Source: Phycicoccus flavus (lineage in GTDB: Bacteria > Actinomycetota > Actinomycetes > Actinomycetales > Dermatophilaceae). Taken from it: 64,000 bases of DNA. The position numbers and the translations under genes are program-made. Location: contig NZ_SAYU02000015.1 in the NCBI RefSeq assembly GCF_004025965.2, positions 1-64,000 on the forward strand, given 5' to 3'. The notes below the pieces were generated by a model. That model was not told the DNA's origin and made no database searches. It saw nothing but the letters and a program-made list of their open reading frames with translations. Positions 1-64,000 of the stretch are shown piece after piece (the stretch's first letter is position 1; every line of letters begins with the position of its first letter).

Positions 1-2313
1 CGCTACCGGCTCGACGGCGACCGGCTCCAGCTGCTGGCCCACCACCTGCTCCTGGACGCGGACTCGCTCGCCGCCCTCGTCGCCGACCTCGACGGGCACC
101 TCGCGGGTCGGGACCCGGCCGCCGCGCCCGAGTGGCCGTGGGACCCGGCCGACGGCGGGGCACCCGGCCCCCGCCCCCTCCCGCAGCCCGCGGCCGGTGC
201 CGGCCTCTCGTCCGGCTCCGGCACGCCGTGCGGCGGAGAGCCGGTCCCGGCGCGTCGCCCGGCCCCGGGGACGCACGCGCACGCCCGCATCCCGTCCGAG
301 CACGCCGACCGGCTCGCCGCCGCGGCGCGGACCTGCGGCGTCACCCCGTTCGCCCTGCACTGGGCGGCCGCGGCCCGGGTCGCCGCCGCCACCGCGGGCC
401 CGGACGGCACGACGCTCGGTGCGGTCGTCAGCGAGCGGCTGATGCAGAGCCCGCCGCGTCGCAGCGGGAACGCGACCGCGCACCTGTCGGTGCGGATCGG
501 GGACCACGGCGGTGGCGCGGCACACGTGCGCGGCAGCTTCGAGGACTTCGTCGCGACGTGGCGGGGCCGGCGCGCCGCGGCGGGACCGGTACCCGACCAG
601 CTGCTCGTCTCGCTGGCCGCCGCCCCCTCCGCCCGGGGTCTGCAGCGGGTGCGGCGGGTGACCCTCGGGGACTACGTCGTCAAGTACCCGCGGCACGTCC
701 AGGTGCAGGTGGTGGGGGGTGAGGTCGTCGTCGAGGCCTACGCGGAGACCGGGGGTGGGGCGCTGCTCGCCGCACACCTGGACGCACTCGACGCCGTCGT
801 GGCCGAGTGCGTCGGAGGGGCCGCCCCGGTCGCTCCCGCGTCGGACGCTCCACCGGCCCTCGCGCTGTCGAGCACCGGACCGCCCGGGACGCCGGAGCCC
901 CTTGCTGCGGTCGACCGCGTCGTCGGGGCCGCACCGGACACCGCGCTGCGCGACCTCGGGATCACCTCGTTCGACGTCCTCACCCTGCTCGACGACCTCG
1001 GCCGGCGGTTCGGGCTGCGGGCCGGCGTCGAGGACTTCTACCGCTGGACGACGGCCGGGGAGGTCCAGGGCGCCGTCGCCGCGGTGGCGGCCGGACCCCG
1101 GCCCGCCCACCCCGACGGTCGCGGCCACGCGGCGGGTGGGACGGACGGGTCGGTCGAAGGCGTCGTCCTCCCGCACCTGCGCGACATCTTCGTCGACGCG
1201 GTCCGGCACGAGGCCGGCGACCCCTACGCCGTCGAGTGCGCCGTCGTCCTCGACCCGCGCGTGGTCACCACGGACGTCGACGCCGTCGCCGCCGCCCTGA
1301 CCCAGGTGCTTCGCCGGCACGACGGCCTCACCGCCGGGGTCGGCTTCGGGCCCGCGGGCGTGGAGCTGACGCCGGGAGCGGTCCCCGTGCCGGTCCGACG
1401 CGTCACCGCCGACCACTGGGACGAGGTGCGCGATCCCCGGCCGCTGCGCGTCCGCCGCCCGACGCACCTGGCGGACGTCGCCGTCTGCCGCGTCGGGGAC
1501 GAGGTGGGGGTGTACCTCGACGTCCACCACCTGCTGCTCGACGGCACCGGTCTCGGCGTCCTGCTCGAGGACCTGGCCCGCACGCTGCGGGGCGAGGACC
1601 CCGTCCCGGGTGCGCGCTGGTCCGAGGTCGCGCCCGCCCTGGCGCGCTCGCAGGCACGCGCCCGACAGGTCTGGGCCGATCTCCCGGCGCCCGCCGGCGC
1701 CCGCCCGGTGGGCCGGCCCGGGACGGTGCGCGGCGGCCACGTCCGGCACCGGGTGCCCTGGGGCCGGCGCGACGACGGGCCGTGGGACTTCGCCGACACC
1801 CTCGAGGACCTCACCGGGCTCGTCGCGGAGTTCACCGGCCAACGCCGTGGGGTGGTCGGCTCCGTGCACCACGGCCGGACCGTCCCGGGGGCGGACCGCC
1901 TCGTCGGGGGGCTGGCCCGCGTGCTGCCGGCGCACTTCGACCTCGACGACCCGCGGGTCGTCCGTGACACCGCCGCCCGGCTCCGGGCCGGCCAGGCGCT
2001 CACCGCCGCCGACCTGCCGGACGGCACCGTCGTCGGAGCGACGCGCGGCGAGCCGCTGCCCGTCGTCGTCCACGCCCTCCGGGACGACGGCTCCCTGCCC
2101 TCCGGGCTGTCGCGCCGGGTGGACTTCCCCGCCCTCACCAAGTTCGGCGTCCTGCTCACGCTGTGCGTCGGCGAGCGCGAGGACGTCCTCGAGGTCACCC
2201 TCTCGAGCGACCTCTACTCGGCCGCGGACGCCGACCGGCTCGCCGCGCTCGCCGCGGCCCACGACCCCGGCCGGCGGCGCCGCGCGCCCGAGCCGGTCCG
2301 GAGCGCCCCGTGA
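1..2313 (+). CDS. NRPS-type protein, C-carrier-C, 5' end outside window
   Basis: The reading frame is open from base 1, so the start lies left of the window; 770 codons are visible. The first visible domain is the middle and end of a condensation-type domain with the active-site variant HHLLLDADS (codons 14-22), where the usual HHxxxDG has DA in place of DG. A carrier domain follows, with LGITSFD and the phosphopantetheine serine near codon 323. A second condensation-type domain has an intact HHLLLDG at codons 509-515 and runs to the C terminus. No adenylation domain is visible. Such proteins join acyl or peptidyl groups held on carriers. The stop overlaps the GTG start of the next gene, so the two are co-transcribed. 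The order of domains is clear; the bond formed and the substrates are unknown. Confidence 0.8.
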   Translation, partial: RYRLDGDRLQLLAHHLLLDADSLAALVADLDGHLAGRDPAAAPEWPWDPADGGAPGPRPLPQPAAGAGLSSGSGTPCGGEPVPARRPAPGTHAHARIPSEHADRLAAAARTCGVTPFALHWAAAARVAAATAGPDGTTLGAVVSERLMQSPPRRSGNATAHLSVRIGDHGGGAAHVRGSFEDFVATWRGRRAAAGPVPDQLLVSLAAAPSARGLQRVRRVTLGDYVVKYPRHVQVQVVGGEVVVEAYAETGGGALLAAHLDALDAVVAECVGGAAPVAPASDAPPALALSSTGPPGTPEPLAAVDRVVGAAPDTALRDLGITSFDVLTLLDDLGRRFGLRAGVEDFYRWTTAGEVQGAVAAVAAGPRPAHPDGRGHAAGGTDGSVEGVVLPHLRDIFVDAVRHEAGDPYAVECAVVLDPRVVTTDVDAVAAALTQVLRRHDGLTAGVGFGPAGVELTPGAVPVPVRRVTADHWDEVRDPRPLRVRRPTHLADVAVCRVGDEVGVYLDVHHLLLDGTGLGVLLEDLARTLRGEDPVPGARWSEVAPALARSQARARQVWADLPAPAGARPVGRPGTVRGGHVRHRVPWGRRDDGPWDFADTLEDLTGLVAEFTGQRRGVVGSVHHGRTVPGADRLVGGLARVLPAHFDLDDPRVVRDTAARLRAGQALTAADLPDGTVVGATRGEPLPVVVHALRDDGSLPSGLSRRVDFPALTKFGVLLTLCVGEREDVLEVTLSSDLYSAADADRLAALAAAHDPGRRRRAPEPVRSAP

Positions 2314-3449
2314 CCACGGCCACGGCCACGACCACGCCGGCGCCGGGCGGGGTGACGGTGCCGATGACCGCGGTGCAGCGGCTGATGTTCGTCGCCCAGG
2401 GCCGCCCCGCCTACCGGCTGCCGTTCCTCTACCGGCTGCCCGACGACGCGGGCTCCGACTGGGCCCGGGACCGGCTGCACGGCCTGCTGCTCTCGAGCCC
2501 GGCGCTGCTGGCCCGCTTCGGCTACGACCCCGCGACCGACCGGTTCACCCAGCGCCACGCCCCCGAGCTCCTCGGCTCGCTCGAGGTCCCCGACGTCGGC
2601 GAGGTGGCGGACCCGGAGTCGGAGTGCGCCGACCCGGCCCACCAGCCCGACCTGCGCCGCGGCCTGCCGCTCACCGCGAGGTTCCTGCGCCACGGGGGCC
2701 GTCCGCTGCTCCATGTCGAGTACCACCACCTGGCGCTGGACGGCATCGGGGCGGCGGTGGTCGAGGAGCGCCTCCTCGGGCGGGTCGTGCCGGACCCGGA
2801 CGACCCCGCCGAGGCGTTCGCCGCCTACGAGCGGGTCGCCGCCGCCGAGCGCTCCCGCCCCGTCCGGCGTCCGCCCAGCACCCGTCCGGACCCGCCGCCG
2901 GCACCGGAGCCGCGGCTGCGCCGGGCCCACCGGGAGGTGGCGACCCATCAGGTGAGGAGCCGCGCGCGGGCCCTGCGGGTCTTCCCACGCGTCCTCCTCC
3001 AGGCCGCGGTCGAGGACTGGCTCGCCTCAAGGTGGCCGGGGACCGGCTACGCGTCGGTGTCGACCTGGCGGTGGACCCTCGGGCTCGAGGGCGCGGTGGG
3101 CAACCTGCCCGCCCTGCTCGCCCACGAGCCGCCGCCCGCGGCCGGCCACGCGGCGCTGGCCCGCGCCCTCATGGCCACCGGCGCCGACCCGACGATCGGC
3201 CCGGACCGGGTGCTCGCGGACCACGCCGACGTCGTCGTGTCCTACGAGGACTTCGGCTTCGCCCGCGGCCGCTACGTGCCGGTCGACACCCACCCCCGCT
3301 TCGGCCTCTACGTCCGGATCGTCGCCCGCCGGGATCTGGTCGAGCTGCACACCGAGACCGACCGGCGCCTCGTCGGCGACGACGACGCCGACTCCCTCCT
3401 CGACCACCTCGTCGAGGCGACCACGACCCCCCTCGAGGAGGACCGATGA
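2310..3449 (+). CDS. Free-standing condensation-domain-like protein
   Basis: This 379-residue protein is about the size of a single NRPS condensation domain and holds nothing else. HHLALDG at about residues 139-145 matches the catalytic HHxxxDG. The N-terminal stretch MTAVQRLMF resembles the start of condensation domains. The GTG start at 2310 overlaps the previous stop, and the next ATG overlaps this stop, so translation is probably coupled. A lone condensation domain must act in trans on carrier-bound partners, for example the A-PCP protein encoded next. It could make an amide or an ester bond, or act as an acyltransferase; the sequence does not decide. Confidence 0.72.
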   Translation: MTTATATTTPAPGGVTVPMTAVQRLMFVAQGRPAYRLPFLYRLPDDAGSDWARDRLHGLLLSSPALLARFGYDPATDRFTQRHAPELLGSLEVPDVGEVADPESECADPAHQPDLRRGLPLTARFLRHGGRPLLHVEYHHLALDGIGAAVVEERLLGRVVPDPDDPAEAFAAYERVAAAERSRPVRRPPSTRPDPPPAPEPRLRRAHREVATHQVRSRARALRVFPRVLLQAAVEDWLASRWPGTGYASVSTWRWTLGLEGAVGNLPALLAHEPPPAAGHAALARALMATGADPTIGPDRVLADHADVVVSYEDFGFARGRYVPVDTHPRFGLYVRIVARRDLVELHTETDRRLVGDDDADSLLDHLVEATTTPLEEDR

Positions 3450-5125
3450 CCGCCACCGCCGTCCCCACGTCCGCGGCACCGTCCCGCGGCACCGACCGGC
3501 CCGCCGGCGCGCCCACCGCCCCGGCCGGCCCGGTCTCCGAGCGGCTGACCGCCGCGACCGCCGGCCGCGGGGCCGAGACCGTGCTGCAGTCCGCCCGCGG
3601 CAGCTGGTCCGGCGCCGAGCTGGACCGCGTGACCCGGACGGTCGCCGCCGGCCTGCGGGCCATGGGCGCCGGCCGGGACACGGTGGTCGAGCTGCACACC
3701 GACGACCACGTCGAGGCCGTCGTCCTCATGGTCGCGACCCTGCGGGCCGGCGCCGCCTTCTGCGTCGTGCCGCCCTCGTACCCGCCCGCCCGGGTCGCGG
3801 CCATCCGGGCCCGGACCCGGCCGGTCGTCGTCCTCGACGGCCTCGCCGACGCCCTGGCCCTGCCCGGCGACCCCGACGCCGGGCTCCCGGTGCGCGGCGA
3901 CGACGACCTCGCGTACGTCATCTTCACCTCGGGCAGCACCGGCGACCCCAAGGCCGTCGAGATCACCGACCGGTGCGTGCGTCACCTCGCCGACCAGCCG
4001 GGCATCTACCCCGGCCGGACCGTCGCGCACCTGGCGGCCCTGCAGTTCGACGCCTGCATCTACGAGATCCTCGGGGGCCTGCTCAACGGCCTCACCGTCC
4101 GCGTCCTCGACACCGACGACGTCATGGACCGTCACCGTGCGCCCGTCGCGCTGAGGGGCGTCGACGTCCTGTTCGTCACCACCCAGGTGTTCAACCTCCT
4201 GGTCGACCGCTCGCCGGAGGCGCTGGACGCCGTCGAGCTCGTCGTCTTCGGGGGCGAGCGGGTCTCCCCCCGGCACGTGCGCGCCGCGCTCGGCCGCTGC
4301 CGGGTGGTCCACGCCTACGGCCCGACGGAGACGACGGTGTTCGCGACGCTGCACGAGGTGCAGGAGGTGCCCGACGGCGCCGACGTGCCGATCGGCACCG
4401 GGCTGGTCGGCTCCTGCCTCCACGTGCTCGCCGACGACGGGACCGAGGTCGTCCCCGGCGTCCCGGGAGAGCTCGTCATCGGTGGCACCGGCCTCATGCG
4501 CGGCTACCGCGACCAGCCGGAGGCCACGGCCGCCGCCCTCGTCGGGCTGCACGGCGCGCCGCACTACCGCTCGGGCGACCTCGTGACGGCCGACGCCGCC
4601 GGCGTCGTCACCTTCGTCGCGCGCAAGGACCGCCAGCTCAAGGTCTCCGGGCACCGGGTGGACCCGGCCGAGATCGAGCAGGAGGCGCTCGGCTACACCG
4701 CCCCGGACGGTCGCTCGGCGCGCAGCGCGCTCGTCGTCGGCGACGAGGGCCGGCTGCGCCTCTTCGTCACCGGGTGCACCGACCTGCGCGGACTGCGCGC
4801 CCACCTGCGGGCGCGGCTGCCGCGCTACCTCGTGCCGGTCGTCACGGCGGTGGGCTTCCTGCCGCTGACCCGCAACGGCAAGACCGACGTCACGGCCCTC
4901 CTGGCCCGCGCCCGCGCGACGACCCCGGCCGAGGAGCGGGCCCGCGAGGTGTTCGCCGCCGTCGTCCCGGAGATCGAGGACCCGGGTGCCACCTTCCTCG
5001 AGCTCGGCGGCGACTCGATCCTCGCCATGGACGCGGTCTGGCGCCTCGACGGGCTCGGGGTGCTCGTCGACATGGCGGCCCTGCTCACCGCGCCGCTGGA
5101 GGAGGTGCTGCGTGATGTCCGGTGA
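3446..5125 (+). CDS. Free-standing NRPS adenylation-PCP protein
   Basis: This 559-residue protein selects an amino or carboxylic acid, activates it with ATP and loads it on its own carrier. Visible adenylation motifs in order are FTSGSTGDPK (about residues 160-169), FDACIYE, YGPTETT, YRSGDLV, KVSGHRVDPAEIE and NGKTD. The carrier has FLELGGDSI with the pantetheine serine near residue 524. Manual alignment to GrsA gives a rough specificity code of D-A-Y-F-V-G-A-V-F. Asp235 is kept, so an alpha-amino acid is likely and the pocket looks hydrophobic, but no amino acid can be assigned. It has no condensation domain of its own and sits between two lone condensation proteins. Start and stop overlap both neighbours. 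Confidence 0.88.
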   Translation: MTATAVPTSAAPSRGTDRPAGAPTAPAGPVSERLTAATAGRGAETVLQSARGSWSGAELDRVTRTVAAGLRAMGAGRDTVVELHTDDHVEAVVLMVATLRAGAAFCVVPPSYPPARVAAIRARTRPVVVLDGLADALALPGDPDAGLPVRGDDDLAYVIFTSGSTGDPKAVEITDRCVRHLADQPGIYPGRTVAHLAALQFDACIYEILGGLLNGLTVRVLDTDDVMDRHRAPVALRGVDVLFVTTQVFNLLVDRSPEALDAVELVVFGGERVSPRHVRAALGRCRVVHAYGPTETTVFATLHEVQEVPDGADVPIGTGLVGSCLHVLADDGTEVVPGVPGELVIGGTGLMRGYRDQPEATAAALVGLHGAPHYRSGDLVTADAAGVVTFVARKDRQLKVSGHRVDPAEIEQEALGYTAPDGRSARSALVVGDEGRLRLFVTGCTDLRGLRAHLRARLPRYLVPVVTAVGFLPLTRNGKTDVTALLARARATTPAEERAREVFAAVVPEIEDPGATFLELGGDSILAMDAVWRLDGLGVLVDMAALLTAPLEEVLRDVR

Positions 5126-6404
5126 GCCCGCCGGGGTCGCCGGACCGGCCCCCGAGGTCACCGGCGCCGAGCGCGACGTCGTCGTGGCCTGCCTGGTCAG
5201 CGACGAGCCGGCGACGTACAACGTCCCGGTCCACGTCCGCTTCGAGAAGCCGGTCGACCCGGCCCGCCTGCGCGACGCGGTGGCGGCGGTCCTGGTGGCC
5301 TCGCCCACGCTGCGCCGGACCTACGTCCGCGACGGCCGCCGGATCCGTCGGGGTCCGGCCGCGACACCCGTGGTGGACCTGCTCCGGATCGCTCCCGCGG
5401 ACCTCGACACCGTCGCCCGGGCCCGCCGGGTGCGCGTCCTGGACCCCGTCCTCGTCCGGGCCGCGGTCTGCGAGGTCGCGTCGGGGACCGGTCCGCCGCA
5501 GGTCTGGCTGCACCTCAACGCCCACCACGCCCTCGTCGACGGCATCGGGCTGGTCCACGTCCTGCGGGCGGTGCTCGACACCTACCGCACCGGGACCCTC
5601 GTCGTCCCCGACGAGCCGTGCGCGCCCGAGGGGAGCGACCGGACCGTCCGTCCGGTGCGACCGTCCCCCGCGGCGCTGCCCGGACCGCGGGTCGACGCCG
5701 ACGTCGACGAGCGGTCGGCGCAGGCCTTCCTCGCCGCGCTCGCCGCCCTGCGGGTACCGGGGACGGGCGTCGGCGTCGTGCGGCGCGACCTCACCGTCCC
5801 GGGGACGCCGACCTACGCGAGCACCCTGGCCGCCCTCGTCCCCGCCCTCGGGCTCTGGTGCGACATCGACGTCGTCGTGGTCTCCTCGGGCCTGGCCGGG
5901 CGGACCCCGGCCGACGCCCGCGCCGTCGGCAGCTTCGTGCGGCTGGAGCCGCTGGCGCTCGACCTCGACGCCTGGGTCGACCTCGGCCCGCGGGAAGTGC
6001 TGGCCGGTGTGGGCCGGCTCGCGGCCACGCTCGCCCTGCGCTCCGTCGCGCCTGCGCCACCCCCTCGCCGCGGGTTGGTGCGGCGGGCCGAGGTCGGCGT
6101 GGTCCTGGACTACAAGCGCGAGTCCCTCGTCCCGCAGACGCTCGACGCGAGCCTCGGCGCGCACCTCGTCGAGGACGGAACCTACGTCGACTGCAAGTAC
6201 GACCTGCACGTCAGCGTCCACCAGACCGGAGCCGGGCAGCAGCTCACGCTCACGGGCCGCGACCTCCCGGTGTCCGTCCTGGGGCGTCTCGCGGATCTGT
6301 ACCTCCAGCAGCTGCGCCTCGGCGCGCTGCGCGCCCTTCCGGCGACGGGCCCCCTCGCCCGGCGCCACGACCCCGACCGACCGGCCGTGCCGGTGCCGGC
6401 CTGA
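5115..6404 (+). CDS. Second free-standing condensation-domain-like protein
   Basis: This 429-residue protein has the condensation motif as HHALVDG (about residues 137-143), with both histidines and the aspartate present. No carrier or adenylation domain is seen. GTG at 5112 is an equally possible start one codon upstream; both lie inside the last codons of the A-PCP gene. With the preceding lone condensation protein it flanks the A-PCP gene, so the pair may supply the two condensation steps around one amino acid unit. That role is inferred from gene order only. Confidence 0.7.
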   Translation: MSGEPAGVAGPAPEVTGAERDVVVACLVSDEPATYNVPVHVRFEKPVDPARLRDAVAAVLVASPTLRRTYVRDGRRIRRGPAATPVVDLLRIAPADLDTVARARRVRVLDPVLVRAAVCEVASGTGPPQVWLHLNAHHALVDGIGLVHVLRAVLDTYRTGTLVVPDEPCAPEGSDRTVRPVRPSPAALPGPRVDADVDERSAQAFLAALAALRVPGTGVGVVRRDLTVPGTPTYASTLAALVPALGLWCDIDVVVVSSGLAGRTPADARAVGSFVRLEPLALDLDAWVDLGPREVLAGVGRLAATLALRSVAPAPPPRRGLVRRAEVGVVLDYKRESLVPQTLDASLGAHLVEDGTYVDCKYDLHVSVHQTGAGQQLTLTGRDLPVSVLGRLADLYLQQLRLGALRALPATGPLARRHDPDRPAVPVPA

Positions 6405-6421
6405 CCACCCAGGAGCCCCCC

Positions 6422-6694
6422 GTGACCACATCGCCCGCCGTCCGGACCCTCACCCTCGACGAGGTCACCGACGACCTCGCCCGGATCGTCGGCACCCACG
6501 CCGACGGCGCCTGGGTCGCCCCCGACGACAACATCTTCGACCTCGGCGTGGACTCGATGAGCCTCGTGGAGATCAAGGAGGCCGTCGCCGAGCAGCTGGG
6601 GGTCGCCCTCACCTTCTCGGACTTCTTCACCCACTTCACCGTCGCCGACCTCGCGGCCGTCGTCCTCCAGCGGGCGGGGGAGGTCTCCCCGTGA
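6422..6694 (+). CDS. Free-standing acyl or peptidyl carrier protein
   Basis: This is a 90-residue single carrier. FDLGVDSMSL places the phosphopantetheine serine at about residue 45, and the sequence before and after fits the four-helix carrier fold. The GTG start has GGAG upstream. The stop overlaps the GTG of the acyltransferase gene, which suggests that the acyltransferase loads this carrier or works beside it. A discrete carrier is common in clusters where an acyltransferase works in trans. Confidence 0.88.
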   Translation: MTTSPAVRTLTLDEVTDDLARIVGTHADGAWVAPDDNIFDLGVDSMSLVEIKEAVAEQLGVALTFSDFFTHFTVADLAAVVLQRAGEVSP

Positions 6695-7860
6695 AGCTCA
6701 CCCTCCTGCTCTCCGGCCAGGGCGAGACCCCGGCCGCCGACACCGTGACGATGTGGCGGCACGACCCCGCCGCCCGGGCGGTCTGGACCGAGGCCGCCGA
6801 CGCGGTCGGCGAGCCGCTGGACCGCTGGCTCGACGAGGGCACCCCCGCCGACACCCGCCGGGCCCAGCTCCTGAGCGCGGTCGGCTCGCTCGCCACCTAC
6901 GCCGTCGTCGCCCGGGAGATCCCGGTCGCCCCGACGTTCGTCGTCGGGCACAGCGTCGGCGAAGTCGCCGCGCTCGGCATCGCCCACGGGCTGGGCCCGG
7001 CGCAGGTCGCCCGCATCGCCGAGGCCCGGGGCCGCGCCATGCTCGACGCCGTGGCCGCCGGCCCCCCGACGGGCATGCGGGCCGTCGTCGACCCGCCCGC
7101 CGACCTCGTCGGGCTCGTCGAGGCCGCCGAGGGGGTCCACGTCGCGAACCTCAACTCCGCACGCCAGGTCGTCATCAGCGGCAGCCTGGCCGGGCTGGAC
7201 GCGTTCGTCGCCGCCACCGGGCTGCGCACCGTCCCGCTCGCGGTGACCGGGGCCTTCCACACGCCGTACATGGCGCCGGCCGCGGCGGCGCTGCGCTCCG
7301 CCCTCGACGGTCTCGAGCTGCCGCCCACCTACGGCCCGACCGTCGTCGCGAACCGCACCGCGCTGCCCTACGACCGCACCGACGTGCTCGCCGAGCTCGC
7401 GGCGCAGGTCGTCTCCCCGGTCCGCTGGGCCGAGGCCGTCGGGTACGCGCACGACCACGGCAGCCAGGTGATGCTCGACCTGTCCTCCACCGGGATGCTC
7501 GCGCGGATGTCCGACCTCCCGGGCGTCACGGTCCACCGCTGCGGCACGCCGGACGGCATCGACGCCGGCCGCCGCGAGCTGCGGCACGTCATCGCCGTCG
7601 AGGGCGAGTACGACCTCGCGGCCCGGGCCCTCGGGGCCATCGTCACCACCCGCAACCTCCAGGACGACGAGGAGCTGTACCGCACGACGGTCATCCCCGC
7701 CTACCAGGAGCTGCGCGGGATGGCGAAGTCGGCGCACGCCCCGGTCGAGCGGATCCTCGAGCTCGTCGAGACCGTGCTCGTCGCCAAGGCCGTCGACCCC
7801 GCCACCCGTGAGCGCAAGCTCGCCGACCTGCGCTGGCGGGCCGCGCGGGCCGCGGCCTGA
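6691..7860 (+). CDS. Discrete (trans-acting) malonyl-type acyltransferase
   Basis: This 389-residue protein is a FabD/PKS-type acyltransferase. GHSVGE has the nucleophile Ser88, and GAFHTPYM is the second conserved block, of the form common in malonyl-specific enzymes. The two PKS proteins downstream have no internal AT, so this enzyme is the obvious source of their extender units. FabD-like proteins usually end near residue 310; this one continues for about 90 residues of charged helical sequence with no motif I recognise, perhaps for docking. The start is a GTG overlapping the carrier gene. Malonyl specificity is likely, not proven. Confidence 0.87.
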   Translation: MKLTLLLSGQGETPAADTVTMWRHDPAARAVWTEAADAVGEPLDRWLDEGTPADTRRAQLLSAVGSLATYAVVAREIPVAPTFVVGHSVGEVAALGIAHGLGPAQVARIAEARGRAMLDAVAAGPPTGMRAVVDPPADLVGLVEAAEGVHVANLNSARQVVISGSLAGLDAFVAATGLRTVPLAVTGAFHTPYMAPAAAALRSALDGLELPPTYGPTVVANRTALPYDRTDVLAELAAQVVSPVRWAEAVGYAHDHGSQVMLDLSSTGMLARMSDLPGVTVHRCGTPDGIDAGRRELRHVIAVEGEYDLAARALGAIVTTRNLQDDEELYRTTVIPAYQELRGMAKSAHAPVERILELVETVLVAKAVDPATRERKLADLRWRAARAAA

Positions 7861-7878
7861 GAGGACCGGAGCACCCCC

Positions 7879-10800
7879 ATGACCCCGATCGCCGTCGTCG
7901 GCGCCGACGTCCACGTCCCCGGCGCCTCCTCCTTCGCCGAGCTGACCCGCGCCCTGCGCGCGGGGCGGGTCGCCGCGCGCCCGTTCCCGACGGGACGGCT
8001 GCGGGACGGGGCGCTGCTCTCGGCGCCGGAGGACCACTACGACGGCGGCTACTTCGAGCGGATCGACCTCTTCGACCACCGGGCCTTCCGCCTCCCGGCG
8101 CGGCTAACGGCGGAGATGGACCCCTACCAGCGGTGGTGCCTCACCTCCAGCGCCCGGGCGGTCCACGACGCGGGCGAGGCCCGGCCCGGCGCCGGCGAGC
8201 GGGTGGGCGTCTACGCGGCGGTCAACGGGCTCCAGCAGAGCGCCTACGCGACGCTGCAGCGGGCCCACGGGGGTGCTCCCGACCTGCTGGCGGTGCTGTC
8301 GTCGGGCGTCGCGGCGCGGGTGAGCCACGTGCTGGACCTGCGCGGACCGGCGACGGTGCTCGACACCGCCTGCTCGTCCTCGCTCTACGCGCTGGCCGTC
8401 GCCTGCGCCGACCTCACGGCGGGCACCGTCGACGCCGCCGTCGTCACCGCGGCCAACCTCTACCTGGACCCGGGGGCCCGGGGCACCGCCGCCGTCGACG
8501 TCGTCTCCGAGACCTGCCGCACGCGGGCCTTCGACGCGGCCGCCGACGGCACCTCCGTCGGCGAGGGGGTCGTCACGCTCGTCCTGCGCCGCGCCGACGA
8601 CGTCGCGGGACCCGTCTACGGCGTCGTCGAGGGCTGGAGCGTCGGCCAGGACGGACGGACCGCGACGATGGCCGCGCCGAACCCGGCCGCCCAGGTCGCG
8701 GTCGTCGACACCGCGTGGGCGGCCGCGGGCGCGGACCCGGCCGACGTCGGGCTCCTCGTGAGCCACGGCACCGGCACCGCCGTCGGCGACGCCGTCGAGC
8801 TCGAGGCGCTCGCCTCCGCGTCCGCCTTCACCGGGGTCGCCCGCGGCTCGGTGCCGCTCATCTCGGTCAAGGCCAACGCCGGGCACCTCGACGCCGCGTC
8901 CGGGCTGCTGTCGACGGTGGCCGCCCTCGGGGCGCTCTCGACCGGCGAGGTGCCGCCGCACCCGTCGTTCGTCGCACCGTCCCCGGCCGGCGACCTCGTC
9001 ACCTCGCCGTTCTACGTCCCCGTCGAGCCCGCCCCGCTGCGCGCCGGGGCGCTCGCCGGCGTCAGCTCGTTCGGGATGACCGGCACCGACGTCCACGTCG
9101 TCCTCCGGGGCGGGGGCCGGCGTCCGGGACCGACGGCCGACCTGCCGCTGGAGCCGCGGCGGGCCTGGTTCCCGGTCGAGCGGAACACCTTCGCCAAGCC
9201 CGGGTCGCGCGCGCGCACCGTCCTCGGCGTCCGCACCCGGGTGCACACGGTCGAGACGCACCGGGACTGGGAGATCGCCGAGCACCGGGTGGCGGGCACA
9301 CCCCTCATGGTCGGCACGGCCGTGGTCGAGGTCCTCGCGCGCCTGCTGGACGGCTCGGACCTGGCCCTGCCGGAGCACGACGTCACGGACCTGACGATCC
9401 TCCGCCCGCTGACGACCACGGAACCGCTGCTCGAGGTGGTCGCCGCCGTCGAGGAGTCCTCCGGCCGGGGCGAGGTGACGGCCCGGGCCGGCGACGAGGA
9501 CCCCGAGCCCTGGGTGCGCTTCCGGGTGGAGCCGGCGCAGGGGGTGCCGCCGCTGGCCGACGCACCGCCGGACCCCGCGGGCCTCGTCCCGGTCCCGGTC
9601 GAGACCCGGGTGGGCGACGACGCGACGGTCAGCGTCTCCGGTCGGTGGCAGGTGGCCCGCGCCATGTGGCGCTCGCCCGACGGCGAGGAGGCCGTCCTGC
9701 GCCTGGCGGTGCCGCCGGCGCACGCCGCCGAGGCCGCCGGGTACGCCTTCTACCCCCCGGTGCTCGACGCCGCCCTCAACGGGATGAACGCCCTGCTCGG
9801 CGCCGGTGAGGTGCTGCTGCCCTGGGTCTGCGAGCGCCTCGTCGTGCGGGTGCCGGCACTGCCGCCGGGCGAGCTCACCGCGCACCTGCGCCACCGGGGG
9901 ACGACCCGCGACGGCCGCGGCAACGTCATCGTCACCGTCGATACCGACCTGTGGGACGAGCGCGGCCGCTGCCTGGTGTCGACCCGCGGCTACCGGGTGA
10001 AGAACCGGCCGGACGGCCGCGCCCCCGTGCTCGCGTTCCACCGGCTGGTCCTCGACGCCGAGCCCACCCCCCGCACCGGGGGCGCCCCGCGGCGCGCCGT
10101 CGTCCTCCCGGCCTCGCAGGCCGCCGCCCCGTGGCGGGCGGCCGGGTGCGTCGTCGTCGGCCGCGACGACGCCGCGGCGCCCGGCGTGCTGGCCGGCGTC
10201 GACGAGGTCGTCGTCGTCGGCGACGGCCCGGACCCCGACGTCGCCGCCGGGTCCCACGCCCTCGGCCGGCTGCTGCTGCACCTGCACACCGACACCGAGG
10301 TGCGCACCGTCGTCCTCCTCGAGCCCGGGTCGCTGAGCACCGGTCCCGCCGTGGACGCCGCCGTGCGCGCCCGGGCCGCCACGGGCCACTCGCTGCGGAC
10401 GGAGTTCCGCTTCGACGTCGCCGTCCTGGACGCGCCGGCCGAGCCGGCGAGCCTCGCCGCGCTCGACGACCACCTCCCCGAGGGGCTGCTGCGCCTGGAG
10501 GACGGGGTGCTGCGTGCCGCCCGGCTGCGCGAGCACGCGCTGGAGCAGCCGCGGCCGTGGACCCCGGACGCGACCGGGACCGTGCTCGTCGTCGGCGCCT
10601 CGCGGGGCATCGGCCGGGCCTACGCCGGCTGGCTCGTCGAGCGCTTCCCGGGCCTGGCGGTCCACGGTGCCGGCCGCAGCGCGCCCGACGGCCCGCTGCC
10701 CTTCGCCTACCACCGGGCCGACGTCACCGACCCGGCCTCGCTGGCGGCGCTGGCCGAGCGGGTCGGGACCCCCGACCACGTCGTCGTCCTCGCCGGCGAG

Positions 10801-11613
10801 CCGGCCGGCGGGCTCTTCGTCACCAAGAGCGAGGAGACGGTGCGTGCCCGGATGGCCAGCAAGGTCCACGGCGCCGAGAACGTCGCGGCCGCCTTCCCCG
10901 GGTGCCCCGACGTCGTGCTCGTCTCGTCGGTCGCCGGGTGGGTCGGTGCGATCGGCCAGGCCGAGTACGCGGCGGCCAACGCCTACCTCACGGGCCTCGC
11001 CGACCGGCACGGCGGGACGCCCTTCCGCTGCATCGCCCTCACCGGATGGTCCGAGATCGGCATGTCGCGGGATCTCACCGACGAGCTGTTCGTCAGGACG
11101 ACGCCGGAGGAGGGTCTGCCCGTGCTGCACGCGTTCGTCGCCAGCGAGGAGCGGTGCGCCTCGCTGTTCCGGCTGCTGGACGGCTCCGGCGCCTACTCCC
11201 CGCTGCTGGCCGGCGCGGCCGGTCCGGCGGCCCGGCACGCCCCTGCGCCGGACCGGACCGCCGCCGTCGCCGCCCCCGCCGCCCCCCGGCCGGCCGGCAC
11301 CGCTCGTCCGGCGGAGGTGCAGGCCGCCGTCCTCGGCGCCTGGAGCCGGGTCCTCGGCCCGGACGAGTACGCCCCGGACGTCACCTTCTTCGAGTACGGG
11401 GGCGACTCCGTCTCGGTGGTCCGGCTCTGCGACGAGCTGGGCCGCGACTTCCCCGACGTCTTCGACGTCACGACGCTCTTCTCCTGCGCGACGGTCCGTG
11501 ACCAGACGCAGTGGGTGGAGCGCCACCTGGAGGCCACGACGGCCTCGACGGCCGTGTCGGTCGACATCTCCGCGATCCAGCGGCTTCTCCACGCGAACGG
11601 AAGGTCCCGTTGA
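7879..11613 (+). CDS. AT-less polyketide synthase module, KS-DH-KR-ACP
   Basis: This 1244-residue protein is one reducing PKS module. The KS is intact: DTACSSS with Cys165, SHGTGT with His296 and KANAGHLD with His336. It is followed directly by a dehydratase-like region: HRVAGTPLMV, with His469 but V where the usual HxxxGxxxxP has P, and a downstream FYPPVLDAALN aspartate. There is no AT domain in between. The ketoreductase has GASRGIG for NADPH, VSSVAG and the catalytic Tyr1030 in EYAAAN. The C-terminal carrier has EYGGDSVS with Ser1177. Malonyl units probably come from the discrete AT upstream. The product of the module should be at least beta-hydroxy and perhaps enoyl. It starts 18 bases after the AT gene behind GAGGACCGGAG. 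Confidence 0.9.
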   Translation: MTPIAVVGADVHVPGASSFAELTRALRAGRVAARPFPTGRLRDGALLSAPEDHYDGGYFERIDLFDHRAFRLPARLTAEMDPYQRWCLTSSARAVHDAGEARPGAGERVGVYAAVNGLQQSAYATLQRAHGGAPDLLAVLSSGVAARVSHVLDLRGPATVLDTACSSSLYALAVACADLTAGTVDAAVVTAANLYLDPGARGTAAVDVVSETCRTRAFDAAADGTSVGEGVVTLVLRRADDVAGPVYGVVEGWSVGQDGRTATMAAPNPAAQVAVVDTAWAAAGADPADVGLLVSHGTGTAVGDAVELEALASASAFTGVARGSVPLISVKANAGHLDAASGLLSTVAALGALSTGEVPPHPSFVAPSPAGDLVTSPFYVPVEPAPLRAGALAGVSSFGMTGTDVHVVLRGGGRRPGPTADLPLEPRRAWFPVERNTFAKPGSRARTVLGVRTRVHTVETHRDWEIAEHRVAGTPLMVGTAVVEVLARLLDGSDLALPEHDVTDLTILRPLTTTEPLLEVVAAVEESSGRGEVTARAGDEDPEPWVRFRVEPAQGVPPLADAPPDPAGLVPVPVETRVGDDATVSVSGRWQVARAMWRSPDGEEAVLRLAVPPAHAAEAAGYAFYPPVLDAALNGMNALLGAGEVLLPWVCERLVVRVPALPPGELTAHLRHRGTTRDGRGNVIVTVDTDLWDERGRCLVSTRGYRVKNRPDGRAPVLAFHRLVLDAEPTPRTGGAPRRAVVLPASQAAAPWRAAGCVVVGRDDAAAPGVLAGVDEVVVVGDGPDPDVAAGSHALGRLLLHLHTDTEVRTVVLLEPGSLSTGPAVDAAVRARAATGHSLRTEFRFDVAVLDAPAEPASLAALDDHLPEGLLRLEDGVLRAARLREHALEQPRPWTPDATGTVLVVGASRGIGRAYAGWLVERFPGLAVHGAGRSAPDGPLPFAYHRADVTDPASLAALAERVGTPDHVVVLAGEPAGGLFVTKSEETVRARMASKVHGAENVAAAFPGCPDVVLVSSVAGWVGAIGQAEYAAANAYLTGLADRHGGTPFRCIALTGWSEIGMSRDLTDELFVRTTPEEGLPVLHAFVASEERCASLFRLLDGSGAYSPLLAGAAGPAARHAPAPDRTAAVAAPAAPRPAGTARPAEVQAAVLGAWSRVLGPDEYAPDVTFFEYGGDSVSVVRLCDELGRDFPDVFDVTTLFSCATVRDQTQWVERHLEATTASTAVSVDISAIQRLLHANGRSR

Positions 11614-14600
11614 TGGAACTCGCCCAGTACCTCTACGCCCAGATCACCTCGGGCCGGCTCGACGAGGAGGAGGGCCGCGGCTACCTCGGCCAGGTCCTCC
11701 CCCGCGAGATCGCGGTCGTCGGGATGTCCTGCGAGTACACCGGGGCGCCGACGCTGTTCGACCTCGAGCGGCTGCTGCGCAGCGGACGCCACGGGTTCGC
11801 GCCCTTCCCGGAGTCGCGCCGCAAGTACTTCCCGCGCGACCACCGCTACCTCGTCGACGCGGCACGCTCCTACGAGCGCGACCCCGAGGAGCTGTTCCTG
11901 CAGATGTGCGGGCAGCCCGGCTCCTACCTCGAGGACGTCGACCAGTTCGAGCCCGGGTTCTTCGACATCCCCGAGCACGAGGCGACCTACGTCGACCCGA
12001 TGCACCGGCTCGTCCTCAAGCACCTGCACCTCGCGCTGGAGCACTCCGGGCTGACCCGCGCCGAGGTGTACGGCTCCCGGACGGCCGTCTACGTCGGCAA
12101 GGACCGCTCGATCGCCGGCTCCTACGCCTCGGAGATCGAGGCCGACTCCGACCTCATCAACCCCGGCACCTGGGAGGGCATCCTCGCCAGCCGGCTCAAC
12201 TACCTCTACGACCTCCAGGGCGGCTCGCTCGTCGTCGACACCGCGTGCTCCTCGAGTCTCGTCGCGCTGCACATCGCGACGAAGATGCTGCGCGACGGGG
12301 AGATCGACCTGGCGCTGGTCGGCGGCATCGCGCTCGGCCTGGCCCCGCGCCAGGGCGAGGTGTTCGGCGACTACGCGTCGGTCGAGACCTCCCGCGACCA
12401 CCTCAAGGTCTTCGACCAGGCCTCCTCGGGCACGATCTTCGGCGAGGGCGTCGGGTTCGTCGTCCTGCGCCGCCTCCCCGAGGCCCTCGAGCGCGGTGAG
12501 CACGTCTACTCGGTCGTGCGGGCCACGGGGATCAACAGCGACGGCCGCTCCAACGGGCTCACCGCGCCCAACCCCAAGGCGCAGACCGCCCTGGTCCTCG
12601 ACACCTACGCCGCCGCGTCCATCACCCCGGACACCATCGACTACGTCGACGCGCACGGCACGGGCACCAAGCTCGGCGACCCCATCGAGATCCGCGGACT
12701 CACCGACGCCTTCCGCGGCGCCGGGGCCACCGGCTACTCAACGACCGCGCTCTCCAGCCTCAAGGAGAACATCGGGCACACGGTCGGCGCGGCCGGCGTC
12801 GGCGGCCTCATCAAGATGTCCCTCGCCCTGGACTCCCGGCTCATCTACCCGGCGTGCGGCTTCGAGGTCCCGAACGACTTCATCAAGTTCATCGACACCC
12901 CCTTCTACGTCCCCGACGCCCTCTCGCCCTGGGAGCGTGGCGACCACCCGCGCCGCGGGGCCATCAGCTCCTTCGGGTTCAGCGGCACCAACGGCCACAC
13001 CGTGCTCGAGGAGTTCGAGGCCCCGGACCGCGGGCCGCACGACGGCCGCGAGCTGCCCTTCCTCCTCAGCGCGCCCACGCCGCACCAGCTGGTCGGCGTC
13101 ATCGACGGGTTCCTGCGCGGCGCCGCCCTCGTCGCCGAGCGGCACCTGCCCGACGTCGCCTTCACCCTCGCCCGCCGCCGGGCCCGGTACGCCACCACCG
13201 TCGGCTTCACCGCGGGCGACCACGACGGACTCCTCGCCGGCCTGCGGGCGGCCCGGGAGGCACTGGTGACCGGCACGCCGGTCGCGGGCGTCGTCGTCGG
13301 CACGGCCGCGGACGCGGCGGCGGACGGCGCCGGCTCGCGGGCCCTGGACCTCCTGCGCAGCCGGATGGCCGCCATGCCCGACCTGCTGACCCTCACCGAG
13401 CGCCTCGGGCTCACCGTCACCGAGGGCGCCGACCTCCTCTCCGACGGCGACCTCGCGGACGGTCGCACCTGCGGCCTGCCCGGGCACGTCTTCGACACGA
13501 AGGCCTACTGGGGCACGGTGAAGACGTACAACGTCTACGAGACCGAGCCCGAGCTGCCCGGCACCCCGCTGGACGGACCGCTGCTCGACACCAAGGTCCT
13601 CTCGACGCCGACGGTCGACCTGTACTCGATCCGGCTCGACCCGAGCCGCTGGTTCCTCGCCGACCACCGGATCGCCGGACACCCGACGCTGTCCGGGACG
13701 GCCTACACGCAGGTGGCCGCCGAGCTCGCGACGCTCCACTTCGGGACGCCCGCGTACGAGCTGAGCCGGATGATGTTCAAGAACCTCATCCAGGTGCCGC
13801 AGGGCCGCACCGTCCTCGTCGAGGCGGCCCGGCGCGACGGCGACGTCCTCGACGTCCAGGTCTTCAGCCCGGCGCAGGACGAGGCGTCCCCGGTCGTCGC
13901 GCACGGCTCGTTCACCCTGCGCCGGCTCGACCCGGCCACGCTCGACCCCGGCAAGGGGGTCGCCACCGCGAGCGCCGCGGCCGACCGCCTCGCCTGGCAG
14001 GGCGAGGACGGCGGCACCTCCGGCATGCGCTTCGCCGGCCGCTGGGACCTGCGGCTCGCCACGATGCTGCACGAGACCCTCGAGGACGGCGACCACCTGC
14101 TGGACTTCACCCTCCACCCGGAGCACCGGCAGGACCTCGCCGACTTCCACCTCTCCCCGGCGATCCTCGACCTCGTCGCCGGCGTCACCAGCTGGGAGCG
14201 GTCCTCCACCACGGGCCAGGCGTTCCTGCCGCTCTCCTACGGCCGGCTGCGCTTCACCGGGCGGCCCTTCACCGCCCGGGTGACCTCGCGGACGACGCTG
14301 CGCTACGACACGACGTCCGAGCCGCGGGTCGCCGCCGCCGACGTCTGGGTCTACGACGAGGACGGCGAGCTCGTCGTCCAGCTGGAGCGCTACGCCATGC
14401 GCGCCTTCACCGGCGCGCCCGCGGAGCCGAGCCTCCACGAGGTCGGGCTGACCGCGCTGGAGTGGCCGGCCACCACGCCCGAGCCGCCGGCGTCGGTGCT
14501 GCTCGTGGGTTCCGGCCCCGACGCCGACACCGCCTGGGCCGGCCTCGACGACGGCGGACGGGCGCGGGTGCGCCGGGTCACGCCCGAGGAGCTGGAGACC

Positions 14601-16118
14601 GGCACCGACAGGGCCGACGCGGTCGTGTGGGTGATCCCCTCGGGCGCGGCCGACGACCCGGCCGGTCTCGCGGCCGCCGCGCAGGAGTACCTCGGCGTGG
14701 CCAAGGCCGCCCCGCGACGCCTGGGCACCGGCGGGCGTCTGCTCGTCCTCGCCGCCCGCGGCCTGGCCGACCCGGCCGAGCCCGGGGACGGCGGCGTCGA
14801 CCCGTTCGGCCACGCCGCGCTCGCCGCGGCCCGGGTGGTGCAGATGGAGAACCCGCGGGTCACCACCCTCGCCGTCAGCGACGCCGACCTGGACCTCGCC
14901 CGGGCGCTGAACCTGGCCCGCTCCCCCGGGCTGGAGGGCCGCAAGGTCCGGGTCGACGGGGACCGGCTGCGCGGGGAGGTCCTTCGCCCCCGGTCCGGCG
15001 ACCTCCCGGCCCGGACCGTCACCCCGGGCTCGACCGTGCTGCTCACCGGCGGCTTCGGCGGCATCGGGCTGGAGTACCTCGACGCCCTGTGGCGCGAGCA
15101 CCAGGCCCACGCGGTCGTCCTCGGGCGCCGCGACCTGGACGCCCTCGCGGCCAGCGACCACGCCGACGACCGGGAGCGGGCCGCCCGGGCCCGGGCCCTG
15201 GTCGCCGACGGCATGGAGCTGCGCTTCGTCCCGTGCGACCTCGACCGGCCGGCGGAGGTCCGCGAGGCCGTCGCCAAGCTGCGGGCGGACTCGGTGCGGG
15301 TGAGCGGGGTCGTCCACCTGGCCGGGGTCCCCGAGGACGGGATGCTCTTCCGCAAGGAGCCGGCCGACCTCGCGGCCGTCCTCGCCCCGAAGGCGGGCGC
15401 CGCGAGCGCCCTCCTGTCGGCGCTCGGCGACGAGGTCGACTGGGTCCTCGCGGCGTCGTCGATGACGACCCTCACCGGGGCCCCGGGCCAGTTCGGCTAC
15501 ACCCTGGCCAACGCCGTCCTCGAGGGTCTGGCCCGCTCCGGGTCCGGGACCGTGTCGACGGTGCGCTGGCCGGGCTGGAAGGAGACCGGCATGGCCCTGC
15601 GGTTCGGGGTCGCCGACGCCGCGGACGACGCCTTCCTCCTCGCCCCGCTCACGACGGCGGCCGGCGCCGAGTACGTCCGCCGCAGCCTGGCCGGGAGCTT
15701 CACCGACCTCGTCGTCGGCGACCTCACGGCCGCCGCACCCGCCCTGCTCGACCCGTGGCTGGAGCGCGCGGGTGCCGCCCCGGCCGAGGCGGCCGCTCCC
15801 GCGGCACCGGCCGGCCCGTCGACGGACACCGGCGGCATGACGATCAAGGACTACGCGTCCCTCACCGTCACCGGGACCGACCGCGAGCTGGACGACCTGG
15901 AGAAGCTCGTCACGGTGCTGTTCGCCTCCGTGCTCGACGCCGACGCCATCGACGTCACGGTGAGCTTCACCGACCTCGGCGGGGACTCCCTCAAGGCCTT
16001 CAGCATCTACACCCCGCTCGTCGACCGTCTCGGCGTCGACCTCGAGGTGGCGGACATCTTCATCCACTCGACGGTGCTCGAGCTGAGCGCCCACGTCCGC
16101 GAGCTCCAGGAGGACTGA
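11613..16118 (+). CDS. AT-less polyketide synthase module, KS-DH-KR-ACP
   Basis: This 1501-residue protein opens with about 35 residues (MELAQYLYAQITSGRLDEEE) resembling the N-terminal linkers of trans-AT PKS proteins. The KS is intact: DTACSSS with Cys212, DAHGTGTKLGDP with His348 and KENIGHTVGAAG with His389. The DH-like region has DHRIAGHPTLS with His685, with S in place of the usual P, and SPAILD as the possible second acid. The ketoreductase has TGGFGGIG and Tyr1296 in GYTLAN. The C-terminal carrier has DLGGDSLKA with Ser1459. No AT or enoylreductase is present. The ATG overlaps the stop of the first PKS gene, so the two are likely consecutive modules. Confidence 0.9.
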   Translation: MELAQYLYAQITSGRLDEEEGRGYLGQVLPREIAVVGMSCEYTGAPTLFDLERLLRSGRHGFAPFPESRRKYFPRDHRYLVDAARSYERDPEELFLQMCGQPGSYLEDVDQFEPGFFDIPEHEATYVDPMHRLVLKHLHLALEHSGLTRAEVYGSRTAVYVGKDRSIAGSYASEIEADSDLINPGTWEGILASRLNYLYDLQGGSLVVDTACSSSLVALHIATKMLRDGEIDLALVGGIALGLAPRQGEVFGDYASVETSRDHLKVFDQASSGTIFGEGVGFVVLRRLPEALERGEHVYSVVRATGINSDGRSNGLTAPNPKAQTALVLDTYAAASITPDTIDYVDAHGTGTKLGDPIEIRGLTDAFRGAGATGYSTTALSSLKENIGHTVGAAGVGGLIKMSLALDSRLIYPACGFEVPNDFIKFIDTPFYVPDALSPWERGDHPRRGAISSFGFSGTNGHTVLEEFEAPDRGPHDGRELPFLLSAPTPHQLVGVIDGFLRGAALVAERHLPDVAFTLARRRARYATTVGFTAGDHDGLLAGLRAAREALVTGTPVAGVVVGTAADAAADGAGSRALDLLRSRMAAMPDLLTLTERLGLTVTEGADLLSDGDLADGRTCGLPGHVFDTKAYWGTVKTYNVYETEPELPGTPLDGPLLDTKVLSTPTVDLYSIRLDPSRWFLADHRIAGHPTLSGTAYTQVAAELATLHFGTPAYELSRMMFKNLIQVPQGRTVLVEAARRDGDVLDVQVFSPAQDEASPVVAHGSFTLRRLDPATLDPGKGVATASAAADRLAWQGEDGGTSGMRFAGRWDLRLATMLHETLEDGDHLLDFTLHPEHRQDLADFHLSPAILDLVAGVTSWERSSTTGQAFLPLSYGRLRFTGRPFTARVTSRTTLRYDTTSEPRVAAADVWVYDEDGELVVQLERYAMRAFTGAPAEPSLHEVGLTALEWPATTPEPPASVLLVGSGPDADTAWAGLDDGGRARVRRVTPEELETGTDRADAVVWVIPSGAADDPAGLAAAAQEYLGVAKAAPRRLGTGGRLLVLAARGLADPAEPGDGGVDPFGHAALAAARVVQMENPRVTTLAVSDADLDLARALNLARSPGLEGRKVRVDGDRLRGEVLRPRSGDLPARTVTPGSTVLLTGGFGGIGLEYLDALWREHQAHAVVLGRRDLDALAASDHADDRERAARARALVADGMELRFVPCDLDRPAEVREAVAKLRADSVRVSGVVHLAGVPEDGMLFRKEPADLAAVLAPKAGAASALLSALGDEVDWVLAASSMTTLTGAPGQFGYTLANAVLEGLARSGSGTVSTVRWPGWKETGMALRFGVADAADDAFLLAPLTTAAGAEYVRRSLAGSFTDLVVGDLTAAAPALLDPWLERAGAAPAEAAAPAAPAGPSTDTGGMTIKDYASLTVTGTDRELDDLEKLVTVLFASVLDADAIDVTVSFTDLGGDSLKAFSIYTPLVDRLGVDLEVADIFIHSTVLELSAHVRELQED

Positions 16119-16121
16119 CCC

Positions 16122-17426
16122 GTGAGCGCTGCACCCCACGAGGCGGCCGGCCGCCGCGTCCGCCGCCGGCACCCCCGCACCGCCGTCATCACCGACGTCG
16201 CCGAGGTCTACCCGGTGGCCGGCCGGGCCGAGGCCGAGCAGCGCGCCGACGAGGGCGAGCGGATCTGGGCCGACCGGGTGGCCGGGCTCAACCGCAACCT
16301 GGCCGCCGTCGGCGGGCCCGCGCTCGCCGCCGGCCCCGCGTTCCGCGGTGTCTTCTTCCGCGACCCGGAGGCCGAGCTGCCGGTCGGCTGTCTCGCCGAG
16401 GTGCCCGCCGCCTTCGTCACCACCGCCGAGCGGGTCTCGCTGCACCTGGCCGAGACGCTCATCGAGCGGGCCGGGCCGCTGCCGGCCACCCTGCACCTGT
16501 CGACGGCCGACCCGGAGGAGGACCTCTCCAAGCCGACCTTCGTCGCCTCGACGGGGATCCCGGTCGGCCCGGAGCTCGCCGACGCCGCCTTCGACCCCAT
16601 GGGCCTCTACCGGCGGCTGCCCCGGATCCGGCGCGGGTCGGTCGGACGGACCGTCGAGGCCTCGGCGTCGGGGCCGGTCGCGCTCATCGACGCGGTGAGC
16701 CGGATCGAGAACGGCAGCGGGACGGCCGGTGTCGTCACCTCCGCCAGCGGCAAGTCCATCCCCATCCCCTTCGAGGCGGTGCCGGTGGGCGCCGGCGCGG
16801 ACCGCACCCACGAGCCGTTCACCGACGGCGCCGCCGGGCACTACAACGCCGAGGGCGGGGTGGCGCTCCTGCTGCGCGAGGAGGAGTCGGCCCGGGCCGA
16901 CGGCGTCGCCGTCCTGGCCCGGGTGGCCGGGTACGCCTACGGCACCTTCGGCTCGTCGGTCGTCAACCGCCGTGTCGTCACCGACGTCGTGCTGCGGGCC
17001 CTGGCCGACGCGGAGGTCGACCCCGCCACCCCGGTGCTCGTCGACCTCTACGGCCGGGGGAACCGGATCGACGACGGCGCCGAGCTCTCGGCCATGGAGA
17101 AGGTCCGCGAGACCTACCCCGGGCTGGAGACGGCCTACCTCAAGGGCGGTCGGCACTACGTCATCGGCGCCCACGGCCTCCAGGGCCTGGTCCGGATGCT
17201 CGCCGCCCGGGCCGGGCGCACCCCCGTCCGCGACCTGGCGTCGCACCCGACGAGCGAGCTGCTCGCCGCCCGGCCGCTCCGCCACCTGACCGCCGACCCG
17301 GACGGCTTCACCACCGTCGTGTTCGTCGCGTACTCCGTCCACGGCAGCTGCGTCGCCGTGGTCCTCGACCTCTCCGACGCCGCCGGCGCCGGGGACGCCC
17401 CCCACCCGAAGGAGCAGGCCGCATGA
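16122..17426 (+). CDS. Ketosynthase-fold protein without catalytic residues
   Basis: This 434-residue protein keeps the rhythm of a ketosynthase but not its chemistry. The place of DTACSSS reads VEASASGPVALIDAV, with no cysteine. The HGTGT block reads VDLYGRGNRIDDGAEL, with no histidine. The third block reads LKGGRHYVIGAHGLQGLV, close in shape to KxNxGHxxxAAG. EGGVALLL and the C-terminal YSVHGSCVAVVL also fit the thiolase fold. Likely roles are a structural partner of an active KS (like a chain-length factor) or a decarboxylating or docking subunit. It starts with GTG four bases after the second PKS gene and overlaps the thioesterase gene. The fold call rests on spaced motif matches only. Confidence 0.65.
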   Translation: MSAAPHEAAGRRVRRRHPRTAVITDVAEVYPVAGRAEAEQRADEGERIWADRVAGLNRNLAAVGGPALAAGPAFRGVFFRDPEAELPVGCLAEVPAAFVTTAERVSLHLAETLIERAGPLPATLHLSTADPEEDLSKPTFVASTGIPVGPELADAAFDPMGLYRRLPRIRRGSVGRTVEASASGPVALIDAVSRIENGSGTAGVVTSASGKSIPIPFEAVPVGAGADRTHEPFTDGAAGHYNAEGGVALLLREEESARADGVAVLARVAGYAYGTFGSSVVNRRVVTDVVLRALADAEVDPATPVLVDLYGRGNRIDDGAELSAMEKVRETYPGLETAYLKGGRHYVIGAHGLQGLVRMLAARAGRTPVRDLASHPTSELLAARPLRHLTADPDGFTTVVFVAYSVHGSCVAVVLDLSDAAGAGDAPHPKEQAA

Positions 17427-18166
17427 CCCCCGTCGACCTCGTGTGCCTGCCGTTCGCCGGCGCGCACATGGACCCCTTCCACGCCCTGCGGCGCGAGTGC
17501 GAGAGCGCCGTCCCGGGCCTGGCCTCGATGACCGTCACCTACCCGGGCCACGGCGGCCGGGTGCACGGCGCGCTCGCGCCGACCATCCTCGAGATGGCGC
17601 ACGACGCGCTCGGCGAGATCGACGAGCACCGGGCCCGCCGCGGGTCCGGCCACCGCGAGACCGTGCTGCTCGGCTACAGCATGGGCGGCTACGTCGCCTA
17701 CGAGCTGGCGCACCTGCTGGCGGACCGGGGCGAGCCCCCGGTCCGGCTCCTCGCCATGGCGGCGACGCCTCCGGCGCACCTGGACGGCACCGACCTCGAC
17801 CTCGGCACCGACGACGAGCTGCTCGAGCACTGCGCGCAGTACGGCCTCGTCTCGCCGGGATCCTTCCCCGAGGGGACGATGCGGCGGCTGTTCCTGCCCG
17901 CGCTGCGCAACGACATCCTCGCCGTCGACCGGTACCCGACCGCGCGCGGGCGGCGGCCGCTGCCCGCCGCCACCGAGCTCGTCGTCTTCACCGGCGCCCA
18001 CGACGCCACCGTCGCCCACCAGGACCGCTGGGCCGACCTCACCGCCGCCCCGCCCCGGACCCACGTCTACGACGGTGGGCACTTCTTCGTCACCGAGTGC
18101 CGCGACGCCCTCGTCCGCGACGTCGTGGCCCACCTCGGCACCCACCGCGAGAGGACCGCAGCATGA
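17423..18166 (+). CDS. Type II thioesterase
   Basis: This 247-residue alpha/beta hydrolase has the start LVCLPFAGAHMDPF and the nucleophile elbow GYSMGG with Ser86. The catalytic histidine is His220 in GGHFFV. These are the hallmarks of the editing thioesterases of NRPS/PKS clusters, which remove wrong or stalled acyl groups from carriers. No integrated releasing thioesterase is visible in the window, so either this enzyme or something left of the window releases the product. Start and stop overlap both neighbours. Confidence 0.9.
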   Translation: MTPVDLVCLPFAGAHMDPFHALRRECESAVPGLASMTVTYPGHGGRVHGALAPTILEMAHDALGEIDEHRARRGSGHRETVLLGYSMGGYVAYELAHLLADRGEPPVRLLAMAATPPAHLDGTDLDLGTDDELLEHCAQYGLVSPGSFPEGTMRRLFLPALRNDILAVDRYPTARGRRPLPAATELVVFTGAHDATVAHQDRWADLTAAPPRTHVYDGGHFFVTECRDALVRDVVAHLGTHRERTAA

Positions 18167-19800
18167 CCTCCTTCACGACCACCTTCCGAGCCGTCGTCGC
18201 CGCCCACGGCGACGCCGTGGCGCTGCGCGAGGACGCCCGCGAGCTCACCTACTCCGAGCTCGCGGCGCTGGCCGGCGGCTACCGGGACGCGATCCTGCGG
18301 CGCGGGCTGCGCCGGGGCCAGGTCGTCGTGCTCCAGCGGGAGCGCGGGATCGACGCCACGGCGGCGATGATCGGCATCCTCCTGGCCGGCGGCGCCTACA
18401 CCGTCATCGGCGAGGGCTACCCGCAGCACCGGCTGGCCGGGATGCTCGCCGCGCTGGACGTCGGGCTCGTGCTCGACGCGGACGTCGTCCCCGACCCCCC
18501 GACGCCCGACGCCGGCCGCGACGTCCCGCGCACCGCGGAGGACCTCATGTACGTGATCTTCACGTCGGGCACCACCTCGGTGCCCAAGGCCGTGGGCGTC
18601 CCGGACCGGGCGGTGCTCCGGCTGCTCCGCGAGCCGCGGCTGGGGCTGCGACCCGGACGCCGCATCACCCACCTGTCGACCATCGAGTTCGACGCCTCCG
18701 TCGTGGAGCTGTGGGGCGGGCTGCTGTCGGGGATGACGGTCGTCTGCGTCTCCTCGCGCCAGGTGCTCGACCCGTTCGTCATGTTCGACCTCATCGAGTT
18801 CGGCGCCGACGTCATGTGGATGACGAGCTCGCTGTTCAACTTCTTCGTCGACCGCCGCCCGGAGGCCTTCGCGGGCCTGGAGCGGGTCATCGTCGGCGGG
18901 GAGGCGCTGAGCCTGCACCACGTCAACCTGGCCCTGCCCTACGTCACGGTCGTCAACGGCTACGGCCCGACCGAGAACACGGTGTTCACGACGCTGGACG
19001 TCATGGACGGCGCGAGCGTGCCCGCGATCGCCATCGGCACCCCCGTCGCCGGCACCGACGTCCTCGTCGTCGACGAGGACGGCCGCCCGGCCAGGCACGG
19101 GGAGCTGCTCGCGCTCGGCGACGGCCTCGCCGTCGGGTACGTCAACGACCCGGCCAAGACCGCGGCGAGCTTCGTCGACGTCGGCGGCCGGCGTGCGTAC
19201 CGCACCGGCGACCACGTGACGGTGCGCGAGGACGGCCGCCTCGCCTTCGAGGGCCGGGTCGACTCCCAGGTCAAGGTGAGCGGCTACCGCATCGACCTCC
19301 AGGAGGTCGAGAACGCGTTCCTCCAGTGCGGCGCCGGGACCGCCAAGGCCTTCGTCGACGACGGCAAGGTCGTCGTGGCCGTCACCCGCGTGGGCGACGC
19401 GCTGCGCCCGCTCGTCGCGGAGTACCTGCCCGCCTTCATGCAGCCGCGGGCCATCCTCCTCGTCGACGCCATCCCGCTCATGCCGAGCGGCAAGGCCGAC
19501 GTGCGGGCGCTGCGGGCGGCGACCTCCGCCCCGGGCCTTCTCACCCCGGCCGGCCCGTCGGCCGCCGCGCCGGCTCCCGCGGCCACCGGGATCCGCGAGC
19601 TGGTCGCGGCGCACCTCGGGGCCCCGGTCCCCGCCGAGGCCGACAACCTCTTCGCCCTCGGGCTGGACTCGATCGCCCTGTGGAAGGTGGTCGCGGCCGT
19701 CAACGACGCCCACGGACTCGAGCTCAGCCTCTTCGACGTCCTCGACGACCCGACGATCAGCGCCCTCGAGGCGCTCGTCCCCACCGCGCTGGCCGCCTGA
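18163..19800 (+). CDS. Second free-standing NRPS adenylation-PCP protein
   Basis: This 545-residue protein has adenylation motifs FTSGTTSVPK (from about residue 133), FDASVVE, YGPTENT, YRTGDHV, KVSGYRIDLQEVE and PSGKAD, then a carrier with FALGLDSIAL and Ser503. Manual alignment to GrsA gives a rough code D-A-V-W-V-G-G-V-F, different from the first A-PCP protein, so two different building blocks are likely. Asp235 suggests an alpha-amino acid. The substrate cannot be named. The ATG overlaps the thioesterase stop. The condensation partner must be one of the separate C proteins. Confidence 0.88.
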   Translation: MTSFTTTFRAVVAAHGDAVALREDARELTYSELAALAGGYRDAILRRGLRRGQVVVLQRERGIDATAAMIGILLAGGAYTVIGEGYPQHRLAGMLAALDVGLVLDADVVPDPPTPDAGRDVPRTAEDLMYVIFTSGTTSVPKAVGVPDRAVLRLLREPRLGLRPGRRITHLSTIEFDASVVELWGGLLSGMTVVCVSSRQVLDPFVMFDLIEFGADVMWMTSSLFNFFVDRRPEAFAGLERVIVGGEALSLHHVNLALPYVTVVNGYGPTENTVFTTLDVMDGASVPAIAIGTPVAGTDVLVVDEDGRPARHGELLALGDGLAVGYVNDPAKTAASFVDVGGRRAYRTGDHVTVREDGRLAFEGRVDSQVKVSGYRIDLQEVENAFLQCGAGTAKAFVDDGKVVVAVTRVGDALRPLVAEYLPAFMQPRAILLVDAIPLMPSGKADVRALRAATSAPGLLTPAGPSAAAPAPAATGIRELVAAHLGAPVPAEADNLFALGLDSIALWKVVAAVNDAHGLELSLFDVLDDPTISALEALVPTALAA

Positions 19801-19834
19801 GCCGGCCACCACCCCCGACCCCCCAGGAGCACCC

Positions 19835-20338
19835 ATGAGCACGACGATCACCCGGTCGGTCCGGCTGGACCTGCCGCTCGCCGCGGTCGCGGACCTGCTG
19901 CGCACGCCCGAGCACGCCGTCCGGCGGCTGGAGGCCGCCGGCCGCGAGGACCCCGTCCTCGTCCGCTTCGCCGGGAGCGGGGACGGGGTCCGCATCGAGA
20001 CCCGCTACTTCGGCCGCCGCGACGAGCTGCCCGGCTGGATGGCCTCCCGCTTCCCGCAGCACGGCCCGGAGAACCACCGGACCGAGGTCTGGACGCTCGG
20101 CCCGGCCACCCTCACCGCCGTCGTCGTCGTCGAGTCCGTCGAAGGGCGCGGCGGGGTGCGCGGCACCTACACGGTGGTCCCCGAGGGCGAGGGCTGCCGC
20201 TGGGAGCTCGCCGCCGAGGTCTCGGTCCCGCTGCCCGTCATCGGCCGCAGGGTCGAGAAGGTCGTGGCCGCGACCGCCGCCCGGGTGCACGCCGGCGAGG
20301 CCGCCGCCATGACCGCCGGCGCTGTCCGGATCCGCTGA
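19835..20338 (+). CDS. DUF2505-like SRPBCC-fold protein
   Basis: This 167-residue protein resembles the actinobacterial DUF2505 family, a START/SRPBCC-type fold with a hydrophobic cavity. The pattern is a beta-rich core (ITRSVRLDLPLAAVADLL at the start, GTYTVVPEG in the middle) and a long C-terminal helix beginning VPLPVIGRRVEKVV. No signal peptide or catalytic motif is seen. It lies 34 bases after the A-PCP gene with CAGGAG before its ATG, inside the operon. A role in binding or handling the hydrophobic product is possible but not shown. DUF2505 proteins also occur outside such clusters. Confidence 0.6.
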   Translation: MSTTITRSVRLDLPLAAVADLLRTPEHAVRRLEAAGREDPVLVRFAGSGDGVRIETRYFGRRDELPGWMASRFPQHGPENHRTEVWTLGPATLTAVVVVESVEGRGGVRGTYTVVPEGEGCRWELAAEVSVPLPVIGRRVEKVVAATAARVHAGEAAAMTAGAVRIR

Positions 20339-20400
20339 CCGCGGGGTCTTCTCCCCAGGACCACTGTCAGCCCACGTCTCTCACCCCAAGGGGACCGCGC

Positions 20401-21318
20401 ATGCCCACTGCACTCGAGTGCCGGAACGTGTCCTTCCGCTACCACAAGCGACGCCCCGTCCTCGACGGCGTCACCTTCGCCGTCGAGCGGGGCCAGATCT
20501 TCGGCCTCCTCGGCCCCAACGGCGCCGGCAAGTCGACCCTCGTGAAGATCCTCCTCGGTCTCAACCGGGCCGGGGAGGGCAGCGTCACCTGGTTCGGCGA
20601 GCCGCTCACCACCCGCACCCGCCGGCGCATCGGCTACGTCCCGCAGGACCTGGCCCTGCTCTACGACCTGTCGGCCCACGACAACGTCCGCTTCTTCGGG
20701 CGCCTCAACGGGATGTCCGGCAAGCACCTCGAGGAGCGCACCCGCACGGTGCTCGACTTCGTCGGGCTGTGGGACGAGCGCGGCAAGCAGCCCGGCGAGT
20801 ACTCGGGCGGGATGAAGCGCCGGCTGAACATCGCCTGCGGCATCGTCCACGACCCCGACGTCGTCATCATGGACGAGCCCACCGTCGGTGTGGACCCGCA
20901 GTCGCGCAACCACATCCTGGAGTCCATCGAGACCCTGCGCGACCAGGGCACGACGGTCGTCTACATCTCCCACTACATGGAGGAGGTGGAGCGGCTCTGC
21001 ACGACGATCGGGGTCATCGACGAGGGCACCTACCTCTGCGGCGGCACCCTCGAGGAGCTGCTGCACGCCCACGCGCCGGAGGCCATCGTCGACCTCGAGC
21101 TGACGACGGGCACGACGGTGGACGCCGACGACCTCGCCGGGCTGGAGATCCTCGAGCAGCGGTCCGGGGGCGTGAGCGTCTCGGTCCCCGAGGGCCAGCT
21201 GGACGTCATGCGGCTCATCGCCGACCGCTTCGACGACAAGGTCCAGCGCTTCACCTACATCCCGCCGAACCTGGAGCAGGTCTTCTTCCGGCTGACCAAG
21301 AAGGCGCTGAGGGACTGA
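20401..21318 (+). CDS. ABC exporter ATPase, DrrA-like
   Basis: This 305-residue protein is the ATP-binding half of an exporter. Walker A is GPNGAGKST with Lys44, the Q loop is YVPQDL, the signature is YSGGMKRRL (about 134-142), Walker B is VVIMDEPTVGVDP with Asp158 and Glu159, and the H loop is YISHYMEEVE. The extra C-terminal part of about 90 residues is typical of antibiotic and polyketide exporters of the DrrA group. The two permease genes follow with 2-base spacing and then overlap. Its likely role is export of, or self-protection from, the cluster's product. Confidence 0.93.
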   Translation: MPTALECRNVSFRYHKRRPVLDGVTFAVERGQIFGLLGPNGAGKSTLVKILLGLNRAGEGSVTWFGEPLTTRTRRRIGYVPQDLALLYDLSAHDNVRFFGRLNGMSGKHLEERTRTVLDFVGLWDERGKQPGEYSGGMKRRLNIACGIVHDPDVVIMDEPTVGVDPQSRNHILESIETLRDQGTTVVYISHYMEEVERLCTTIGVIDEGTYLCGGTLEELLHAHAPEAIVDLELTTGTTVDADDLAGLEILEQRSGGVSVSVPEGQLDVMRLIADRFDDKVQRFTYIPPNLEQVFFRLTKKALRD

Positions 21319-21320
21319 CC

Positions 21321-22442
21321 GTGACCGCCATCGTCCTGTCCTCGATGCGCCGCAAGCTGACCAACCGCTCGGTGCTGCTCAACCTCGTCGTCATGCCGTT
21401 GCTCCTCATCGTCATCCTCGGCAACGCCCTCGCCTCGACGTTCACGTCCGAGACCCACGCGAGCACCGCCACCCACGAGACCTCGCTCGGCGTGGTCGAC
21501 CTCGACTCCTCGGCCGGCAGCAGAGCCCTCGTCGCGTCCCTCGCGGCGAGCGGCGCCTTCGCCGTCCACGCCTACCCGAGCGTCGACACCGGGCGCGGCG
21601 CGCTGTCCGCCGGCGACGTCGACGTCCTCGCGACCGTGCCCTCCGGCTACGGCAGCGACCTGGCGGACGGCACCGCGCCGACCGTCGGCCTCACCGCCCT
21701 GGACTCCCAGGTCGACCGGCTGGCCGCGGCGCAGGTGGCGCTGGACACCGTCGGCGACGCGGCCCGGGCGCAGGCGGCCACGGGGCGCGCCCACCCCCCG
21801 GCGTACACCCTGGGCGACTACGTCGGCAGCGGCACCCCGACGAGCACCGACCCCGCGGCCGGCGTCACCGGCATCACCTACTACACGGTGACGATGCTCG
21901 TCCTCATCCTCCTGTACGGCCTCGGCAACACGATGAACTTCGTCAAGGAGGAGTACGACGGCCCGCTGGGCGACCGCTACCTCGCCTCGCCGACCGGGAC
22001 CCTGCAGCTCGTCGCCGCCCAGGTGGTCTCGGGGACCCTCACCTCGGCCATCCAGGGCGGGGTCGTCGTCGGCGCCGCGGTGGCGCTGTTCGGTGCCGAC
22101 CTCGGGCACAGCCCGCTCGTCGTCGCCGCGATCGTCGCCGTCGCCGCGGTGCTCTTCAACGTCCTCGGCCTCTTCCTCGGGCTGCTCGGCCGCAGCCGGC
22201 CGTGGCTGGACCCGCTGGTCTCCCTGCTCATCCCGGTGATGACCTTCCTCGGTGGCGGCTTCGTCAAGCTCGACACCGGGCGGCTCCAGGACCTCACCGT
22301 CAACCACGTCTTCCAGTCGGCGCTCTTCCGGGAGGTCTCCGGCATCCGGCCGGACTGGTCCCCGCTGCTCACCTGCCTCGCGCTGAGCGGTGCGGTCTTC
22401 CTGGCCTCGGCCGTCATGGTCCGCCGGGTGGGGGTGCGATGA
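21321..22442 (+). CDS. ABC-2 type exporter permease
   Basis: This 373-residue membrane protein has one N-terminal membrane segment (about 20-40, VVMPLLLIVILGNALAS), then an outside domain of about 150 residues, then five or so segments in the second half. This is the layout of ABC-2 permeases. It begins with GTG two bases after the ATPase gene, and its stop overlaps the ATG of the second permease, so the ATPase and two permeases should form one transporter. Confidence 0.9.
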   Translation: MTAIVLSSMRRKLTNRSVLLNLVVMPLLLIVILGNALASTFTSETHASTATHETSLGVVDLDSSAGSRALVASLAASGAFAVHAYPSVDTGRGALSAGDVDVLATVPSGYGSDLADGTAPTVGLTALDSQVDRLAAAQVALDTVGDAARAQAATGRAHPPAYTLGDYVGSGTPTSTDPAAGVTGITYYTVTMLVLILLYGLGNTMNFVKEEYDGPLGDRYLASPTGTLQLVAAQVVSGTLTSAIQGGVVVGAAVALFGADLGHSPLVVAAIVAVAAVLFNVLGLFLGLLGRSRPWLDPLVSLLIPVMTFLGGGFVKLDTGRLQDLTVNHVFQSALFREVSGIRPDWSPLLTCLALSGAVFLASAVMVRRVGVR

Positions 22443-23545
22443 CGATGAGCGTCTTCCTCCTCTACGCCCGCCGGCTGCTCAAGCGTCCCTTCGCCCTGCT
22501 CGTCGCCGTCGTCATGCCGCTCGTGCTCGTCCAGGGCGTGGTGCTGCAGTACGAGAACGCCACGAAGCTCACCGTCGCGGTGTCCGTGCCGGACCCGACG
22601 TTCGCCCGCTTCGTCGAGGGCCGCCTCGACGCCGCCGGGGTCGAGCACACGACCGTGGCGGTCGCGGACCGGTCCTCGGCGGCGGGCGTGCTCGTCGCCG
22701 TCGACGGCACCCCGGCCGAGGTCGCCGGCCACCCGGACGCCCTGGACGCCCACGTCGACCAGGGGAGCGTGTCCGCCAACGGCGTCCTCCTCGCGACCCG
22801 GCTCGACAGCATCGTCTCGACGCTGGCCTACCTGGCCGGCACCACCCACACCGCCCAGGGCCTCGAGCGCGCCCTGGACCGGTACGACGCCGCGCCGGCC
22901 CCGGTGCGCACGTCGACGCAGGTGCTCGGCAATCCGCAGCGCACCGTCCTGCAGTCCTCGTTCAACATGATCGTCTTCGTCATGCTCCTGCTGACGATGA
23001 GCAACATCCTCGTGTTCCTCAAGGACAAGCAGATGACGACGACCCAGCGGATCCTCGTCGCCACCCGCAGCACCCTCACCTACTACCTGCAGCTCGTCGC
23101 GCTGTTCGCGCTCGTCGCCGTCGCCGAGTTCCTCCTCATGGTCGCGGCCATGCGCTGGGTCTTCCACGTCCCGGTGGGCCTGTCCCCCGGCCGCGGCGCG
23201 CTGCTCGTGCTCGCCTACGCCCTCTTCAACGTCGTCGCCATCAGCGTCGGGCTGCTCCTCGTGAGCCGCACCGAGAAGGAGTCGGTGGGACGCCTGCTCG
23301 TCACCGCCGTCACCCTGCCGGCGGCCATGCTCGGCGGCGCCCTGTGGCCGCTCACGATCATGCCGACGTGGATGCAGCAGGTGGCGCAGGTGCTGCCGAC
23401 GACGTGGGTCACCCAGCTGAACGGCACGTTGTTCAGCGGCTTCACCCCCCCGACCTGGGACCTCGTGCGGCCGTTGCTGCTGCTGGGGGTCCTCGCCGTG
23501 GTCCTGTTCACCGCCCTGTCCCGGCTGCCCTCCGAGAGGGTCTGA
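22439..23545 (+). CDS. Second ABC-2 type exporter permease
   Basis: This 368-residue membrane protein has the same layout as its neighbour: a membrane segment at about 13-33, a soluble outer domain, and a cluster of hydrophobic segments from about residue 170 to the C terminus. The ATG overlaps the stop of the first permease. With the DrrA-like ATPase it probably forms a heterodimeric exporter. Confidence 0.9.
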   Translation: MTMSVFLLYARRLLKRPFALLVAVVMPLVLVQGVVLQYENATKLTVAVSVPDPTFARFVEGRLDAAGVEHTTVAVADRSSAAGVLVAVDGTPAEVAGHPDALDAHVDQGSVSANGVLLATRLDSIVSTLAYLAGTTHTAQGLERALDRYDAAPAPVRTSTQVLGNPQRTVLQSSFNMIVFVMLLLTMSNILVFLKDKQMTTTQRILVATRSTLTYYLQLVALFALVAVAEFLLMVAAMRWVFHVPVGLSPGRGALLVLAYALFNVVAISVGLLLVSRTEKESVGRLLVTAVTLPAAMLGGALWPLTIMPTWMQQVAQVLPTTWVTQLNGTLFSGFTPPTWDLVRPLLLLGVLAVVLFTALSRLPSERV

Positions 23546-23576
23546 CGCCGGTCCCCACCACCCGAAGGAGAAGCAC

Positions 23577-23789
23577 GTGAACCCTCGCATCATCCGCGCC
23601 ATCGGCTCGGCCCTCGTCGTCCTCGGCTTCGGCTCCCCGTTCATGCGGCAGGCCGGCTTCGACACCGTCCTCACCGCCTGGATGGGCCCGGCCCAACCGT
23701 GGTCCGGCATCTGCATGGGAGTCGTCGGCCTCGTCCTGGCCGTCGTCGGCACTCGCTGGATGAACGCGGCGGCCGTCGCCACCGACTGA
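23577..23789 (+). CDS. Small two-helix membrane protein
   Basis: This 70-residue protein starts with GTG behind CGAAGGAGAAGC. It has two hydrophobic segments (about 7-22 and 44-60) joined by a short polar loop. I do not recognise the family. It is the last gene of the biosynthetic operon, 31 bases after the second permease, so it may assist the exporter or act in resistance. A strong hairpin follows. Confidence 0.6.
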   Translation: MNPRIIRAIGSALVVLGFGSPFMRQAGFDTVLTAWMGPAQPWSGICMGVVGLVLAVVGTRWMNAAAVATD

Positions 23790-23830
23790 CGGCCCCCCGA
23801 CCGTGCGGCGCCACCCGCCGCACCCCCCGA

Positions 23831-23867
23831 GGACCCGCGCCCCGCCCGACCGGCGGAGCGCGGGTCC
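23831..23867 (+). terminator. Candidate terminator of the biosynthetic operon
   Basis: A perfect 10-bp stem (GGACCCGCGC at 23831-23840 with its complement at 23858-23867) and a 17-base loop lie 42 bases after the last gene. There is no T tract, as is common at high GC. From here to 24146 I see no gene or clear site. Confidence 0.5.
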
Positions 23868-24146
23868 CTCGCGTGGTGGTGGCGAGCGGGGCCGTTCACC
23901 TCGACGCGGCCGTCGAGGCCGGGAGGAACACGCGTGTCCGCGCGCGCACGGGCGGGCGGTGAGCGGGCCGGGCCGGCTGGGCGGGAGCCACGAGGTGGCC
24001 CGGAGGGGCTACGTCGCGGCGGACGGGCCTCGTCCCCGGAGGAGAAGGGGGCCGGGGGCCGGGGGCCGCCGGCGAAGAGTCGGGGCGTCGGGGGAGAGGC
24101 GGGGTCTCGAGGCGAGCGCGCCGGCGTCCGCCCGCGGACAGCGGAA

Positions 24147-24180
24147 CACGCCGCCCGCAGGACAGAGTGCGGACGGCGTG
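24147..24180 (-). terminator. Candidate terminator of the minus-strand carrier operon
   Basis: A 13-bp stem with one mismatch (24147-24159 with 24168-24180) and an 8-base loop lie just beyond the 3' end of the minus-strand genes. With the hairpin at 23831 it separates the two convergent operons. Confidence 0.45.
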
Positions 24181-24235
24181 CTCCTCCCCTCGACCCGGAC
24201 GTGGGCGGCAGCAACGCCCCGCCCGAGCCGGCCCT

Positions 24236-24541
24236 TCAGGCAGCCCGGAGGACGGGCTGGGGGTGCCGGACGAGGACGACCGCCACGACGGCGGCGTCCC
24301 CGTTCTCGCGGACGTGGGCGCGCACGGTGCGACAGCCCCTCTCGCGCGCGAACGAGGCGAGCGGCTCGAGCAGCTCGACCCACACCTCGCGGTCGACGAC
24401 CTCGACCCGGACCAGGTCCAGGCGGGCCAGGGCGGGCCCGGGGTCCAGGGCGTCCACGGTGAGCCGGCGCACGGCGGCGGTGATGCTCGACCCGCGCGGC
24501 ACCGGCGCGGCGTGCACGCGCACGCCGCCCCCGGTGTTCAC
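24236..24541 (-). CDS. Unknown 101-residue protein, co-operonic with a carrier
   Basis: I do not recognise this protein. It is short and soluble, with no signal peptide or membrane segment. Its middle holds alternating hydrophobic and acidic residues (LVRVEVVDREVWVELLEPL) that suggest a small alpha/beta fold. The GTG start overlaps the stop of the carrier gene by four bases, so the two are translated together. A partner or modifier of that carrier is a reasonable guess. Confidence 0.55.
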   Translation of the reverse strand: MNTGGGVRVHAAPVPRGSSITAAVRRLTVDALDPGPALARLDLVRVEVVDREVWVELLEPLASFARERGCRTVRAHVRENGDAAVVAVVLVRHPQPVLRAA

Positions 24542-24966
24542 CGGGCCCCCTCGGGCCGGACGCCGGCGTGCCGCTCCAGGGCGGACGCTAGGGCCCCCAC
24601 GGTGGCGATGCCGGGCAGGTCGGCGACCGGGACCGGGTCGGGCAGGAGGTCGGCCCGGGCGGGCGGGAGCACCGCGGCCAGGCGGGCCCGGCCGGCGTCG
24701 GTGACGCGGCCGTCGGGCCGGGAGAAGTCACCGGCGGGCAGCTCGCCGCGCAGGAGGTCGGCGAGGTCGTCGAACGGGCGGTCGAGCCCGAAGGCCTCCT
24801 CGAGCCGGAAGAGGATCTCGACGAGGTCGAACGACGACGCGCCGAGGGCGTCCACGAGGGTGTCGACGGCCCCGACGGCCCCGACGGGCAGGTCGAGCGT
24901 CGTCGCGACGGTCGCGCGGACGACGGCGAGGGCCCGGTCGCCCGGGCTCGTGCTGGGGTCGGTCAC
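24538..24966 (-). CDS. Carrier protein with C-terminal extension
   Basis: The first 85 or so of 142 residues fit an acyl carrier protein. LGASSFDLVEILFRLEEAFG carries the pantetheine serine (Ser45), with Ser44 where Asp is usual. The remaining 55 residues are rich in Pro, Ala and Leu and have no motif I know. It starts with GTG behind GGAGCGGAGC. It stands on the opposite strand from the main cluster, close to a phosphopantetheinyl transferase that could activate it. The partner enzymes are not in its own operon. Confidence 0.78.
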   Translation of the reverse strand: MTDPSTSPGDRALAVVRATVATTLDLPVGAVGAVDTLVDALGASSFDLVEILFRLEEAFGLDRPFDDLADLLRGELPAGDFSRPDGRVTDAGRARLAAVLPPARADLLPDPVPVADLPGIATVGALASALERHAGVRPEGAR

Positions 24967-25023
24967 TGCGGTGCTCCGCTCCGTCGGTGGCGCGCTGGTG
25001 TGCGCCGTTCACGGGAGGAGAAC

Positions 25024-25072
25024 CGCCGGCGGCCGCGATCCGGACAGGAGCCCGGACCGCCGGCCGCCGGCG
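25024..25072 (-). terminator. Hairpin after the sigma factor gene
   Basis: An 11-bp perfect inverted repeat (25024-25034 with 25062-25072) encloses a second short one (TCCGG/CCGGA). It starts right after the sigma gene's stop on the minus strand and lies before the carrier gene, so it probably ends the sigma transcript. Confidence 0.55.
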
Positions 25073-25078
25073 CGGCGG

Positions 25079-25735
25079 TCAGCCGACGAGACGGTCCTCG
25101 GTCACGGACCGCTCCTCGATGGCCCGTTGCAGGCGCCGCAGGCAGCGTGTGCGGGTCGGGCCGACGGAGGCCGCGGGCATCCCCAGCAGCTCGCCGATCT
25201 CGGCGTAGCTGAGCGGCGGGTCGAGCAGGACGAGCCGGAGGAGCTCACGGTGGCGCGGCTCCAACGAGGCCAGGGCGTCGGCCACGGTGCGCAGCTCCTC
25301 GTCCCGGAGCACCCGCACCAGGGGGTCGTCGTGCGGTGAGGACGACGCCGCGGTGTCGCCCGCGGGGTCGGCCATCGGCGTGGCGCGGCGCTCGCGGGTG
25401 ATGATCCGCAGGGACTCGTTGCGGGCCACGGTGGCCAGCCAGTCCCCGCAGCTCTCCGGCGTGCGGATGCTGTCGATGCGCTGGACGAGCCGCAGCCAGG
25501 TGGCCTGGGCGACGTCGTCGCACTCGGCGGCGCTCAGCCGGTGCCGGCGGGCGATGCTGTGGACGAGCCGGCCGAAGCGGTCGGTCAGGGCGGTCCAGGC
25601 GGCCTGCTCGCCCTCCCGGCACCGGGCGACGAGGGCCGCGGTGTCGAGGGTCGAGAGGTCGGGGGCCTCCTCGGTCGGGGCGGGGGTGCCGGGCTCGAGC
25701 ACGGGCGCGGCGGGTCGGGTCGGTGCAGTGGTCAT
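25079..25735 (-). CDS. ECF-like RNA polymerase sigma factor
   Basis: This 218-residue protein has both sigma regions. Region 2 is ARCREGEQAAWTALTDRFG through CDDVAQATWLRLVQRI and GDWLATVARNESLRI. Region 4 is LEPRHRELLRLVLLDPPLSYAEIGELLGMPAASVGPTRTR. The first 35 residues are Pro/Thr-rich and probably unstructured. The ATG at 25735 was chosen because it has GAAGGG upstream and the conserved region starts soon after; the frame is open for another 51 codons. No anti-sigma gene is adjacent. It could control the carrier and biosynthetic operons around it; no promoter motif proves this. Confidence 0.88.
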   Translation of the reverse strand: MTTAPTRPAAPVLEPGTPAPTEEAPDLSTLDTAALVARCREGEQAAWTALTDRFGRLVHSIARRHRLSAAECDDVAQATWLRLVQRIDSIRTPESCGDWLATVARNESLRIITRERRATPMADPAGDTAASSSPHDDPLVRVLRDEELRTVADALASLEPRHRELLRLVLLDPPLSYAEIGELLGMPAASVGPTRTRCLRRLQRAIEERSVTEDRLVG

Positions 25736-25960
25736 CTCGTTGAGCCCTTCGTGGAGTCGGACGAGCCGACGGCGGTGTCCCCCGGTCCGGCGGGACCGGC
25801 CAGGCGTGGCCGGTGCGTCGTCGGACCTGCGGTGGTGAAGGAGCTCAAGGCCTTGAGCGACGGACGCCCGGGGGCCTCCGTGACCCATCGTGGGCCGCGC
25901 CGGGCGGCGTCCACAACGCAGGAGCGGTGGCGTGAAGCGGACTGTCCGGGTGTGGACATC

Positions 25961-26743
25961 TCACGCCGCCGGTGCGGTCATCCGGGCCTGCAGCCGCGGC
26001 AGCGCGGCCGCGGTGGCCCCGTCGACGTCGGCCAGGACCAGGGCGGCGTCCAGGACGCGCATGGACCCCGGGGGGACGCCGGCGGCGGACGCCAGCGCCA
26101 TGACGTGCCCGGCGCCGCACCGGAGCAGCTGGAGGGTCCAGTCGCGGTGCGGCAGGGCGTCGGTGTGCGGGTCGTGCAGCGCCGGCCCGAGGCCGCCGTC
26201 GCGGATGTCGAAGGAGTCGAAGGGCCGGTGCAGCCCCAGTCCGAGGGCCTTGGTGTAGGCCTCCTTGAGCACCCAGTGCTCCGCGAGCATCCCCGGACGC
26301 GCTCCCGGTGGGGCCTGGAGCAGCAGCGCGCGCTCGCGCTCGGTGAGGACCTTGCCGACGAGGCGGACGGAGTCGGGGCGGGCCGGGTAGGTCTCCGCGT
26401 CGACCCCGACGCGGCCCCGGGGGGTCACCGCGCAGGCGATCATCCCGTCGGTGTGGGTGAGGTTGAAGTCCGGACCGCGGGCGGGGTCGGCGAGCACCGG
26501 CCGGCCGAAGCGGCCCTGGGCGAACTCAACGACGGCCGGGGGGACCCCGAGGTAGCGGGACATCGCCCAGCGGGCGAGGACGCGGGCGCCCAGGTGCCGG
26601 CGGCGGCTCCCGGGCCGGACCAGCCGGTCCAGCCGCGCCCGCTCGTCGGGCGAGAGCGCCTGGAGGCCGCCGAGACGGTGGGCCACCCGGTCCACGTCCG
26701 CCTCGGCGAGGACCCACAGGTCACAGCCCGGCCCGAGGCGCAT
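25961..26743 (-). CDS. Sfp-type 4'-phosphopantetheinyl transferase
   Basis: This 260-residue enzyme moves phosphopantetheine from CoA to the serine of carrier proteins. The family signature is clear: FNLTHTDG (about 93-100), VGVDAE with Asp115 and Glu117 for magnesium, and WVLKEAYTKALGLGL (Trp157, Lys160, Glu161, Lys165). The ATG at 26743 overlaps the upstream carrier gene; GTG at 26749 is an alternative. It is the natural activator for the many carriers in this window. The 225 bases between its end and the sigma gene hold nothing I can name. Confidence 0.93.
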   Translation of the reverse strand: MRLGPGCDLWVLAEADVDRVAHRLGGLQALSPDERARLDRLVRPGSRRRHLGARVLARWAMSRYLGVPPAVVEFAQGRFGRPVLADPARGPDFNLTHTDGMIACAVTPRGRVGVDAETYPARPDSVRLVGKVLTERERALLLQAPPGARPGMLAEHWVLKEAYTKALGLGLHRPFDSFDIRDGGLGPALHDPHTDALPHRDWTLQLLRCGAGHVMALASAAGVPPGSMRVLDAALVLADVDGATAAALPRLQARMTAPAA

Positions 26744-26745
26744 GG

Positions 26746-27150
26746 TCACGACGGCCACCCCGGCGCGCCCGTCCCGATGGCGACGAGGACCGTGGGCCCG
26801 GCCGCGACGACCTGCTCCGCGAGGCCGCCGAGCGACCCGGTGAGCCACAGCCAGCCGGCCGGCACCCGGACGCCGAGCTCCTTCTCCAGGTCGTCGACGA
26901 GGAGCAGGGCCTCCGCGGAGTCGAGGTCGAGGTCGCGCACGTCCTGGTCCGCGCGCACGAGGTGCGGACCCACCCCGAGCAGCCGGGCGACGCGGGAGAC
27001 GAGCCAGGTGGTGAGCGACTCGGGGTCGACCGGTGCGGGCCCGGGAGGCCCGAGGGGTGCGGCCGGGGCGTGACGAGGTGGTGACGGACGCCGCCCGGCG
27101 GTGACGACGGCTGGAACCGTGGCGGCCGGCTCCCGGTGGACGAGGTGCAT
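26746..27150 (-). CDS. Carrier protein with long Pro/Ala-rich N terminus
   Basis: Of 134 residues, the last 90 form a carrier-like domain: VRDLDLDSAEALLLVDDLEKELGVRVP, with the pantetheine serine at Ser78. The first 40 residues are Ala/Pro-rich and probably flexible. The ATG at 27150 has a strong GGGAGGA at the right distance. Its end overlaps the phosphopantetheinyl transferase gene, which strongly suggests that this carrier is a substrate of that enzyme. No cognate synthase lies in the same operon. Confidence 0.8.
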   Translation of the reverse strand: MHLVHREPAATVPAVVTAGRRPSPPRHAPAAPLGPPGPAPVDPESLTTWLVSRVARLLGVGPHLVRADQDVRDLDLDSAEALLLVDDLEKELGVRVPAGWLWLTGSLGGLAEQVVAAGPTVLVAIGTGAPGWPS

Positions 27151-27171
27151 GGCGGTCCTCCCGCGTGACGT

Positions 27172-27194
27172 CCCGGGTCTCACGACGACCCGGG
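27172..27194. promoter_or_regulatory. Hairpin or operator upstream of the carrier/PPTase operon
   Basis: A perfect 8-bp inverted repeat (CCCGGGTC and GACCCGGG) with a 7-base spacer lies 22 bases upstream of the start codon at 27150. It could be a transcript hairpin or a protein binding site. Confidence 0.35.
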
Positions 27195-27292
27195 GGCTCA
27201 CCGGGGAAGACCGCCGCGGGGACCGGCGACGGACCGTCCCTCGCCGGTCCGGCGACCACCCCGTGAGACGCGGGCCGTCCGCGGACGGCCGG

Positions 27293-27433
27293 TCAGGACC
27301 TGCCCACCGGCCCAGCCGGCCCTCGAAGAGGTTGTGGCGCACCCCTTCCCGAGGACGAGCCACAACCGCGGGCCGGTCGGGGCCGGTCGAGGTCGTGTCC
27401 GACGTCGGTCATCGGCTGACCGGTCACGGACAT
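27293..27433 (-). CDS. Doubtful 44-46 residue peptide gene
   Basis: A purine run GGGGGAGGAG stands directly before ATG at 27433, and at normal spacing before an in-frame GTG at 27427. The peptide is rich in Gly, Arg, Pro and Ser with one cysteine (RPARGCGSSSGRG) and is not recognised. The excellent ribosome site is the only support; the codon pattern is unconvincing. It may instead be the leader of the carrier operon. Confidence 0.22.
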   Translation of the reverse strand: MSVTGQPMTDVGHDLDRPRPARGCGSSSGRGAPQPLRGPAGPVGRS

Positions 27434-27476
27434 CTCCTCCCCCTTGTCCCTCCCCGGCCGCGCTCCGTTGACTGAT

Positions 27477-27506
27477 CCCGGTCGCCCCGACGGCGGAGCG
27501 ACCGGG
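27477..27506. promoter_or_regulatory. Inverted repeat in the leader of the small peptide gene
   Basis: A perfect 9-bp inverted repeat (CCCGGTCGC and GCGACCGGG) with a 12-base spacer overlaps the region just after a TTGACT hexamer (27468-27473) that could be a -35 element. It is a candidate operator for the adjacent regulator. Between here and 27600 the sequence is rich in CAG triplets and holds no other site I can name. Confidence 0.4.
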
Positions 27507-27610
27507 GGGCATCCCGGGGCACCTCGCACGACGAGCACGACCAGCAGCAGCACCCCGCAGGGGACCAGCACGACACCCATCGCCAGCAGCAGCAGCAAAG
27601 GACAGCAGCC

Positions 27611-27772
27611 ATGATCAAGCGCATTCACGTCATCGTCCTCACCGCCATCATCGGCGCCGGCATCGCCGCCAGCGCCGCGCACGCCCAGGACCCGACTGTC
27701 GTCACCGGCGCGGCCCCGGGCACCTCGATCACGGTCGAGGGCCTCTGGTGGCCCGCGCACGGAGGCCTCTGA
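27611..27772 (+). CDS. Small secreted peptide, possible signal
   Basis: This is a 53-residue precursor with AAAGGA eight bases before its ATG. The first 25 residues form a textbook signal peptide: basic start MIKR, a hydrophobic core, and a signal peptidase I site after SAAHA. About 28 residues remain, starting QDPT and ending in VEGLWWPAHGGL. No cysteine is present, so lanthipeptide-type bridges are not possible. A regulator gene starts 50 bases downstream on the same strand. A secreted peptide next to a regulator fits a pheromone or export signal, but this is inference. I do not recognise a family. Confidence 0.6.
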   Translation: MIKRIHVIVLTAIIGAGIAASAAHAQDPTVVTGAAPGTSITVEGLWWPAHGGL

Positions 27773-27821
27773 CGGCATCCGCTCCGCGCTGGTAGCGTGC
27801 CGCTCCAGAAGGGGGCGGGGC

Positions 27822-28850
27822 GTGCCGGACGAGGATCACCGCAGGACCACCGTGTCGGGGTCCGGCCCACCGCGGCTGGACCCCGACATGCGTGTCGTCT
27901 ACGGGGTGCTGCTCGAGCACGGGGGTGACCTCGACGCCGCCCGGCCGGTCATCGGACCCGAGGTCGACGTCGACGGCGCGCTCGAGCGCCTCGCCGCGCT
28001 GCGGCTGGTCCACCGGGCCGGCGGGGGCCGCTACGAGGCCGTCAGCCCCACCGAGGCCGCCGAGGACCTCGTCGGTCCGCGGGAGGCCGACGCCTACGAG
28101 CGCCTCCGGCAGGCGGTGCAGCTGCGCACGATGCTCCGCGAGCTCGCGCCGCTGTACCGGACGGCCGCCGGCAGCCGCCTCCTCACCGCGGGCGCCGAGC
28201 TGCTGTACGGCTCGGACGAGGTGGGTGCCCGGCTGGACGAGCTGAGCGCCGGCATCCGCCGGTCGGTCGCCTCGGCCCACCCGACCATGGCCTCACCGGA
28301 GGTCCTCAAGGCCTCCCTCGAGGCCGACGGCCGGCTCCTGGCCCGCGGCATCGCCTACCGGCAGCTCTTCACCCACACGGCGCTGCGCTACCACCAGTCG
28401 CTGGCCTACCTGCAGACGATGCAGCGCCAGGGCGCCGAGGTCCGCACGGCCTCGATCATCCCCAACCGGATCATCCTCATCGACGACGACCACGCGATCA
28501 TCCCGGTCGTCTCCGGCGAGGCCAGCGCCGCCGTCGTCAAGGACCCGTCGGTGCTGGCCTACCTGCACCAGATCTTCGACTTCCTCTGGGAGCGGGGCCG
28601 CCGCATCGAGGACGAGGCCGTCGGGGACGAGCGGGTCCCGCGCGAGGTCGAGCTCGCCATCCTCCAGGAGCTCGCGGCCGGGCGCACGGACGAGGCGATC
28701 GCGCGCCGGCTCGGCATCTCCTCGCGGACCCTGCGGCGCTACCTGTCCGGGATGCTCGAGAGCTTCGGCGTCGACACCCGCTTCCAGCTCGGGATGGCCT
28801 TCGTCCGCCAGGGCCTCGACGACACCGGGGACACCGACCCGCCCGCCTAG
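27822..28850 (+). CDS. Transcription regulator, TrmB-like N part and LuxR-like HTH
   Basis: This 342-residue protein ends in a LuxR-type helix-turn-helix: LQELAAGRTDEAIARRLGISSRTLRRYLSGML (about 286-317). The N-terminal part (RVVYGVLLEHGGDLDAA and what follows) looks like a winged-helix segment, and the middle (TASIIPNRIILIDDDHAIIPV) resembles the phospholipase-D-like sensor region found in TrmB-like actinobacterial regulators. There is no receiver domain. It starts with GTG behind GAAGGGGGCGGGG. It probably controls the small peptide gene upstream and perhaps the nearby biosynthetic genes; the effector is unknown. Confidence 0.75.
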   Translation: MPDEDHRRTTVSGSGPPRLDPDMRVVYGVLLEHGGDLDAARPVIGPEVDVDGALERLAALRLVHRAGGGRYEAVSPTEAAEDLVGPREADAYERLRQAVQLRTMLRELAPLYRTAAGSRLLTAGAELLYGSDEVGARLDELSAGIRRSVASAHPTMASPEVLKASLEADGRLLARGIAYRQLFTHTALRYHQSLAYLQTMQRQGAEVRTASIIPNRIILIDDDHAIIPVVSGEASAAVVKDPSVLAYLHQIFDFLWERGRRIEDEAVGDERVPREVELAILQELAAGRTDEAIARRLGISSRTLRRYLSGMLESFGVDTRFQLGMAFVRQGLDDTGDTDPPA

Positions 28851-28865
28851 CGGTCCCCGGGCGCG

Positions 28866-28882
28866 GACCGGCGCCGCCGGTC
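28866..28882. terminator. Short hairpin between convergent genes
   Basis: A 7-bp perfect stem (GACCGGC/GCCGGTC) with a 3-base loop lies in the 35 bases between the ends of the regulator and the Roadblock-like gene and could stop both transcripts. Confidence 0.4.
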
Positions 28883-28885
28883 GGG

Positions 28886-29527
28886 TCAGCGGCGCAGGTC
28901 GCGCTCGACCCGCGACAGCCGCATCCGCGCCAGCGCCAGGGTCGCCGAGCGGCGGTCGAGGACGAGCAGCACGAAGACGGTGGGGTCGGCGGCCAGCATC
29001 CGCAGGACGTGGTACTGCCCGCCGTACGTGACGAGGACGTCCTCGACGTGGTCGGTGCGTCCCATCCGCGCCAGCGTCTCGTGCATCGACGCGACGACGG
29101 CGGCGTAGTCGCGGACGGCGTCGGCGAGGTCGAGCCGGTCCGGGTCGGGGGTCCGGGCCAGGAGCGAGCCGGTCGTGCTGTCGGCCACGGCGACCGCCAG
29201 CGCGCCGTCGATCGCCATCGCCTCGCGGACGACGGCGCCCGGCAGGTCCGACCCCTCCAGCGGCGCCGAGGGGCCCGCGACCGGCACGGTCGGCAGCTCG
29301 ACGAGGGCCGGCCCGGGGCCCGCGGGCACCCGTCCCCCGTTCGGGCGCTCGCCGTCGGCCGAAGGGACGAGCAGGTCGTGCTCGTCCGGCGGTGGGGGCG
29401 CGAAGACGGCAGTGTCGACGTCAGCAGGGGCGACTCCGGGGACGGAGTCGGAGCCGACGTCCGCGGACGTCGGTCCCGCCTCTGCGTCCGGAACCGCCTC
29501 CGCACGTTCGGCCGCTGCGGGTGCCAT
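28886..29527 (-). CDS. Roadblock/LC7-like protein
   Basis: This is a 213-residue protein. The first 90 residues are acidic and Pro-rich (ending near VPVAGPSAPLEGSDLP). The last 120 look like a Roadblock/LC7 fold: MAIDGALAVAVADSTTGSLLA, a helix DYAAVVASMHETLARMG, and DVLVTYGGQYHVLRML followed by FVLLVLDR. Such proteins usually act with small GTPases, but none is adjacent. I chose the ATG at 29527 for its GGTGGAG; ATG at 29545 is possible. It is divergent from the HSP90-like gene with only 54 bases between, so they probably share control. Confidence 0.65.
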   Translation of the reverse strand: MAPAAAERAEAVPDAEAGPTSADVGSDSVPGVAPADVDTAVFAPPPPDEHDLLVPSADGERPNGGRVPAGPGPALVELPTVPVAGPSAPLEGSDLPGAVVREAMAIDGALAVAVADSTTGSLLARTPDPDRLDLADAVRDYAAVVASMHETLARMGRTDHVEDVLVTYGGQYHVLRMLAADPTVFVLLVLDRRSATLALARMRLSRVERDLRR

Positions 29528-29581
29528 CGATCTCCACCAACCCATGCGGCGCAGGCTAGTAGTGCAGAAGGGAGAGCGCCC

Positions 29582-33755
<4,174 letters not shown>

Positions 33756-33869
33756 CCCCCGCCCCCGACTTTCCCGCCCCATCCGGGAAGCCCGGGGTCC
33801 GCAAGGGTCGACCGGCCACGCGAACCCCGCCGATGCCTTGCGAACCATCCGCTCTGACGAAGGACCACG

Positions 33870-36599
33870 ATGACCGAGCAGCCGCCGATCGAGACCGACC
33901 GCACGGAGCCGATCGACCTCAACGCCGAGATGCAGCGCTCGTACATCGAGTACGCGATGTCGGTCATCGTCTCCCGCGCGCTGCCGGACGTCCGTGATGG
34001 CCTCAAGCCCGTCCACCGCCGCGTGCTCTACGCGATGTACGACGGCGGCTACCGCCCCGACCGCGGCTTCAACAAGTGCAGCCGCGTCGTCGGCGACGTC
34101 ATGGGCCAGTACCACCCGCACGGCGACGGCGCGATCTACGACGCCCTCGTGCGGCTCGTGCAGGACTGGTCGATGCGCTACCCGCTCGTGCAGGGCCAGG
34201 GCAACTTCGGCTCCCCGGGCGACGACCCCGCCGCCGCCCCGCGGTACACCGAGTGCCGGATGGCGCCGCTGTCGATGGAGATGGTGGCGAACATCGACGA
34301 GGACACCGTCGACTTCGTCCCCAACTACGACGGCAAGACCCTCGAGCCCTCGGTCCTCCCGGCGCGCTTCCCGAACCTTCTCGTCAACGGCAGCGCCGGC
34401 ATCGCCGTCGGCATGGCGACCCAGATCCCGCCGCACAACCTGCGCGAGGTCGCCGAGGCCGCCGAGTGGGTCCTGCGCAACCCGGAGTCCCCGCGCCAGG
34501 AGACCCTGGCCGCCGTCATGCAGCGGGTCAAGGGCCCGGACTTCCCCACCGGCGCGCTCATCATGGGCCACGGCGGGATCGAGGACGCCTACCGCACCGG
34601 CCGCGGCTCGATCATCATGCGCGCGGTCGTCGAGGTCGAGGAGATCCAGGGCCGGCAGTGCCTCGTCGTCACCGAGCTGCCCTACCAGGTGAACCCCGAC
34701 TCGCTCGCGCAGAAGATCGCCGAGCACGTCAAGGACGGCCGGCTGGCCGGCATCGCCGACATCCGCGACGAGACCTCGGGCCGCACCGGCCAGCGCCTCG
34801 TCATCGTCCTGCGCCGCGACGCCGTCGCCAAGGTCGTCCTCAACAACCTCTACAAGCACACCCAGCTGCAGACGACCTTCGGCGCGAACATGCTCGCCCT
34901 CGTCGACGGCGTGCCGCGCACCCTCCCCATCGACGCCTTCATCCGGTACTGGGTCGAGCACCAGATCGAGGTCATCCGCCGCCGCACCGAGCACCGGCTG
35001 CGCAAGGCGGAGGAGGAAATCCACATCCTCCGCGGCTACCTGAAGGCGCTGGACCTGCTCGACGAGGTCATCGCCCTCATCCGCCGCAGCCCGACCGTCG
35101 AGGAGGCGCGCACCGGCCTCATGGAGCTGCTGGAGATCGACGAGATCCAGGCCAGCGCCATCCTCAACCTCCAGCTGCGCCGCCTCGCGGCGATGGAGCG
35201 CCAGCGCATCGTCGACACCCACGACGAGATCCAGGAGCGCATCGAGGACTACCGCGACATCCTCGCGACGCCGCAGCGGCAGCGGGACCTCGTCTCCGAG
35301 GAGCTCGCGGCCATCGTCGACAAGTACGGCGACGACCGGCGGACGACGATCATGCCGGGCGACGGGGACATGTCGATGGAGGACCTGATCCCCGAGGAGG
35401 ACGTCGTCGTGACGATCACCCGGGGTGGGTACGCCAAGCGCACCCGGGTCGACCTCTACCGCGCGCAGAAGCCGGGCGGCCGCGGGGTGCGCGGCGCGCA
35501 GCTGCGCGGCGAGGACATGGTCGAGCACTTCTTCGCGACGACCTCGCACCACTGGCTGCTGTTCTTCACCAACCTCGGGCGGGTCTACCGGGCCAAGGCC
35601 TACGAGCTGCCCGAGGGCAGCCGCGACTCCAAGGGCCAGCACGTCGCCAACGTCATGGCCTTCCAGCCCGGCGAGCAGATCGCCCAAGTCCTGGCCATCC
35701 GCTCCTACGAGGACGCGCCCTACCTCGTCCTCGCGACGCGCGGCGGGCTCGTGAAGAAGACGCGGCTGTCGGAGTACGACAGCCCGCGCTCCGGCGGCCT
35801 CATCGCCGTCAACCTCCGCGACGACGACGAGCTCGTCGGCGTCGGGCTGGTCTCGGCCTCGGACGACCTGCTGCTCGTCTCCCGGAAGGGCATGTCGGTC
35901 CGCTTCCACGCCGACGACGCCCAGCTGCGCCCGATGGGCCGCGGGACCTCCGGGGTCACCGGGATGAAGTTCCGCGGCGACGACGAGCTGCTGTCGATGT
36001 CGGTGCTCGCCGAGGGCACCGAGCCGGACGTCTTCGTCGTCTTCGAGAACGGCATGGCCAAGCGGACCAACGCGAGCGAGTGGAACGCCAAGGGCCGCGC
36101 CACGCTCGGCGTCGCCGTCGCGAAGATCACCGACCGCAACGGCGACCTCGCCGGGGCGCTGACCACGACCGGCGACGACGAGCTGCTCGTCGTGTTCGAG
36201 AAGGGCAACATCGTCCGGGCCTCGGTCGACGGCATCGCGCCGAAGGGCCGCAACACCCAGGGCGTCATCCTCGTCAAGCCGGGCAAGGGCGACCGGGTCG
36301 TCGCCGTGGCCCGCAACCCCGAGAAGGTCGCGGAGCAGGCGGCCGAGGAGGCCGGGCTCGAGCCCGCGGGCGACGACGTCACCCCGGCGTCGGCGGCCAC
36401 CGCCGGGGCCACCCCGGAGGGCGCGGCCGGTGGCGCGAACGCCGGGGACGTCGACGGCGGGGCCGAAGGTGACGGTTCGGTGGAGACTGCCGAGACCCCT
36501 GGGGCGGAAGTCGCAGACGCCACGAGCGATGCCGTACCGTCGTCTGACGAGAACGAGTCGTCGGACGACGGCAGCGCCGAGCCAGGAGGCCGTGAGTGA
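33870..36599 (+). CDS. gyrA: DNA gyrase subunit A
   Basis: This is the breakage and reunion subunit, 909 residues. The active-site tyrosine is Tyr126 in APRYTECRM, and the quinolone region reads [13 protein letters not shown]. The residue equal to E. coli Ser83 is Gly87, while Asp87 of E. coli is kept as Asp91. The C-terminal beta-propeller includes the GyrA box-like stretch [10 protein letters not shown]. After the propeller comes an 80-residue tail rich in Glu, Asp, Gly and Ala, longer than usual. The ATG has GAAGGACC. The stop overlaps the next gene. Confidence 0.98.
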
Positions 36600-37306
36600 G
36601 CACCGCAGACCACGCGGGACGCCCCGTTCGACCGTCCGCTCCCAGCGGCCGGCCGGCGCGCGGCGACGGCGGCTCGCTGCGTCGCCTCGCCGGCGACGGC
36701 GGGCGTGACACCACTGCCGAGGACCGCGGGATGAAGCGCGAGGCCGGTGGGGACAGCGACAGGGCCGGCGAGCCCACCCGTCCGGTGCCCGCCGCTCGCG
36801 AGAACGGCGCCCCCGGTGCCCCGCGGACGGCTGCCGTCCCGGCCCAGCGTCCGCAGCAGTCGCCCGGCGCCCCCCGTCCGACCGGTGGCGCCCCCGTCCG
36901 TCAGGGTGCTCCGGCCCGTCCGGGTGCGCCGCGCCGCACCGGCGCCCGCCGGGTCCGGCTCACCGTCTCGCGGATCGACCCGTGGTCGGCGATGAAGATG
37001 TCGTTTCTGCTCTCGGTGGCGCTCGGCATCGCGCTCGTCGTCATGACCGTCGTGCTGTGGACCGTCCTGGACGCCATGGGCGTTTTCGACCAGGTCAACG
37101 GCGTCATCGGCCAGGTCGTCGAGTCCGACGGCCAGCAGTTCGACATCCTCGACTTCGTCGGCTTCACCCGGGTGGTGTCGCTGTCCATCGTCATCGGCGT
37201 CGTCGACGTCATCCTCTTCACGGCGATCGCGACCCTGTCGGCGTTCCTCTACAACGTCTCCTCGGCGCTCGTCGGCGGCGTCAACCTCACCCTCACCGAC
37301 GACTGA
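36596..37306 (+). CDS. DUF3566 membrane protein
   Basis: This 236-residue protein follows gyrA in most actinobacteria. The first 115 residues are basic, Pro/Ala/Gly-rich and probably unstructured. The DUF3566 domain ([26 protein letters not shown] at the start) has two membrane segments, about 140-165 and 195-220, and ends [17 protein letters not shown]. The GTG start overlaps the gyrA stop behind AGGAGG. The exact function is unknown; its place suggests a link between membrane and chromosome or cell wall processes. Confidence 0.92.
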
Positions 37307-37641
37307 GCGACGCGGGCGCCCTGCGCGGCGTCTTGGTGACGTGATCGGCCGCTGGTCTCCCGGTCCGTCGAGCTCTGGGTACATCGCGGCTGACGGACGC
37401 GGCGTCGGGCACGTCGCTCGTCGTCCGGATCCCGTGGCCCGGTGTTCGTGCGTCGACTTCCTGAGTTGAGGGATGGCCACTTCAGGCGGGCTGCGTGTCC
37501 TGCCCCACGGCCAGCCCGCGGTGGCCCTGAGGGTGTTGTCGCAGGTCGGGGCCGGGGACGGCCGGGTGCCAAAGTTCGCCGAACGGACGATCTCGTGCTC
37601 GACAACGGTTTCCGGGGCGTCAATTCGTCAACACTGAATGC
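37307..37641. other. Spacer without a visible gene
   Basis: There are 335 bases between the DUF3566 gene and the next gene. I see no convincing gene; the only open frames are short and lack ribosome sites. A GACGC...GCGTC repeat just after the stop could help termination. Confidence 0.5.
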
Positions 37642-38226
37642 GTGTCCGACGCCGCTCGCCCCATCAGCCTGAGCGTCCACGACCTGCGCCTCGTCGCCCG
37701 CTACGCCGCCGAGTGCGCGGCCGTCGCGCTCCCGCTCTTCGAGCGCGCCCACCCGGACGACGAGCGACCCGCCGCCGCCATCGCCGCCGCCCGCACGTTC
37801 GCCGACGGCTCGCCCCGGTCCCGGATCCAGCGGACCGCCAGCGTCGACGCCCACCGGGCCGGTGCCCAGTCGACCGACCTCGCCGCCCGGGAGGCCGCCC
37901 GCGCCGCCGGCCATGCCGCGGCTGCCGCCTACCTGCACCCGCTCGCCGACCCGGGGCAGGTCCGCCACATCCTCGGCTCCGCCGCCTGTGCCACCCGTGC
38001 CCTGGAGCTCGCTGCGGAGGCAGGCACTGACGCTGACGGTGAGGTCCACGGCCGTGAGGGCTCCCCGGACGCGGCCGTCGTCGCCGACCAGGCCCTCGCC
38101 GACGCCGCCGACCGCGCCTCGCACGCCCTGCGCGACGTCCTGCGCCGCTACCCACGGGTGCCGCAGACCGGCAACCGCGTCGCCCTGCTCCTCGCGGCCC
38201 TCGACACCACCCTCCGCGCGGACTGA
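37642..38226 (+). CDS. Imm-5-like helical protein
   Basis: This 194-residue protein is almost wholly alpha-helical and Ala-rich. Features such as LVARYAAECAAVALPLFE, AREAARAAGHAAAAAYLHPLAD and the C-terminal RYPRVPQTGNRVALLLAALD recall the Imm-5 family of predicted immunity proteins. No toxin gene is adjacent. It starts with GTG. The family match is from memory of the pattern and needs a profile search. Confidence 0.5.
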   Translation: MSDAARPISLSVHDLRLVARYAAECAAVALPLFERAHPDDERPAAAIAAARTFADGSPRSRIQRTASVDAHRAGAQSTDLAAREAARAAGHAAAAAYLHPLADPGQVRHILGSAACATRALELAAEAGTDADGEVHGREGSPDAAVVADQALADAADRASHALRDVLRRYPRVPQTGNRVALLLAALDTTLRAD

Positions 38227-38414
38227 CACCCAGCCTTCCTGGATCCACGACCATCACCCGACGCTGCCCCGCAACTGGACACCTGGCGTGGGATCGCTGA
38301 CCCGTCCGAGGCGGCCCCGTCGACCGTCCTGGCGCATGCGGGGGCCCAGAACTCAGGCTCACGGGGAGGCTTCGTGAACCACGACCCGTGTCATCGACCG
38401 CTCCCGCACCCGTT

Positions 38415-38444
38415 TTGGGCCGACCCGGTGGGGTGCGGTAACCT
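38415..38444 (+). promoter_or_regulatory. Promoter of tRNA-Ile
   Basis: TTGGGC (38415-38420) and TAACCT (38439-38444) are separated by 18 bases and lie 46 bases before the tRNA, a good fit to a vegetative promoter. Confidence 0.55.
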
Positions 38445-38490
38445 CGTGCACCGCGCCCTCCGCTGTGAGGGCGCGCCGCCGGTCGGCGAC

Positions 38491-38564
38491 GGGCCTATAG
38501 CTCAGACGGTTAGAGCGCTTCCCTGATAAGGAAGAGGCCACAGGTTCAAGTCCTGTTAGGCCCA
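38491..38564 (+). tRNA. tRNA-Ile (GAT)
   Basis: A full cloverleaf can be folded by eye: acceptor GGGCCTA with TAGGCCC, a D arm with GCTCAGACGGTTAGAGC, anticodon stem CTTCC/GGAAG with loop CTGATAA (anticodon GAT), and T arm ACAGG-TTCAAGT-CCTGT. CCA is encoded at 38565-38567. Confidence 0.97.
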
Positions 38565-38599
38565 CCACCGACCCCCTCATCCCGCCAGGTGGTGCCAGC

Positions 38600-38722
38600 A
38601 TGAAGAAGCTCCTCGTCCTTCTCGCCTCCGCAGCCGGCGCGTTCGCGATCACCAAGCAGATCAAGGACAAGCAGGCCGAGAACAAGCTCTGGGCCGAGGC
38701 CACGGACACTCCCCGGAGCTGA
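38600..38722 (+). CDS. DLW-39 family micro-protein
   Basis: This is a 40-residue protein between the two tRNA genes. The N terminus MKKLLVLLASAAGAFAI is a hydrophobic anchor, followed by a charged segment and the family end motif KLWAEATD. Its size and place between tRNA-Ile and tRNA-Ala downstream of gyrA match the actinobacterial DLW-39 family. The function is unknown. Confidence 0.88.
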   Translation: MKKLLVLLASAAGAFAITKQIKDKQAENKLWAEATDTPRS

Positions 38723-38771
38723 CTCCACCCGGGCCGCCGGCCCGACACCGCCGCGCATCCCGCGGCCACCA

Positions 38772-38844
38772 GGGGCCATGGCGCAATTGGTAGCGCACCT
38801 GCTTTGCAAGCAGGGGGTTAGGGGTTCGAGTCCCCTTGGCTCCA
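38772..38844 (+). tRNA. tRNA-Ala (TGC), integration target
   Basis: The fold is complete: acceptor GGGGCCA with TGGCTCC (one G-U pair), anticodon stem CCTGC/GCAGG with loop TTTGCAA (anticodon TGC), and T arm GGGG-TTCGAGT-CCCC. The 3' half from 38803 is duplicated at 56446, so the gene was the target of the island's integrase and remains intact on the left side. Confidence 0.97.
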
Positions 38845-38892
38845 CCGCAGGTCAGAGGCCCTTCGCGAGGTTCGCGAAGGGCCTCTGACGCG
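38803..38892 (+). repeat. Left attachment repeat (attL)
   Basis: These 90 bases, from the anticodon loop of tRNA-Ala through its terminator hairpin, match 56446-56535 with 83 of 90 identical and no gaps. It marks the left end of the island. Confidence 0.85.
38851..38889 (+). terminator. Terminator of tRNA-Ala
   Basis: A perfect 18-bp stem (GTCAGAGGCCCTTCGCGA and its complement) with a 3-base loop lies directly after tRNA-Ala. It is the strongest hairpin in the window. The copy at the right end of the island is decayed. Confidence 0.8.
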
Positions 38893-38896
38893 CCTG

Positions 38897-38917
38897 TACC
38901 CCAGCAAAGTACTGCAG
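38897..38917 (+). repeat. Sub-terminal repeat, left copy (possible integrase arm site)
   Basis: This 21-base stretch just inside attL matches 56341-56361 at 18 of 21 positions, same orientation. Such pairs near both ends are where integrase arm-binding sites lie. Confidence 0.4.
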
Positions 38918-38971
38918 TCGCTGATTCGTGCGCCCGAGCGCCCCACTCCCCGCAGGGCTCCAGGTCTTCAC

Positions 38972-40414
38972 CTACAGGAGATCGGTGACCTGTCCGTAGT
39001 CGACTCCGGAGAGTCGCCGGTGGATGCGGACCGCCTGTGCTTCGGTCAGCGAGGCCACGGTGTCAGCGGCGGCCCGCAGCGCGTCGCTGTGCCCGGGTTG
39101 GCCCGTAATCGGATCGGCCTCCTCGTACTCCTCTCGGCGGTCCTCAGCGAGGAGGCGCCCAGGCTCCTTTGCGTACCAACGCACGAGGTCGTCGAGGATT
39201 CGACGTTGTCCCGCCTGTTGGGTGGCCAACCCCGGACGATCCACCACGTAGCACCAGAGAAGCTTCTTGAGTGCGACAACGGCCTCGCGATACTCTGGGT
39301 TCACGGAGAGTGATGCACCGTAGCGAGTCAGATGTTCGCTGTCGTTCTGACGCTCAAGACGGATCGCATCGGGACTCAAGAAGGCAGAGATGAGAGCACT
39401 CGTTATCGCGGACGCCTCGCCCCGCCCGGAAGCGTCGGATTCGTAGGGGTGAATGCTCCCAACCGTATTCTGGACACTAAAGAGACCACGCACCACCGAG
39501 TCGATGTCGAAGCCCTCGTCCTCCGTGCGCTCCAAGTAGGCAAGGAAGCGATTCGTCTCGTATCCGGCCGAGTTTCGCCCGCCAGCCTTCAGGGCGGTCC
39601 TCGGCATGCCGTTCAGGATGTCGGCCAAGGGGATGAGGCCCGCGCGGTAGAAGTCATCTACGTCGTGGCACGCGTAGGACACTTCGTCGGCCCAGTCCAT
39701 GATTTGTTCCTCGACGGGCCGGGCGGGGGCATCCTTGGCTTCGACTGGTGGGTCAGGGAGTTGTGCGTCTCCACTGATCCACAAGAGGGTGTCCTCTAGG
39801 TCCGCGTAGCAGCCCCAGTGCTTGCTGGCGAAGTCGTCCTCGCTGCCGGGGGCAGTCTTCGGCCCACGTCGCCAGGGGTACTTGACGCTCGCGTCGAGCG
39901 CTGCTCGTGTCAGGTGAAGCCCCCGAGCCATCCGTCCCCGCCTTACGGCCATGTAGGTGACGATGCGTAGGTTCTGGGCGTTGGCCTGGAATCCGTTCTC
40001 GTAGCGGCCGCCGGCCAGCTCGTCCAACGTCTTCGTGATCTGCTTCTCGCCGATGTGGCCGAATGGCGGATGGCCAATGTCGTGGATCAGGCAGGCCGCT
40101 TCCACAAGGTCGGGGTCCGGTCCCGCCCCGCCTTCACCGTCTTGGACGGCGCGGGCAGCAAGCAGTGAGGCCATGCGCTTGCCTACCTGTGCGACCTTGA
40201 GCGAGTGAGTCAATCGGTTGTGGTAAACACCCAGCTGATCGGCAGCGATGACTTGAGTGCGCCCGGACAAAGCCCGGAACTCCGGGGTGTAGAGGACACG
40301 GTCGACGTCGTGCTGGAACGGAGACCGGTGATCGGAGTCTGTTGTTCCAACCGCCGACCCCAAGCCGAACTGCTCGACATCAGTTTCGGAGTAGCCCGGC
40401 GGCGGAGAAGGCAT
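38972..40414 (-). CDS. dGTPase-like HD phosphohydrolase
   Basis: This 480-residue enzyme resembles deoxyguanosinetriphosphate triphosphohydrolases, which cut dNTPs to nucleoside and triphosphate. Visible are YTPEFRALSGRTQV, HNRLTHSLKVAQVGKRMA with metal ligand His70, LIHDIGHPPFGHIGE with His111 and Asp112, and WADEVSYACHDVDDFYR later on. Host dGTPases exist in most actinobacteria; this copy is in the island and has a different base composition. Some dGTPases protect against phages by removing dNTPs, and that role fits the context. A small gene lies 31 bases upstream in the same operon. Confidence 0.88.
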   Translation of the reverse strand: MPSPPPGYSETDVEQFGLGSAVGTTDSDHRSPFQHDVDRVLYTPEFRALSGRTQVIAADQLGVYHNRLTHSLKVAQVGKRMASLLAARAVQDGEGGAGPDPDLVEAACLIHDIGHPPFGHIGEKQITKTLDELAGGRYENGFQANAQNLRIVTYMAVRRGRMARGLHLTRAALDASVKYPWRRGPKTAPGSEDDFASKHWGCYADLEDTLLWISGDAQLPDPPVEAKDAPARPVEEQIMDWADEVSYACHDVDDFYRAGLIPLADILNGMPRTALKAGGRNSAGYETNRFLAYLERTEDEGFDIDSVVRGLFSVQNTVGSIHPYESDASGRGEASAITSALISAFLSPDAIRLERQNDSEHLTRYGASLSVNPEYREAVVALKKLLWCYVVDRPGLATQQAGQRRILDDLVRWYAKEPGRLLAEDRREEYEEADPITGQPGHSDALRAAADTVASLTEAQAVRIHRRLSGVDYGQVTDLL

Positions 40415-40445
40415 ACGGGCAGCCTAGTGTGCTGCCGAGCAAACT

Positions 40446-40868
40446 TCAGATGACCCGGAGCTCCCGAAGTGCCGTCGTGGCGCTCTCTCGCCTCTGGGTG
40501 AACCGTCCATTCCAACGCGAGGCCATTTCCTCACCGGCCGCTGTGAGGTCGGTGCCGTTGACACCAAAGTGCAGCAGGTTGAGCCGGCGTAGGTCGGTCA
40601 CGATGTCCCCGAGTGCCTCCCCGACGCGCAAAGAACCCCTCATCTCGAGCCCGGCGGGGTTGCCTTCGAGTTGCAGGCGCTCTACGACTTCCACGATTGC
40701 GGCCCAAGGCATTGGTTCCCCCGTGGCCTGGGTGTAGGCGCTGACTAGCGCCAAGACATTGGCGTGGTTCGGAAAGTCATCGGCGGCAACATCTGTGGAG
40801 GTCATGATTGGCTGTTCCAGGGTCTTCACGCCGGTCACGCCTTCCTCGGACTCAACTGACTGGGACAT
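40446..40868 (-). CDS. Unknown protein, operon partner of the dGTPase
   Basis: This is a 140-residue soluble protein I do not recognise. The part from about residue 50 to 130 (PWAAIVEVVERLQLEG, GEALGDIVTDLRRLNLLHFGVNGTDLTAAGEEMASR) reads like a winged-helix domain, so DNA binding or a protein partner of the dGTPase is possible. The ATG has GGGGAGAG upstream. It is the first gene of a two-gene operon. Confidence 0.65.
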   Translation of the reverse strand: MSQSVESEEGVTGVKTLEQPIMTSTDVAADDFPNHANVLALVSAYTQATGEPMPWAAIVEVVERLQLEGNPAGLEMRGSLRVGEALGDIVTDLRRLNLLHFGVNGTDLTAAGEEMASRWNGRFTQRRESATTALRELRVI

Positions 40869-41056
40869 GGTGTCTCTCCCCTACCCTTGGCGATATGGCC
40901 AAACGTAGGCGGGCGCTCTGACAGTCAACTGTGCGGTCAACGCCATACTCGTCGCTCGCGGCGGACTGGTCCATAGCACGTTGGAGCGAGACTAGGCGAT
41001 CGACACGCCACGTGCGACTACTACGACGGTGGTCTCGTGTGTACGCAACCGCCAGC

Positions 41057-41085
41057 ATGCCAGTAGAATGGCATCGAATGGCATC
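41057..41085. promoter_or_regulatory. TGGCAT operator cluster
   Basis: ATGCCA (41057-41062) and TGGCAT (41069-41074) form an inverted repeat, and GAATGGCATC is repeated twice in tandem (41066-41085). A further TGGCAT lies at 41120-41125, overlapping the start codon of the HTH gene. The cluster is in the divergent region between the dGTPase operon and the HTH gene. Confidence 0.5.
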
Positions 41086-41124
41086 TTGACGGAGCATGAC
41101 CGTGGCGTGTTGGCAGGAAATGGC

Positions 41125-41595
41125 ATGGCGGAAGCCTATGACCCCAACAGGGACTACCGTGCGCGGCCGATCGGCGCAGAGGTGGGCCCCACCTACTCCC
41201 TGAGGGAGGCCGCACCCCTGCTCGGGTTGAGCTCCACGGAGGGTGTCCGACGACTGATAATCACGGGTCGGTTGCCAGCCCATCGAGGCGCGGGCTACAA
41301 CGCGCCGTTCCGGGTACCTGTCTGGGCGGTCAACGCCCTACGTCAGCACCGCGGACTCGGACCATCTCCTACAAATGGGCGGCCGCTGGGGGACTCCCCG
41401 GCTGGCGGTAGTGATCGAGTGGCGGCACTCGAAGAGGCCCTTGTGCTGCTGATCGAGGCTAGAGAGCACGAGGCTCGCGCACTGGAGCTTCAGCAGGAAG
41501 TGGCGTCAGAGTTGTCCGCCGCCAACCGTGCCTTGAGTCGAGCAGTGACCAACGTGGTCGTCCCCCCGGGTCCCCCCGAAGCCGGGGTCCGATAG
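41125..41595 (+). CDS. MerR/excisionase-type helix-turn-helix protein
   Basis: This is a 156-residue protein. Residues about 22-70 form a small winged HTH of the excisionase or MerR type: YSLREAAPLLGLSSTEGVRRL, then GRLPAHR and a FRVPVWAVNAL wing. The C-terminal half has a helix rich in Glu, Ala and Leu (VAALEEALVLLIEAREHEAR) that may form a coiled coil. ATG 41125 was chosen for AGGAAA just before it. It may repress its own gene and the divergent dGTPase operon through the TGGCAT sites. Confidence 0.7.
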   Translation: MAEAYDPNRDYRARPIGAEVGPTYSLREAAPLLGLSSTEGVRRLIITGRLPAHRGAGYNAPFRVPVWAVNALRQHRGLGPSPTNGRPLGDSPAGGSDRVAALEEALVLLIEAREHEARALELQQEVASELSAANRALSRAVTNVVVPPGPPEAGVR

Positions 41596-41638
41596 CCCCT
41601 GCGCCCGCGGGACGGGATGGCCAAGGGATTCCGCAGAG

Positions 41639-42853
41639 TCAGCCCGGCCGCCCCAACTCTGACCCCAACCGTGACAGCGCCTCCTGGGCCGACCGTGTGG
41701 AGACCTGCGAATACACCTCCATGGTCAGGGCGATGCGGCTGTGACGAAGGACGGCCATAGCGACGCGTGGATGCACCTCAAGCGCGACGAGGAGACTGGC
41801 GCAGGTCCGACGCGTTGCATGGACCGGGATGACCGGCACGCCGGCCTTCTGCGCACGGAGCTTGAAGTCGCGGTGGAAGTTGCGCGGGTCGACTGGGTCA
41901 CCGTGCCGCGTTGTGAGGACGAGCCCGCAGTCGCCCCACAAATCGCCGGACGCGAGCCGGCGACGGTTCTCGTCGACACGGTGGCGCTCGAGCGCCCGCA
42001 CCGCGAGCCCCGGCAGCGGCAACTGTGCGTCCGAGCTCGGCGTCTTGGTGTGCCGGCGCACCAGCTGCCCGTCGATCCGCTGGACCTGCCACGCGATGAG
42101 CGCCTCACCCCGCTCGAGGTCGACGTCCTCCCACGCCAGCCCGAGCAGCTCCCCGCGCCGGAGCCCCAGTGTCAGGAGCAGCACGTAGGCCGCATACAGC
42201 GGGTCGTCATCGAGCCGTGCCGACTCGAGGAACCGTCGCGCCTCCTCCACCGTCCACACCGGCTGCTTCTTCCGTCGCGGCATCGGCACCCGCACCAGCG
42301 CCGCGACGTTGCGGAAGACGAGCTCCTCGCGCACGGCCTGGGTCAGCGCTCCGCGCAGCACCCGCCACGCCTGGTGGATCGTCCAGTCGGAGGCGACCTC
42401 GTGGCAGCAGTCCCCGATGGCGCAGCACTGCGAGACGGCGCGGGCGGCGTCCTTGCCCTGGGCGCAGCACTGGCACCGGGTCCGGAGCGCGTTCACCCAG
42501 ACCTGGACGTCGCGGACCATGAGCTTGTCGAGTGGGCGGTTGCCGAGGTCGGGGACGATGTAGAGGCGGGCGAACATCTCGTAGTTCTTCGCGGTCGTCG
42601 GCGACAGGTTGGGCTTAACCGTCTCGCGCAGCCACCGCCGGAGGAAGTCCCGCAGGCGCGGGGAGACCGGCGCCACCGGTCCCCGCCGCGCCTGCTGGTG
42701 GAGGCGGAGCCACTTGCCGTGGACCTCCTCGCGGGTCTTCCCGTAGACCGAGTTGCGCTGCCGGCGCCCCGTCGGGGTGGTGATCCAGACGTGCGCGGCC
42801 CAGCCGTTGCGGTACGGGTAGATCGACCCCTCCCCGTTCGGCCGCCGGCTCAC
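41639..42853 (-). CDS. Tyrosine site-specific integrase
   Basis: This 404-residue phage/ICE-type recombinase has an N-terminal arm-binding part (GEGSIYPYRNGWAAHVW), a SAM-like core-binding domain (LRDFLRRWLRETVKPNLSPTTAKNYE), and the catalytic domain with Arg in LLLTLGLRRGELLGL, HATRR (His-x-x-Arg) and the nucleophile tyrosine in MEVYSQV. A cysteine-rich insert (RCQCCAQGKD through QCCAIGDCCHEV) sits between the two domains, as in some actinobacterial integrases. It most likely carried out insertion into tRNA-Ala. The GTG start overlaps the stop of the excisionase-like gene. Confidence 0.95.
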   Translation of the reverse strand: MSRRPNGEGSIYPYRNGWAAHVWITTPTGRRQRNSVYGKTREEVHGKWLRLHQQARRGPVAPVSPRLRDFLRRWLRETVKPNLSPTTAKNYEMFARLYIVPDLGNRPLDKLMVRDVQVWVNALRTRCQCCAQGKDAARAVSQCCAIGDCCHEVASDWTIHQAWRVLRGALTQAVREELVFRNVAALVRVPMPRRKKQPVWTVEEARRFLESARLDDDPLYAAYVLLLTLGLRRGELLGLAWEDVDLERGEALIAWQVQRIDGQLVRRHTKTPSSDAQLPLPGLAVRALERHRVDENRRRLASGDLWGDCGLVLTTRHGDPVDPRNFHRDFKLRAQKAGVPVIPVHATRRTCASLLVALEVHPRVAMAVLRHSRIALTMEVYSQVSTRSAQEALSRLGSELGRPG

Positions 42854-43131
42854 GGCCAGTCGTCCTCCACCTCGAACGGCCAGTCCGCCTCCGCTTCGGC
42901 GGCCCGCCGCTCGCTGTACTCGTCGACCCACACGGGCAGGATGCGCCGCGAGCCACCGTCCTTGAGCGAGCGCAGGTCGCCGCTGATGACCATCATCCGC
43001 ACCTTCGTCGTGCCGTACCCGAGCATCTCGGCGACCTCGGGAACGGTGTACCAGCGCCGCCGCAGCGGCCCGATGGGTGCCTTCCGCTCGTTGGTGGGTC
43101 CGCCGGTGTTCTGCTGTGCCGCCGTGGACAT
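42850..43131 (-). CDS. Excisionase-like DNA-binding protein
   Basis: This 93-residue protein has a short MerR-like HTH: WYTVPEVAEMLGYGTTKVRMMVISGDLRSLKDGGSRRILPVWVDEYS. This is the usual form of small directionality factors encoded upstream of actinobacterial integrases. The ATG at 43131 has GAGAGGAG. Its stop overlaps the integrase start by four bases. Confidence 0.85.
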   Translation of the reverse strand: MSTAAQQNTGGPTNERKAPIGPLRRRWYTVPEVAEMLGYGTTKVRMMVISGDLRSLKDGGSRRILPVWVDEYSERRAAEAEADWPFEVEDDWP

Positions 43132-43486
43132 GTCCGACTCCTCTCGTCGCGGGCTGACCTCCAGTAGGTCACGTCTCACCCGGTACGGCGATGGCTCTCG
43201 CGACCTGTGGATAACCACCGACACGACGTGCCCGCCAATCTGAAAAAGCCTCTGGACCCGCCCTTCCTGGACCTCCCTCGCCGAGAAACCTCGAACGAAC
43301 TCACCTCCCGACGCTCTCGATGCCCCCGACCGCCGACCCACCTCTCCACCCCCGCCGCCCAGCGCTTGCCCAGGTCCCGACGTGACCGCCACCACCACGA
43401 TCCAGGAACACACCCGGTGCACTGAAGTGGTTGATTCCGCAACGACAGGTCCAGGAGGGGCCTCCCCGGAGGCTTTTCCATATGTG
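43132..43486. other. Spacer between excisionase and relaxase genes, possible oriT
   Basis: There are 355 bases between divergent genes. It must hold both promoters and is the most likely place for the transfer origin of the relaxase. I see a small CTCG...CGAG repeat near 43276 and GGAGG/CCTCC runs near the relaxase start, but no recognised nic site. Confidence 0.3.
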
Positions 43487-46400
43487 ATGACTCTGCACAA
43501 GCTGGCCGCCGGGAGCGGGTACACGTACCTGACCCGGCAGGTCGCGGCCCACGACGCGACGGAGATCCGGCAGGCCGGGCTGGCGAGCTACTACGAGGAG
43601 AAGGGCGAGGCGCCGGGCCGATGGATGGGGTCCGGGCTCGCGGGGCTCGACCTCGCGGTCGGGGACGCGGTCACCGAGGAGCAGATGCGGCTGCTCTTCG
43701 GCCAGGGCCGGCACCCGCGCTCCGGGGAGCCGGAGGCGACCATCCAGGGGTGGGGCGCTCTGGGCCGCGCCTTCCCGACCTTCGCCGCGACCACGCTTCG
43801 GCAGGAGGTCGCGCAGGCGTTCAGCGACCACAACACCGGCCAGGGCCTGTCGTGGAACGCGCCGATCCCACCGGGTGAGCGGGCCCGGATCCGCACCGCC
43901 GTCGTCACCGCGGCGTTCACCCGCGAGCACGGCCGACCGCCGCGGGATGATGCCGAGCTGACCGGCTTCCTCGCGGCCTCGTCCCGGCCGGCGCAGGTCC
44001 CCGTAGCCGGCTACGACCTGACCTTCAGCCCGGTGAAGTCGGTCTCCGCGCTGTGGGCGCTCGCCCCGCCGGAGGTCGCCGGCCAGGTCGAGGCGGCCCA
44101 CCACGCCGCGGTCCGCTCGACACTCGCGATGCTCGAGCGCGAGGTCGCGTTCACCCGGGTCGGAAAGGGCGGCATCCGGCAGGTGCCGGTCACCGGACTC
44201 GTCGCCGCCGCGTTCGACCACCGCGACTCCCGCGCCGGCGACCCCGACCTGCACACCCACCTGGTGGTCTCCAACAAGGTCCAGACGCTCCCGGCCGAGG
44301 GGAGCAAGTGGCTTACCCTCGACGGTCGGATCCTGTTCAAGGCCAAGGTCATGGCCAGCGAGCACTACAACACCCGCCTCGAGGCCGAGCTCACCGACCG
44401 GCTCGGCGTCCGATTCGTAGACCGGCCCGGCCCGCAAGGCCGCCGCCCGGTCCGCGAGATCGACGGCCTTGACCCGCGCCTGCTCGAGGAGTGGTCATTG
44501 CGCCGCCGCGACATCACCGACCGGCAGCGCGAGCTCGCCGAGACGTTCCAGGCCGACCACGGCCGCGCACCCACTCGCATCCAGTCCTTGGCGCTGGCCC
44601 AGCAGGCCAACCTTGAGACCCGTCCGGACAAGCACGAACCCCGCAGCCTGCTCGACCAGCGCCAGCAGTGGCGCGCCGAGGCCGAGACCGTGCTCGCCGG
44701 CCCCGGCCGCGTCGGCTCCAAGCCGGTCGCCGACATGCTCGCGGGCGTGCTCGGGCGCGGGCGGCAACACGTTGTCCACAGGGGTGGGTACGAAGGCGGC
44801 AACGAACTATCCACAAGGGTGCTCGCGGTGCTCGAGGCGTCACGCTCGACCTGGCAGGTCTGGCACGTGCGGGCCGAGGCGCTCCGCCAGGCCCGCTACG
44901 CCGGGGTGCCACTGGCCGACCTCGATGAGACGCTCCGTGTCGTCACCGAGCGGGTCACCCAGCAGCTCTCTGTGCCTGTTGGCGAGACCCCGGACCTCGG
45001 CGAGCCAGAGATCCTGCGCCGCTCCGACGGTGAGCCCGTCTACACCGTCCACGGCAGCCGGACCTACACCTCCATCGGCATGCTCGACGCCGAAAGCCGG
45101 CTGATCGAGGCCGCAGAGCGCACCGACGGGCTGACGATCCAGGAGATCTTCGTCCGCCTCGCCGTCGATCGTGCAGCTGAGGCCGGTGCCGCCTTGGACC
45201 CCGGGCAGGCCGACCTCGTCGCCCGGCTCGCCACCAGTGGCGCGCGCGTTCAGGTCGCCCTCGCGCCCGCCGGAAGCGGCAAGACCACCGCGATTTCCAC
45301 GCTCGCCAAGGCCTGGCGCGCCGGCGGCGGCGACGTCGTTGGGCTCGCCCCGACCGCGGTTGCCGCGGCCGAGCTCGCGGCGGCGATAGACACCGCCGCC
45401 GAAACCGTCGCCAAGTTCCTCCGCACCGCCTCGCTCACCACCGAGGACCGTAGGGTCGCCGCGTTCCCGGCGCTCGGGCCACGGACCCTCTTGGTCGTCG
45501 ACGAGGCGGGCATGGTCGGGACCAAGGACCTCGCCGCCGTCGTCGACCACGTCCTCGCCCGCGGGGGGAGCGTCCGGCGGGTCGGGGACGACCAGCAGCT
45601 GACCGCCGTCGCCGCCAGCGGCGTCTTCCGCGACCTCGCCGAGCTCGGCGACCGCAGCGGCACCACCGTCCGACTCACCGAGCTGCACCGCTTCACCGAC
45701 CCCGCCGAAGCGACCGCCACCCTCGGCATCCGCGACGGCGACCCCACCGCGCTCGAGCACTACCTTACCCGCGGCCGGGTCCACGTCGGAGACGCAGGCA
45801 CCGCCGCCGAACAGGCCTACGACGCCTGGCGCGCCGACATCACCGCCGGATCGAGCAGCCTCCTGCTCGCCGCCAGCCGAGACGTCGTCCGCGACCTCAA
45901 CAAGCGGGCCCGCGCCGACCGGCTCGCCGGGCAGGGCCCGACCCGGCAGGTCCGCCTCGCCGACGGCACCCACGCCAGCGCCGGCGACCTCATCGTCACC
46001 CGCCACAACGACCGATCCCTCCGCACGCGCAGCGGCACCTGGGTCAAGAACGGCGCCCGCTGGGCCGTTCGCAGTGTCGGTCCCGACGGCGCCCTGCTCG
46101 TCGGCCCAGCCAATCGGCGGGCCGGCGGCCACGAGAGCGTCACCCTCCCCATTGGGTACGTCGAGCAGCACGTCCAGCTCGGCTACGCGGGCACCATTCA
46201 CGGCGCCCAGGGCGCCACCGTCGACACCACCCACACCGTCTTGGCGGGTACCGAGAGCCGGCAGAGCCTCTACGTCGCCCTCTCCAGAGGACGCCGCGAG
46301 AACCACCTCTACCTCGGCGACGACGCCACACCCGCAGAGGATGTTCCCCTCGGCAGCCAGCCGCCGGATGACGGACCACGCGATCTACTCGCCCGCATCC

Positions 46401-46999
46401 TCGACCACGACGAGCGAGCCGAATCCGCCACCCGGGCAGGCATGCCCGACCCACACCACGAGCTCGCGACGCTCGTCCAGCAGTACGAGGACGCACTACC
46501 GCTTCTTGCCCAGCATGTCCTGGGCGACGACCACATGCGTGCCCTCAACGACGGGCTCGAACGATGGATGCACGGGCTCACCGCCCAGCCCGGGTACCCG
46601 GGTCTGCGAGGCCAGATCGCGGTCAGATGGGCAGATGGCGACTCCCCGAACGAAGTCCTCCAGCAGGCCACCTGGTGGCAGTCCAAGGACGAGCTCGCTG
46701 GCGAGGACGACCCTGCAGCCGCGCTCGCCCGCAACGTTGCGCGCACGAACCTTGGGACGAGCGACGTCGGGTCAGCACGGTGGTTGCCAGCTGTGCCGCG
46801 ACTCATTCGCAGCCACGAGTGGGCGGGCGCCTACCTCGAGCGCCTCGCCGGTCGCATCGACGAGATTGCGTCCCTCTCGGAGCTCCCAGGACGCGCGCCT
46901 GACCACGGGGACCGATTGTCAACGGGACGGAACCATCAGCAGCGCGCCGTTCCTGCCAGAGCGCCTGTCGGGCGTGGGGCCGGCGGACCGAGACGCTGA
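43487..46999 (+). CDS. MobF relaxase-helicase (TraA/TrwC-like)
   Basis: This 1170-residue protein nicks and unwinds DNA for conjugative transfer. The N terminus HKLAAGSGYTYLTRQV holds the candidate catalytic tyrosine; the metal site is LHTH with His256 and His258. The helicase half has LAPAGSGKTTAI with Lys599, LLVVDEAGMV, GDDQQL and TIHGAQGATVDTTH with YVALSRGR, all of the RecD/TraI type. I chose the ATG at 43487 because family members start near MTLHKL; GTG at 43484 or a frame extension to 43382 is possible. The last 35 residues are basic and unlike family tails, so the end may have been replaced at the junction with the defence genes. Confidence 0.92.
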   Translation: MTLHKLAAGSGYTYLTRQVAAHDATEIRQAGLASYYEEKGEAPGRWMGSGLAGLDLAVGDAVTEEQMRLLFGQGRHPRSGEPEATIQGWGALGRAFPTFAATTLRQEVAQAFSDHNTGQGLSWNAPIPPGERARIRTAVVTAAFTREHGRPPRDDAELTGFLAASSRPAQVPVAGYDLTFSPVKSVSALWALAPPEVAGQVEAAHHAAVRSTLAMLEREVAFTRVGKGGIRQVPVTGLVAAAFDHRDSRAGDPDLHTHLVVSNKVQTLPAEGSKWLTLDGRILFKAKVMASEHYNTRLEAELTDRLGVRFVDRPGPQGRRPVREIDGLDPRLLEEWSLRRRDITDRQRELAETFQADHGRAPTRIQSLALAQQANLETRPDKHEPRSLLDQRQQWRAEAETVLAGPGRVGSKPVADMLAGVLGRGRQHVVHRGGYEGGNELSTRVLAVLEASRSTWQVWHVRAEALRQARYAGVPLADLDETLRVVTERVTQQLSVPVGETPDLGEPEILRRSDGEPVYTVHGSRTYTSIGMLDAESRLIEAAERTDGLTIQEIFVRLAVDRAAEAGAALDPGQADLVARLATSGARVQVALAPAGSGKTTAISTLAKAWRAGGGDVVGLAPTAVAAAELAAAIDTAAETVAKFLRTASLTTEDRRVAAFPALGPRTLLVVDEAGMVGTKDLAAVVDHVLARGGSVRRVGDDQQLTAVAASGVFRDLAELGDRSGTTVRLTELHRFTDPAEATATLGIRDGDPTALEHYLTRGRVHVGDAGTAAEQAYDAWRADITAGSSSLLLAASRDVVRDLNKRARADRLAGQGPTRQVRLADGTHASAGDLIVTRHNDRSLRTRSGTWVKNGARWAVRSVGPDGALLVGPANRRAGGHESVTLPIGYVEQHVQLGYAGTIHGAQGATVDTTHTVLAGTESRQSLYVALSRGRRENHLYLGDDATPAEDVPLGSQPPDDGPRDLLARILDHDERAESATRAGMPDPHHELATLVQQYEDALPLLAQHVLGDDHMRALNDGLERWMHGLTAQPGYPGLRGQIAVRWADGDSPNEVLQQATWWQSKDELAGEDDPAAALARNVARTNLGTSDVGSARWLPAVPRLIRSHEWAGAYLERLAGRIDEIASLSELPGRAPDHGDRLSTGRNHQQRAVPARAPVGRGAGGPRR

Positions 47000-47002
47000 C
47001 GG

Positions 47003-50000
47003 TCACACCACCACGCTGGCGGCGGCGAAGTCCGCCGCAGGCATCGGGGTCCGCAGGTGCCAGGTGATGGCGATCGGTCGCTCACCGCGGTGCTCGACGT
47101 AGTCCGCCTCGCCGAGGAACAGGTAAGGCGCGCCACTGCCGAACGCGGAAACCTTCTGCGGCCTGGTGAAAAGCAACACGTGACTGCCGTTGGTGCGGTG
47201 GTTCAGGTACCGCTGGCCCGTCGGCGACGCCACCGTGGTCCCTGACTGCGACTCCCAGTGGAAGAGCTCGGGACTGATTGCGTAGTCCTGGTACATCGTG
47301 GTCGGCGAGTAGTCGGCCTCGGACTTGTGCAGGGTCACGAGGAAGGCGTCGGAGTTGGCTTGGGCCGCGAACAGGACTCCCTCGCGGAAGCTGTTGGGCT
47401 TGCGGCCGTCGATCGAGACGTAGTCCAGGGCAGCGACGATCTCCTCACGGGTGTACCGAGCGTGGACCTTGAGCGGGCGCAGGCCGAGCGACCCTTGGAG
47501 CCGCGACGTCACGCGTTCCGCGGAGCCCAAGGCGATCTCGATGACCGCCCGCAGGTCCTGCCGAACGGCGGCCTCGCTGCGAAGGGCTCTCAGTCCTTCG
47601 GCGTACGACTCGAAGCCGCCGCCGTCCGGCCAGAGGGAGAAGAAGAGCATCCGACCGTAGGCCTGGAGAGTGGGGTCCGCCTGGTCGTAGTCGGGCGCGT
47701 TGTCAGCGAGCCAGGTCAGGTAGGCGGCTGCGCGATCCGGGTCGTCGATGTGGCACAAAGCGCGTACCCGCTTGAGGAGCGCCTGCTCGAAGGGACCTCC
47801 CTCGGGGACCCCGAGCCCGCCATCGCGTCGTAGGCGCGCCCAGGAGCGGTCCGCCCGGACCACGTCCGCGAGCTCGACTCCGGACTCGTCGAGGAAGGTG
47901 GTCAGGTCATGGGTGGGGTGGGCCCGCAGCTCGGCGGTGATGCCGGTCCAGCGCGTGGTGACCTGGCTGCGAATGTTCTCCAGCACTAGTTCCCGGCTCT
48001 GTCGGTCGAGCACGATCTGGGTTCCGGCGGGAAGGAACGGGAAGCCGTGCTGGATGTCCCGCTCGAGAGCGGCCCGTGTGCTGCCCGTCATGGCCCGAAA
48101 GCGCTGGTCGAAGCGAAACTCCTTGCGGTGGTGTCCGACAAAGTCCAGGGCGGTCAGCACGGCCTTGTCGGTGGCCCGGCGCAGGCCTCGCCCGAGCTGC
48201 TGGAGGAAGACGGTGGAGCTTTCAGTCGGGCGGAGGAAGAGGACGGTGTTGATGGCTGGGACGTCGACGCCTTCGTTGAACACGTCGACGGCGAACAGCA
48301 CCTGGATCGCCCCGTCGCGCAGATCCCGCACCGCGTCGTCCCGCTCAGGCTTCGTCGTGTCTCCCAGGACCACGGCGGCCCGGATCCCGGCCTCGTTGAA
48401 GACCCGCGTGATGTACCTGGCGTGGTCACGGGACACGCAGAAGGCCAGGGCCTTCATGGCGGTGAGGTCGGCGACCTTGTCGCGGACCGCCTTGAGCACG
48501 ATGCGCGTCCTGGCGTCGTTGCCGGTGAACAGGTTGGACAGCTCGCCGGCGTCGTAGGCGCCGGCCTTCCAATCGACCCGGGTCATGTCCATCCCGTCGG
48601 CGACCGCGAAGTAGTGGAAGGGCGTCAGGAGGTCGGCCTTGAGCGCGTCCCACAGCCGTAGCTCGGCGGCCGTTCGTCCCTCGAAGAAGGAGCGGACGTC
48701 GAGCCCGTCGCCGCGCTCCGGGGTGGCGGTGAGCCCCAACAGCTCTCGCGGCTGGAGGTGGTCGAGGATGCACCGGTACGTGCGGGCCTCGGCGTGGTGG
48801 AACTCGTCGACCACGACGACGTCGTACGCGTCCGGGGGGATGTTGGTGATGCCGTACGACGACAGGGACTGGACGGACGCGAAGACGTGGTCCCAGCGCT
48901 CGGGCCGGTGCCCGTCGACATAGAGCTCCCCAAAGCTGGCGTCGCTCAGGACCTCGCGATAGGTGCGCAGCGACTGTTGGAGGATCTCCCGTCGGTGCGC
49001 GACGAAGAGCAGTCGAGGCAGCGTCGCGGATCCGGCTGCGAGCCGGCGGTAGTCCAGCGCCGCCACCACGGTCTTGCCGGTCCCTGTCGCGGCGACGACC
49101 AGGTTGCGGTGCCGGCCGTGGACCAGGCGTTCGACGTCGAGCTGGTCGAGCATCTCCTGCTGGTAGGCGTACGGACGGACTTCGAGCCCGGAAAGGGTGA
49201 GGGTGACGCGGTCGTGAGGCCGTTTGCCGGCCGCCTCGGCGAGGGCATCGTCGAGCCGGTCCCGATCGGCATCCGGGTCGTAGGTCTCGAATGTGGCGTC
49301 GTTCCAGTAGCTGTCGAACGTCGCTTGGAACTTCTGCAGTAGCGCAGGAGTGGAGATGGCGGAGAGCCGGACGTTCCACTCGACACCGTCGAGCATGGCC
49401 GCGCGAGAGAGGTTGCTGGAGCCCACGTACGCGGTGTCGAAGCCGGTGTTGCGCCGGAACAGCCAGGACTTCGCGTGGAGCCGGGTCCGCTGGGAGTCGA
49501 ACTGGACCTTCACCTCGGCCCCGAAGTCCCGGACCAGCCGGTCCAGGGCGGCGCGATCGGTCGCGCCCATGTACGTCGTGGTGATGACGCGAAGCGGGAC
49601 CCTTCGCTCCCTGAGCGCCTCCAGCCTGTCTTCGAGGAGGCGGAGCCCGTACCACTTGACAAAGGCCATGATCAGGTCGACGCGGTCGGCACTGGCAAGC
49701 TCGGCGCGGATTTCATGGCCGAGCCCCGGCTCACCCGCGGCGTTCGTCAGCAAGGCCGCCTCGGAGAGCGGAGTCGAGGGACGGTCACTCAGCAACCGAA
49801 GGTGGCCTCCAGGCACCGGCGGAACGGCAATAGCCAGCAGTTGCCTCGCCGCCGACAGCGAGTCCTCCGAGGCACCGAGCATCTCCACGAGCTGGTTGAC
49901 CAGGGCCAGACGCCGCTCGGCGTTCTTCTCCTCACGCAGGGCTCGCAGGGTGACATCCCGGACGTGCCTGGCCAGAACGTCAGGTTCGTCGGCCTCGTCG

Positions 50001-50170
50001 ATCAGCCCGCGGTGAATGTCGAGCTTGGTGATCCCCGCCAGGCGCTTCTCCAGTGCGCGCGTGATCAAGCTTTCGTACAGGCCCTCGAGCAGGCTGCCAT
50101 CCCCAGTGGTCACCCACCGCAGCTTGCCAGGGAGGAGCAACAGAACGGAGCGAAACCGATTCGCCGCCAA
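47003..50170 (-). CDS. PLD nuclease - DEAD-type helicase - DUF3427 protein
   Basis: This is a 1055-residue three-part protein. Residues about 150-260 form a phospholipase-D-like nuclease domain (RLHAKSWLF with His232 and Lys234, then YVGSSNLSRAAM). The helicase has AATGTGKT with Lys366, VVVDEFHHA (Asp455-His458) and a C-terminal helicase part with GRGLRRA. The last 250 residues match the DUF3427 pattern (SFREGVLF, YQDYAISPELFHWESQS, FLGEADYVEHRGERPIAI). Such proteins are found in defence islands. The start is uncertain: TTG at 50170 or GTG at 50113, neither with a clear ribosome site. It is convergent with the relaxase gene, three bases apart. Confidence 0.88.
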   Translation of the reverse strand: MAANRFRSVLLLLPGKLRWVTTGDGSLLEGLYESLITRALEKRLAGITKLDIHRGLIDEADEPDVLARHVRDVTLRALREEKNAERRLALVNQLVEMLGASEDSLSAARQLLAIAVPPVPGGHLRLLSDRPSTPLSEAALLTNAAGEPGLGHEIRAELASADRVDLIMAFVKWYGLRLLEDRLEALRERRVPLRVITTTYMGATDRAALDRLVRDFGAEVKVQFDSQRTRLHAKSWLFRRNTGFDTAYVGSSNLSRAAMLDGVEWNVRLSAISTPALLQKFQATFDSYWNDATFETYDPDADRDRLDDALAEAAGKRPHDRVTLTLSGLEVRPYAYQQEMLDQLDVERLVHGRHRNLVVAATGTGKTVVAALDYRRLAAGSATLPRLLFVAHRREILQQSLRTYREVLSDASFGELYVDGHRPERWDHVFASVQSLSSYGITNIPPDAYDVVVVDEFHHAEARTYRCILDHLQPRELLGLTATPERGDGLDVRSFFEGRTAAELRLWDALKADLLTPFHYFAVADGMDMTRVDWKAGAYDAGELSNLFTGNDARTRIVLKAVRDKVADLTAMKALAFCVSRDHARYITRVFNEAGIRAAVVLGDTTKPERDDAVRDLRDGAIQVLFAVDVFNEGVDVPAINTVLFLRPTESSTVFLQQLGRGLRRATDKAVLTALDFVGHHRKEFRFDQRFRAMTGSTRAALERDIQHGFPFLPAGTQIVLDRQSRELVLENIRSQVTTRWTGITAELRAHPTHDLTTFLDESGVELADVVRADRSWARLRRDGGLGVPEGGPFEQALLKRVRALCHIDDPDRAAAYLTWLADNAPDYDQADPTLQAYGRMLFFSLWPDGGGFESYAEGLRALRSEAAVRQDLRAVIEIALGSAERVTSRLQGSLGLRPLKVHARYTREEIVAALDYVSIDGRKPNSFREGVLFAAQANSDAFLVTLHKSEADYSPTTMYQDYAISPELFHWESQSGTTVASPTGQRYLNHRTNGSHVLLFTRPQKVSAFGSGAPYLFLGEADYVEHRGERPIAITWHLRTPMPAADFAAASVVV

Positions 50171-50250
50171 TCGGGAGCCTCAGGCGCGCGCTGACGCGAC
50201 ACAGGGGGCAACGAGCCCGGACGGCGCTCAGGGCAGTGAGAGTCCTTGGC

Positions 50251-50748
50251 TCAGCGCAGTAAGGCGACGGCCGATGCGCCTCGGCGGGCAAGCTCGGCAA
50301 CCGAACTTGGCTGCCCGACAATGCCAAGAAGTCGATCTATCCACCCAGGCTCGACGACCTGGAACGACTCAGCCTCCGATAGGGCGGAGGCGGGAAGGTA
50401 CAGGAAACTCTGGGGAACGGCCGGCCGCACACTGAGCTCGGCCAAGGCGACTGGCTGCCGGTAACGCTCCGCATGACTGATGACGAGGCCGACAGCTCGC
50501 TCACTGTTCCCGTAGTAGTTGAGGTAGTCAGATCGGGCGATGCATCCGACGGACCCGAATGACTTCCACAACGCCCAGGGGGTCGCGAGCTCAGTCCTCT
50601 CAATAGTGAAGTTTCCAACGATGCGCTGGGTTGGGGCGCTCTCGTAGATGAGAACAGTGTCGATGTCTTTGGCGAGACGGCGCTTACGGAACTCGACGAG
50701 CTTCCTCCCGTCCAGGATCGCCTGCGCGTAGGCAGGTTGGATCGCCAT
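50251..50748 (-). CDS. ASCH-domain protein
   Basis: This 165-residue protein starts MAIQPAYAQAILDGRKLVEFRKR, the typical opening of ASCH (PUA-like) domains, which bind RNA or modified nucleobases. IDTVLIYESAPTQRIVGNF follows as the next strand set. The rest (from about residue 100) is a helical tail of unknown use. It starts five bases after the PIN-GNAT gene, so the two are one operon. Probably it recognises a nucleic acid for the PIN protein; this is inferred. Confidence 0.78.
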   Translation of the reverse strand: MAIQPAYAQAILDGRKLVEFRKRRLAKDIDTVLIYESAPTQRIVGNFTIERTELATPWALWKSFGSVGCIARSDYLNYYGNSERAVGLVISHAERYRQPVALAELSVRPAVPQSFLYLPASALSEAESFQVVEPGWIDRLLGIVGQPSSVAELARRGASAVALLR

Positions 50749-50753
50749 CAGCG

Positions 50754-52310
50754 CTACCCGACGAGCAGGTCCCTCATCCACGGCATGCCCTCTTCGCGGA
50801 GGCGGGTGATGGACTGCGGCCACGATCTAAGCGCTCCTGCCAGCTTCATATCGGTCAAGGTGATGGGAGGTTCCAAGAACCGATCTTGCCGGAATCGGAT
50901 GGCGAGGACCCCGCGGGCACGCCGTGCCATCTCCGTGATCTCGGACGCGCTGTAGACGGTGCGGCGGCCGACGAACCGCATCACCTCGTCGGGCTCGGTG
51001 GATCTAAGGACCTCCTCCACAATGCCTACCGCACTGAAGCGTCGTCCCCTCGACAGATAGAAGAGTAGAACGTCCCCCGCCGCTACCTGGTTGGTCGCGG
51101 CATTGCACAAGTACGCCTTGCGAAGGGCGTTGCCCCACGGGTGCGTTTGCTCTCCTGTCTTCCCGAAGAGGGCAAGCTGCGCGGACTGGGAGGGCGGAGC
51201 CTGCTCGGGGAACAGCTGGTCGTGCCATCGGGGTTCAATCGGAACCGCGAAGATGCGTTGCCGGCACAGAAGCGCGGGGGGGCCGAATATCACGTGGTAT
51301 TCGAGGTCCGACACCCCCCCACCATCGGGAGGAGGCCGCAGAGACTTCGTCAAGACGTGCTCGCCACGCGCGCTCTGGTAGCCCTGATCCACGAAGCCGA
51401 ACGCCGCGAGAAAGTCGAGAACTTCAGGGTGTGACGGAAGCACTTCCACGTACAAGCTCGCGGACTCTGTGGTGGTGAGGCTGTGAAGGATGGCCTTTAG
51501 CAGCAGCTCTCCGTATTTGACACCGGAGTGGTCCTCCGAGACCTTGAATGTGCTCATCTTGACGACGGGGCCCGCGATCGAGTACTCACAGTCGCCCTCG
51601 AACTTCAGGAGGCCAAGGGCGGCGTAGGCTCCGTCTTCCTCGATCACGAAGCACCGCCGGGTGTCACTCTGTTGGCGCACCTTGGCAAACCATTCGTCAA
51701 ACTCGGGGTAGTCGGATCGGAGCCCTTCGAAGATCTTGTCCTCCGGATCGATGGCATAGCAGGGCACCGTACTGACCCGAGGAGGGGGAGTGAGCTCTGT
51801 CGGCTCAAAGCCGGCGAGTATCGTGACAGCGTCTGCAAGTGAAAGGGCCCGGTCACCAAGCCCCGCCCGGGCTGCCCTTCGACGCAGACGCGCGTCGTCA
51901 GTGACGAGGTACGTGACGGCGCCAGATTCCACTTCAGCCAGAAGCCGCAAGTCGCGCTCATCATTGGACCCCGGGACGCTGGTGCCAGCCCGGCTCGTTA
52001 GATCCGACGTGATCGGAGCCTCCGCCAACTGGTGAAACTTCCCGAGTTCCGCGATCCGCTGCCGGCGCCGCGACGCGTCCTTTCCCTCGAGCAGGTCATC
52101 GCGTGTCGCAGGGGCAACGCAGAGCAGGTGGCGCTGCTCGTTCGCCAATCTGAGGAAGCGCACGCCGAGATCGATGTTCTCCTCAAGCTCGCCTGAGAAC
52201 GGCTCGACCGCTATCACAACGTTGGAGTCCAAGAGAAACTTCAGGCGACCATTCGCACTATCCCCCTCCTGCGGCATGACATCTATAGTGGAGGACTCTG
52301 CCTGTCCCAC
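50754..52310 (-). CDS. PIN nuclease - GNAT acetyltransferase - EVE/ASCH-like fusion
   Basis: This is a 518-residue three-domain protein. Residues 22-165 look like a PIN ribonuclease: FLLDSNVVIAVE with Asp28, NDERD (117-120) and LVTDDARL (Asp138, Asp139). Residues about 215-315 fit a GNAT acetyltransferase: FVIEEDGAYAALGLLKFEG, then FKVSEDHSGVKYGELLLKAIL as the acetyl-CoA loop and LPSHPEVLDFLAAFGF at the end. Residues about 395-490 read like an EVE/ASCH/PUA-type reader: VAAGDVLLFYLSRGRRFSAVGIVEEV and VLAIRFRQDRFLEPP. The GTG at 52310 is the longest start; ATG at 52277 is possible. It is divergent from mcrB. Confidence 0.8.
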   Translation of the reverse strand: MGQAESSTIDVMPQEGDSANGRLKFLLDSNVVIAVEPFSGELEENIDLGVRFLRLANEQRHLLCVAPATRDDLLEGKDASRRRQRIAELGKFHQLAEAPITSDLTSRAGTSVPGSNDERDLRLLAEVESGAVTYLVTDDARLRRRAARAGLGDRALSLADAVTILAGFEPTELTPPPRVSTVPCYAIDPEDKIFEGLRSDYPEFDEWFAKVRQQSDTRRCFVIEEDGAYAALGLLKFEGDCEYSIAGPVVKMSTFKVSEDHSGVKYGELLLKAILHSLTTTESASLYVEVLPSHPEVLDFLAAFGFVDQGYQSARGEHVLTKSLRPPPDGGGVSDLEYHVIFGPPALLCRQRIFAVPIEPRWHDQLFPEQAPPSQSAQLALFGKTGEQTHPWGNALRKAYLCNAATNQVAAGDVLLFYLSRGRRFSAVGIVEEVLRSTEPDEVMRFVGRRTVYSASEITEMARRARGVLAIRFRQDRFLEPPITLTDMKLAGALRSWPQSITRLREEGMPWMRDLLVG

Positions 52311-52754
52311 GAAGCCTTTCGCGCTTCCTCGCCTAAGCGGCGGCGAGGTGCGGCCTCACCCTCCGAGGATCGTGCCCTGCTACTCACGGCCGGGCCGCGG
52401 TGGACCGTCACCGAGTGCACCGAGCCAAAGGGGCCTGCACCCCCTGCGGCGAACAGTCGCAGCTTGAGGCTATGCACGAATCGGTCGACTCTGGGCCGGG
52501 ACCCAGGCTCGTCGGCGTGCTCGTTGTTGGCGGTATGAGTGACGCTAGCGCGCTGAAACTGCTGTTGCAGCCGGTGAGTACCGGTTCTCGGTGGACACCC
52601 CGGGCCTCGAAGGAGAGACCTCTGAATATGTTGAACTGCTACCCAACCAGCCCCCGCGCGGAGCCCTCTACGACAACGTACCCCTGACAGCTTGATGCGG
52701 GCGCTCCGCCCCGTCGCGTCTGCGAACCAGGACTGTCGGGCCACTGGACGTCCC
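52311..52754. other. Divergent control region between PIN-GNAT and mcrB
   Basis: About 440 bases without a convincing gene. A CTATAG just inside the minus-strand gene could belong to its promoter. In-frame TTG and ATG codons for the McrB frame at 52692 and 52695 fall here but lack ribosome sites. Confidence 0.4.
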
Positions 52755-55010
52755 ATGAACCGTAAGAATGCAACAGTGACCAACGAAGACGAGGATGTTC
52801 TCGCTGCCACCGCAGGCTCGCGGCCGCTCCCCGACATGGCGATAGCTCACGAAGTCGGTGAACTGATCGGGCACCTGCTCGGTGACGGTCGGTCTGTGAT
52901 CGATCCCGCGACGACTATCTGGACGGCCGAGGCTGCGGAGGAACTCCGGGCGAGGATCGGGGACAACCCGATGGTCGGGGCGGATCAGGGCCAGTGGGAG
53001 AAGCTCGACCACCAACTGCAGGACGCACCTCGAGAGGTAGTGCTCCTGGCGGCCGAACTTGTGTTTCTCCGGGAGCACCCCCTGTTGTCAGCCAAGCCTG
53101 AGACCCGGCGCGCCCACGTCGACCGGGTCCTGGCGCACCTCGACCCACCCGTGCCGATCCCCGAGCCAATGTCCACCTGGCTGGCGCGCCCGTCTGGAAC
53201 TGCGGGCTTGGAGCCGGGTACTTGGTACAACGGCGCGCTGTGGCGGCACGTCATCTGGGCCGCGACCTTCGTGCGTCACTGGTCTGGCCTGACGCCAGCC
53301 GAGCGCGAGAAGGCCCGGGACGACCCGTGGGAGCTGCAGCGCGTCATGCTCGCCTCGGGTGACGACCGCTCCGACATGCGGAACGTGCTGCAGTTCCTCG
53401 CCTGGCCTGACGTGTTCGAACCGATCTCGTCGGCGTCGATGAAGAAGAAGATCCGTGATGTACTCGCCGATCGGATCGGTGGGCCGAACGGCACAGACCC
53501 TGCAGCCATAGACCGTGATCTGCTCGCGATCCGCGCCGCCCTAGCCCGCGAGGTCGAGGGACCGTTCCACTTCTGGTCTCCAGGCGTGAACGAGCTCTGG
53601 GACAGCTCTCCGAGCGAGCCCGAGTCGCATGATGGATCTTCGGTCGTGGAAGAGCCCCGGCCCCGGCACTACTGGCTCTACTCCCCGGGCCCGCAGGCGT
53701 CCGAGTGGGACGAGTTCTCATCGGACGGAATCATGGCCATCGGCTGGGACGAGCTTGACGACCTCGCCACCTACCCAAGCCGCGAGGCGATCCGCCAGGC
53801 ACTCGACCCGGCAGGCACCGGCGGGTCGATGAGGAACGACGTCCTTGCGATCTGGCAGTTCCAAAATGAGATCGCCGCCGGCGACATCGTGTTCGCTAAG
53901 CGTGGGCGACGGGAGATTGTCGGGCGCGGCGAGGTGACCTCCGACGCCCAGCACGAGCCGGCTCGTGCGTCGTACCGCCACGTGCGCTCGGTGACGTGGA
54001 CCCAAACGGGGTCCTGGGAGCATCCCGGTGACGCCGCGACCAAGACCCTGACCGACATCACGACCTACCACGACTACGTCGAGAGGCTCGAGAGACTCGT
54101 CACCGGCGACGACGAGCCATCTCTGTTGGAGACTCCAACGCCTCCCCCGGCCTATGACAAGGCGGCGTTCTTAAACGAGGTATTTATGTCGGAGGAGCGC
54201 TACGAGCGGCTGCGCGCCCTCTTGGCACGCAAGAAGAACGTCATCCTCGCGGGGCCGCCCGGTGTGGGGAAGACCTTCGCTGCGAAACGTCTGGCGTACT
54301 CGATCATGGGCGCCAAGGATCCCGCGCGAGTCCAGATGGTCCAGTTCCACCAGAGCTACTCGTACGAAGATTTCATGATGGGGTACCGGCCAACAGAGTC
54401 TGGCGCGTTCACGCTTGCCGAAGGCCCCTTCTACCGGTTTTGCGATGCTGCCCGCGCCGACGATGACGACCGGCAGTACTTCTTCATCATCGACGAGATC
54501 AACCGCGGCAACATGTCGAGGATCTTCGGCGAGCTGCTCATGCTCATCGAGGCAGACAAGCGAGGACAGGACCTGCGTCTCCTGTACAAGAACGAGACGT
54601 TCTCCGTCCCAGCGAACGTACACATTATCGGCATGATGAACACCGCCGACCGCAGCCTTGCAGTACTCGACTACGCGCTGCGCCGCCGGTTTGGATTCTT
54701 CGAGATGTCCCCTGGCTTCGACTCAGCTGGGTTCGGTCGTTGGCAGCAGGAAGCCGGCAGTCCCACTCTTGATCGCCTGGTCGAGGCTGTCGTCGAGCTG
54801 AATGCAGCGATCGCCGCGGACCCCGCGCTCGGCCAAGGCTTCGCCGTTGGACACAGTTTCCTTTCTCGCCCCATGGGCAGCGACGCTGAGGATGCATGGC
54901 TGTGCTCGGTCGTCGAGGACGAACTCATCCCGTTGCTGGACGAGTACTGGTTCGATGAGCCGACCAAGGCCGAGGAGTGGGCAGGCAGGTTGAGGGCCGC
55001 GGTCGCATGA
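52755..55010 (+). CDS. mcrB: McrB-like AAA+ GTPase with EVE-like reader domain
   Basis: This is a motor subunit of a modification-dependent restriction system, 751 residues from this start. After a helical N-terminal part comes an EVE-like module (about 300-430): YWLYSPGPQASEWDEF, IMAIGWDELDDL, AGDIVFAKRGRREIVGRGEV. The AAA+ part has GPPGVGKT with Lys506, FFIIDEINRGNMSRIFGEL with Asp580 and Glu581, and MNTADRS near 629, the McrB hallmark. The start is uncertain. The stop overlaps mcrC. It should detect modified DNA and drive McrC cleavage by GTP hydrolysis. Confidence 0.92.
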   Translation: MNRKNATVTNEDEDVLAATAGSRPLPDMAIAHEVGELIGHLLGDGRSVIDPATTIWTAEAAEELRARIGDNPMVGADQGQWEKLDHQLQDAPREVVLLAAELVFLREHPLLSAKPETRRAHVDRVLAHLDPPVPIPEPMSTWLARPSGTAGLEPGTWYNGALWRHVIWAATFVRHWSGLTPAEREKARDDPWELQRVMLASGDDRSDMRNVLQFLAWPDVFEPISSASMKKKIRDVLADRIGGPNGTDPAAIDRDLLAIRAALAREVEGPFHFWSPGVNELWDSSPSEPESHDGSSVVEEPRPRHYWLYSPGPQASEWDEFSSDGIMAIGWDELDDLATYPSREAIRQALDPAGTGGSMRNDVLAIWQFQNEIAAGDIVFAKRGRREIVGRGEVTSDAQHEPARASYRHVRSVTWTQTGSWEHPGDAATKTLTDITTYHDYVERLERLVTGDDEPSLLETPTPPPAYDKAAFLNEVFMSEERYERLRALLARKKNVILAGPPGVGKTFAAKRLAYSIMGAKDPARVQMVQFHQSYSYEDFMMGYRPTESGAFTLAEGPFYRFCDAARADDDDRQYFFIIDEINRGNMSRIFGELLMLIEADKRGQDLRLLYKNETFSVPANVHIIGMMNTADRSLAVLDYALRRRFGFFEMSPGFDSAGFGRWQQEAGSPTLDRLVEAVVELNAAIAADPALGQGFAVGHSFLSRPMGSDAEDAWLCSVVEDELIPLLDEYWFDEPTKAEEWAGRLRAAVA

Positions 55011-56080
55011 TCGACAGGACGATCGCCATCTCCAACGTGTACATCATGTTGGCTTACGCGTTCCGGGCGATTCGCTCCAGGGGCAAGGATCGGATCGAGG
55101 CTCAGCGGTTCGACCATCTCCACGATCTGCTGGCGGAGATCCTTGTGCGAGGCGTCGGCGCGCAGGTCAAGCGCGGTCTTCACCGCGACTACCTGAACCG
55201 TCGCGACGAGCTAGCCACTGTTCGCGGTCGAATCAACATCACCCGGACCATCGCCACCCGATCAATGACGCGGGGGCGGATGGTGTGCGAGTTCGACGAG
55301 TACGAGGCTGACACACCGCACAACCGAGCGCTGAAGTCGGTCATCGTGCTCCTGATTCGCAGCGGCGACGTGGACGCATCGCGCAAGGCTGCTCTGCGCC
55401 GACTGCTGCCCTACCTCGATGCGGTGACTCTTATCGCACCGACCTCGATCCGCTGGGACGCACTCACCTTCCACCGCGCCAACGCCACGTACCGGCTGCT
55501 GCTTGGCGTATGTGAGTTGGTCGTCCGCGGACTCCTACCTACCGAAGGCCCCGGAGCTATGCGGCTCACCTCGTGGGTGTCGGACGAGCAGATGAACCGG
55601 CTATACGAACGGTTCGTGCGCGAGTACTTCGTGCTCCACCACCCGGAGTTGTCGCCGGGCGCGCCCTCGGTTGCCTGGGACTTCGACGACACGAACGCTC
55701 ACGGGGTCGAACAGCTCCCAGCCATGCGCACCGACGTCACGCTCCGGTCGGGGCAGCGCACGCTGATAGTGGACGCCAAGTACTACGGCCAGTCGATGCA
55801 GGTCGGCATGTGGGGCAAGCCGACGGTGCACTCGGCGAACCTCTACCAGATGCTGGCATACGCGAAGAACGCCGACGTCCATCGTGACGGATCCGTCAGC
55901 GGCCTGCTGCTCTACGCACGCACACACGCACCGGAGCAGCCCGACCTCGACGTCGTCATCCAGGGCAACCGAATCGGTGCTCGAACACTAGACCTGGGCC
56001 AGCCGTGGGAGATCATTCGCGCTCAACTTGAAGACATCCCTACCTGGCTAGAGGACAAGCAGACCGCGCTGACTCAGTGA
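55007..56080 (+). CDS. mcrC: McrC-like restriction endonuclease subunit
   Basis: This is a 357-residue nuclease subunit that works with McrB. The PD-(D/E)xK site is MRTDVTL with Asp243 and LIVDAKYY with Asp256 and Lys258. The N-terminal part (MIDRTIAISNVYIMLAYAF, HRDYLNRRDELATVRGRINI) matches the family. ATG overlaps the mcrB stop as ATGA, so translation is coupled. It is the last gene of the island. Confidence 0.92.
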   Translation: MIDRTIAISNVYIMLAYAFRAIRSRGKDRIEAQRFDHLHDLLAEILVRGVGAQVKRGLHRDYLNRRDELATVRGRINITRTIATRSMTRGRMVCEFDEYEADTPHNRALKSVIVLLIRSGDVDASRKAALRRLLPYLDAVTLIAPTSIRWDALTFHRANATYRLLLGVCELVVRGLLPTEGPGAMRLTSWVSDEQMNRLYERFVREYFVLHHPELSPGAPSVAWDFDDTNAHGVEQLPAMRTDVTLRSGQRTLIVDAKYYGQSMQVGMWGKPTVHSANLYQMLAYAKNADVHRDGSVSGLLLYARTHAPEQPDLDVVIQGNRIGARTLDLGQPWEIIRAQLEDIPTWLEDKQTALTQ

Positions 56081-56340
56081 TCAGCCGCTCTGAGGCGACC
56101 GCCTCCAGATGAGCTCCGCCTTTGGTCCTCGGAGCGAAGCGAACGGGATCTGACGCGCCAACGCTGCCAGCGTGGGTCGTGCTGCATCACCAGGAGCGCC
56201 GCCCGGTGCCTTGGTCCGGTGTTGCGGTCAGAAGGTGTTGCGCGCTTCGCCTGGTGGTTCTCTCCGCCGGACGACGGCACGCCGGACCCAAGGGGACCTC
56301 ATCGTGACCCCGACCTGCCCCGGCCGTACCCCGGATTCGT
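56081..56340. other. Non-coding right end of the island
   Basis: About 260 bases between mcrC and the sub-terminal repeat, without a gene. CGTACCCC occurs at 56326-56333 and again at 56339-56346, a possible pair of integrase arm sites. Confidence 0.4.
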
Positions 56341-56361
56341 ACCCCACAAAAGTACGGCAGC
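56341..56361 (+). repeat. Sub-terminal repeat, right copy (possible integrase arm site)
   Basis: It matches 38897-38917 at 18 of 21 positions in the same orientation and lies about 85 bases inside attR. Confidence 0.4.
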
Positions 56362-56445
56362 GGGGGGGTGAAAGTGGCGCGATCAGCTGCCTCGCAGCGC
56401 CCTGAACTGCGCCTATGCACCGGCTCACGGACCCCTCTCGGGGAT

Positions 56446-56535
56446 TTTGCAAGCAGGGGGTTAAGGGTTCGAGTCCCCTTAGCTCCACCGCAGGTTAGAG
56501 GCCCTTCGCGAACTTCGCGACGGGCCCCTGACGCG
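56446..56535 (+). repeat. Right attachment repeat (attR), tRNA-Ala 3' fragment
   Basis: These 90 bases match the left repeat with seven differences. The differences break a T-arm pair of the tRNA and several pairs of the terminator hairpin, so this copy is no longer functional. It marks the right end of the island. Confidence 0.85.
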
Positions 56536-56827
56536 TCCATCGCGCAAGAACGGCTGCAGTGGTCGCTGCCCGCGAGCCAGCAAGCACCACTCGAGTGGGC
56601 GTCGTTGAAGCCTCGATAGGGGCGAGGGTCAAATTGGCCAGAGCCGACTCCCGCCTCGTCAGCGGTCGATCCAGTGCGTTACTCGCTATTGAGGTTCTAG
56701 CCGCTGGACGTGCGCCTGCAATGGTCCGCCGGCGCGGTGGCGGGGCCGGCGTCGGGGCTGGAGATGCGTGCCGCGGGCGCGTCGTCCCCGGGAAGGAGTC
56801 CCTTGCGACGGCGGCGACCTATGTGCG

Positions 56828-56837
56828 AACATTTGTT
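56828..56837. promoter_or_regulatory. Candidate operator of the inositol operon
   Basis: The palindrome AACA-TT-TGTT lies 25-34 bases before the first start codon of the operon, the kind of site a LacI-type protein uses. The remaining spacer from 56536 holds no gene that I can support. Confidence 0.4.
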
Positions 56838-56861
56838 GGACCGTTCCAGCAAGGAGGCTCG

Positions 56862-57764
56862 ATGGTGTTCCTCGACCGTGTGGCGTCCGCCCCCATCTCG
56901 TGGGGCATCTGCGAGGTCCCGGGGTGGGGCAAGATGCTCCCGACCGACCGGGTTCTCACCGAGATGACGGATCTCGGCATCACCGCCACGGAGTACGGCG
57001 CGCCGGGGTTCCTCCCCGTCGAGCCGGACGCCGTCCGTGAGGTACTGGGCAGCCACGGCATGAGCCTGCTCGGCGGCTTCACCCCCCTCGTGCTGCACGA
57101 CCCCGCCCGCCGCGACGACGAGCTCGCGCGGGTTCAGGAGGTCGCGGGGCTGTTCGGCCGCGCCGGGGCCTCGACCTTCGTGTCGTGCCCGGTCATGGAC
57201 GACGACTGGTCCGTGCCCCGACCGCTCGACCGCGACGAGCACGCCCACCTCGTGCGGATGCTCGGCGAGGTCGACACCATCTGCGCCGACGCCGGCCTCA
57301 CGCAGGTCCTGCACCCGCACCTGCAGACCGTCGTCGAGACCTCGACCGACGTCGAGCGCGTCCTCGACGACTGCGACGTCAAGTGGTGCCTCGACACCGG
57401 CCACCTGGCCATCGGCGGCACCGACCCGGTCGACTTCGCGCGTCGCGCGGCCGAGCGCGTCGGGCACGTCCACCTCAAGGACGTCCGCATGGACCTCGTC
57501 CCGCGGCTCATGGACCGGTCGACCTCGATCATGGCCGGGGTGCAGGAGGGCCTCTTCCCGCCGCTCGGGCAGGGCGACCTGCCGCTGGCCGAGGTCGTCC
57601 GCACCCTCGAGGCCTCCGGCTACGACGGCTGGTACGTCATCGAGCAGGACACCGCGATCACCGGTCCCTTCCCCGGGCTCGGCGAGGGCCCGGTCACCGG
57701 GGTCGAGGCCTCGATGCAGTACCTGCGCGACGTCGTCGTCCCGCTGCTCGACGAGCCGGCGTGA
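56862..57764 (+). CDS. iolE: Myo-inosose-2 dehydratase, IolE-like
   Basis: This 300-residue TIM-barrel protein of the sugar phosphate isomerase fold starts RVASAPISWGICEVPGWG, close to actinobacterial IolE. It should dehydrate scyllo-inosose to a cyclic diketone. Other family blocks are CLDTGHLAIGG and GHVHLKDVR with likely metal ligands, and YDGWYVIEQD. The ATG at 56862 has AAGGAGG at good distance; the open frame reaches about 300 bases further up but lacks family sequence. The related IolH cannot be fully excluded. It is the first gene of the inositol operon. Confidence 0.8.
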   Translation: MVFLDRVASAPISWGICEVPGWGKMLPTDRVLTEMTDLGITATEYGAPGFLPVEPDAVREVLGSHGMSLLGGFTPLVLHDPARRDDELARVQEVAGLFGRAGASTFVSCPVMDDDWSVPRPLDRDEHAHLVRMLGEVDTICADAGLTQVLHPHLQTVVETSTDVERVLDDCDVKWCLDTGHLAIGGTDPVDFARRAAERVGHVHLKDVRMDLVPRLMDRSTSIMAGVQEGLFPPLGQGDLPLAEVVRTLEASGYDGWYVIEQDTAITGPFPGLGEGPVTGVEASMQYLRDVVVPLLDEPA

Positions 57765-58741
57765 CCGACGCTCCCGTGGACCTCCTCGCGATCGGCCGGG
57801 TCAGCGTCGACCTGTACGCGCAGGAGGCCGGAGCGACCTTCCTGGAGCCGCAGACCTTCCTGAAGTCCATCGGCGGCAGCCCGACGAACGTCGCCGTCGC
57901 CGGCGCTCGGCTGGGCCTGACGTCCGCCCTCGTCACCGGCGTCGGGGAGGACCCCCTCGGCGACTACGTGCTCGCCCGGCTCGAGGAGTTCGGGGTGCGC
58001 ACGGACGCCGTCGTCCGGCGGACCGGCGGCCGCACCCCCGTCGTGCTCGTCGCCCTCGAGGACCCGGCCGAGCCGACCATCACCTTCCTGCGCGACCCGG
58101 AGGCACCGGACACGACGATCGGATCGGAGACCCTCGACGACGACGCGCTGCGGTCCGCGAAGGTGCTCTGGACCAGCGTGAGCACCCTCGCCGCGGGCGC
58201 CACCGCCGACACCCTCCTGCACTGGCTGGACCGCCGCGCGCGCCGGCCGCACACCGTCGTCGACCTCGACCTGCGCCCCACCCTCTGGCCCGACGCCGCC
58301 TCCGCCGCCGCCGCCGCCGAGCAGGCCATCGCCCTCGCCGACGTCGTCGTCGGCAACCGACGCGAGTGCGAGGCCGCCGTGGGCACCGCCGACCCCGACG
58401 GCGCGGCCGACGCCCTCCTGGACCGCGGGGTCTCCCTCGCCGTCGTCAAGCTCGGCGCCGACGGCGCGCTCCTGGCCACCGCCGACGAGCGGGTCCGGGT
58501 GCCCCCCGTCCCCGTCGACGTCCGCTGCGGCTCCGGGGCGGGCGACGCCTTCGGCGGGGTCCTCGCCGCCGGTCTGGTGCGCGGCTGGCCCCTCGAGCGG
58601 ATCGGCCGCCTCGGCAACGCCGCCGGCGCCCTCGTCACCTCCCGCCTCACCTGCGCCGACGCCATGCCGACGCTGACCGAGCTCGAGGCGTTCGCCGACG
58701 CCGCCCTCGTCCCGGCGACGAGCGGGGACGTCCGTGCCTGA
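57761..58741 (+). CDS. iolC: 5-dehydro-2-deoxygluconokinase
   Basis: This 326-residue PfkB-family kinase has the N-terminal block FLKSIGGSPTNVAVAGARLG and the catalytic block RCGSGAGDAFGG with the base aspartate. It should phosphorylate 5-dehydro-2-deoxygluconate with ATP in inositol catabolism. GTG overlaps the iolE stop. The neighbours iolB and iolD make the iolC call better than that of a general sugar kinase. Confidence 0.88.
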   Translation: MTDAPVDLLAIGRVSVDLYAQEAGATFLEPQTFLKSIGGSPTNVAVAGARLGLTSALVTGVGEDPLGDYVLARLEEFGVRTDAVVRRTGGRTPVVLVALEDPAEPTITFLRDPEAPDTTIGSETLDDDALRSAKVLWTSVSTLAAGATADTLLHWLDRRARRPHTVVDLDLRPTLWPDAASAAAAAEQAIALADVVVGNRRECEAAVGTADPDGAADALLDRGVSLAVVKLGADGALLATADERVRVPPVPVDVRCGSGAGDAFGGVLAAGLVRGWPLERIGRLGNAAGALVTSRLTCADAMPTLTELEAFADAALVPATSGDVRA

Positions 58742-59678
58742 GCCCGGGCGCGTCGTCAGCGACGCGGACTACCGCGGCCTCCTCGAGGCCCGGGTCCGCG
58801 AGCCCGGTCGGCTGCGCCGGGCCCTCACCGACCGGCGCCGCCGTCCGCTGGTCGGCGAGGACGGGCGGATGCTGCTCGTCGCGGCCGACCACACCTCCCG
58901 CGGCAAGCTGGCCGTCGGCGGCGACCCGATGGCCGCGGCCGACCGCCGGTCGCTGCTCGACCGCCTCGTCATCTGTCTCGCCGACCCGCGCGTCGACGGG
59001 GTCCTCGGCAGCGCCGACGTCCTCGAGGAGCTCGCCCTCCTCGGCGTCCTCGACGGCCGGCTCGCCGTCGGCACGATGAACCGCGGCGGCATCGTCGGCG
59101 CCTCCTGGGAGCTCGACGACCGGCTGACCGCCTACGACGCCCGGCACGTCGTCGACCTCGGCCTCGACGGCGGGAAGATGTTGCTGCGGGTCGAGCCCGA
59201 CGACCGCGGCGTCCCGGGCACCCTCGAGCTCGCCGGCCGCCTCGTCACCGAGCTCGCCGACGCCGGGACGATGGCCCTCGTCGAGCCCCTGCCCTACGCG
59301 AAGCAGCCGGACGGCACCCTCGCGCTCGACCCGTCCGAGGACGCCCTCGTCCGGATGGTGGCGATCGCCAGCGGCCTCGGCTCCTCGTCGGCGCACACCT
59401 GGCTGAAGATCCCCGCCACCGCCGACCCGGCCCGGGTGGCCGCGGCGACGACCTGCCCGATCCTCCTCCTCGGCGGCGACGCCGGCCACGACTACGAGCG
59501 GGTCTTCACCGGCTGGGAGACCGCGCTGCAGGTGCCGAACATCCGCGGCCTCGTGCCCGGCCGCGCGCTGCTCTACCCGGCGGTGCTCGACGTGGCCGAG
59601 GCCGTCGGCCGGGCCGGCGCGCTCGTCCACCCCGACCACGACCCCCTCGTCCCCGCAGAACAGGAGCCCACCCCGTGA
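58734..59678 (+). CDS. DeoC/LacD-like aldolase of inositol catabolism
   Basis: This 314-residue TIM-barrel aldolase has MLLVAADHTSRGKLAVGGDP, YDARHVVDLGLDGGKMLLRV with the candidate Schiff-base lysine, and LKIPATADPARVAAATTCPILLLGGDAGHD. The match is to the DeoC/LacD type found in actinobacterial iol operons. It probably splits the phosphorylated deoxygluconate to dihydroxyacetone phosphate and malonate semialdehyde, the step done by IolJ elsewhere. GTG overlaps iolC by eight bases. Confidence 0.78.
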   Translation: MPEPGRVVSDADYRGLLEARVREPGRLRRALTDRRRRPLVGEDGRMLLVAADHTSRGKLAVGGDPMAAADRRSLLDRLVICLADPRVDGVLGSADVLEELALLGVLDGRLAVGTMNRGGIVGASWELDDRLTAYDARHVVDLGLDGGKMLLRVEPDDRGVPGTLELAGRLVTELADAGTMALVEPLPYAKQPDGTLALDPSEDALVRMVAIASGLGSSSAHTWLKIPATADPARVAAATTCPILLLGGDAGHDYERVFTGWETALQVPNIRGLVPGRALLYPAVLDVAEAVGRAGALVHPDHDPLVPAEQEPTP

Positions 59679-60562
59679 GCAACCACCACCGCGCCGGAAC
59701 GCTGGCGACGGACGACTCGCTCGTCACCGTCACCCCCGAGACCGCGGGCTGGACCTACAGCGGGCTCGAGGTGTTCGACCTCGGCCCCGGCCCGGTCGAG
59801 CGCACCCTCGACGGCCTGGAGGCGGTCCTCGTCCCGCTCTCGGCCACCGACGTCGAGGTCGTCGTCGACGACGAGTCCCTCACGCTCGCCGGGCGGACCG
59901 GGGTCTTCGCGGCCGTCTCCGACTGGGCGTACCTGCCCCTCGGGTCCCGCGTGCGGATCTCCGGGAACGGCGGCGAGGTCGCCCTGTGCACCGCCCGGGC
60001 CACCGAGCGCTTCCCGCTGCGCGTCACGGCCGCCGCCGACGTCCCGGTCGAGGTCCGTGGCGGCGGCCGGGCCTCCCGTCAGGTGACGAACATCGCGACG
60101 CCGGACTCCTTCCCCACCGCGGACCGGATCAACGTCTGCGAGGTCCTGACCCCGGGCGGCAACGTCTCGTCGTGGCCCCCGCACCGTCACGACGGCATCG
60201 GGGACTGCGAGCCGACCAACGAGGAGGTCTACTACTTCCGGACGGGGCGCCTGGACGGCGAGCACGGCCACCCCCACGGCCAGGGCCTGTTCCGGGTCTA
60301 CACCGTCGACGGTTCCTCGGACGAGACGGTGACCGTGCTGGACGGCGACGTGCACCTCGTCGGCCAGGGCTACCACGGCCCGTCGACGGCCCAGCCCGAG
60401 TACCCGATGTACTTCCTCAACGTCCTCGCCGGCCCGGCGAGCGAGCGCACGATGGCGTTCTGCGACGACCCCGACCACCACTGGGTGCGCGAGGCCTGGG
60501 AGGTCCAGGAGCAGGACCCGCGGCTGCCGCTGACCTCGGCCGACGGGCAGGTGGCGCGGTGA
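59675..60562 (+). CDS. iolB: 5-deoxy-glucuronate isomerase
   Basis: This 295-residue cupin enzyme isomerises 5-deoxyglucuronate. The metal-binding block is SWPPHRHDG (about 168-176), followed by NEEVYYFRT. VYTVDGSSDETVTVLDGDVHLV and YHGPSTAQPEYPMYFLNVLAG fit the second cupin part. GTG overlaps the aldolase stop by four bases. Confidence 0.93.
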   Translation: MSNHHRAGTLATDDSLVTVTPETAGWTYSGLEVFDLGPGPVERTLDGLEAVLVPLSATDVEVVVDDESLTLAGRTGVFAAVSDWAYLPLGSRVRISGNGGEVALCTARATERFPLRVTAAADVPVEVRGGGRASRQVTNIATPDSFPTADRINVCEVLTPGGNVSSWPPHRHDGIGDCEPTNEEVYYFRTGRLDGEHGHPHGQGLFRVYTVDGSSDETVTVLDGDVHLVGQGYHGPSTAQPEYPMYFLNVLAGPASERTMAFCDDPDHHWVREAWEVQEQDPRLPLTSADGQVAR

Positions 60563-61737
60563 AGCGTCGCATCGGGGTCGCCGTCCTCGGCCTCGGCTGG
60601 ATGGGCCAGGCGCACAGCCGGTCGGCGCGGCGGATCCCCGGGCACTTCCCGGACCGGTCCTACGACCCGCGGCTCGTCGTCTGCGCCGACCCCGTGGCCG
60701 ACCGTCGTCGCAGCGCCCTCGAGGACTTCGGCTTCGAGCGGGCGGTGGAGGACTGGCGGTCCGCCGTCGAGGACCCCGAGGTCGACGCGGTCTGGGTCAC
60801 CGCCCCCAACATGCTGCACCTGGAGATGATCGAGGCGGCCGCCGCGGCCGGGAAGGCGATCTTCAGCGAGAAGCCGATCGGCGGCAAGCCCGAGCACGCC
60901 GTCACCGCCCTCGGCCACGCGCGCGCGGCCGGCGTCGCCACCGGCGTCGGCTACTGCTACCTCTGGTCGCCGCTGGTCCTGCACGCGCGCGACCTCATCG
61001 CCTCCGGCGCGCTCGGGGAGATCACGCACTACCGCGGCCGCTTCCTGTCGATGTACGGCAGCGACCCGCTCGGCCTGCTGACCTGGCGCTTCTTCGTCGA
61101 CCAGGCGGGGTACGGCGTGACGAGCGACATCCTCAGCCACTCCGTCGCCATGGCCCGCTTCCTCGTCGGCCCGGTCACCGAGGTCGTCGGGATGGCGAAC
61201 ACGACGATCCCGCGCCGGCCCCTGCCGACCGGGGCGGCCAGCCACTACGGCCTCGGCGCCCCCGACGACCCCACCGGCGAGGTCGAGAACGAGGACTTCG
61301 CGTCCATGCTCTGCCGGTTCGAGAACGGCGCCACCGGGACCTTCGAGGTCAGCCGCACCGTCGTCGGTCCGGAGAGCCAGAACGCGTTCGAGGTCTACGG
61401 CACGAAGGGCTCGCTCATCTGGAACCACGAGCGCCTCAACGAGCTGCAGTACTACTCGGTCACCGACTCGCCGGACTCCGGCTACACGACGGTCTACGGC
61501 GGCGAGCGCTTCCCGTTCCACGGGGCCTTCGTCCCCGGGAAGGCCAACAGCATCGGCTTCGAGGACCTCGTGACCATCCAGGACCACGCCTTCCTGGAGG
61601 CGCTCGCCACCGGCACCCCCTTCTCCCCCGGCTTCTCCGAGGCCGTCGACGTCGTGAGCGTCCAGCAGGCGCTCATCGACTCCTGGACCAGCCGCGGCTG
61701 GCAGAGCGTCCGAGACCTGACGGAGGTCACCCCATGA
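60559..61737 (+). CDS. Gfo/Idh/MocA oxidoreductase (inositol dehydrogenase-like)
   Basis: This 392-residue NAD(P)-dependent dehydrogenase has the Rossmann motif VAVLGLGWMGQAHSR at the N terminus and the family catalytic lysine in SEKPIGG (about 97-103). Conserved DILSHSVAMARFLVG carries the likely catalytic Asp and His. At 392 residues it is longer than classical IolG (about 340). It may oxidise myo-inositol or another inositol isomer; the substrate is not fixed by sequence. GTG overlaps iolB. Confidence 0.85.
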   Translation: MKRRIGVAVLGLGWMGQAHSRSARRIPGHFPDRSYDPRLVVCADPVADRRRSALEDFGFERAVEDWRSAVEDPEVDAVWVTAPNMLHLEMIEAAAAAGKAIFSEKPIGGKPEHAVTALGHARAAGVATGVGYCYLWSPLVLHARDLIASGALGEITHYRGRFLSMYGSDPLGLLTWRFFVDQAGYGVTSDILSHSVAMARFLVGPVTEVVGMANTTIPRRPLPTGAASHYGLGAPDDPTGEVENEDFASMLCRFENGATGTFEVSRTVVGPESQNAFEVYGTKGSLIWNHERLNELQYYSVTDSPDSGYTTVYGGERFPFHGAFVPGKANSIGFEDLVTIQDHAFLEALATGTPFSPGFSEAVDVVSVQQALIDSWTSRGWQSVRDLTEVTP

Positions 61738-63578
61738 GCACCGTGCACATCACGACGGCCGAGGCCCTCGTCCGCTACCTGGTCGCCCAGCGGACGGAGG
61801 TCGACGGCGTCGAGGTCCCCCTCTACCCCGGCGTCTTCGCCATCTTCGGGCACGGGAACGTCACCAGCCTCGGCCACGCGCTCGAGCAGCACCGGGACGA
61901 GATCCCGGTGTGGCGGGGCCAGACCGAGGAGGGGATGGGACTGGCCGCCGTCGCCTTCGCCAAGGCCACCCGGCGTCGGCAGGTCATGGTGGCGACGAGC
62001 TCGATCGGGCCGGGCGCGACGAACATGGTGACCGCCGCCGGCGTCGCCATGTCCAACCGCCTGCCGACCCTGTTCGTCTCGGGTGACGCCTTCGCCTCGC
62101 GCCTGCCGGACCCGGTGCTCCAGCAGGTCGAGCACTTCGGCGACCCGAGCACCACCGTCAACGACAGCTTCCGCCCCGTCGTGCGCTACTGGGACCGGAT
62201 CACCCACCCCGCGCAGCTCCTCACCTCCCTGCCGCAGGTGACCCGCACCCTGCTGGACCCGGCGGACTGCGGCCCGGTCTTCCTCGGGCTGCCGCAGGAC
62301 GTCGCGGCCACCGCGTACGACTACCCGGAGAGCTTCTTCGAGCCCACCGTCCACCGGGTGCCGCGGCCGCGGGCGGACCTCGCCGAGCTGGAGCGCGCCG
62401 CCGAGGCCCTGCGCGCCGCCGAGCGCCCGGTGCTCGTCGCCGGGGGCGGGGTGCACTACTCCCTCGCCGAGGCCGAGCTCGCGCAGTTCGCCGAGCGGCA
62501 CGGGATCCCCGTCGTCGAGACCGTCGCCGGCAAGTCGAGCGTGCTCGGTGACCACCCGCGCTACGCGGGGCCGATCGGCGTCACCGGAGCGGCCGAGCCG
62601 AACGAGGCCTGCCGCGAGGCCGACGTCGTCCTCGCCGTCGGCACCCGCCTCAACGACTTCGTCACCGGCTCGTGGACCCTCTTCGACGAGCGGGCCCGGA
62701 TCGTCGCGCTCAACACCGCCCGGTTCGACGCGACGAAGCACCTGGCCACCCCGGTCGTCGGGGACGCCCGCGAGAGCCTCACCGAGCTCTCCGCCCTGCT
62801 CGGGGACTGGACGGCGCCGGCCGCGTGGACCGACCACGGCAGCGACCTGCGCGAGCGGTTCGACCGGTTCGTCGCCGCGCGGGTCGCCGACGACGGCGAG
62901 TACCCCCTCAGCTACGCGCAGGTCGTCGGGGCCGTGCACCGCGCGGCCACCCCCGAGGACTACGTGATGACCGCGGCCGGCGGGCTCCCCGGCGAGCTCA
63001 ACGTCAACTGGTCGAGCAAGGCCATCGCGAGCTTCGACTGCGAGTACGGCTTCTCCTGCATGGGCTACGAGACCGCCGGGGCGTGGGGCGCCGCGTTCGC
63101 CCGCCCCGCGGGCGAGGTCTACTGCCTCGTCGGCGACGGCTCGTACCTCATGCTCAACAGCGAGATCTACTCCTCGGTGCTGTCGGGCCGGAAGTACGTG
63201 CTCGTCGTCTGCGACAACGCCGGCTTCGCCGTCATCGAACGGCTGCAGCGCAACCAGGGCGGCGCGTCGTACAACAACATGCTGCGCGACTCCCGCGGGC
63301 CGCACAGCGACGTGCGGGTCGACTTCGTCGCGCACGCCGCCTCGCTCGGGGCGCACGCGACCCGCGCGTCCTCCCTCGCCGAGCTGGAGGCGGCCATCGA
63401 GCAGGCGCGCGAGCACGACCGCACCAGCGTCGTCGTCGTCGACGTCCGGGAGGCGGACTGGACCGAGGGCGGCCTCTACTGGCAGGTCGGGGTGCCCGAG
63501 GTCAGCGAGCTCGAGAGCGTCCGCGAGGCCCGGGCCGCGCACGAGGCGGGACTGACCGACCAGCGTCGCGGCGTGTGA
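61734..63578 (+). CDS. iolD: Trihydroxycyclohexane-1,2-dione hydrolase
   Basis: This 614-residue thiamine-diphosphate enzyme opens the inositol ring. The N-terminal part has EEGMGLAAVAFAKATRR with the catalytic glutamate and SSIGPGATNMVTAAG. The cofactor motif is CLVGDGSYLMLNSEI followed by CDNAGFAVIERLQ. Length and motifs fit IolD. The ATG overlaps the dehydrogenase gene, and the stop overlaps the regulator gene. Confidence 0.93.
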   Translation: MSTVHITTAEALVRYLVAQRTEVDGVEVPLYPGVFAIFGHGNVTSLGHALEQHRDEIPVWRGQTEEGMGLAAVAFAKATRRRQVMVATSSIGPGATNMVTAAGVAMSNRLPTLFVSGDAFASRLPDPVLQQVEHFGDPSTTVNDSFRPVVRYWDRITHPAQLLTSLPQVTRTLLDPADCGPVFLGLPQDVAATAYDYPESFFEPTVHRVPRPRADLAELERAAEALRAAERPVLVAGGGVHYSLAEAELAQFAERHGIPVVETVAGKSSVLGDHPRYAGPIGVTGAAEPNEACREADVVLAVGTRLNDFVTGSWTLFDERARIVALNTARFDATKHLATPVVGDARESLTELSALLGDWTAPAAWTDHGSDLRERFDRFVAARVADDGEYPLSYAQVVGAVHRAATPEDYVMTAAGGLPGELNVNWSSKAIASFDCEYGFSCMGYETAGAWGAAFARPAGEVYCLVGDGSYLMLNSEIYSSVLSGRKYVLVVCDNAGFAVIERLQRNQGGASYNNMLRDSRGPHSDVRVDFVAHAASLGAHATRASSLAELEAAIEQAREHDRTSVVVVDVREADWTEGGLYWQVGVPEVSELESVREARAAHEAGLTDQRRGV

Positions 63579-64000
63579 TGGCCCGCGCGACCCCTGTCCC
63601 CGTGGACGGGCCGGACGGCACCGACGCCGGGCCGGCGCGGCCGACGATCCGCGACGTCGCCGCGCGGGCCGGGGTCTCGAAGTCGCTCGTGTCCCTCGCG
63701 CTGCAGAACGCCCCCCGCGTCGCGCCCGGGACGCGGGCGGCCATCCTCGCCGCCGCGGACGAGCTGGGCTACCGGCGCAACGCGGCGGCGCACGCCCTCG
63801 TCGCGCACCGCACGCGCACCGTCGGCGTCTTCGTCCTCGACCTGCACAACCCGATGACGGCCGACGTCCTCGACGCCGTCCAGGCCGAGGCCCGACGCCG
63901 CGACTACCGCACGATCGTCGTCGTCGGGAGCGACGACGCCGACGCCGAGCGGGCCGAGCTGGAGAAGCTCGTGGAGTTCCGGGTCGAGGGCATCATCGCC
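63578..64000 (+). CDS. LacI-family regulator, 3' end outside window
   Basis: The first 141 codons are visible. The DNA-binding domain is TIRDVAARAGVSKSLVSLALQN (about 23-44) with a hinge helix ending RRNAAAHALV, followed by the start of the sugar-binding domain, TRTVGVFVLDLHNPMTADVLDAVQAEAR. ATG overlaps the iolD stop, so it is part of the operon. It probably represses the operon in the absence of inositol or a breakdown product, perhaps through the palindrome at 56828. Confidence 0.9.
   Translation, partial: MARATPVPVDGPDGTDAGPARPTIRDVAARAGVSKSLVSLALQNAPRVAPGTRAAILAAADELGYRRNAAAHALVAHRTRTVGVFVLDLHNPMTADVLDAVQAEARRRDYRTIVVVGSDDADAERAELEKLVEFRVEGIIA

Follow-up and report, generated by a model that had tools for sequence, protein, structure and literature searches.

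Introduction

Dissociated NRPS-PKS systems of the andrimid type have discrete C, A and KS parts, as does the cluster described here, from which they differ in phylum and in gene set. In actinobacteria, the pep cluster of Streptomyces catenulae, responsible for pepstatin, holds a highly dissociated NRPS-PKS in ten genes and 18.3 kb (PMC12081711). It encodes a C-PCP-C protein without a cognate A domain, for which loading in trans has been proposed, together with a stand-alone A, a stand-alone PCP, an F420H2-dependent reductase, a LuxR-like regulator and a PKS described as KS-AT-ACP, the AT of which is termed truncated in section 6 of that account (PMC12081711). Trans-AT systems also exist in Streptomyces, as passages on hangtaimycin and the largimycins indicate. 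Two generalizations that accompanied the original prediction for this locus, namely that NRPS domains are rarely so dispersed and that trans-AT systems belong mainly to other phyla, are therefore not supported in the form in which they were put.

Compared by description, the present locus resembles the pep cluster in being an actinobacterial, dispersed NRPS-PKS with a C-PCP-C protein that has no cognate A domain and a LuxR-type regulator. It differs in its two AT-less KS-DH-KR-ACP proteins, discrete AT, two A-PCP proteins, two lone C proteins, pseudo-KS and ABC exporter, and in its total of 20 genes. With the trans-AT PKSs (thiomarinol, bacillomycin and Methylosinus references, and PksL in the PDB) it shares AT-less KS modules and an AT encoded in the cluster, whereas it has just two one-module PKS proteins, with KSs in clades of their own, and its Pfam matches include neither a beta-branching cassette nor an enoylreductase. 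Judged from its genes, the cluster probably builds and exports a small peptide-polyketide.

Layout and conservation of the cluster

The window (the whole 64,000-nucleotide stretch of Phycicoccus flavus DNA that was analysed) carries 15 tightly packed core genes, g1 to g15, within positions 1-23545 and all on the plus strand. Five more genes 3' of g15 take the cluster to about 28850, for a total of about 29 kb and 20 genes (Table 1), and the whole forms an insertion adjoining gyrB. The original prediction placed the cluster at 1-23789 and had it continue to the left. It does continue, by only about 297 bp: g1 starts 99 codons left of the window on another contig (C147), which overlaps window positions 1-1984 at 97.8%. 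The coding block stops at 23545, and the cluster itself runs on well past the predicted end. As first called, 8 of the 14 gene junctions overlap; the likely start of g5 is a GTG at 6422 rather than 6404, which lowers the number to 7.

Every element that had been predicted is present: two KS-DH-KR-ACP proteins without AT (g7, g8), one discrete AT (g6), a discrete ACP (g5), two A-PCP proteins (g3, g11) and lone condensation proteins (g2, g4), all by Pfam except g2, which was recognized by its ortholog profile and an invariant HHxxxD. That list had left out the C-PCP-C protein g1, the KS-like g9, the thioesterase, the DUF2505 protein and the exporter.

Table 1. Genes of the cluster, with window coordinates and the basis of each assignment
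Feature	Coordinates	Strand	Basis
g1, C-PCP-C NRPS protein without cognate A	1..2313 (5' end outside window)	+	Pfam, ortholog profile, motifs
g2, lone condensation-domain protein	2364..3449	+	3-ortholog profile, HHxxxDG
g3, A-PCP	3446..5125	+	Pfam AMP-binding 3.2e-52, PP-binding 0.00012
g4, lone condensation-domain protein	5115..6404	+	Pfam Condensation 2.6e-9
g5, discrete ACP	6422..6694	+	Pfam PP-binding 2.4e-14; likely GTG start
g6, discrete acyltransferase	6691..7860	+	Pfam Acyl_transf_1 2.1e-20; motifs
g7, AT-less KS-DH-KR-ACP	7879..11613	+	Pfam
g8, AT-less KS-DH-KR-ACP	11613..16118	+	Pfam
g9, pseudo-ketosynthase	16122..17426	+	ortholog profile, catalytic columns
g10, stand-alone (type II) thioesterase	17423..18166	+	Pfam Thioesterase 9.4e-27
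g11, A-PCP	18163..19800	+	Pfam AMP-binding 3.9e-52, PP-binding 1.8e-10
g12, DUF2505 / SRPBCC-like protein	19835..20338	+	Pfam DUF2505 4.1e-21
g13, ABC exporter ATPase	20401..21318	+	Pfam ABC_tran
g14, ABC-2 permease	21321..22442	+	Pfam ABC2_membrane_3
g15, ABC-2 permease	22439..23545	+	Pfam ABC2_membrane_3
ACP2, discrete acyl carrier protein	24538..24966	-	Pfam PP-binding 5e-7
ECF-type sigma-70 factor (start not fixed)	25079..25738	-	Pfam Sigma70_r2/r4; NCBIfam TIGR02937 above cut-off
4'-Phosphopantetheinyl transferase (PPTase)	25961..26743, ATG start	-	Pfam ACPS 2.5e-15
ACP3-like protein (weak assignment)	26746..27150, ATG start	-	likeness to G114 protein
LuxR-type (GerE) regulator	27822..28850	+	Pfam GerE 5.8e-7

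Two relatives, a genome from another genus within the same family (G114) and Curtobacterium sp. ISL-83, carry the full set of 15 core genes in collinear order at 29-76% identity, which excludes chance. Since the core gene order recurs in two other genera, the pathway is evidently maintained, though rare: the cluster occurs in 2 of 186 family genomes and in 1 of 66 within the genus Curtobacterium. A contig scan of genomes with g9 alone found no relative, and the same scan with the g9 alignment found Curtobacterium only; among same-genus genomes, g9 matched only the window's own. The DUF2505 protein g12 is conserved in both relatives. The five genes beyond g15 have counterparts in G114, namely ACP2 (40% over 91 aa), the sigma factor (49%), the PPTase (58%), the LuxR-type regulator (55%) and the ACP3-like protein, which has no Pfam match and was assigned by 39.6% identity over 53 aa to the G114 protein at the corresponding place. 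The Curtobacterium stretches searched yielded no match to any of the five. An HSP90 gene was rejected as a member of the cluster because it has no match in the stretches of either relative; such a gene lies at the corresponding place in two of four same-genus genomes.

NRPS proteins

The Pfam matches of g1 are PP-binding at 311-355 and Condensation at 490-528, the latter being its second C domain. The first C has no Pfam match; the ortholog profile of g1 matches solved C domains in both halves of the protein (9.7e-7 and 1.2e-4), and both HHxxxD motifs are invariant in the three clusters. The whole of g2 is likewise without a Pfam match, and a profile of its three orthologs, all with an invariant HHxxxD, matches solved C domains, that of LgrA at 1.2e-6. 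As g4 has HHxxxDG in 3/3 clusters, every cluster retains the motif in each of its four C domains, of which g1 holds two and g2 and g4 a single one apiece.

The selectivity code of g3, read from motif-anchored columns, is DAYFVGAVFK, and DAYFLGVVFK in both relatives, which suggests a branched aliphatic, Ile/Leu-like substrate. That of g11, DAVWIGGVFK (DAIWLGGVFK and DAYWVGGVFK in the relatives), suggests a Val-like one. For both proteins the codes are of like type in 3/3 clusters. These calls presume GrsA numbering and a selectivity code table.

PKS proteins

No AT domain was matched by Pfam in g7 or g8, and an AT, g6, is encoded in the cluster, so that the claim of the original prediction, a split NRPS-PKS with AT-less modules, is supported. 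The Cys/His/His of the KS and the Tyr of the KR are retained in both proteins in all three clusters. The DH motifs are atypical throughout (HxxxGxxxxP without Pro, DxxxQ without Gln), which makes dehydration doubtful. For a KS-AT linker remnant behind the KS (PF16197), g8 scores 34.8 bits, slightly over the cut-off of 33, and g7 26.5 bits, under it.

The motifs of g6 are GHSVGE and GAFH, the latter of which we take to be malonyl-type; its Curtobacterium ortholog has GHSVGQ and an altered GAFH motif. Its best NCBIfam matches are MdcH and FabD, both under their cut-offs, with trans-ATs no nearer than either, and its PDB matches are MAT/FabD and also DisD.

The affinity of the two KSs was placed in a tree of 49 rows, in which the references include the thiomarinol, bacillomycin and Methylosinus trans-AT PKSs, and the actinobacterial cis-AT clade comprises 13 rows from two Streptomyces plasmids (support 100/100). 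Grouping with a well-known cis-AT family of like gene order and known product would have told against the original prediction; both KSs fall outside that clade, forming long-branched clades of their own on a weak backbone. For the divergent g7 KS, cis-AT and AT-less enzymes both occur among the best PDB matches to a single domain, with mycocerosic acid synthase at the top. The g8 KS has its best single-domain PDB match in PksL (291 bits). A seeming nearness of g8 to 7zma (495 bits), presumably a Brevibacillus trans-AT bimodule, was rejected: this score adds up the values for two KS domains, 237 and 244 bits, neither of which reaches that of PksL. Plasmid searches with g7, g8 and g11, which served for choosing references, gave no match of at least 60% identity.

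Proposed pathway and alternatives

We consider it fairly likely that the locus is an orphan, highly dissociated trans-AT NRPS-PKS that makes a small exported N-acyl peptide. In the module order that we infer, the PPTase would arm the carrier proteins, and g6 would supply malonyl units to the ACPs of g7 and g8, perhaps also to g5. The two KS-KR-(DH) proteins could then assemble a short acyl chain, either reduced or unsaturated. Amino acids would be activated by g3 (Ile/Leu-like) and g11 (Val-like), one of which may load in trans the PCP of g1, which has no A domain of its own, and the four C domains would join acyl and aminoacyl groups across proteins. The thioesterase g10 might act in proofreading or release, export would proceed via g13-g15, and control would lie with the sigma factor and the LuxR-type protein. 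The product may be new.

Andrimid-like logic, in which an unsaturated acyl chain is made first and amino acids are then added via discrete C domains, would fit the AT-less dissociated PKS, the Val-type A domain and the lone C proteins; we regard it as unlikely, as the Pfam matches of the cluster proteins include neither an aminomutase nor a transglutaminase. A pepstatin-like, statine-type route is quite unlikely. There, extension of an aminoacyl chain with malonate by the KS modules would yield beta-hydroxy-gamma-amino acid units within a peptide resembling protease inhibitors, and the C-PCP-C protein, dispersed NRPS proteins, LuxR-type regulator and Val/Leu-type A domains are indeed as in pep. 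The pep PKS, however, is described as a KS-AT-ACP accompanied by stand-alone A and PCP proteins, against AT-less KS-DH-KR-ACP modules here, and its F420 reductase has no counterpart among the Pfam matches of the cluster proteins.

It is very unlikely that g7 and g8 are degenerate cis-AT modules that have lost their AT and are complemented by host FabD, with g6 serving another purpose. The divergent g7 KS, with its top match to mycocerosic acid synthase, and the likeness of g6 to MdcH and FabD would be in keeping with such an origin; against it stand the position of the KSs outside the actinobacterial cis-AT clade and the constant place of g6 between g5 and g7 in the operon (3/3 clusters). The locus is a compact, conserved yet rare pathway in actinobacterial genera beyond the usual producers. 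At its size, it is small enough for expression as one unit. With almost all of its parts on proteins of their own, it would suit tests of in-trans recognition between carrier and condensation proteins.

The pseudo-ketosynthase g9

The oddest component of the cluster is g9. It has no Pfam match, and its profile matches KSs in the PDB at 1.8e-9. In the joint alignment all three orthologs have Ala in the catalytic Cys column with Ser adjacent, a one-residue gap leaving the exact register of this column uncertain, and both His are replaced by Tyr. A reading of g9 as a Cys-to-Ser KS was dropped on the strength of this alignment. The AlphaFold model has a mean pLDDT of 38, and no reading of g9 was drawn from it. 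We read g9 as a non-catalytic KS homologue that most likely serves a KS as its partner or scaffold, in the manner of a CLF. It is conceivable, if rather doubtful, that these clusters make up a separate family of trans-AT NRPS-PKSs, fully dissociated, whose dead KS teams up with an AT-less KS of type I and governs either chain length or the choice of substrate, the product being a new acyl-Val/Ile peptide scaffold. The cluster would also lend itself to asking what a KS without catalytic residues does alongside type I enzymes.

A conserved orphan pathway

The scattered NRPS-PKS cluster is a real, conserved and orphan pathway. Trans-AT systems and dissociated NRPS-PKS systems are both already known; the combination seen here and the accompanying pseudo-KS, a ketosynthase-like protein (g9) without the catalytic Cys/His/His residues, mark this cluster as a new variant. 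One study terms the pepstatin pathway highly dissociated and describes in it a C-PCP-C arrangement without cognate A domains, the layout seen here in g1 (PMC12081711). Among the literature matches listed, no title or abstract opening mentions a similar Curtobacterium cluster; an earlier description elsewhere is possible.

Neither g2 nor g9 matches a Pfam family, and the first C domain of g1 also went undetected by Pfam; all three identities come from profile matches to solved structures and motifs. Among the ten core proteins searched against NCBIfam, nothing scored above the cut-off.

Genes of the cluster and other features of the window
Feature	Strand	Position	Content	Evidence or remark
g1	+		C-PCP-C	Pfam and motif checks; first C domain from profile match and motif
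g2	+		C	profile match to solved structures and motif
g3	+		A-PCP	Pfam and motif checks
g4	+		C	Pfam and motif checks
g5	+		ACP	Pfam and motif checks
g6	+		AT	Pfam and motif checks
g7	+		KS-DH-KR-ACP	Pfam and motif checks
g8	+		KS-DH-KR-ACP	Pfam and motif checks
g9	+		KS-like	profile match to solved structures
g10	+		thioesterase	Pfam and motif checks
g11	+		A-PCP	Pfam and motif checks
g12	+		DUF2505	Pfam and motif checks
g13-g15	+		ABC exporter	Pfam and motif checks
ACP2	-			downstream of core
ECF-type sigma factor	-			downstream of core
PPTase	-			downstream of core
third carrier	-			downstream of core; weak support, without Pfam match
LuxR-type regulator	+			downstream of core
second HSP90-like gene		29009-31345	HSP90	Pfam
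possible mobile-element genes		43382-50170	TrwC-type relaxase/helicase; large PLD/DEAD helicase (DUF3427)	
possible catabolic genes		56559-59678	Xylose isomerase-like TIM barrel; Cgl0159-like

Conservation and rarity

All 15 core genes are collinear in G114, a genome of another genus in the same family (40-76% identity), and in Curtobacterium sp. ISL-83 (29-65% identity). G114 also has matches to ACP2, the sigma factor, the PPTase, the LuxR-type protein and the third carrier; none of these five was found within the Curtobacterium stretches searched.

The g9 marker is otherwise scarce, being present in 2 of 186 family genomes, with no match among the 11 other same-genus genomes listed, and in 1 of 66 genomes of the Curtobacterium genus. 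Surveys of the order (1/396), class (1/394) and phylum (1/396), which drew on overlapping genome samples at thresholds of 1e-20 or 1e-15, each returned the source genome as sole match. A threshold of 1e-3 yielded matches in 13 of 149 family genomes, strong only in the source genome and G114; the remainder, at 2.1e-8 or worse, look like ordinary KSs. Searching genome contigs with g9 alone found no relative, and a search with the g9 alignment found one. Likewise, g8 at 1e-150 matched one of 198 order genomes and the G114 g1 at 1e-10 one of 197 class genomes, in each case the source genome.

Catalytic residues and KS relationships

In all three clusters the KS Cys/His/His is intact in g7 and g8, all four C domains retain HHxxxD, and the catalytic columns of g9 read Ala/Tyr/Tyr in a joint alignment in which the comparison KSs carry Cys (49/49), the first His (46/49) and the second His (49/49). 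The g7 and g8 proteins retain the KR Tyr, and their DH motifs are atypical. The g3 A-domain codes, DAYFVGAVFK in the window and DAYFLGVVFK in both relatives, we take to resemble Ile/Leu codes; those of g11, DAVWIGGVFK in the window and DAIWLGGVFK and DAYWVGGVFK in the relatives, presumably resemble Val codes.

Of 53 KS stretches, four shorter than 395 aa were excluded, leaving a tree of 49 rows: 16 with an AT behind, 25 counted without, 2 unassigned and 6 own. Those Enterobacter KSs whose following domain was out of view were placed in the group lacking an AT, since their cluster encodes a FabD of its own. The g7 KSs form one clade and the g8 KSs another (each 100/100), and both lie outside the actinobacterial cis-AT clade (13 rows, 100/100). 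The g7 KS is drawn beside bacillomycin-type trans-AT KSs (93/45), in a tree whose deeper branches are weakly supported. The nearest single-domain match of the g8 KS is PksL (291 bits); those of the g7 KS are mycocerosic acid synthase (175 bits) and an AT-less KS (173 bits).

Genomic site

The window (G+C 72.6%) covers bases 1-64000 of a 65,544-base contig in a 4.26 Mb genome of 153 contigs. A second contig, C147, overlaps window 1-1984 end to end at 97.8% identity over 1984 bp; because this is not 100%, strain variation or mixed strains in the assembly are suggested. On C147 the likely g1 start precedes the left end of the window by 99 codons (297 bp) and lies about 113 bp downstream of an HSP90-like gene.

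The cluster sits between that gene and a second HSP90-like gene, followed by gyrB; the two flanking HSP90-like proteins are 34% identical. Flanking-gene names other than gyrA are putative assignments based on sequence. Two of the four same-genus genomes examined (G083, G146) have an order that includes DUF721, enoyl-CoA hydratase, thermolysin-like protease, an HSP90-like gene and gyrB; the other two (G001, G134) gave no HSP90-like match in the stretch examined. This fits an insertion at a variable site, one that lies close to the replication origin to judge by recF, gyrB and gyrA. The Curtobacterium cluster adjoins genes resembling a kinase/penicillin-binding/RodA/phosphatase/FHA group (L034 316-9546; putative names), neighbours by which it may also be near the origin, at a different site.

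Elsewhere in the window, the TrwC-type and DUF3427 genes lie downstream of tRNA-Ile and tRNA-Ala and may belong to an integrated mobile element. The TIM-barrel and Cgl0159-like genes possibly serve sugar or inositol catabolism.
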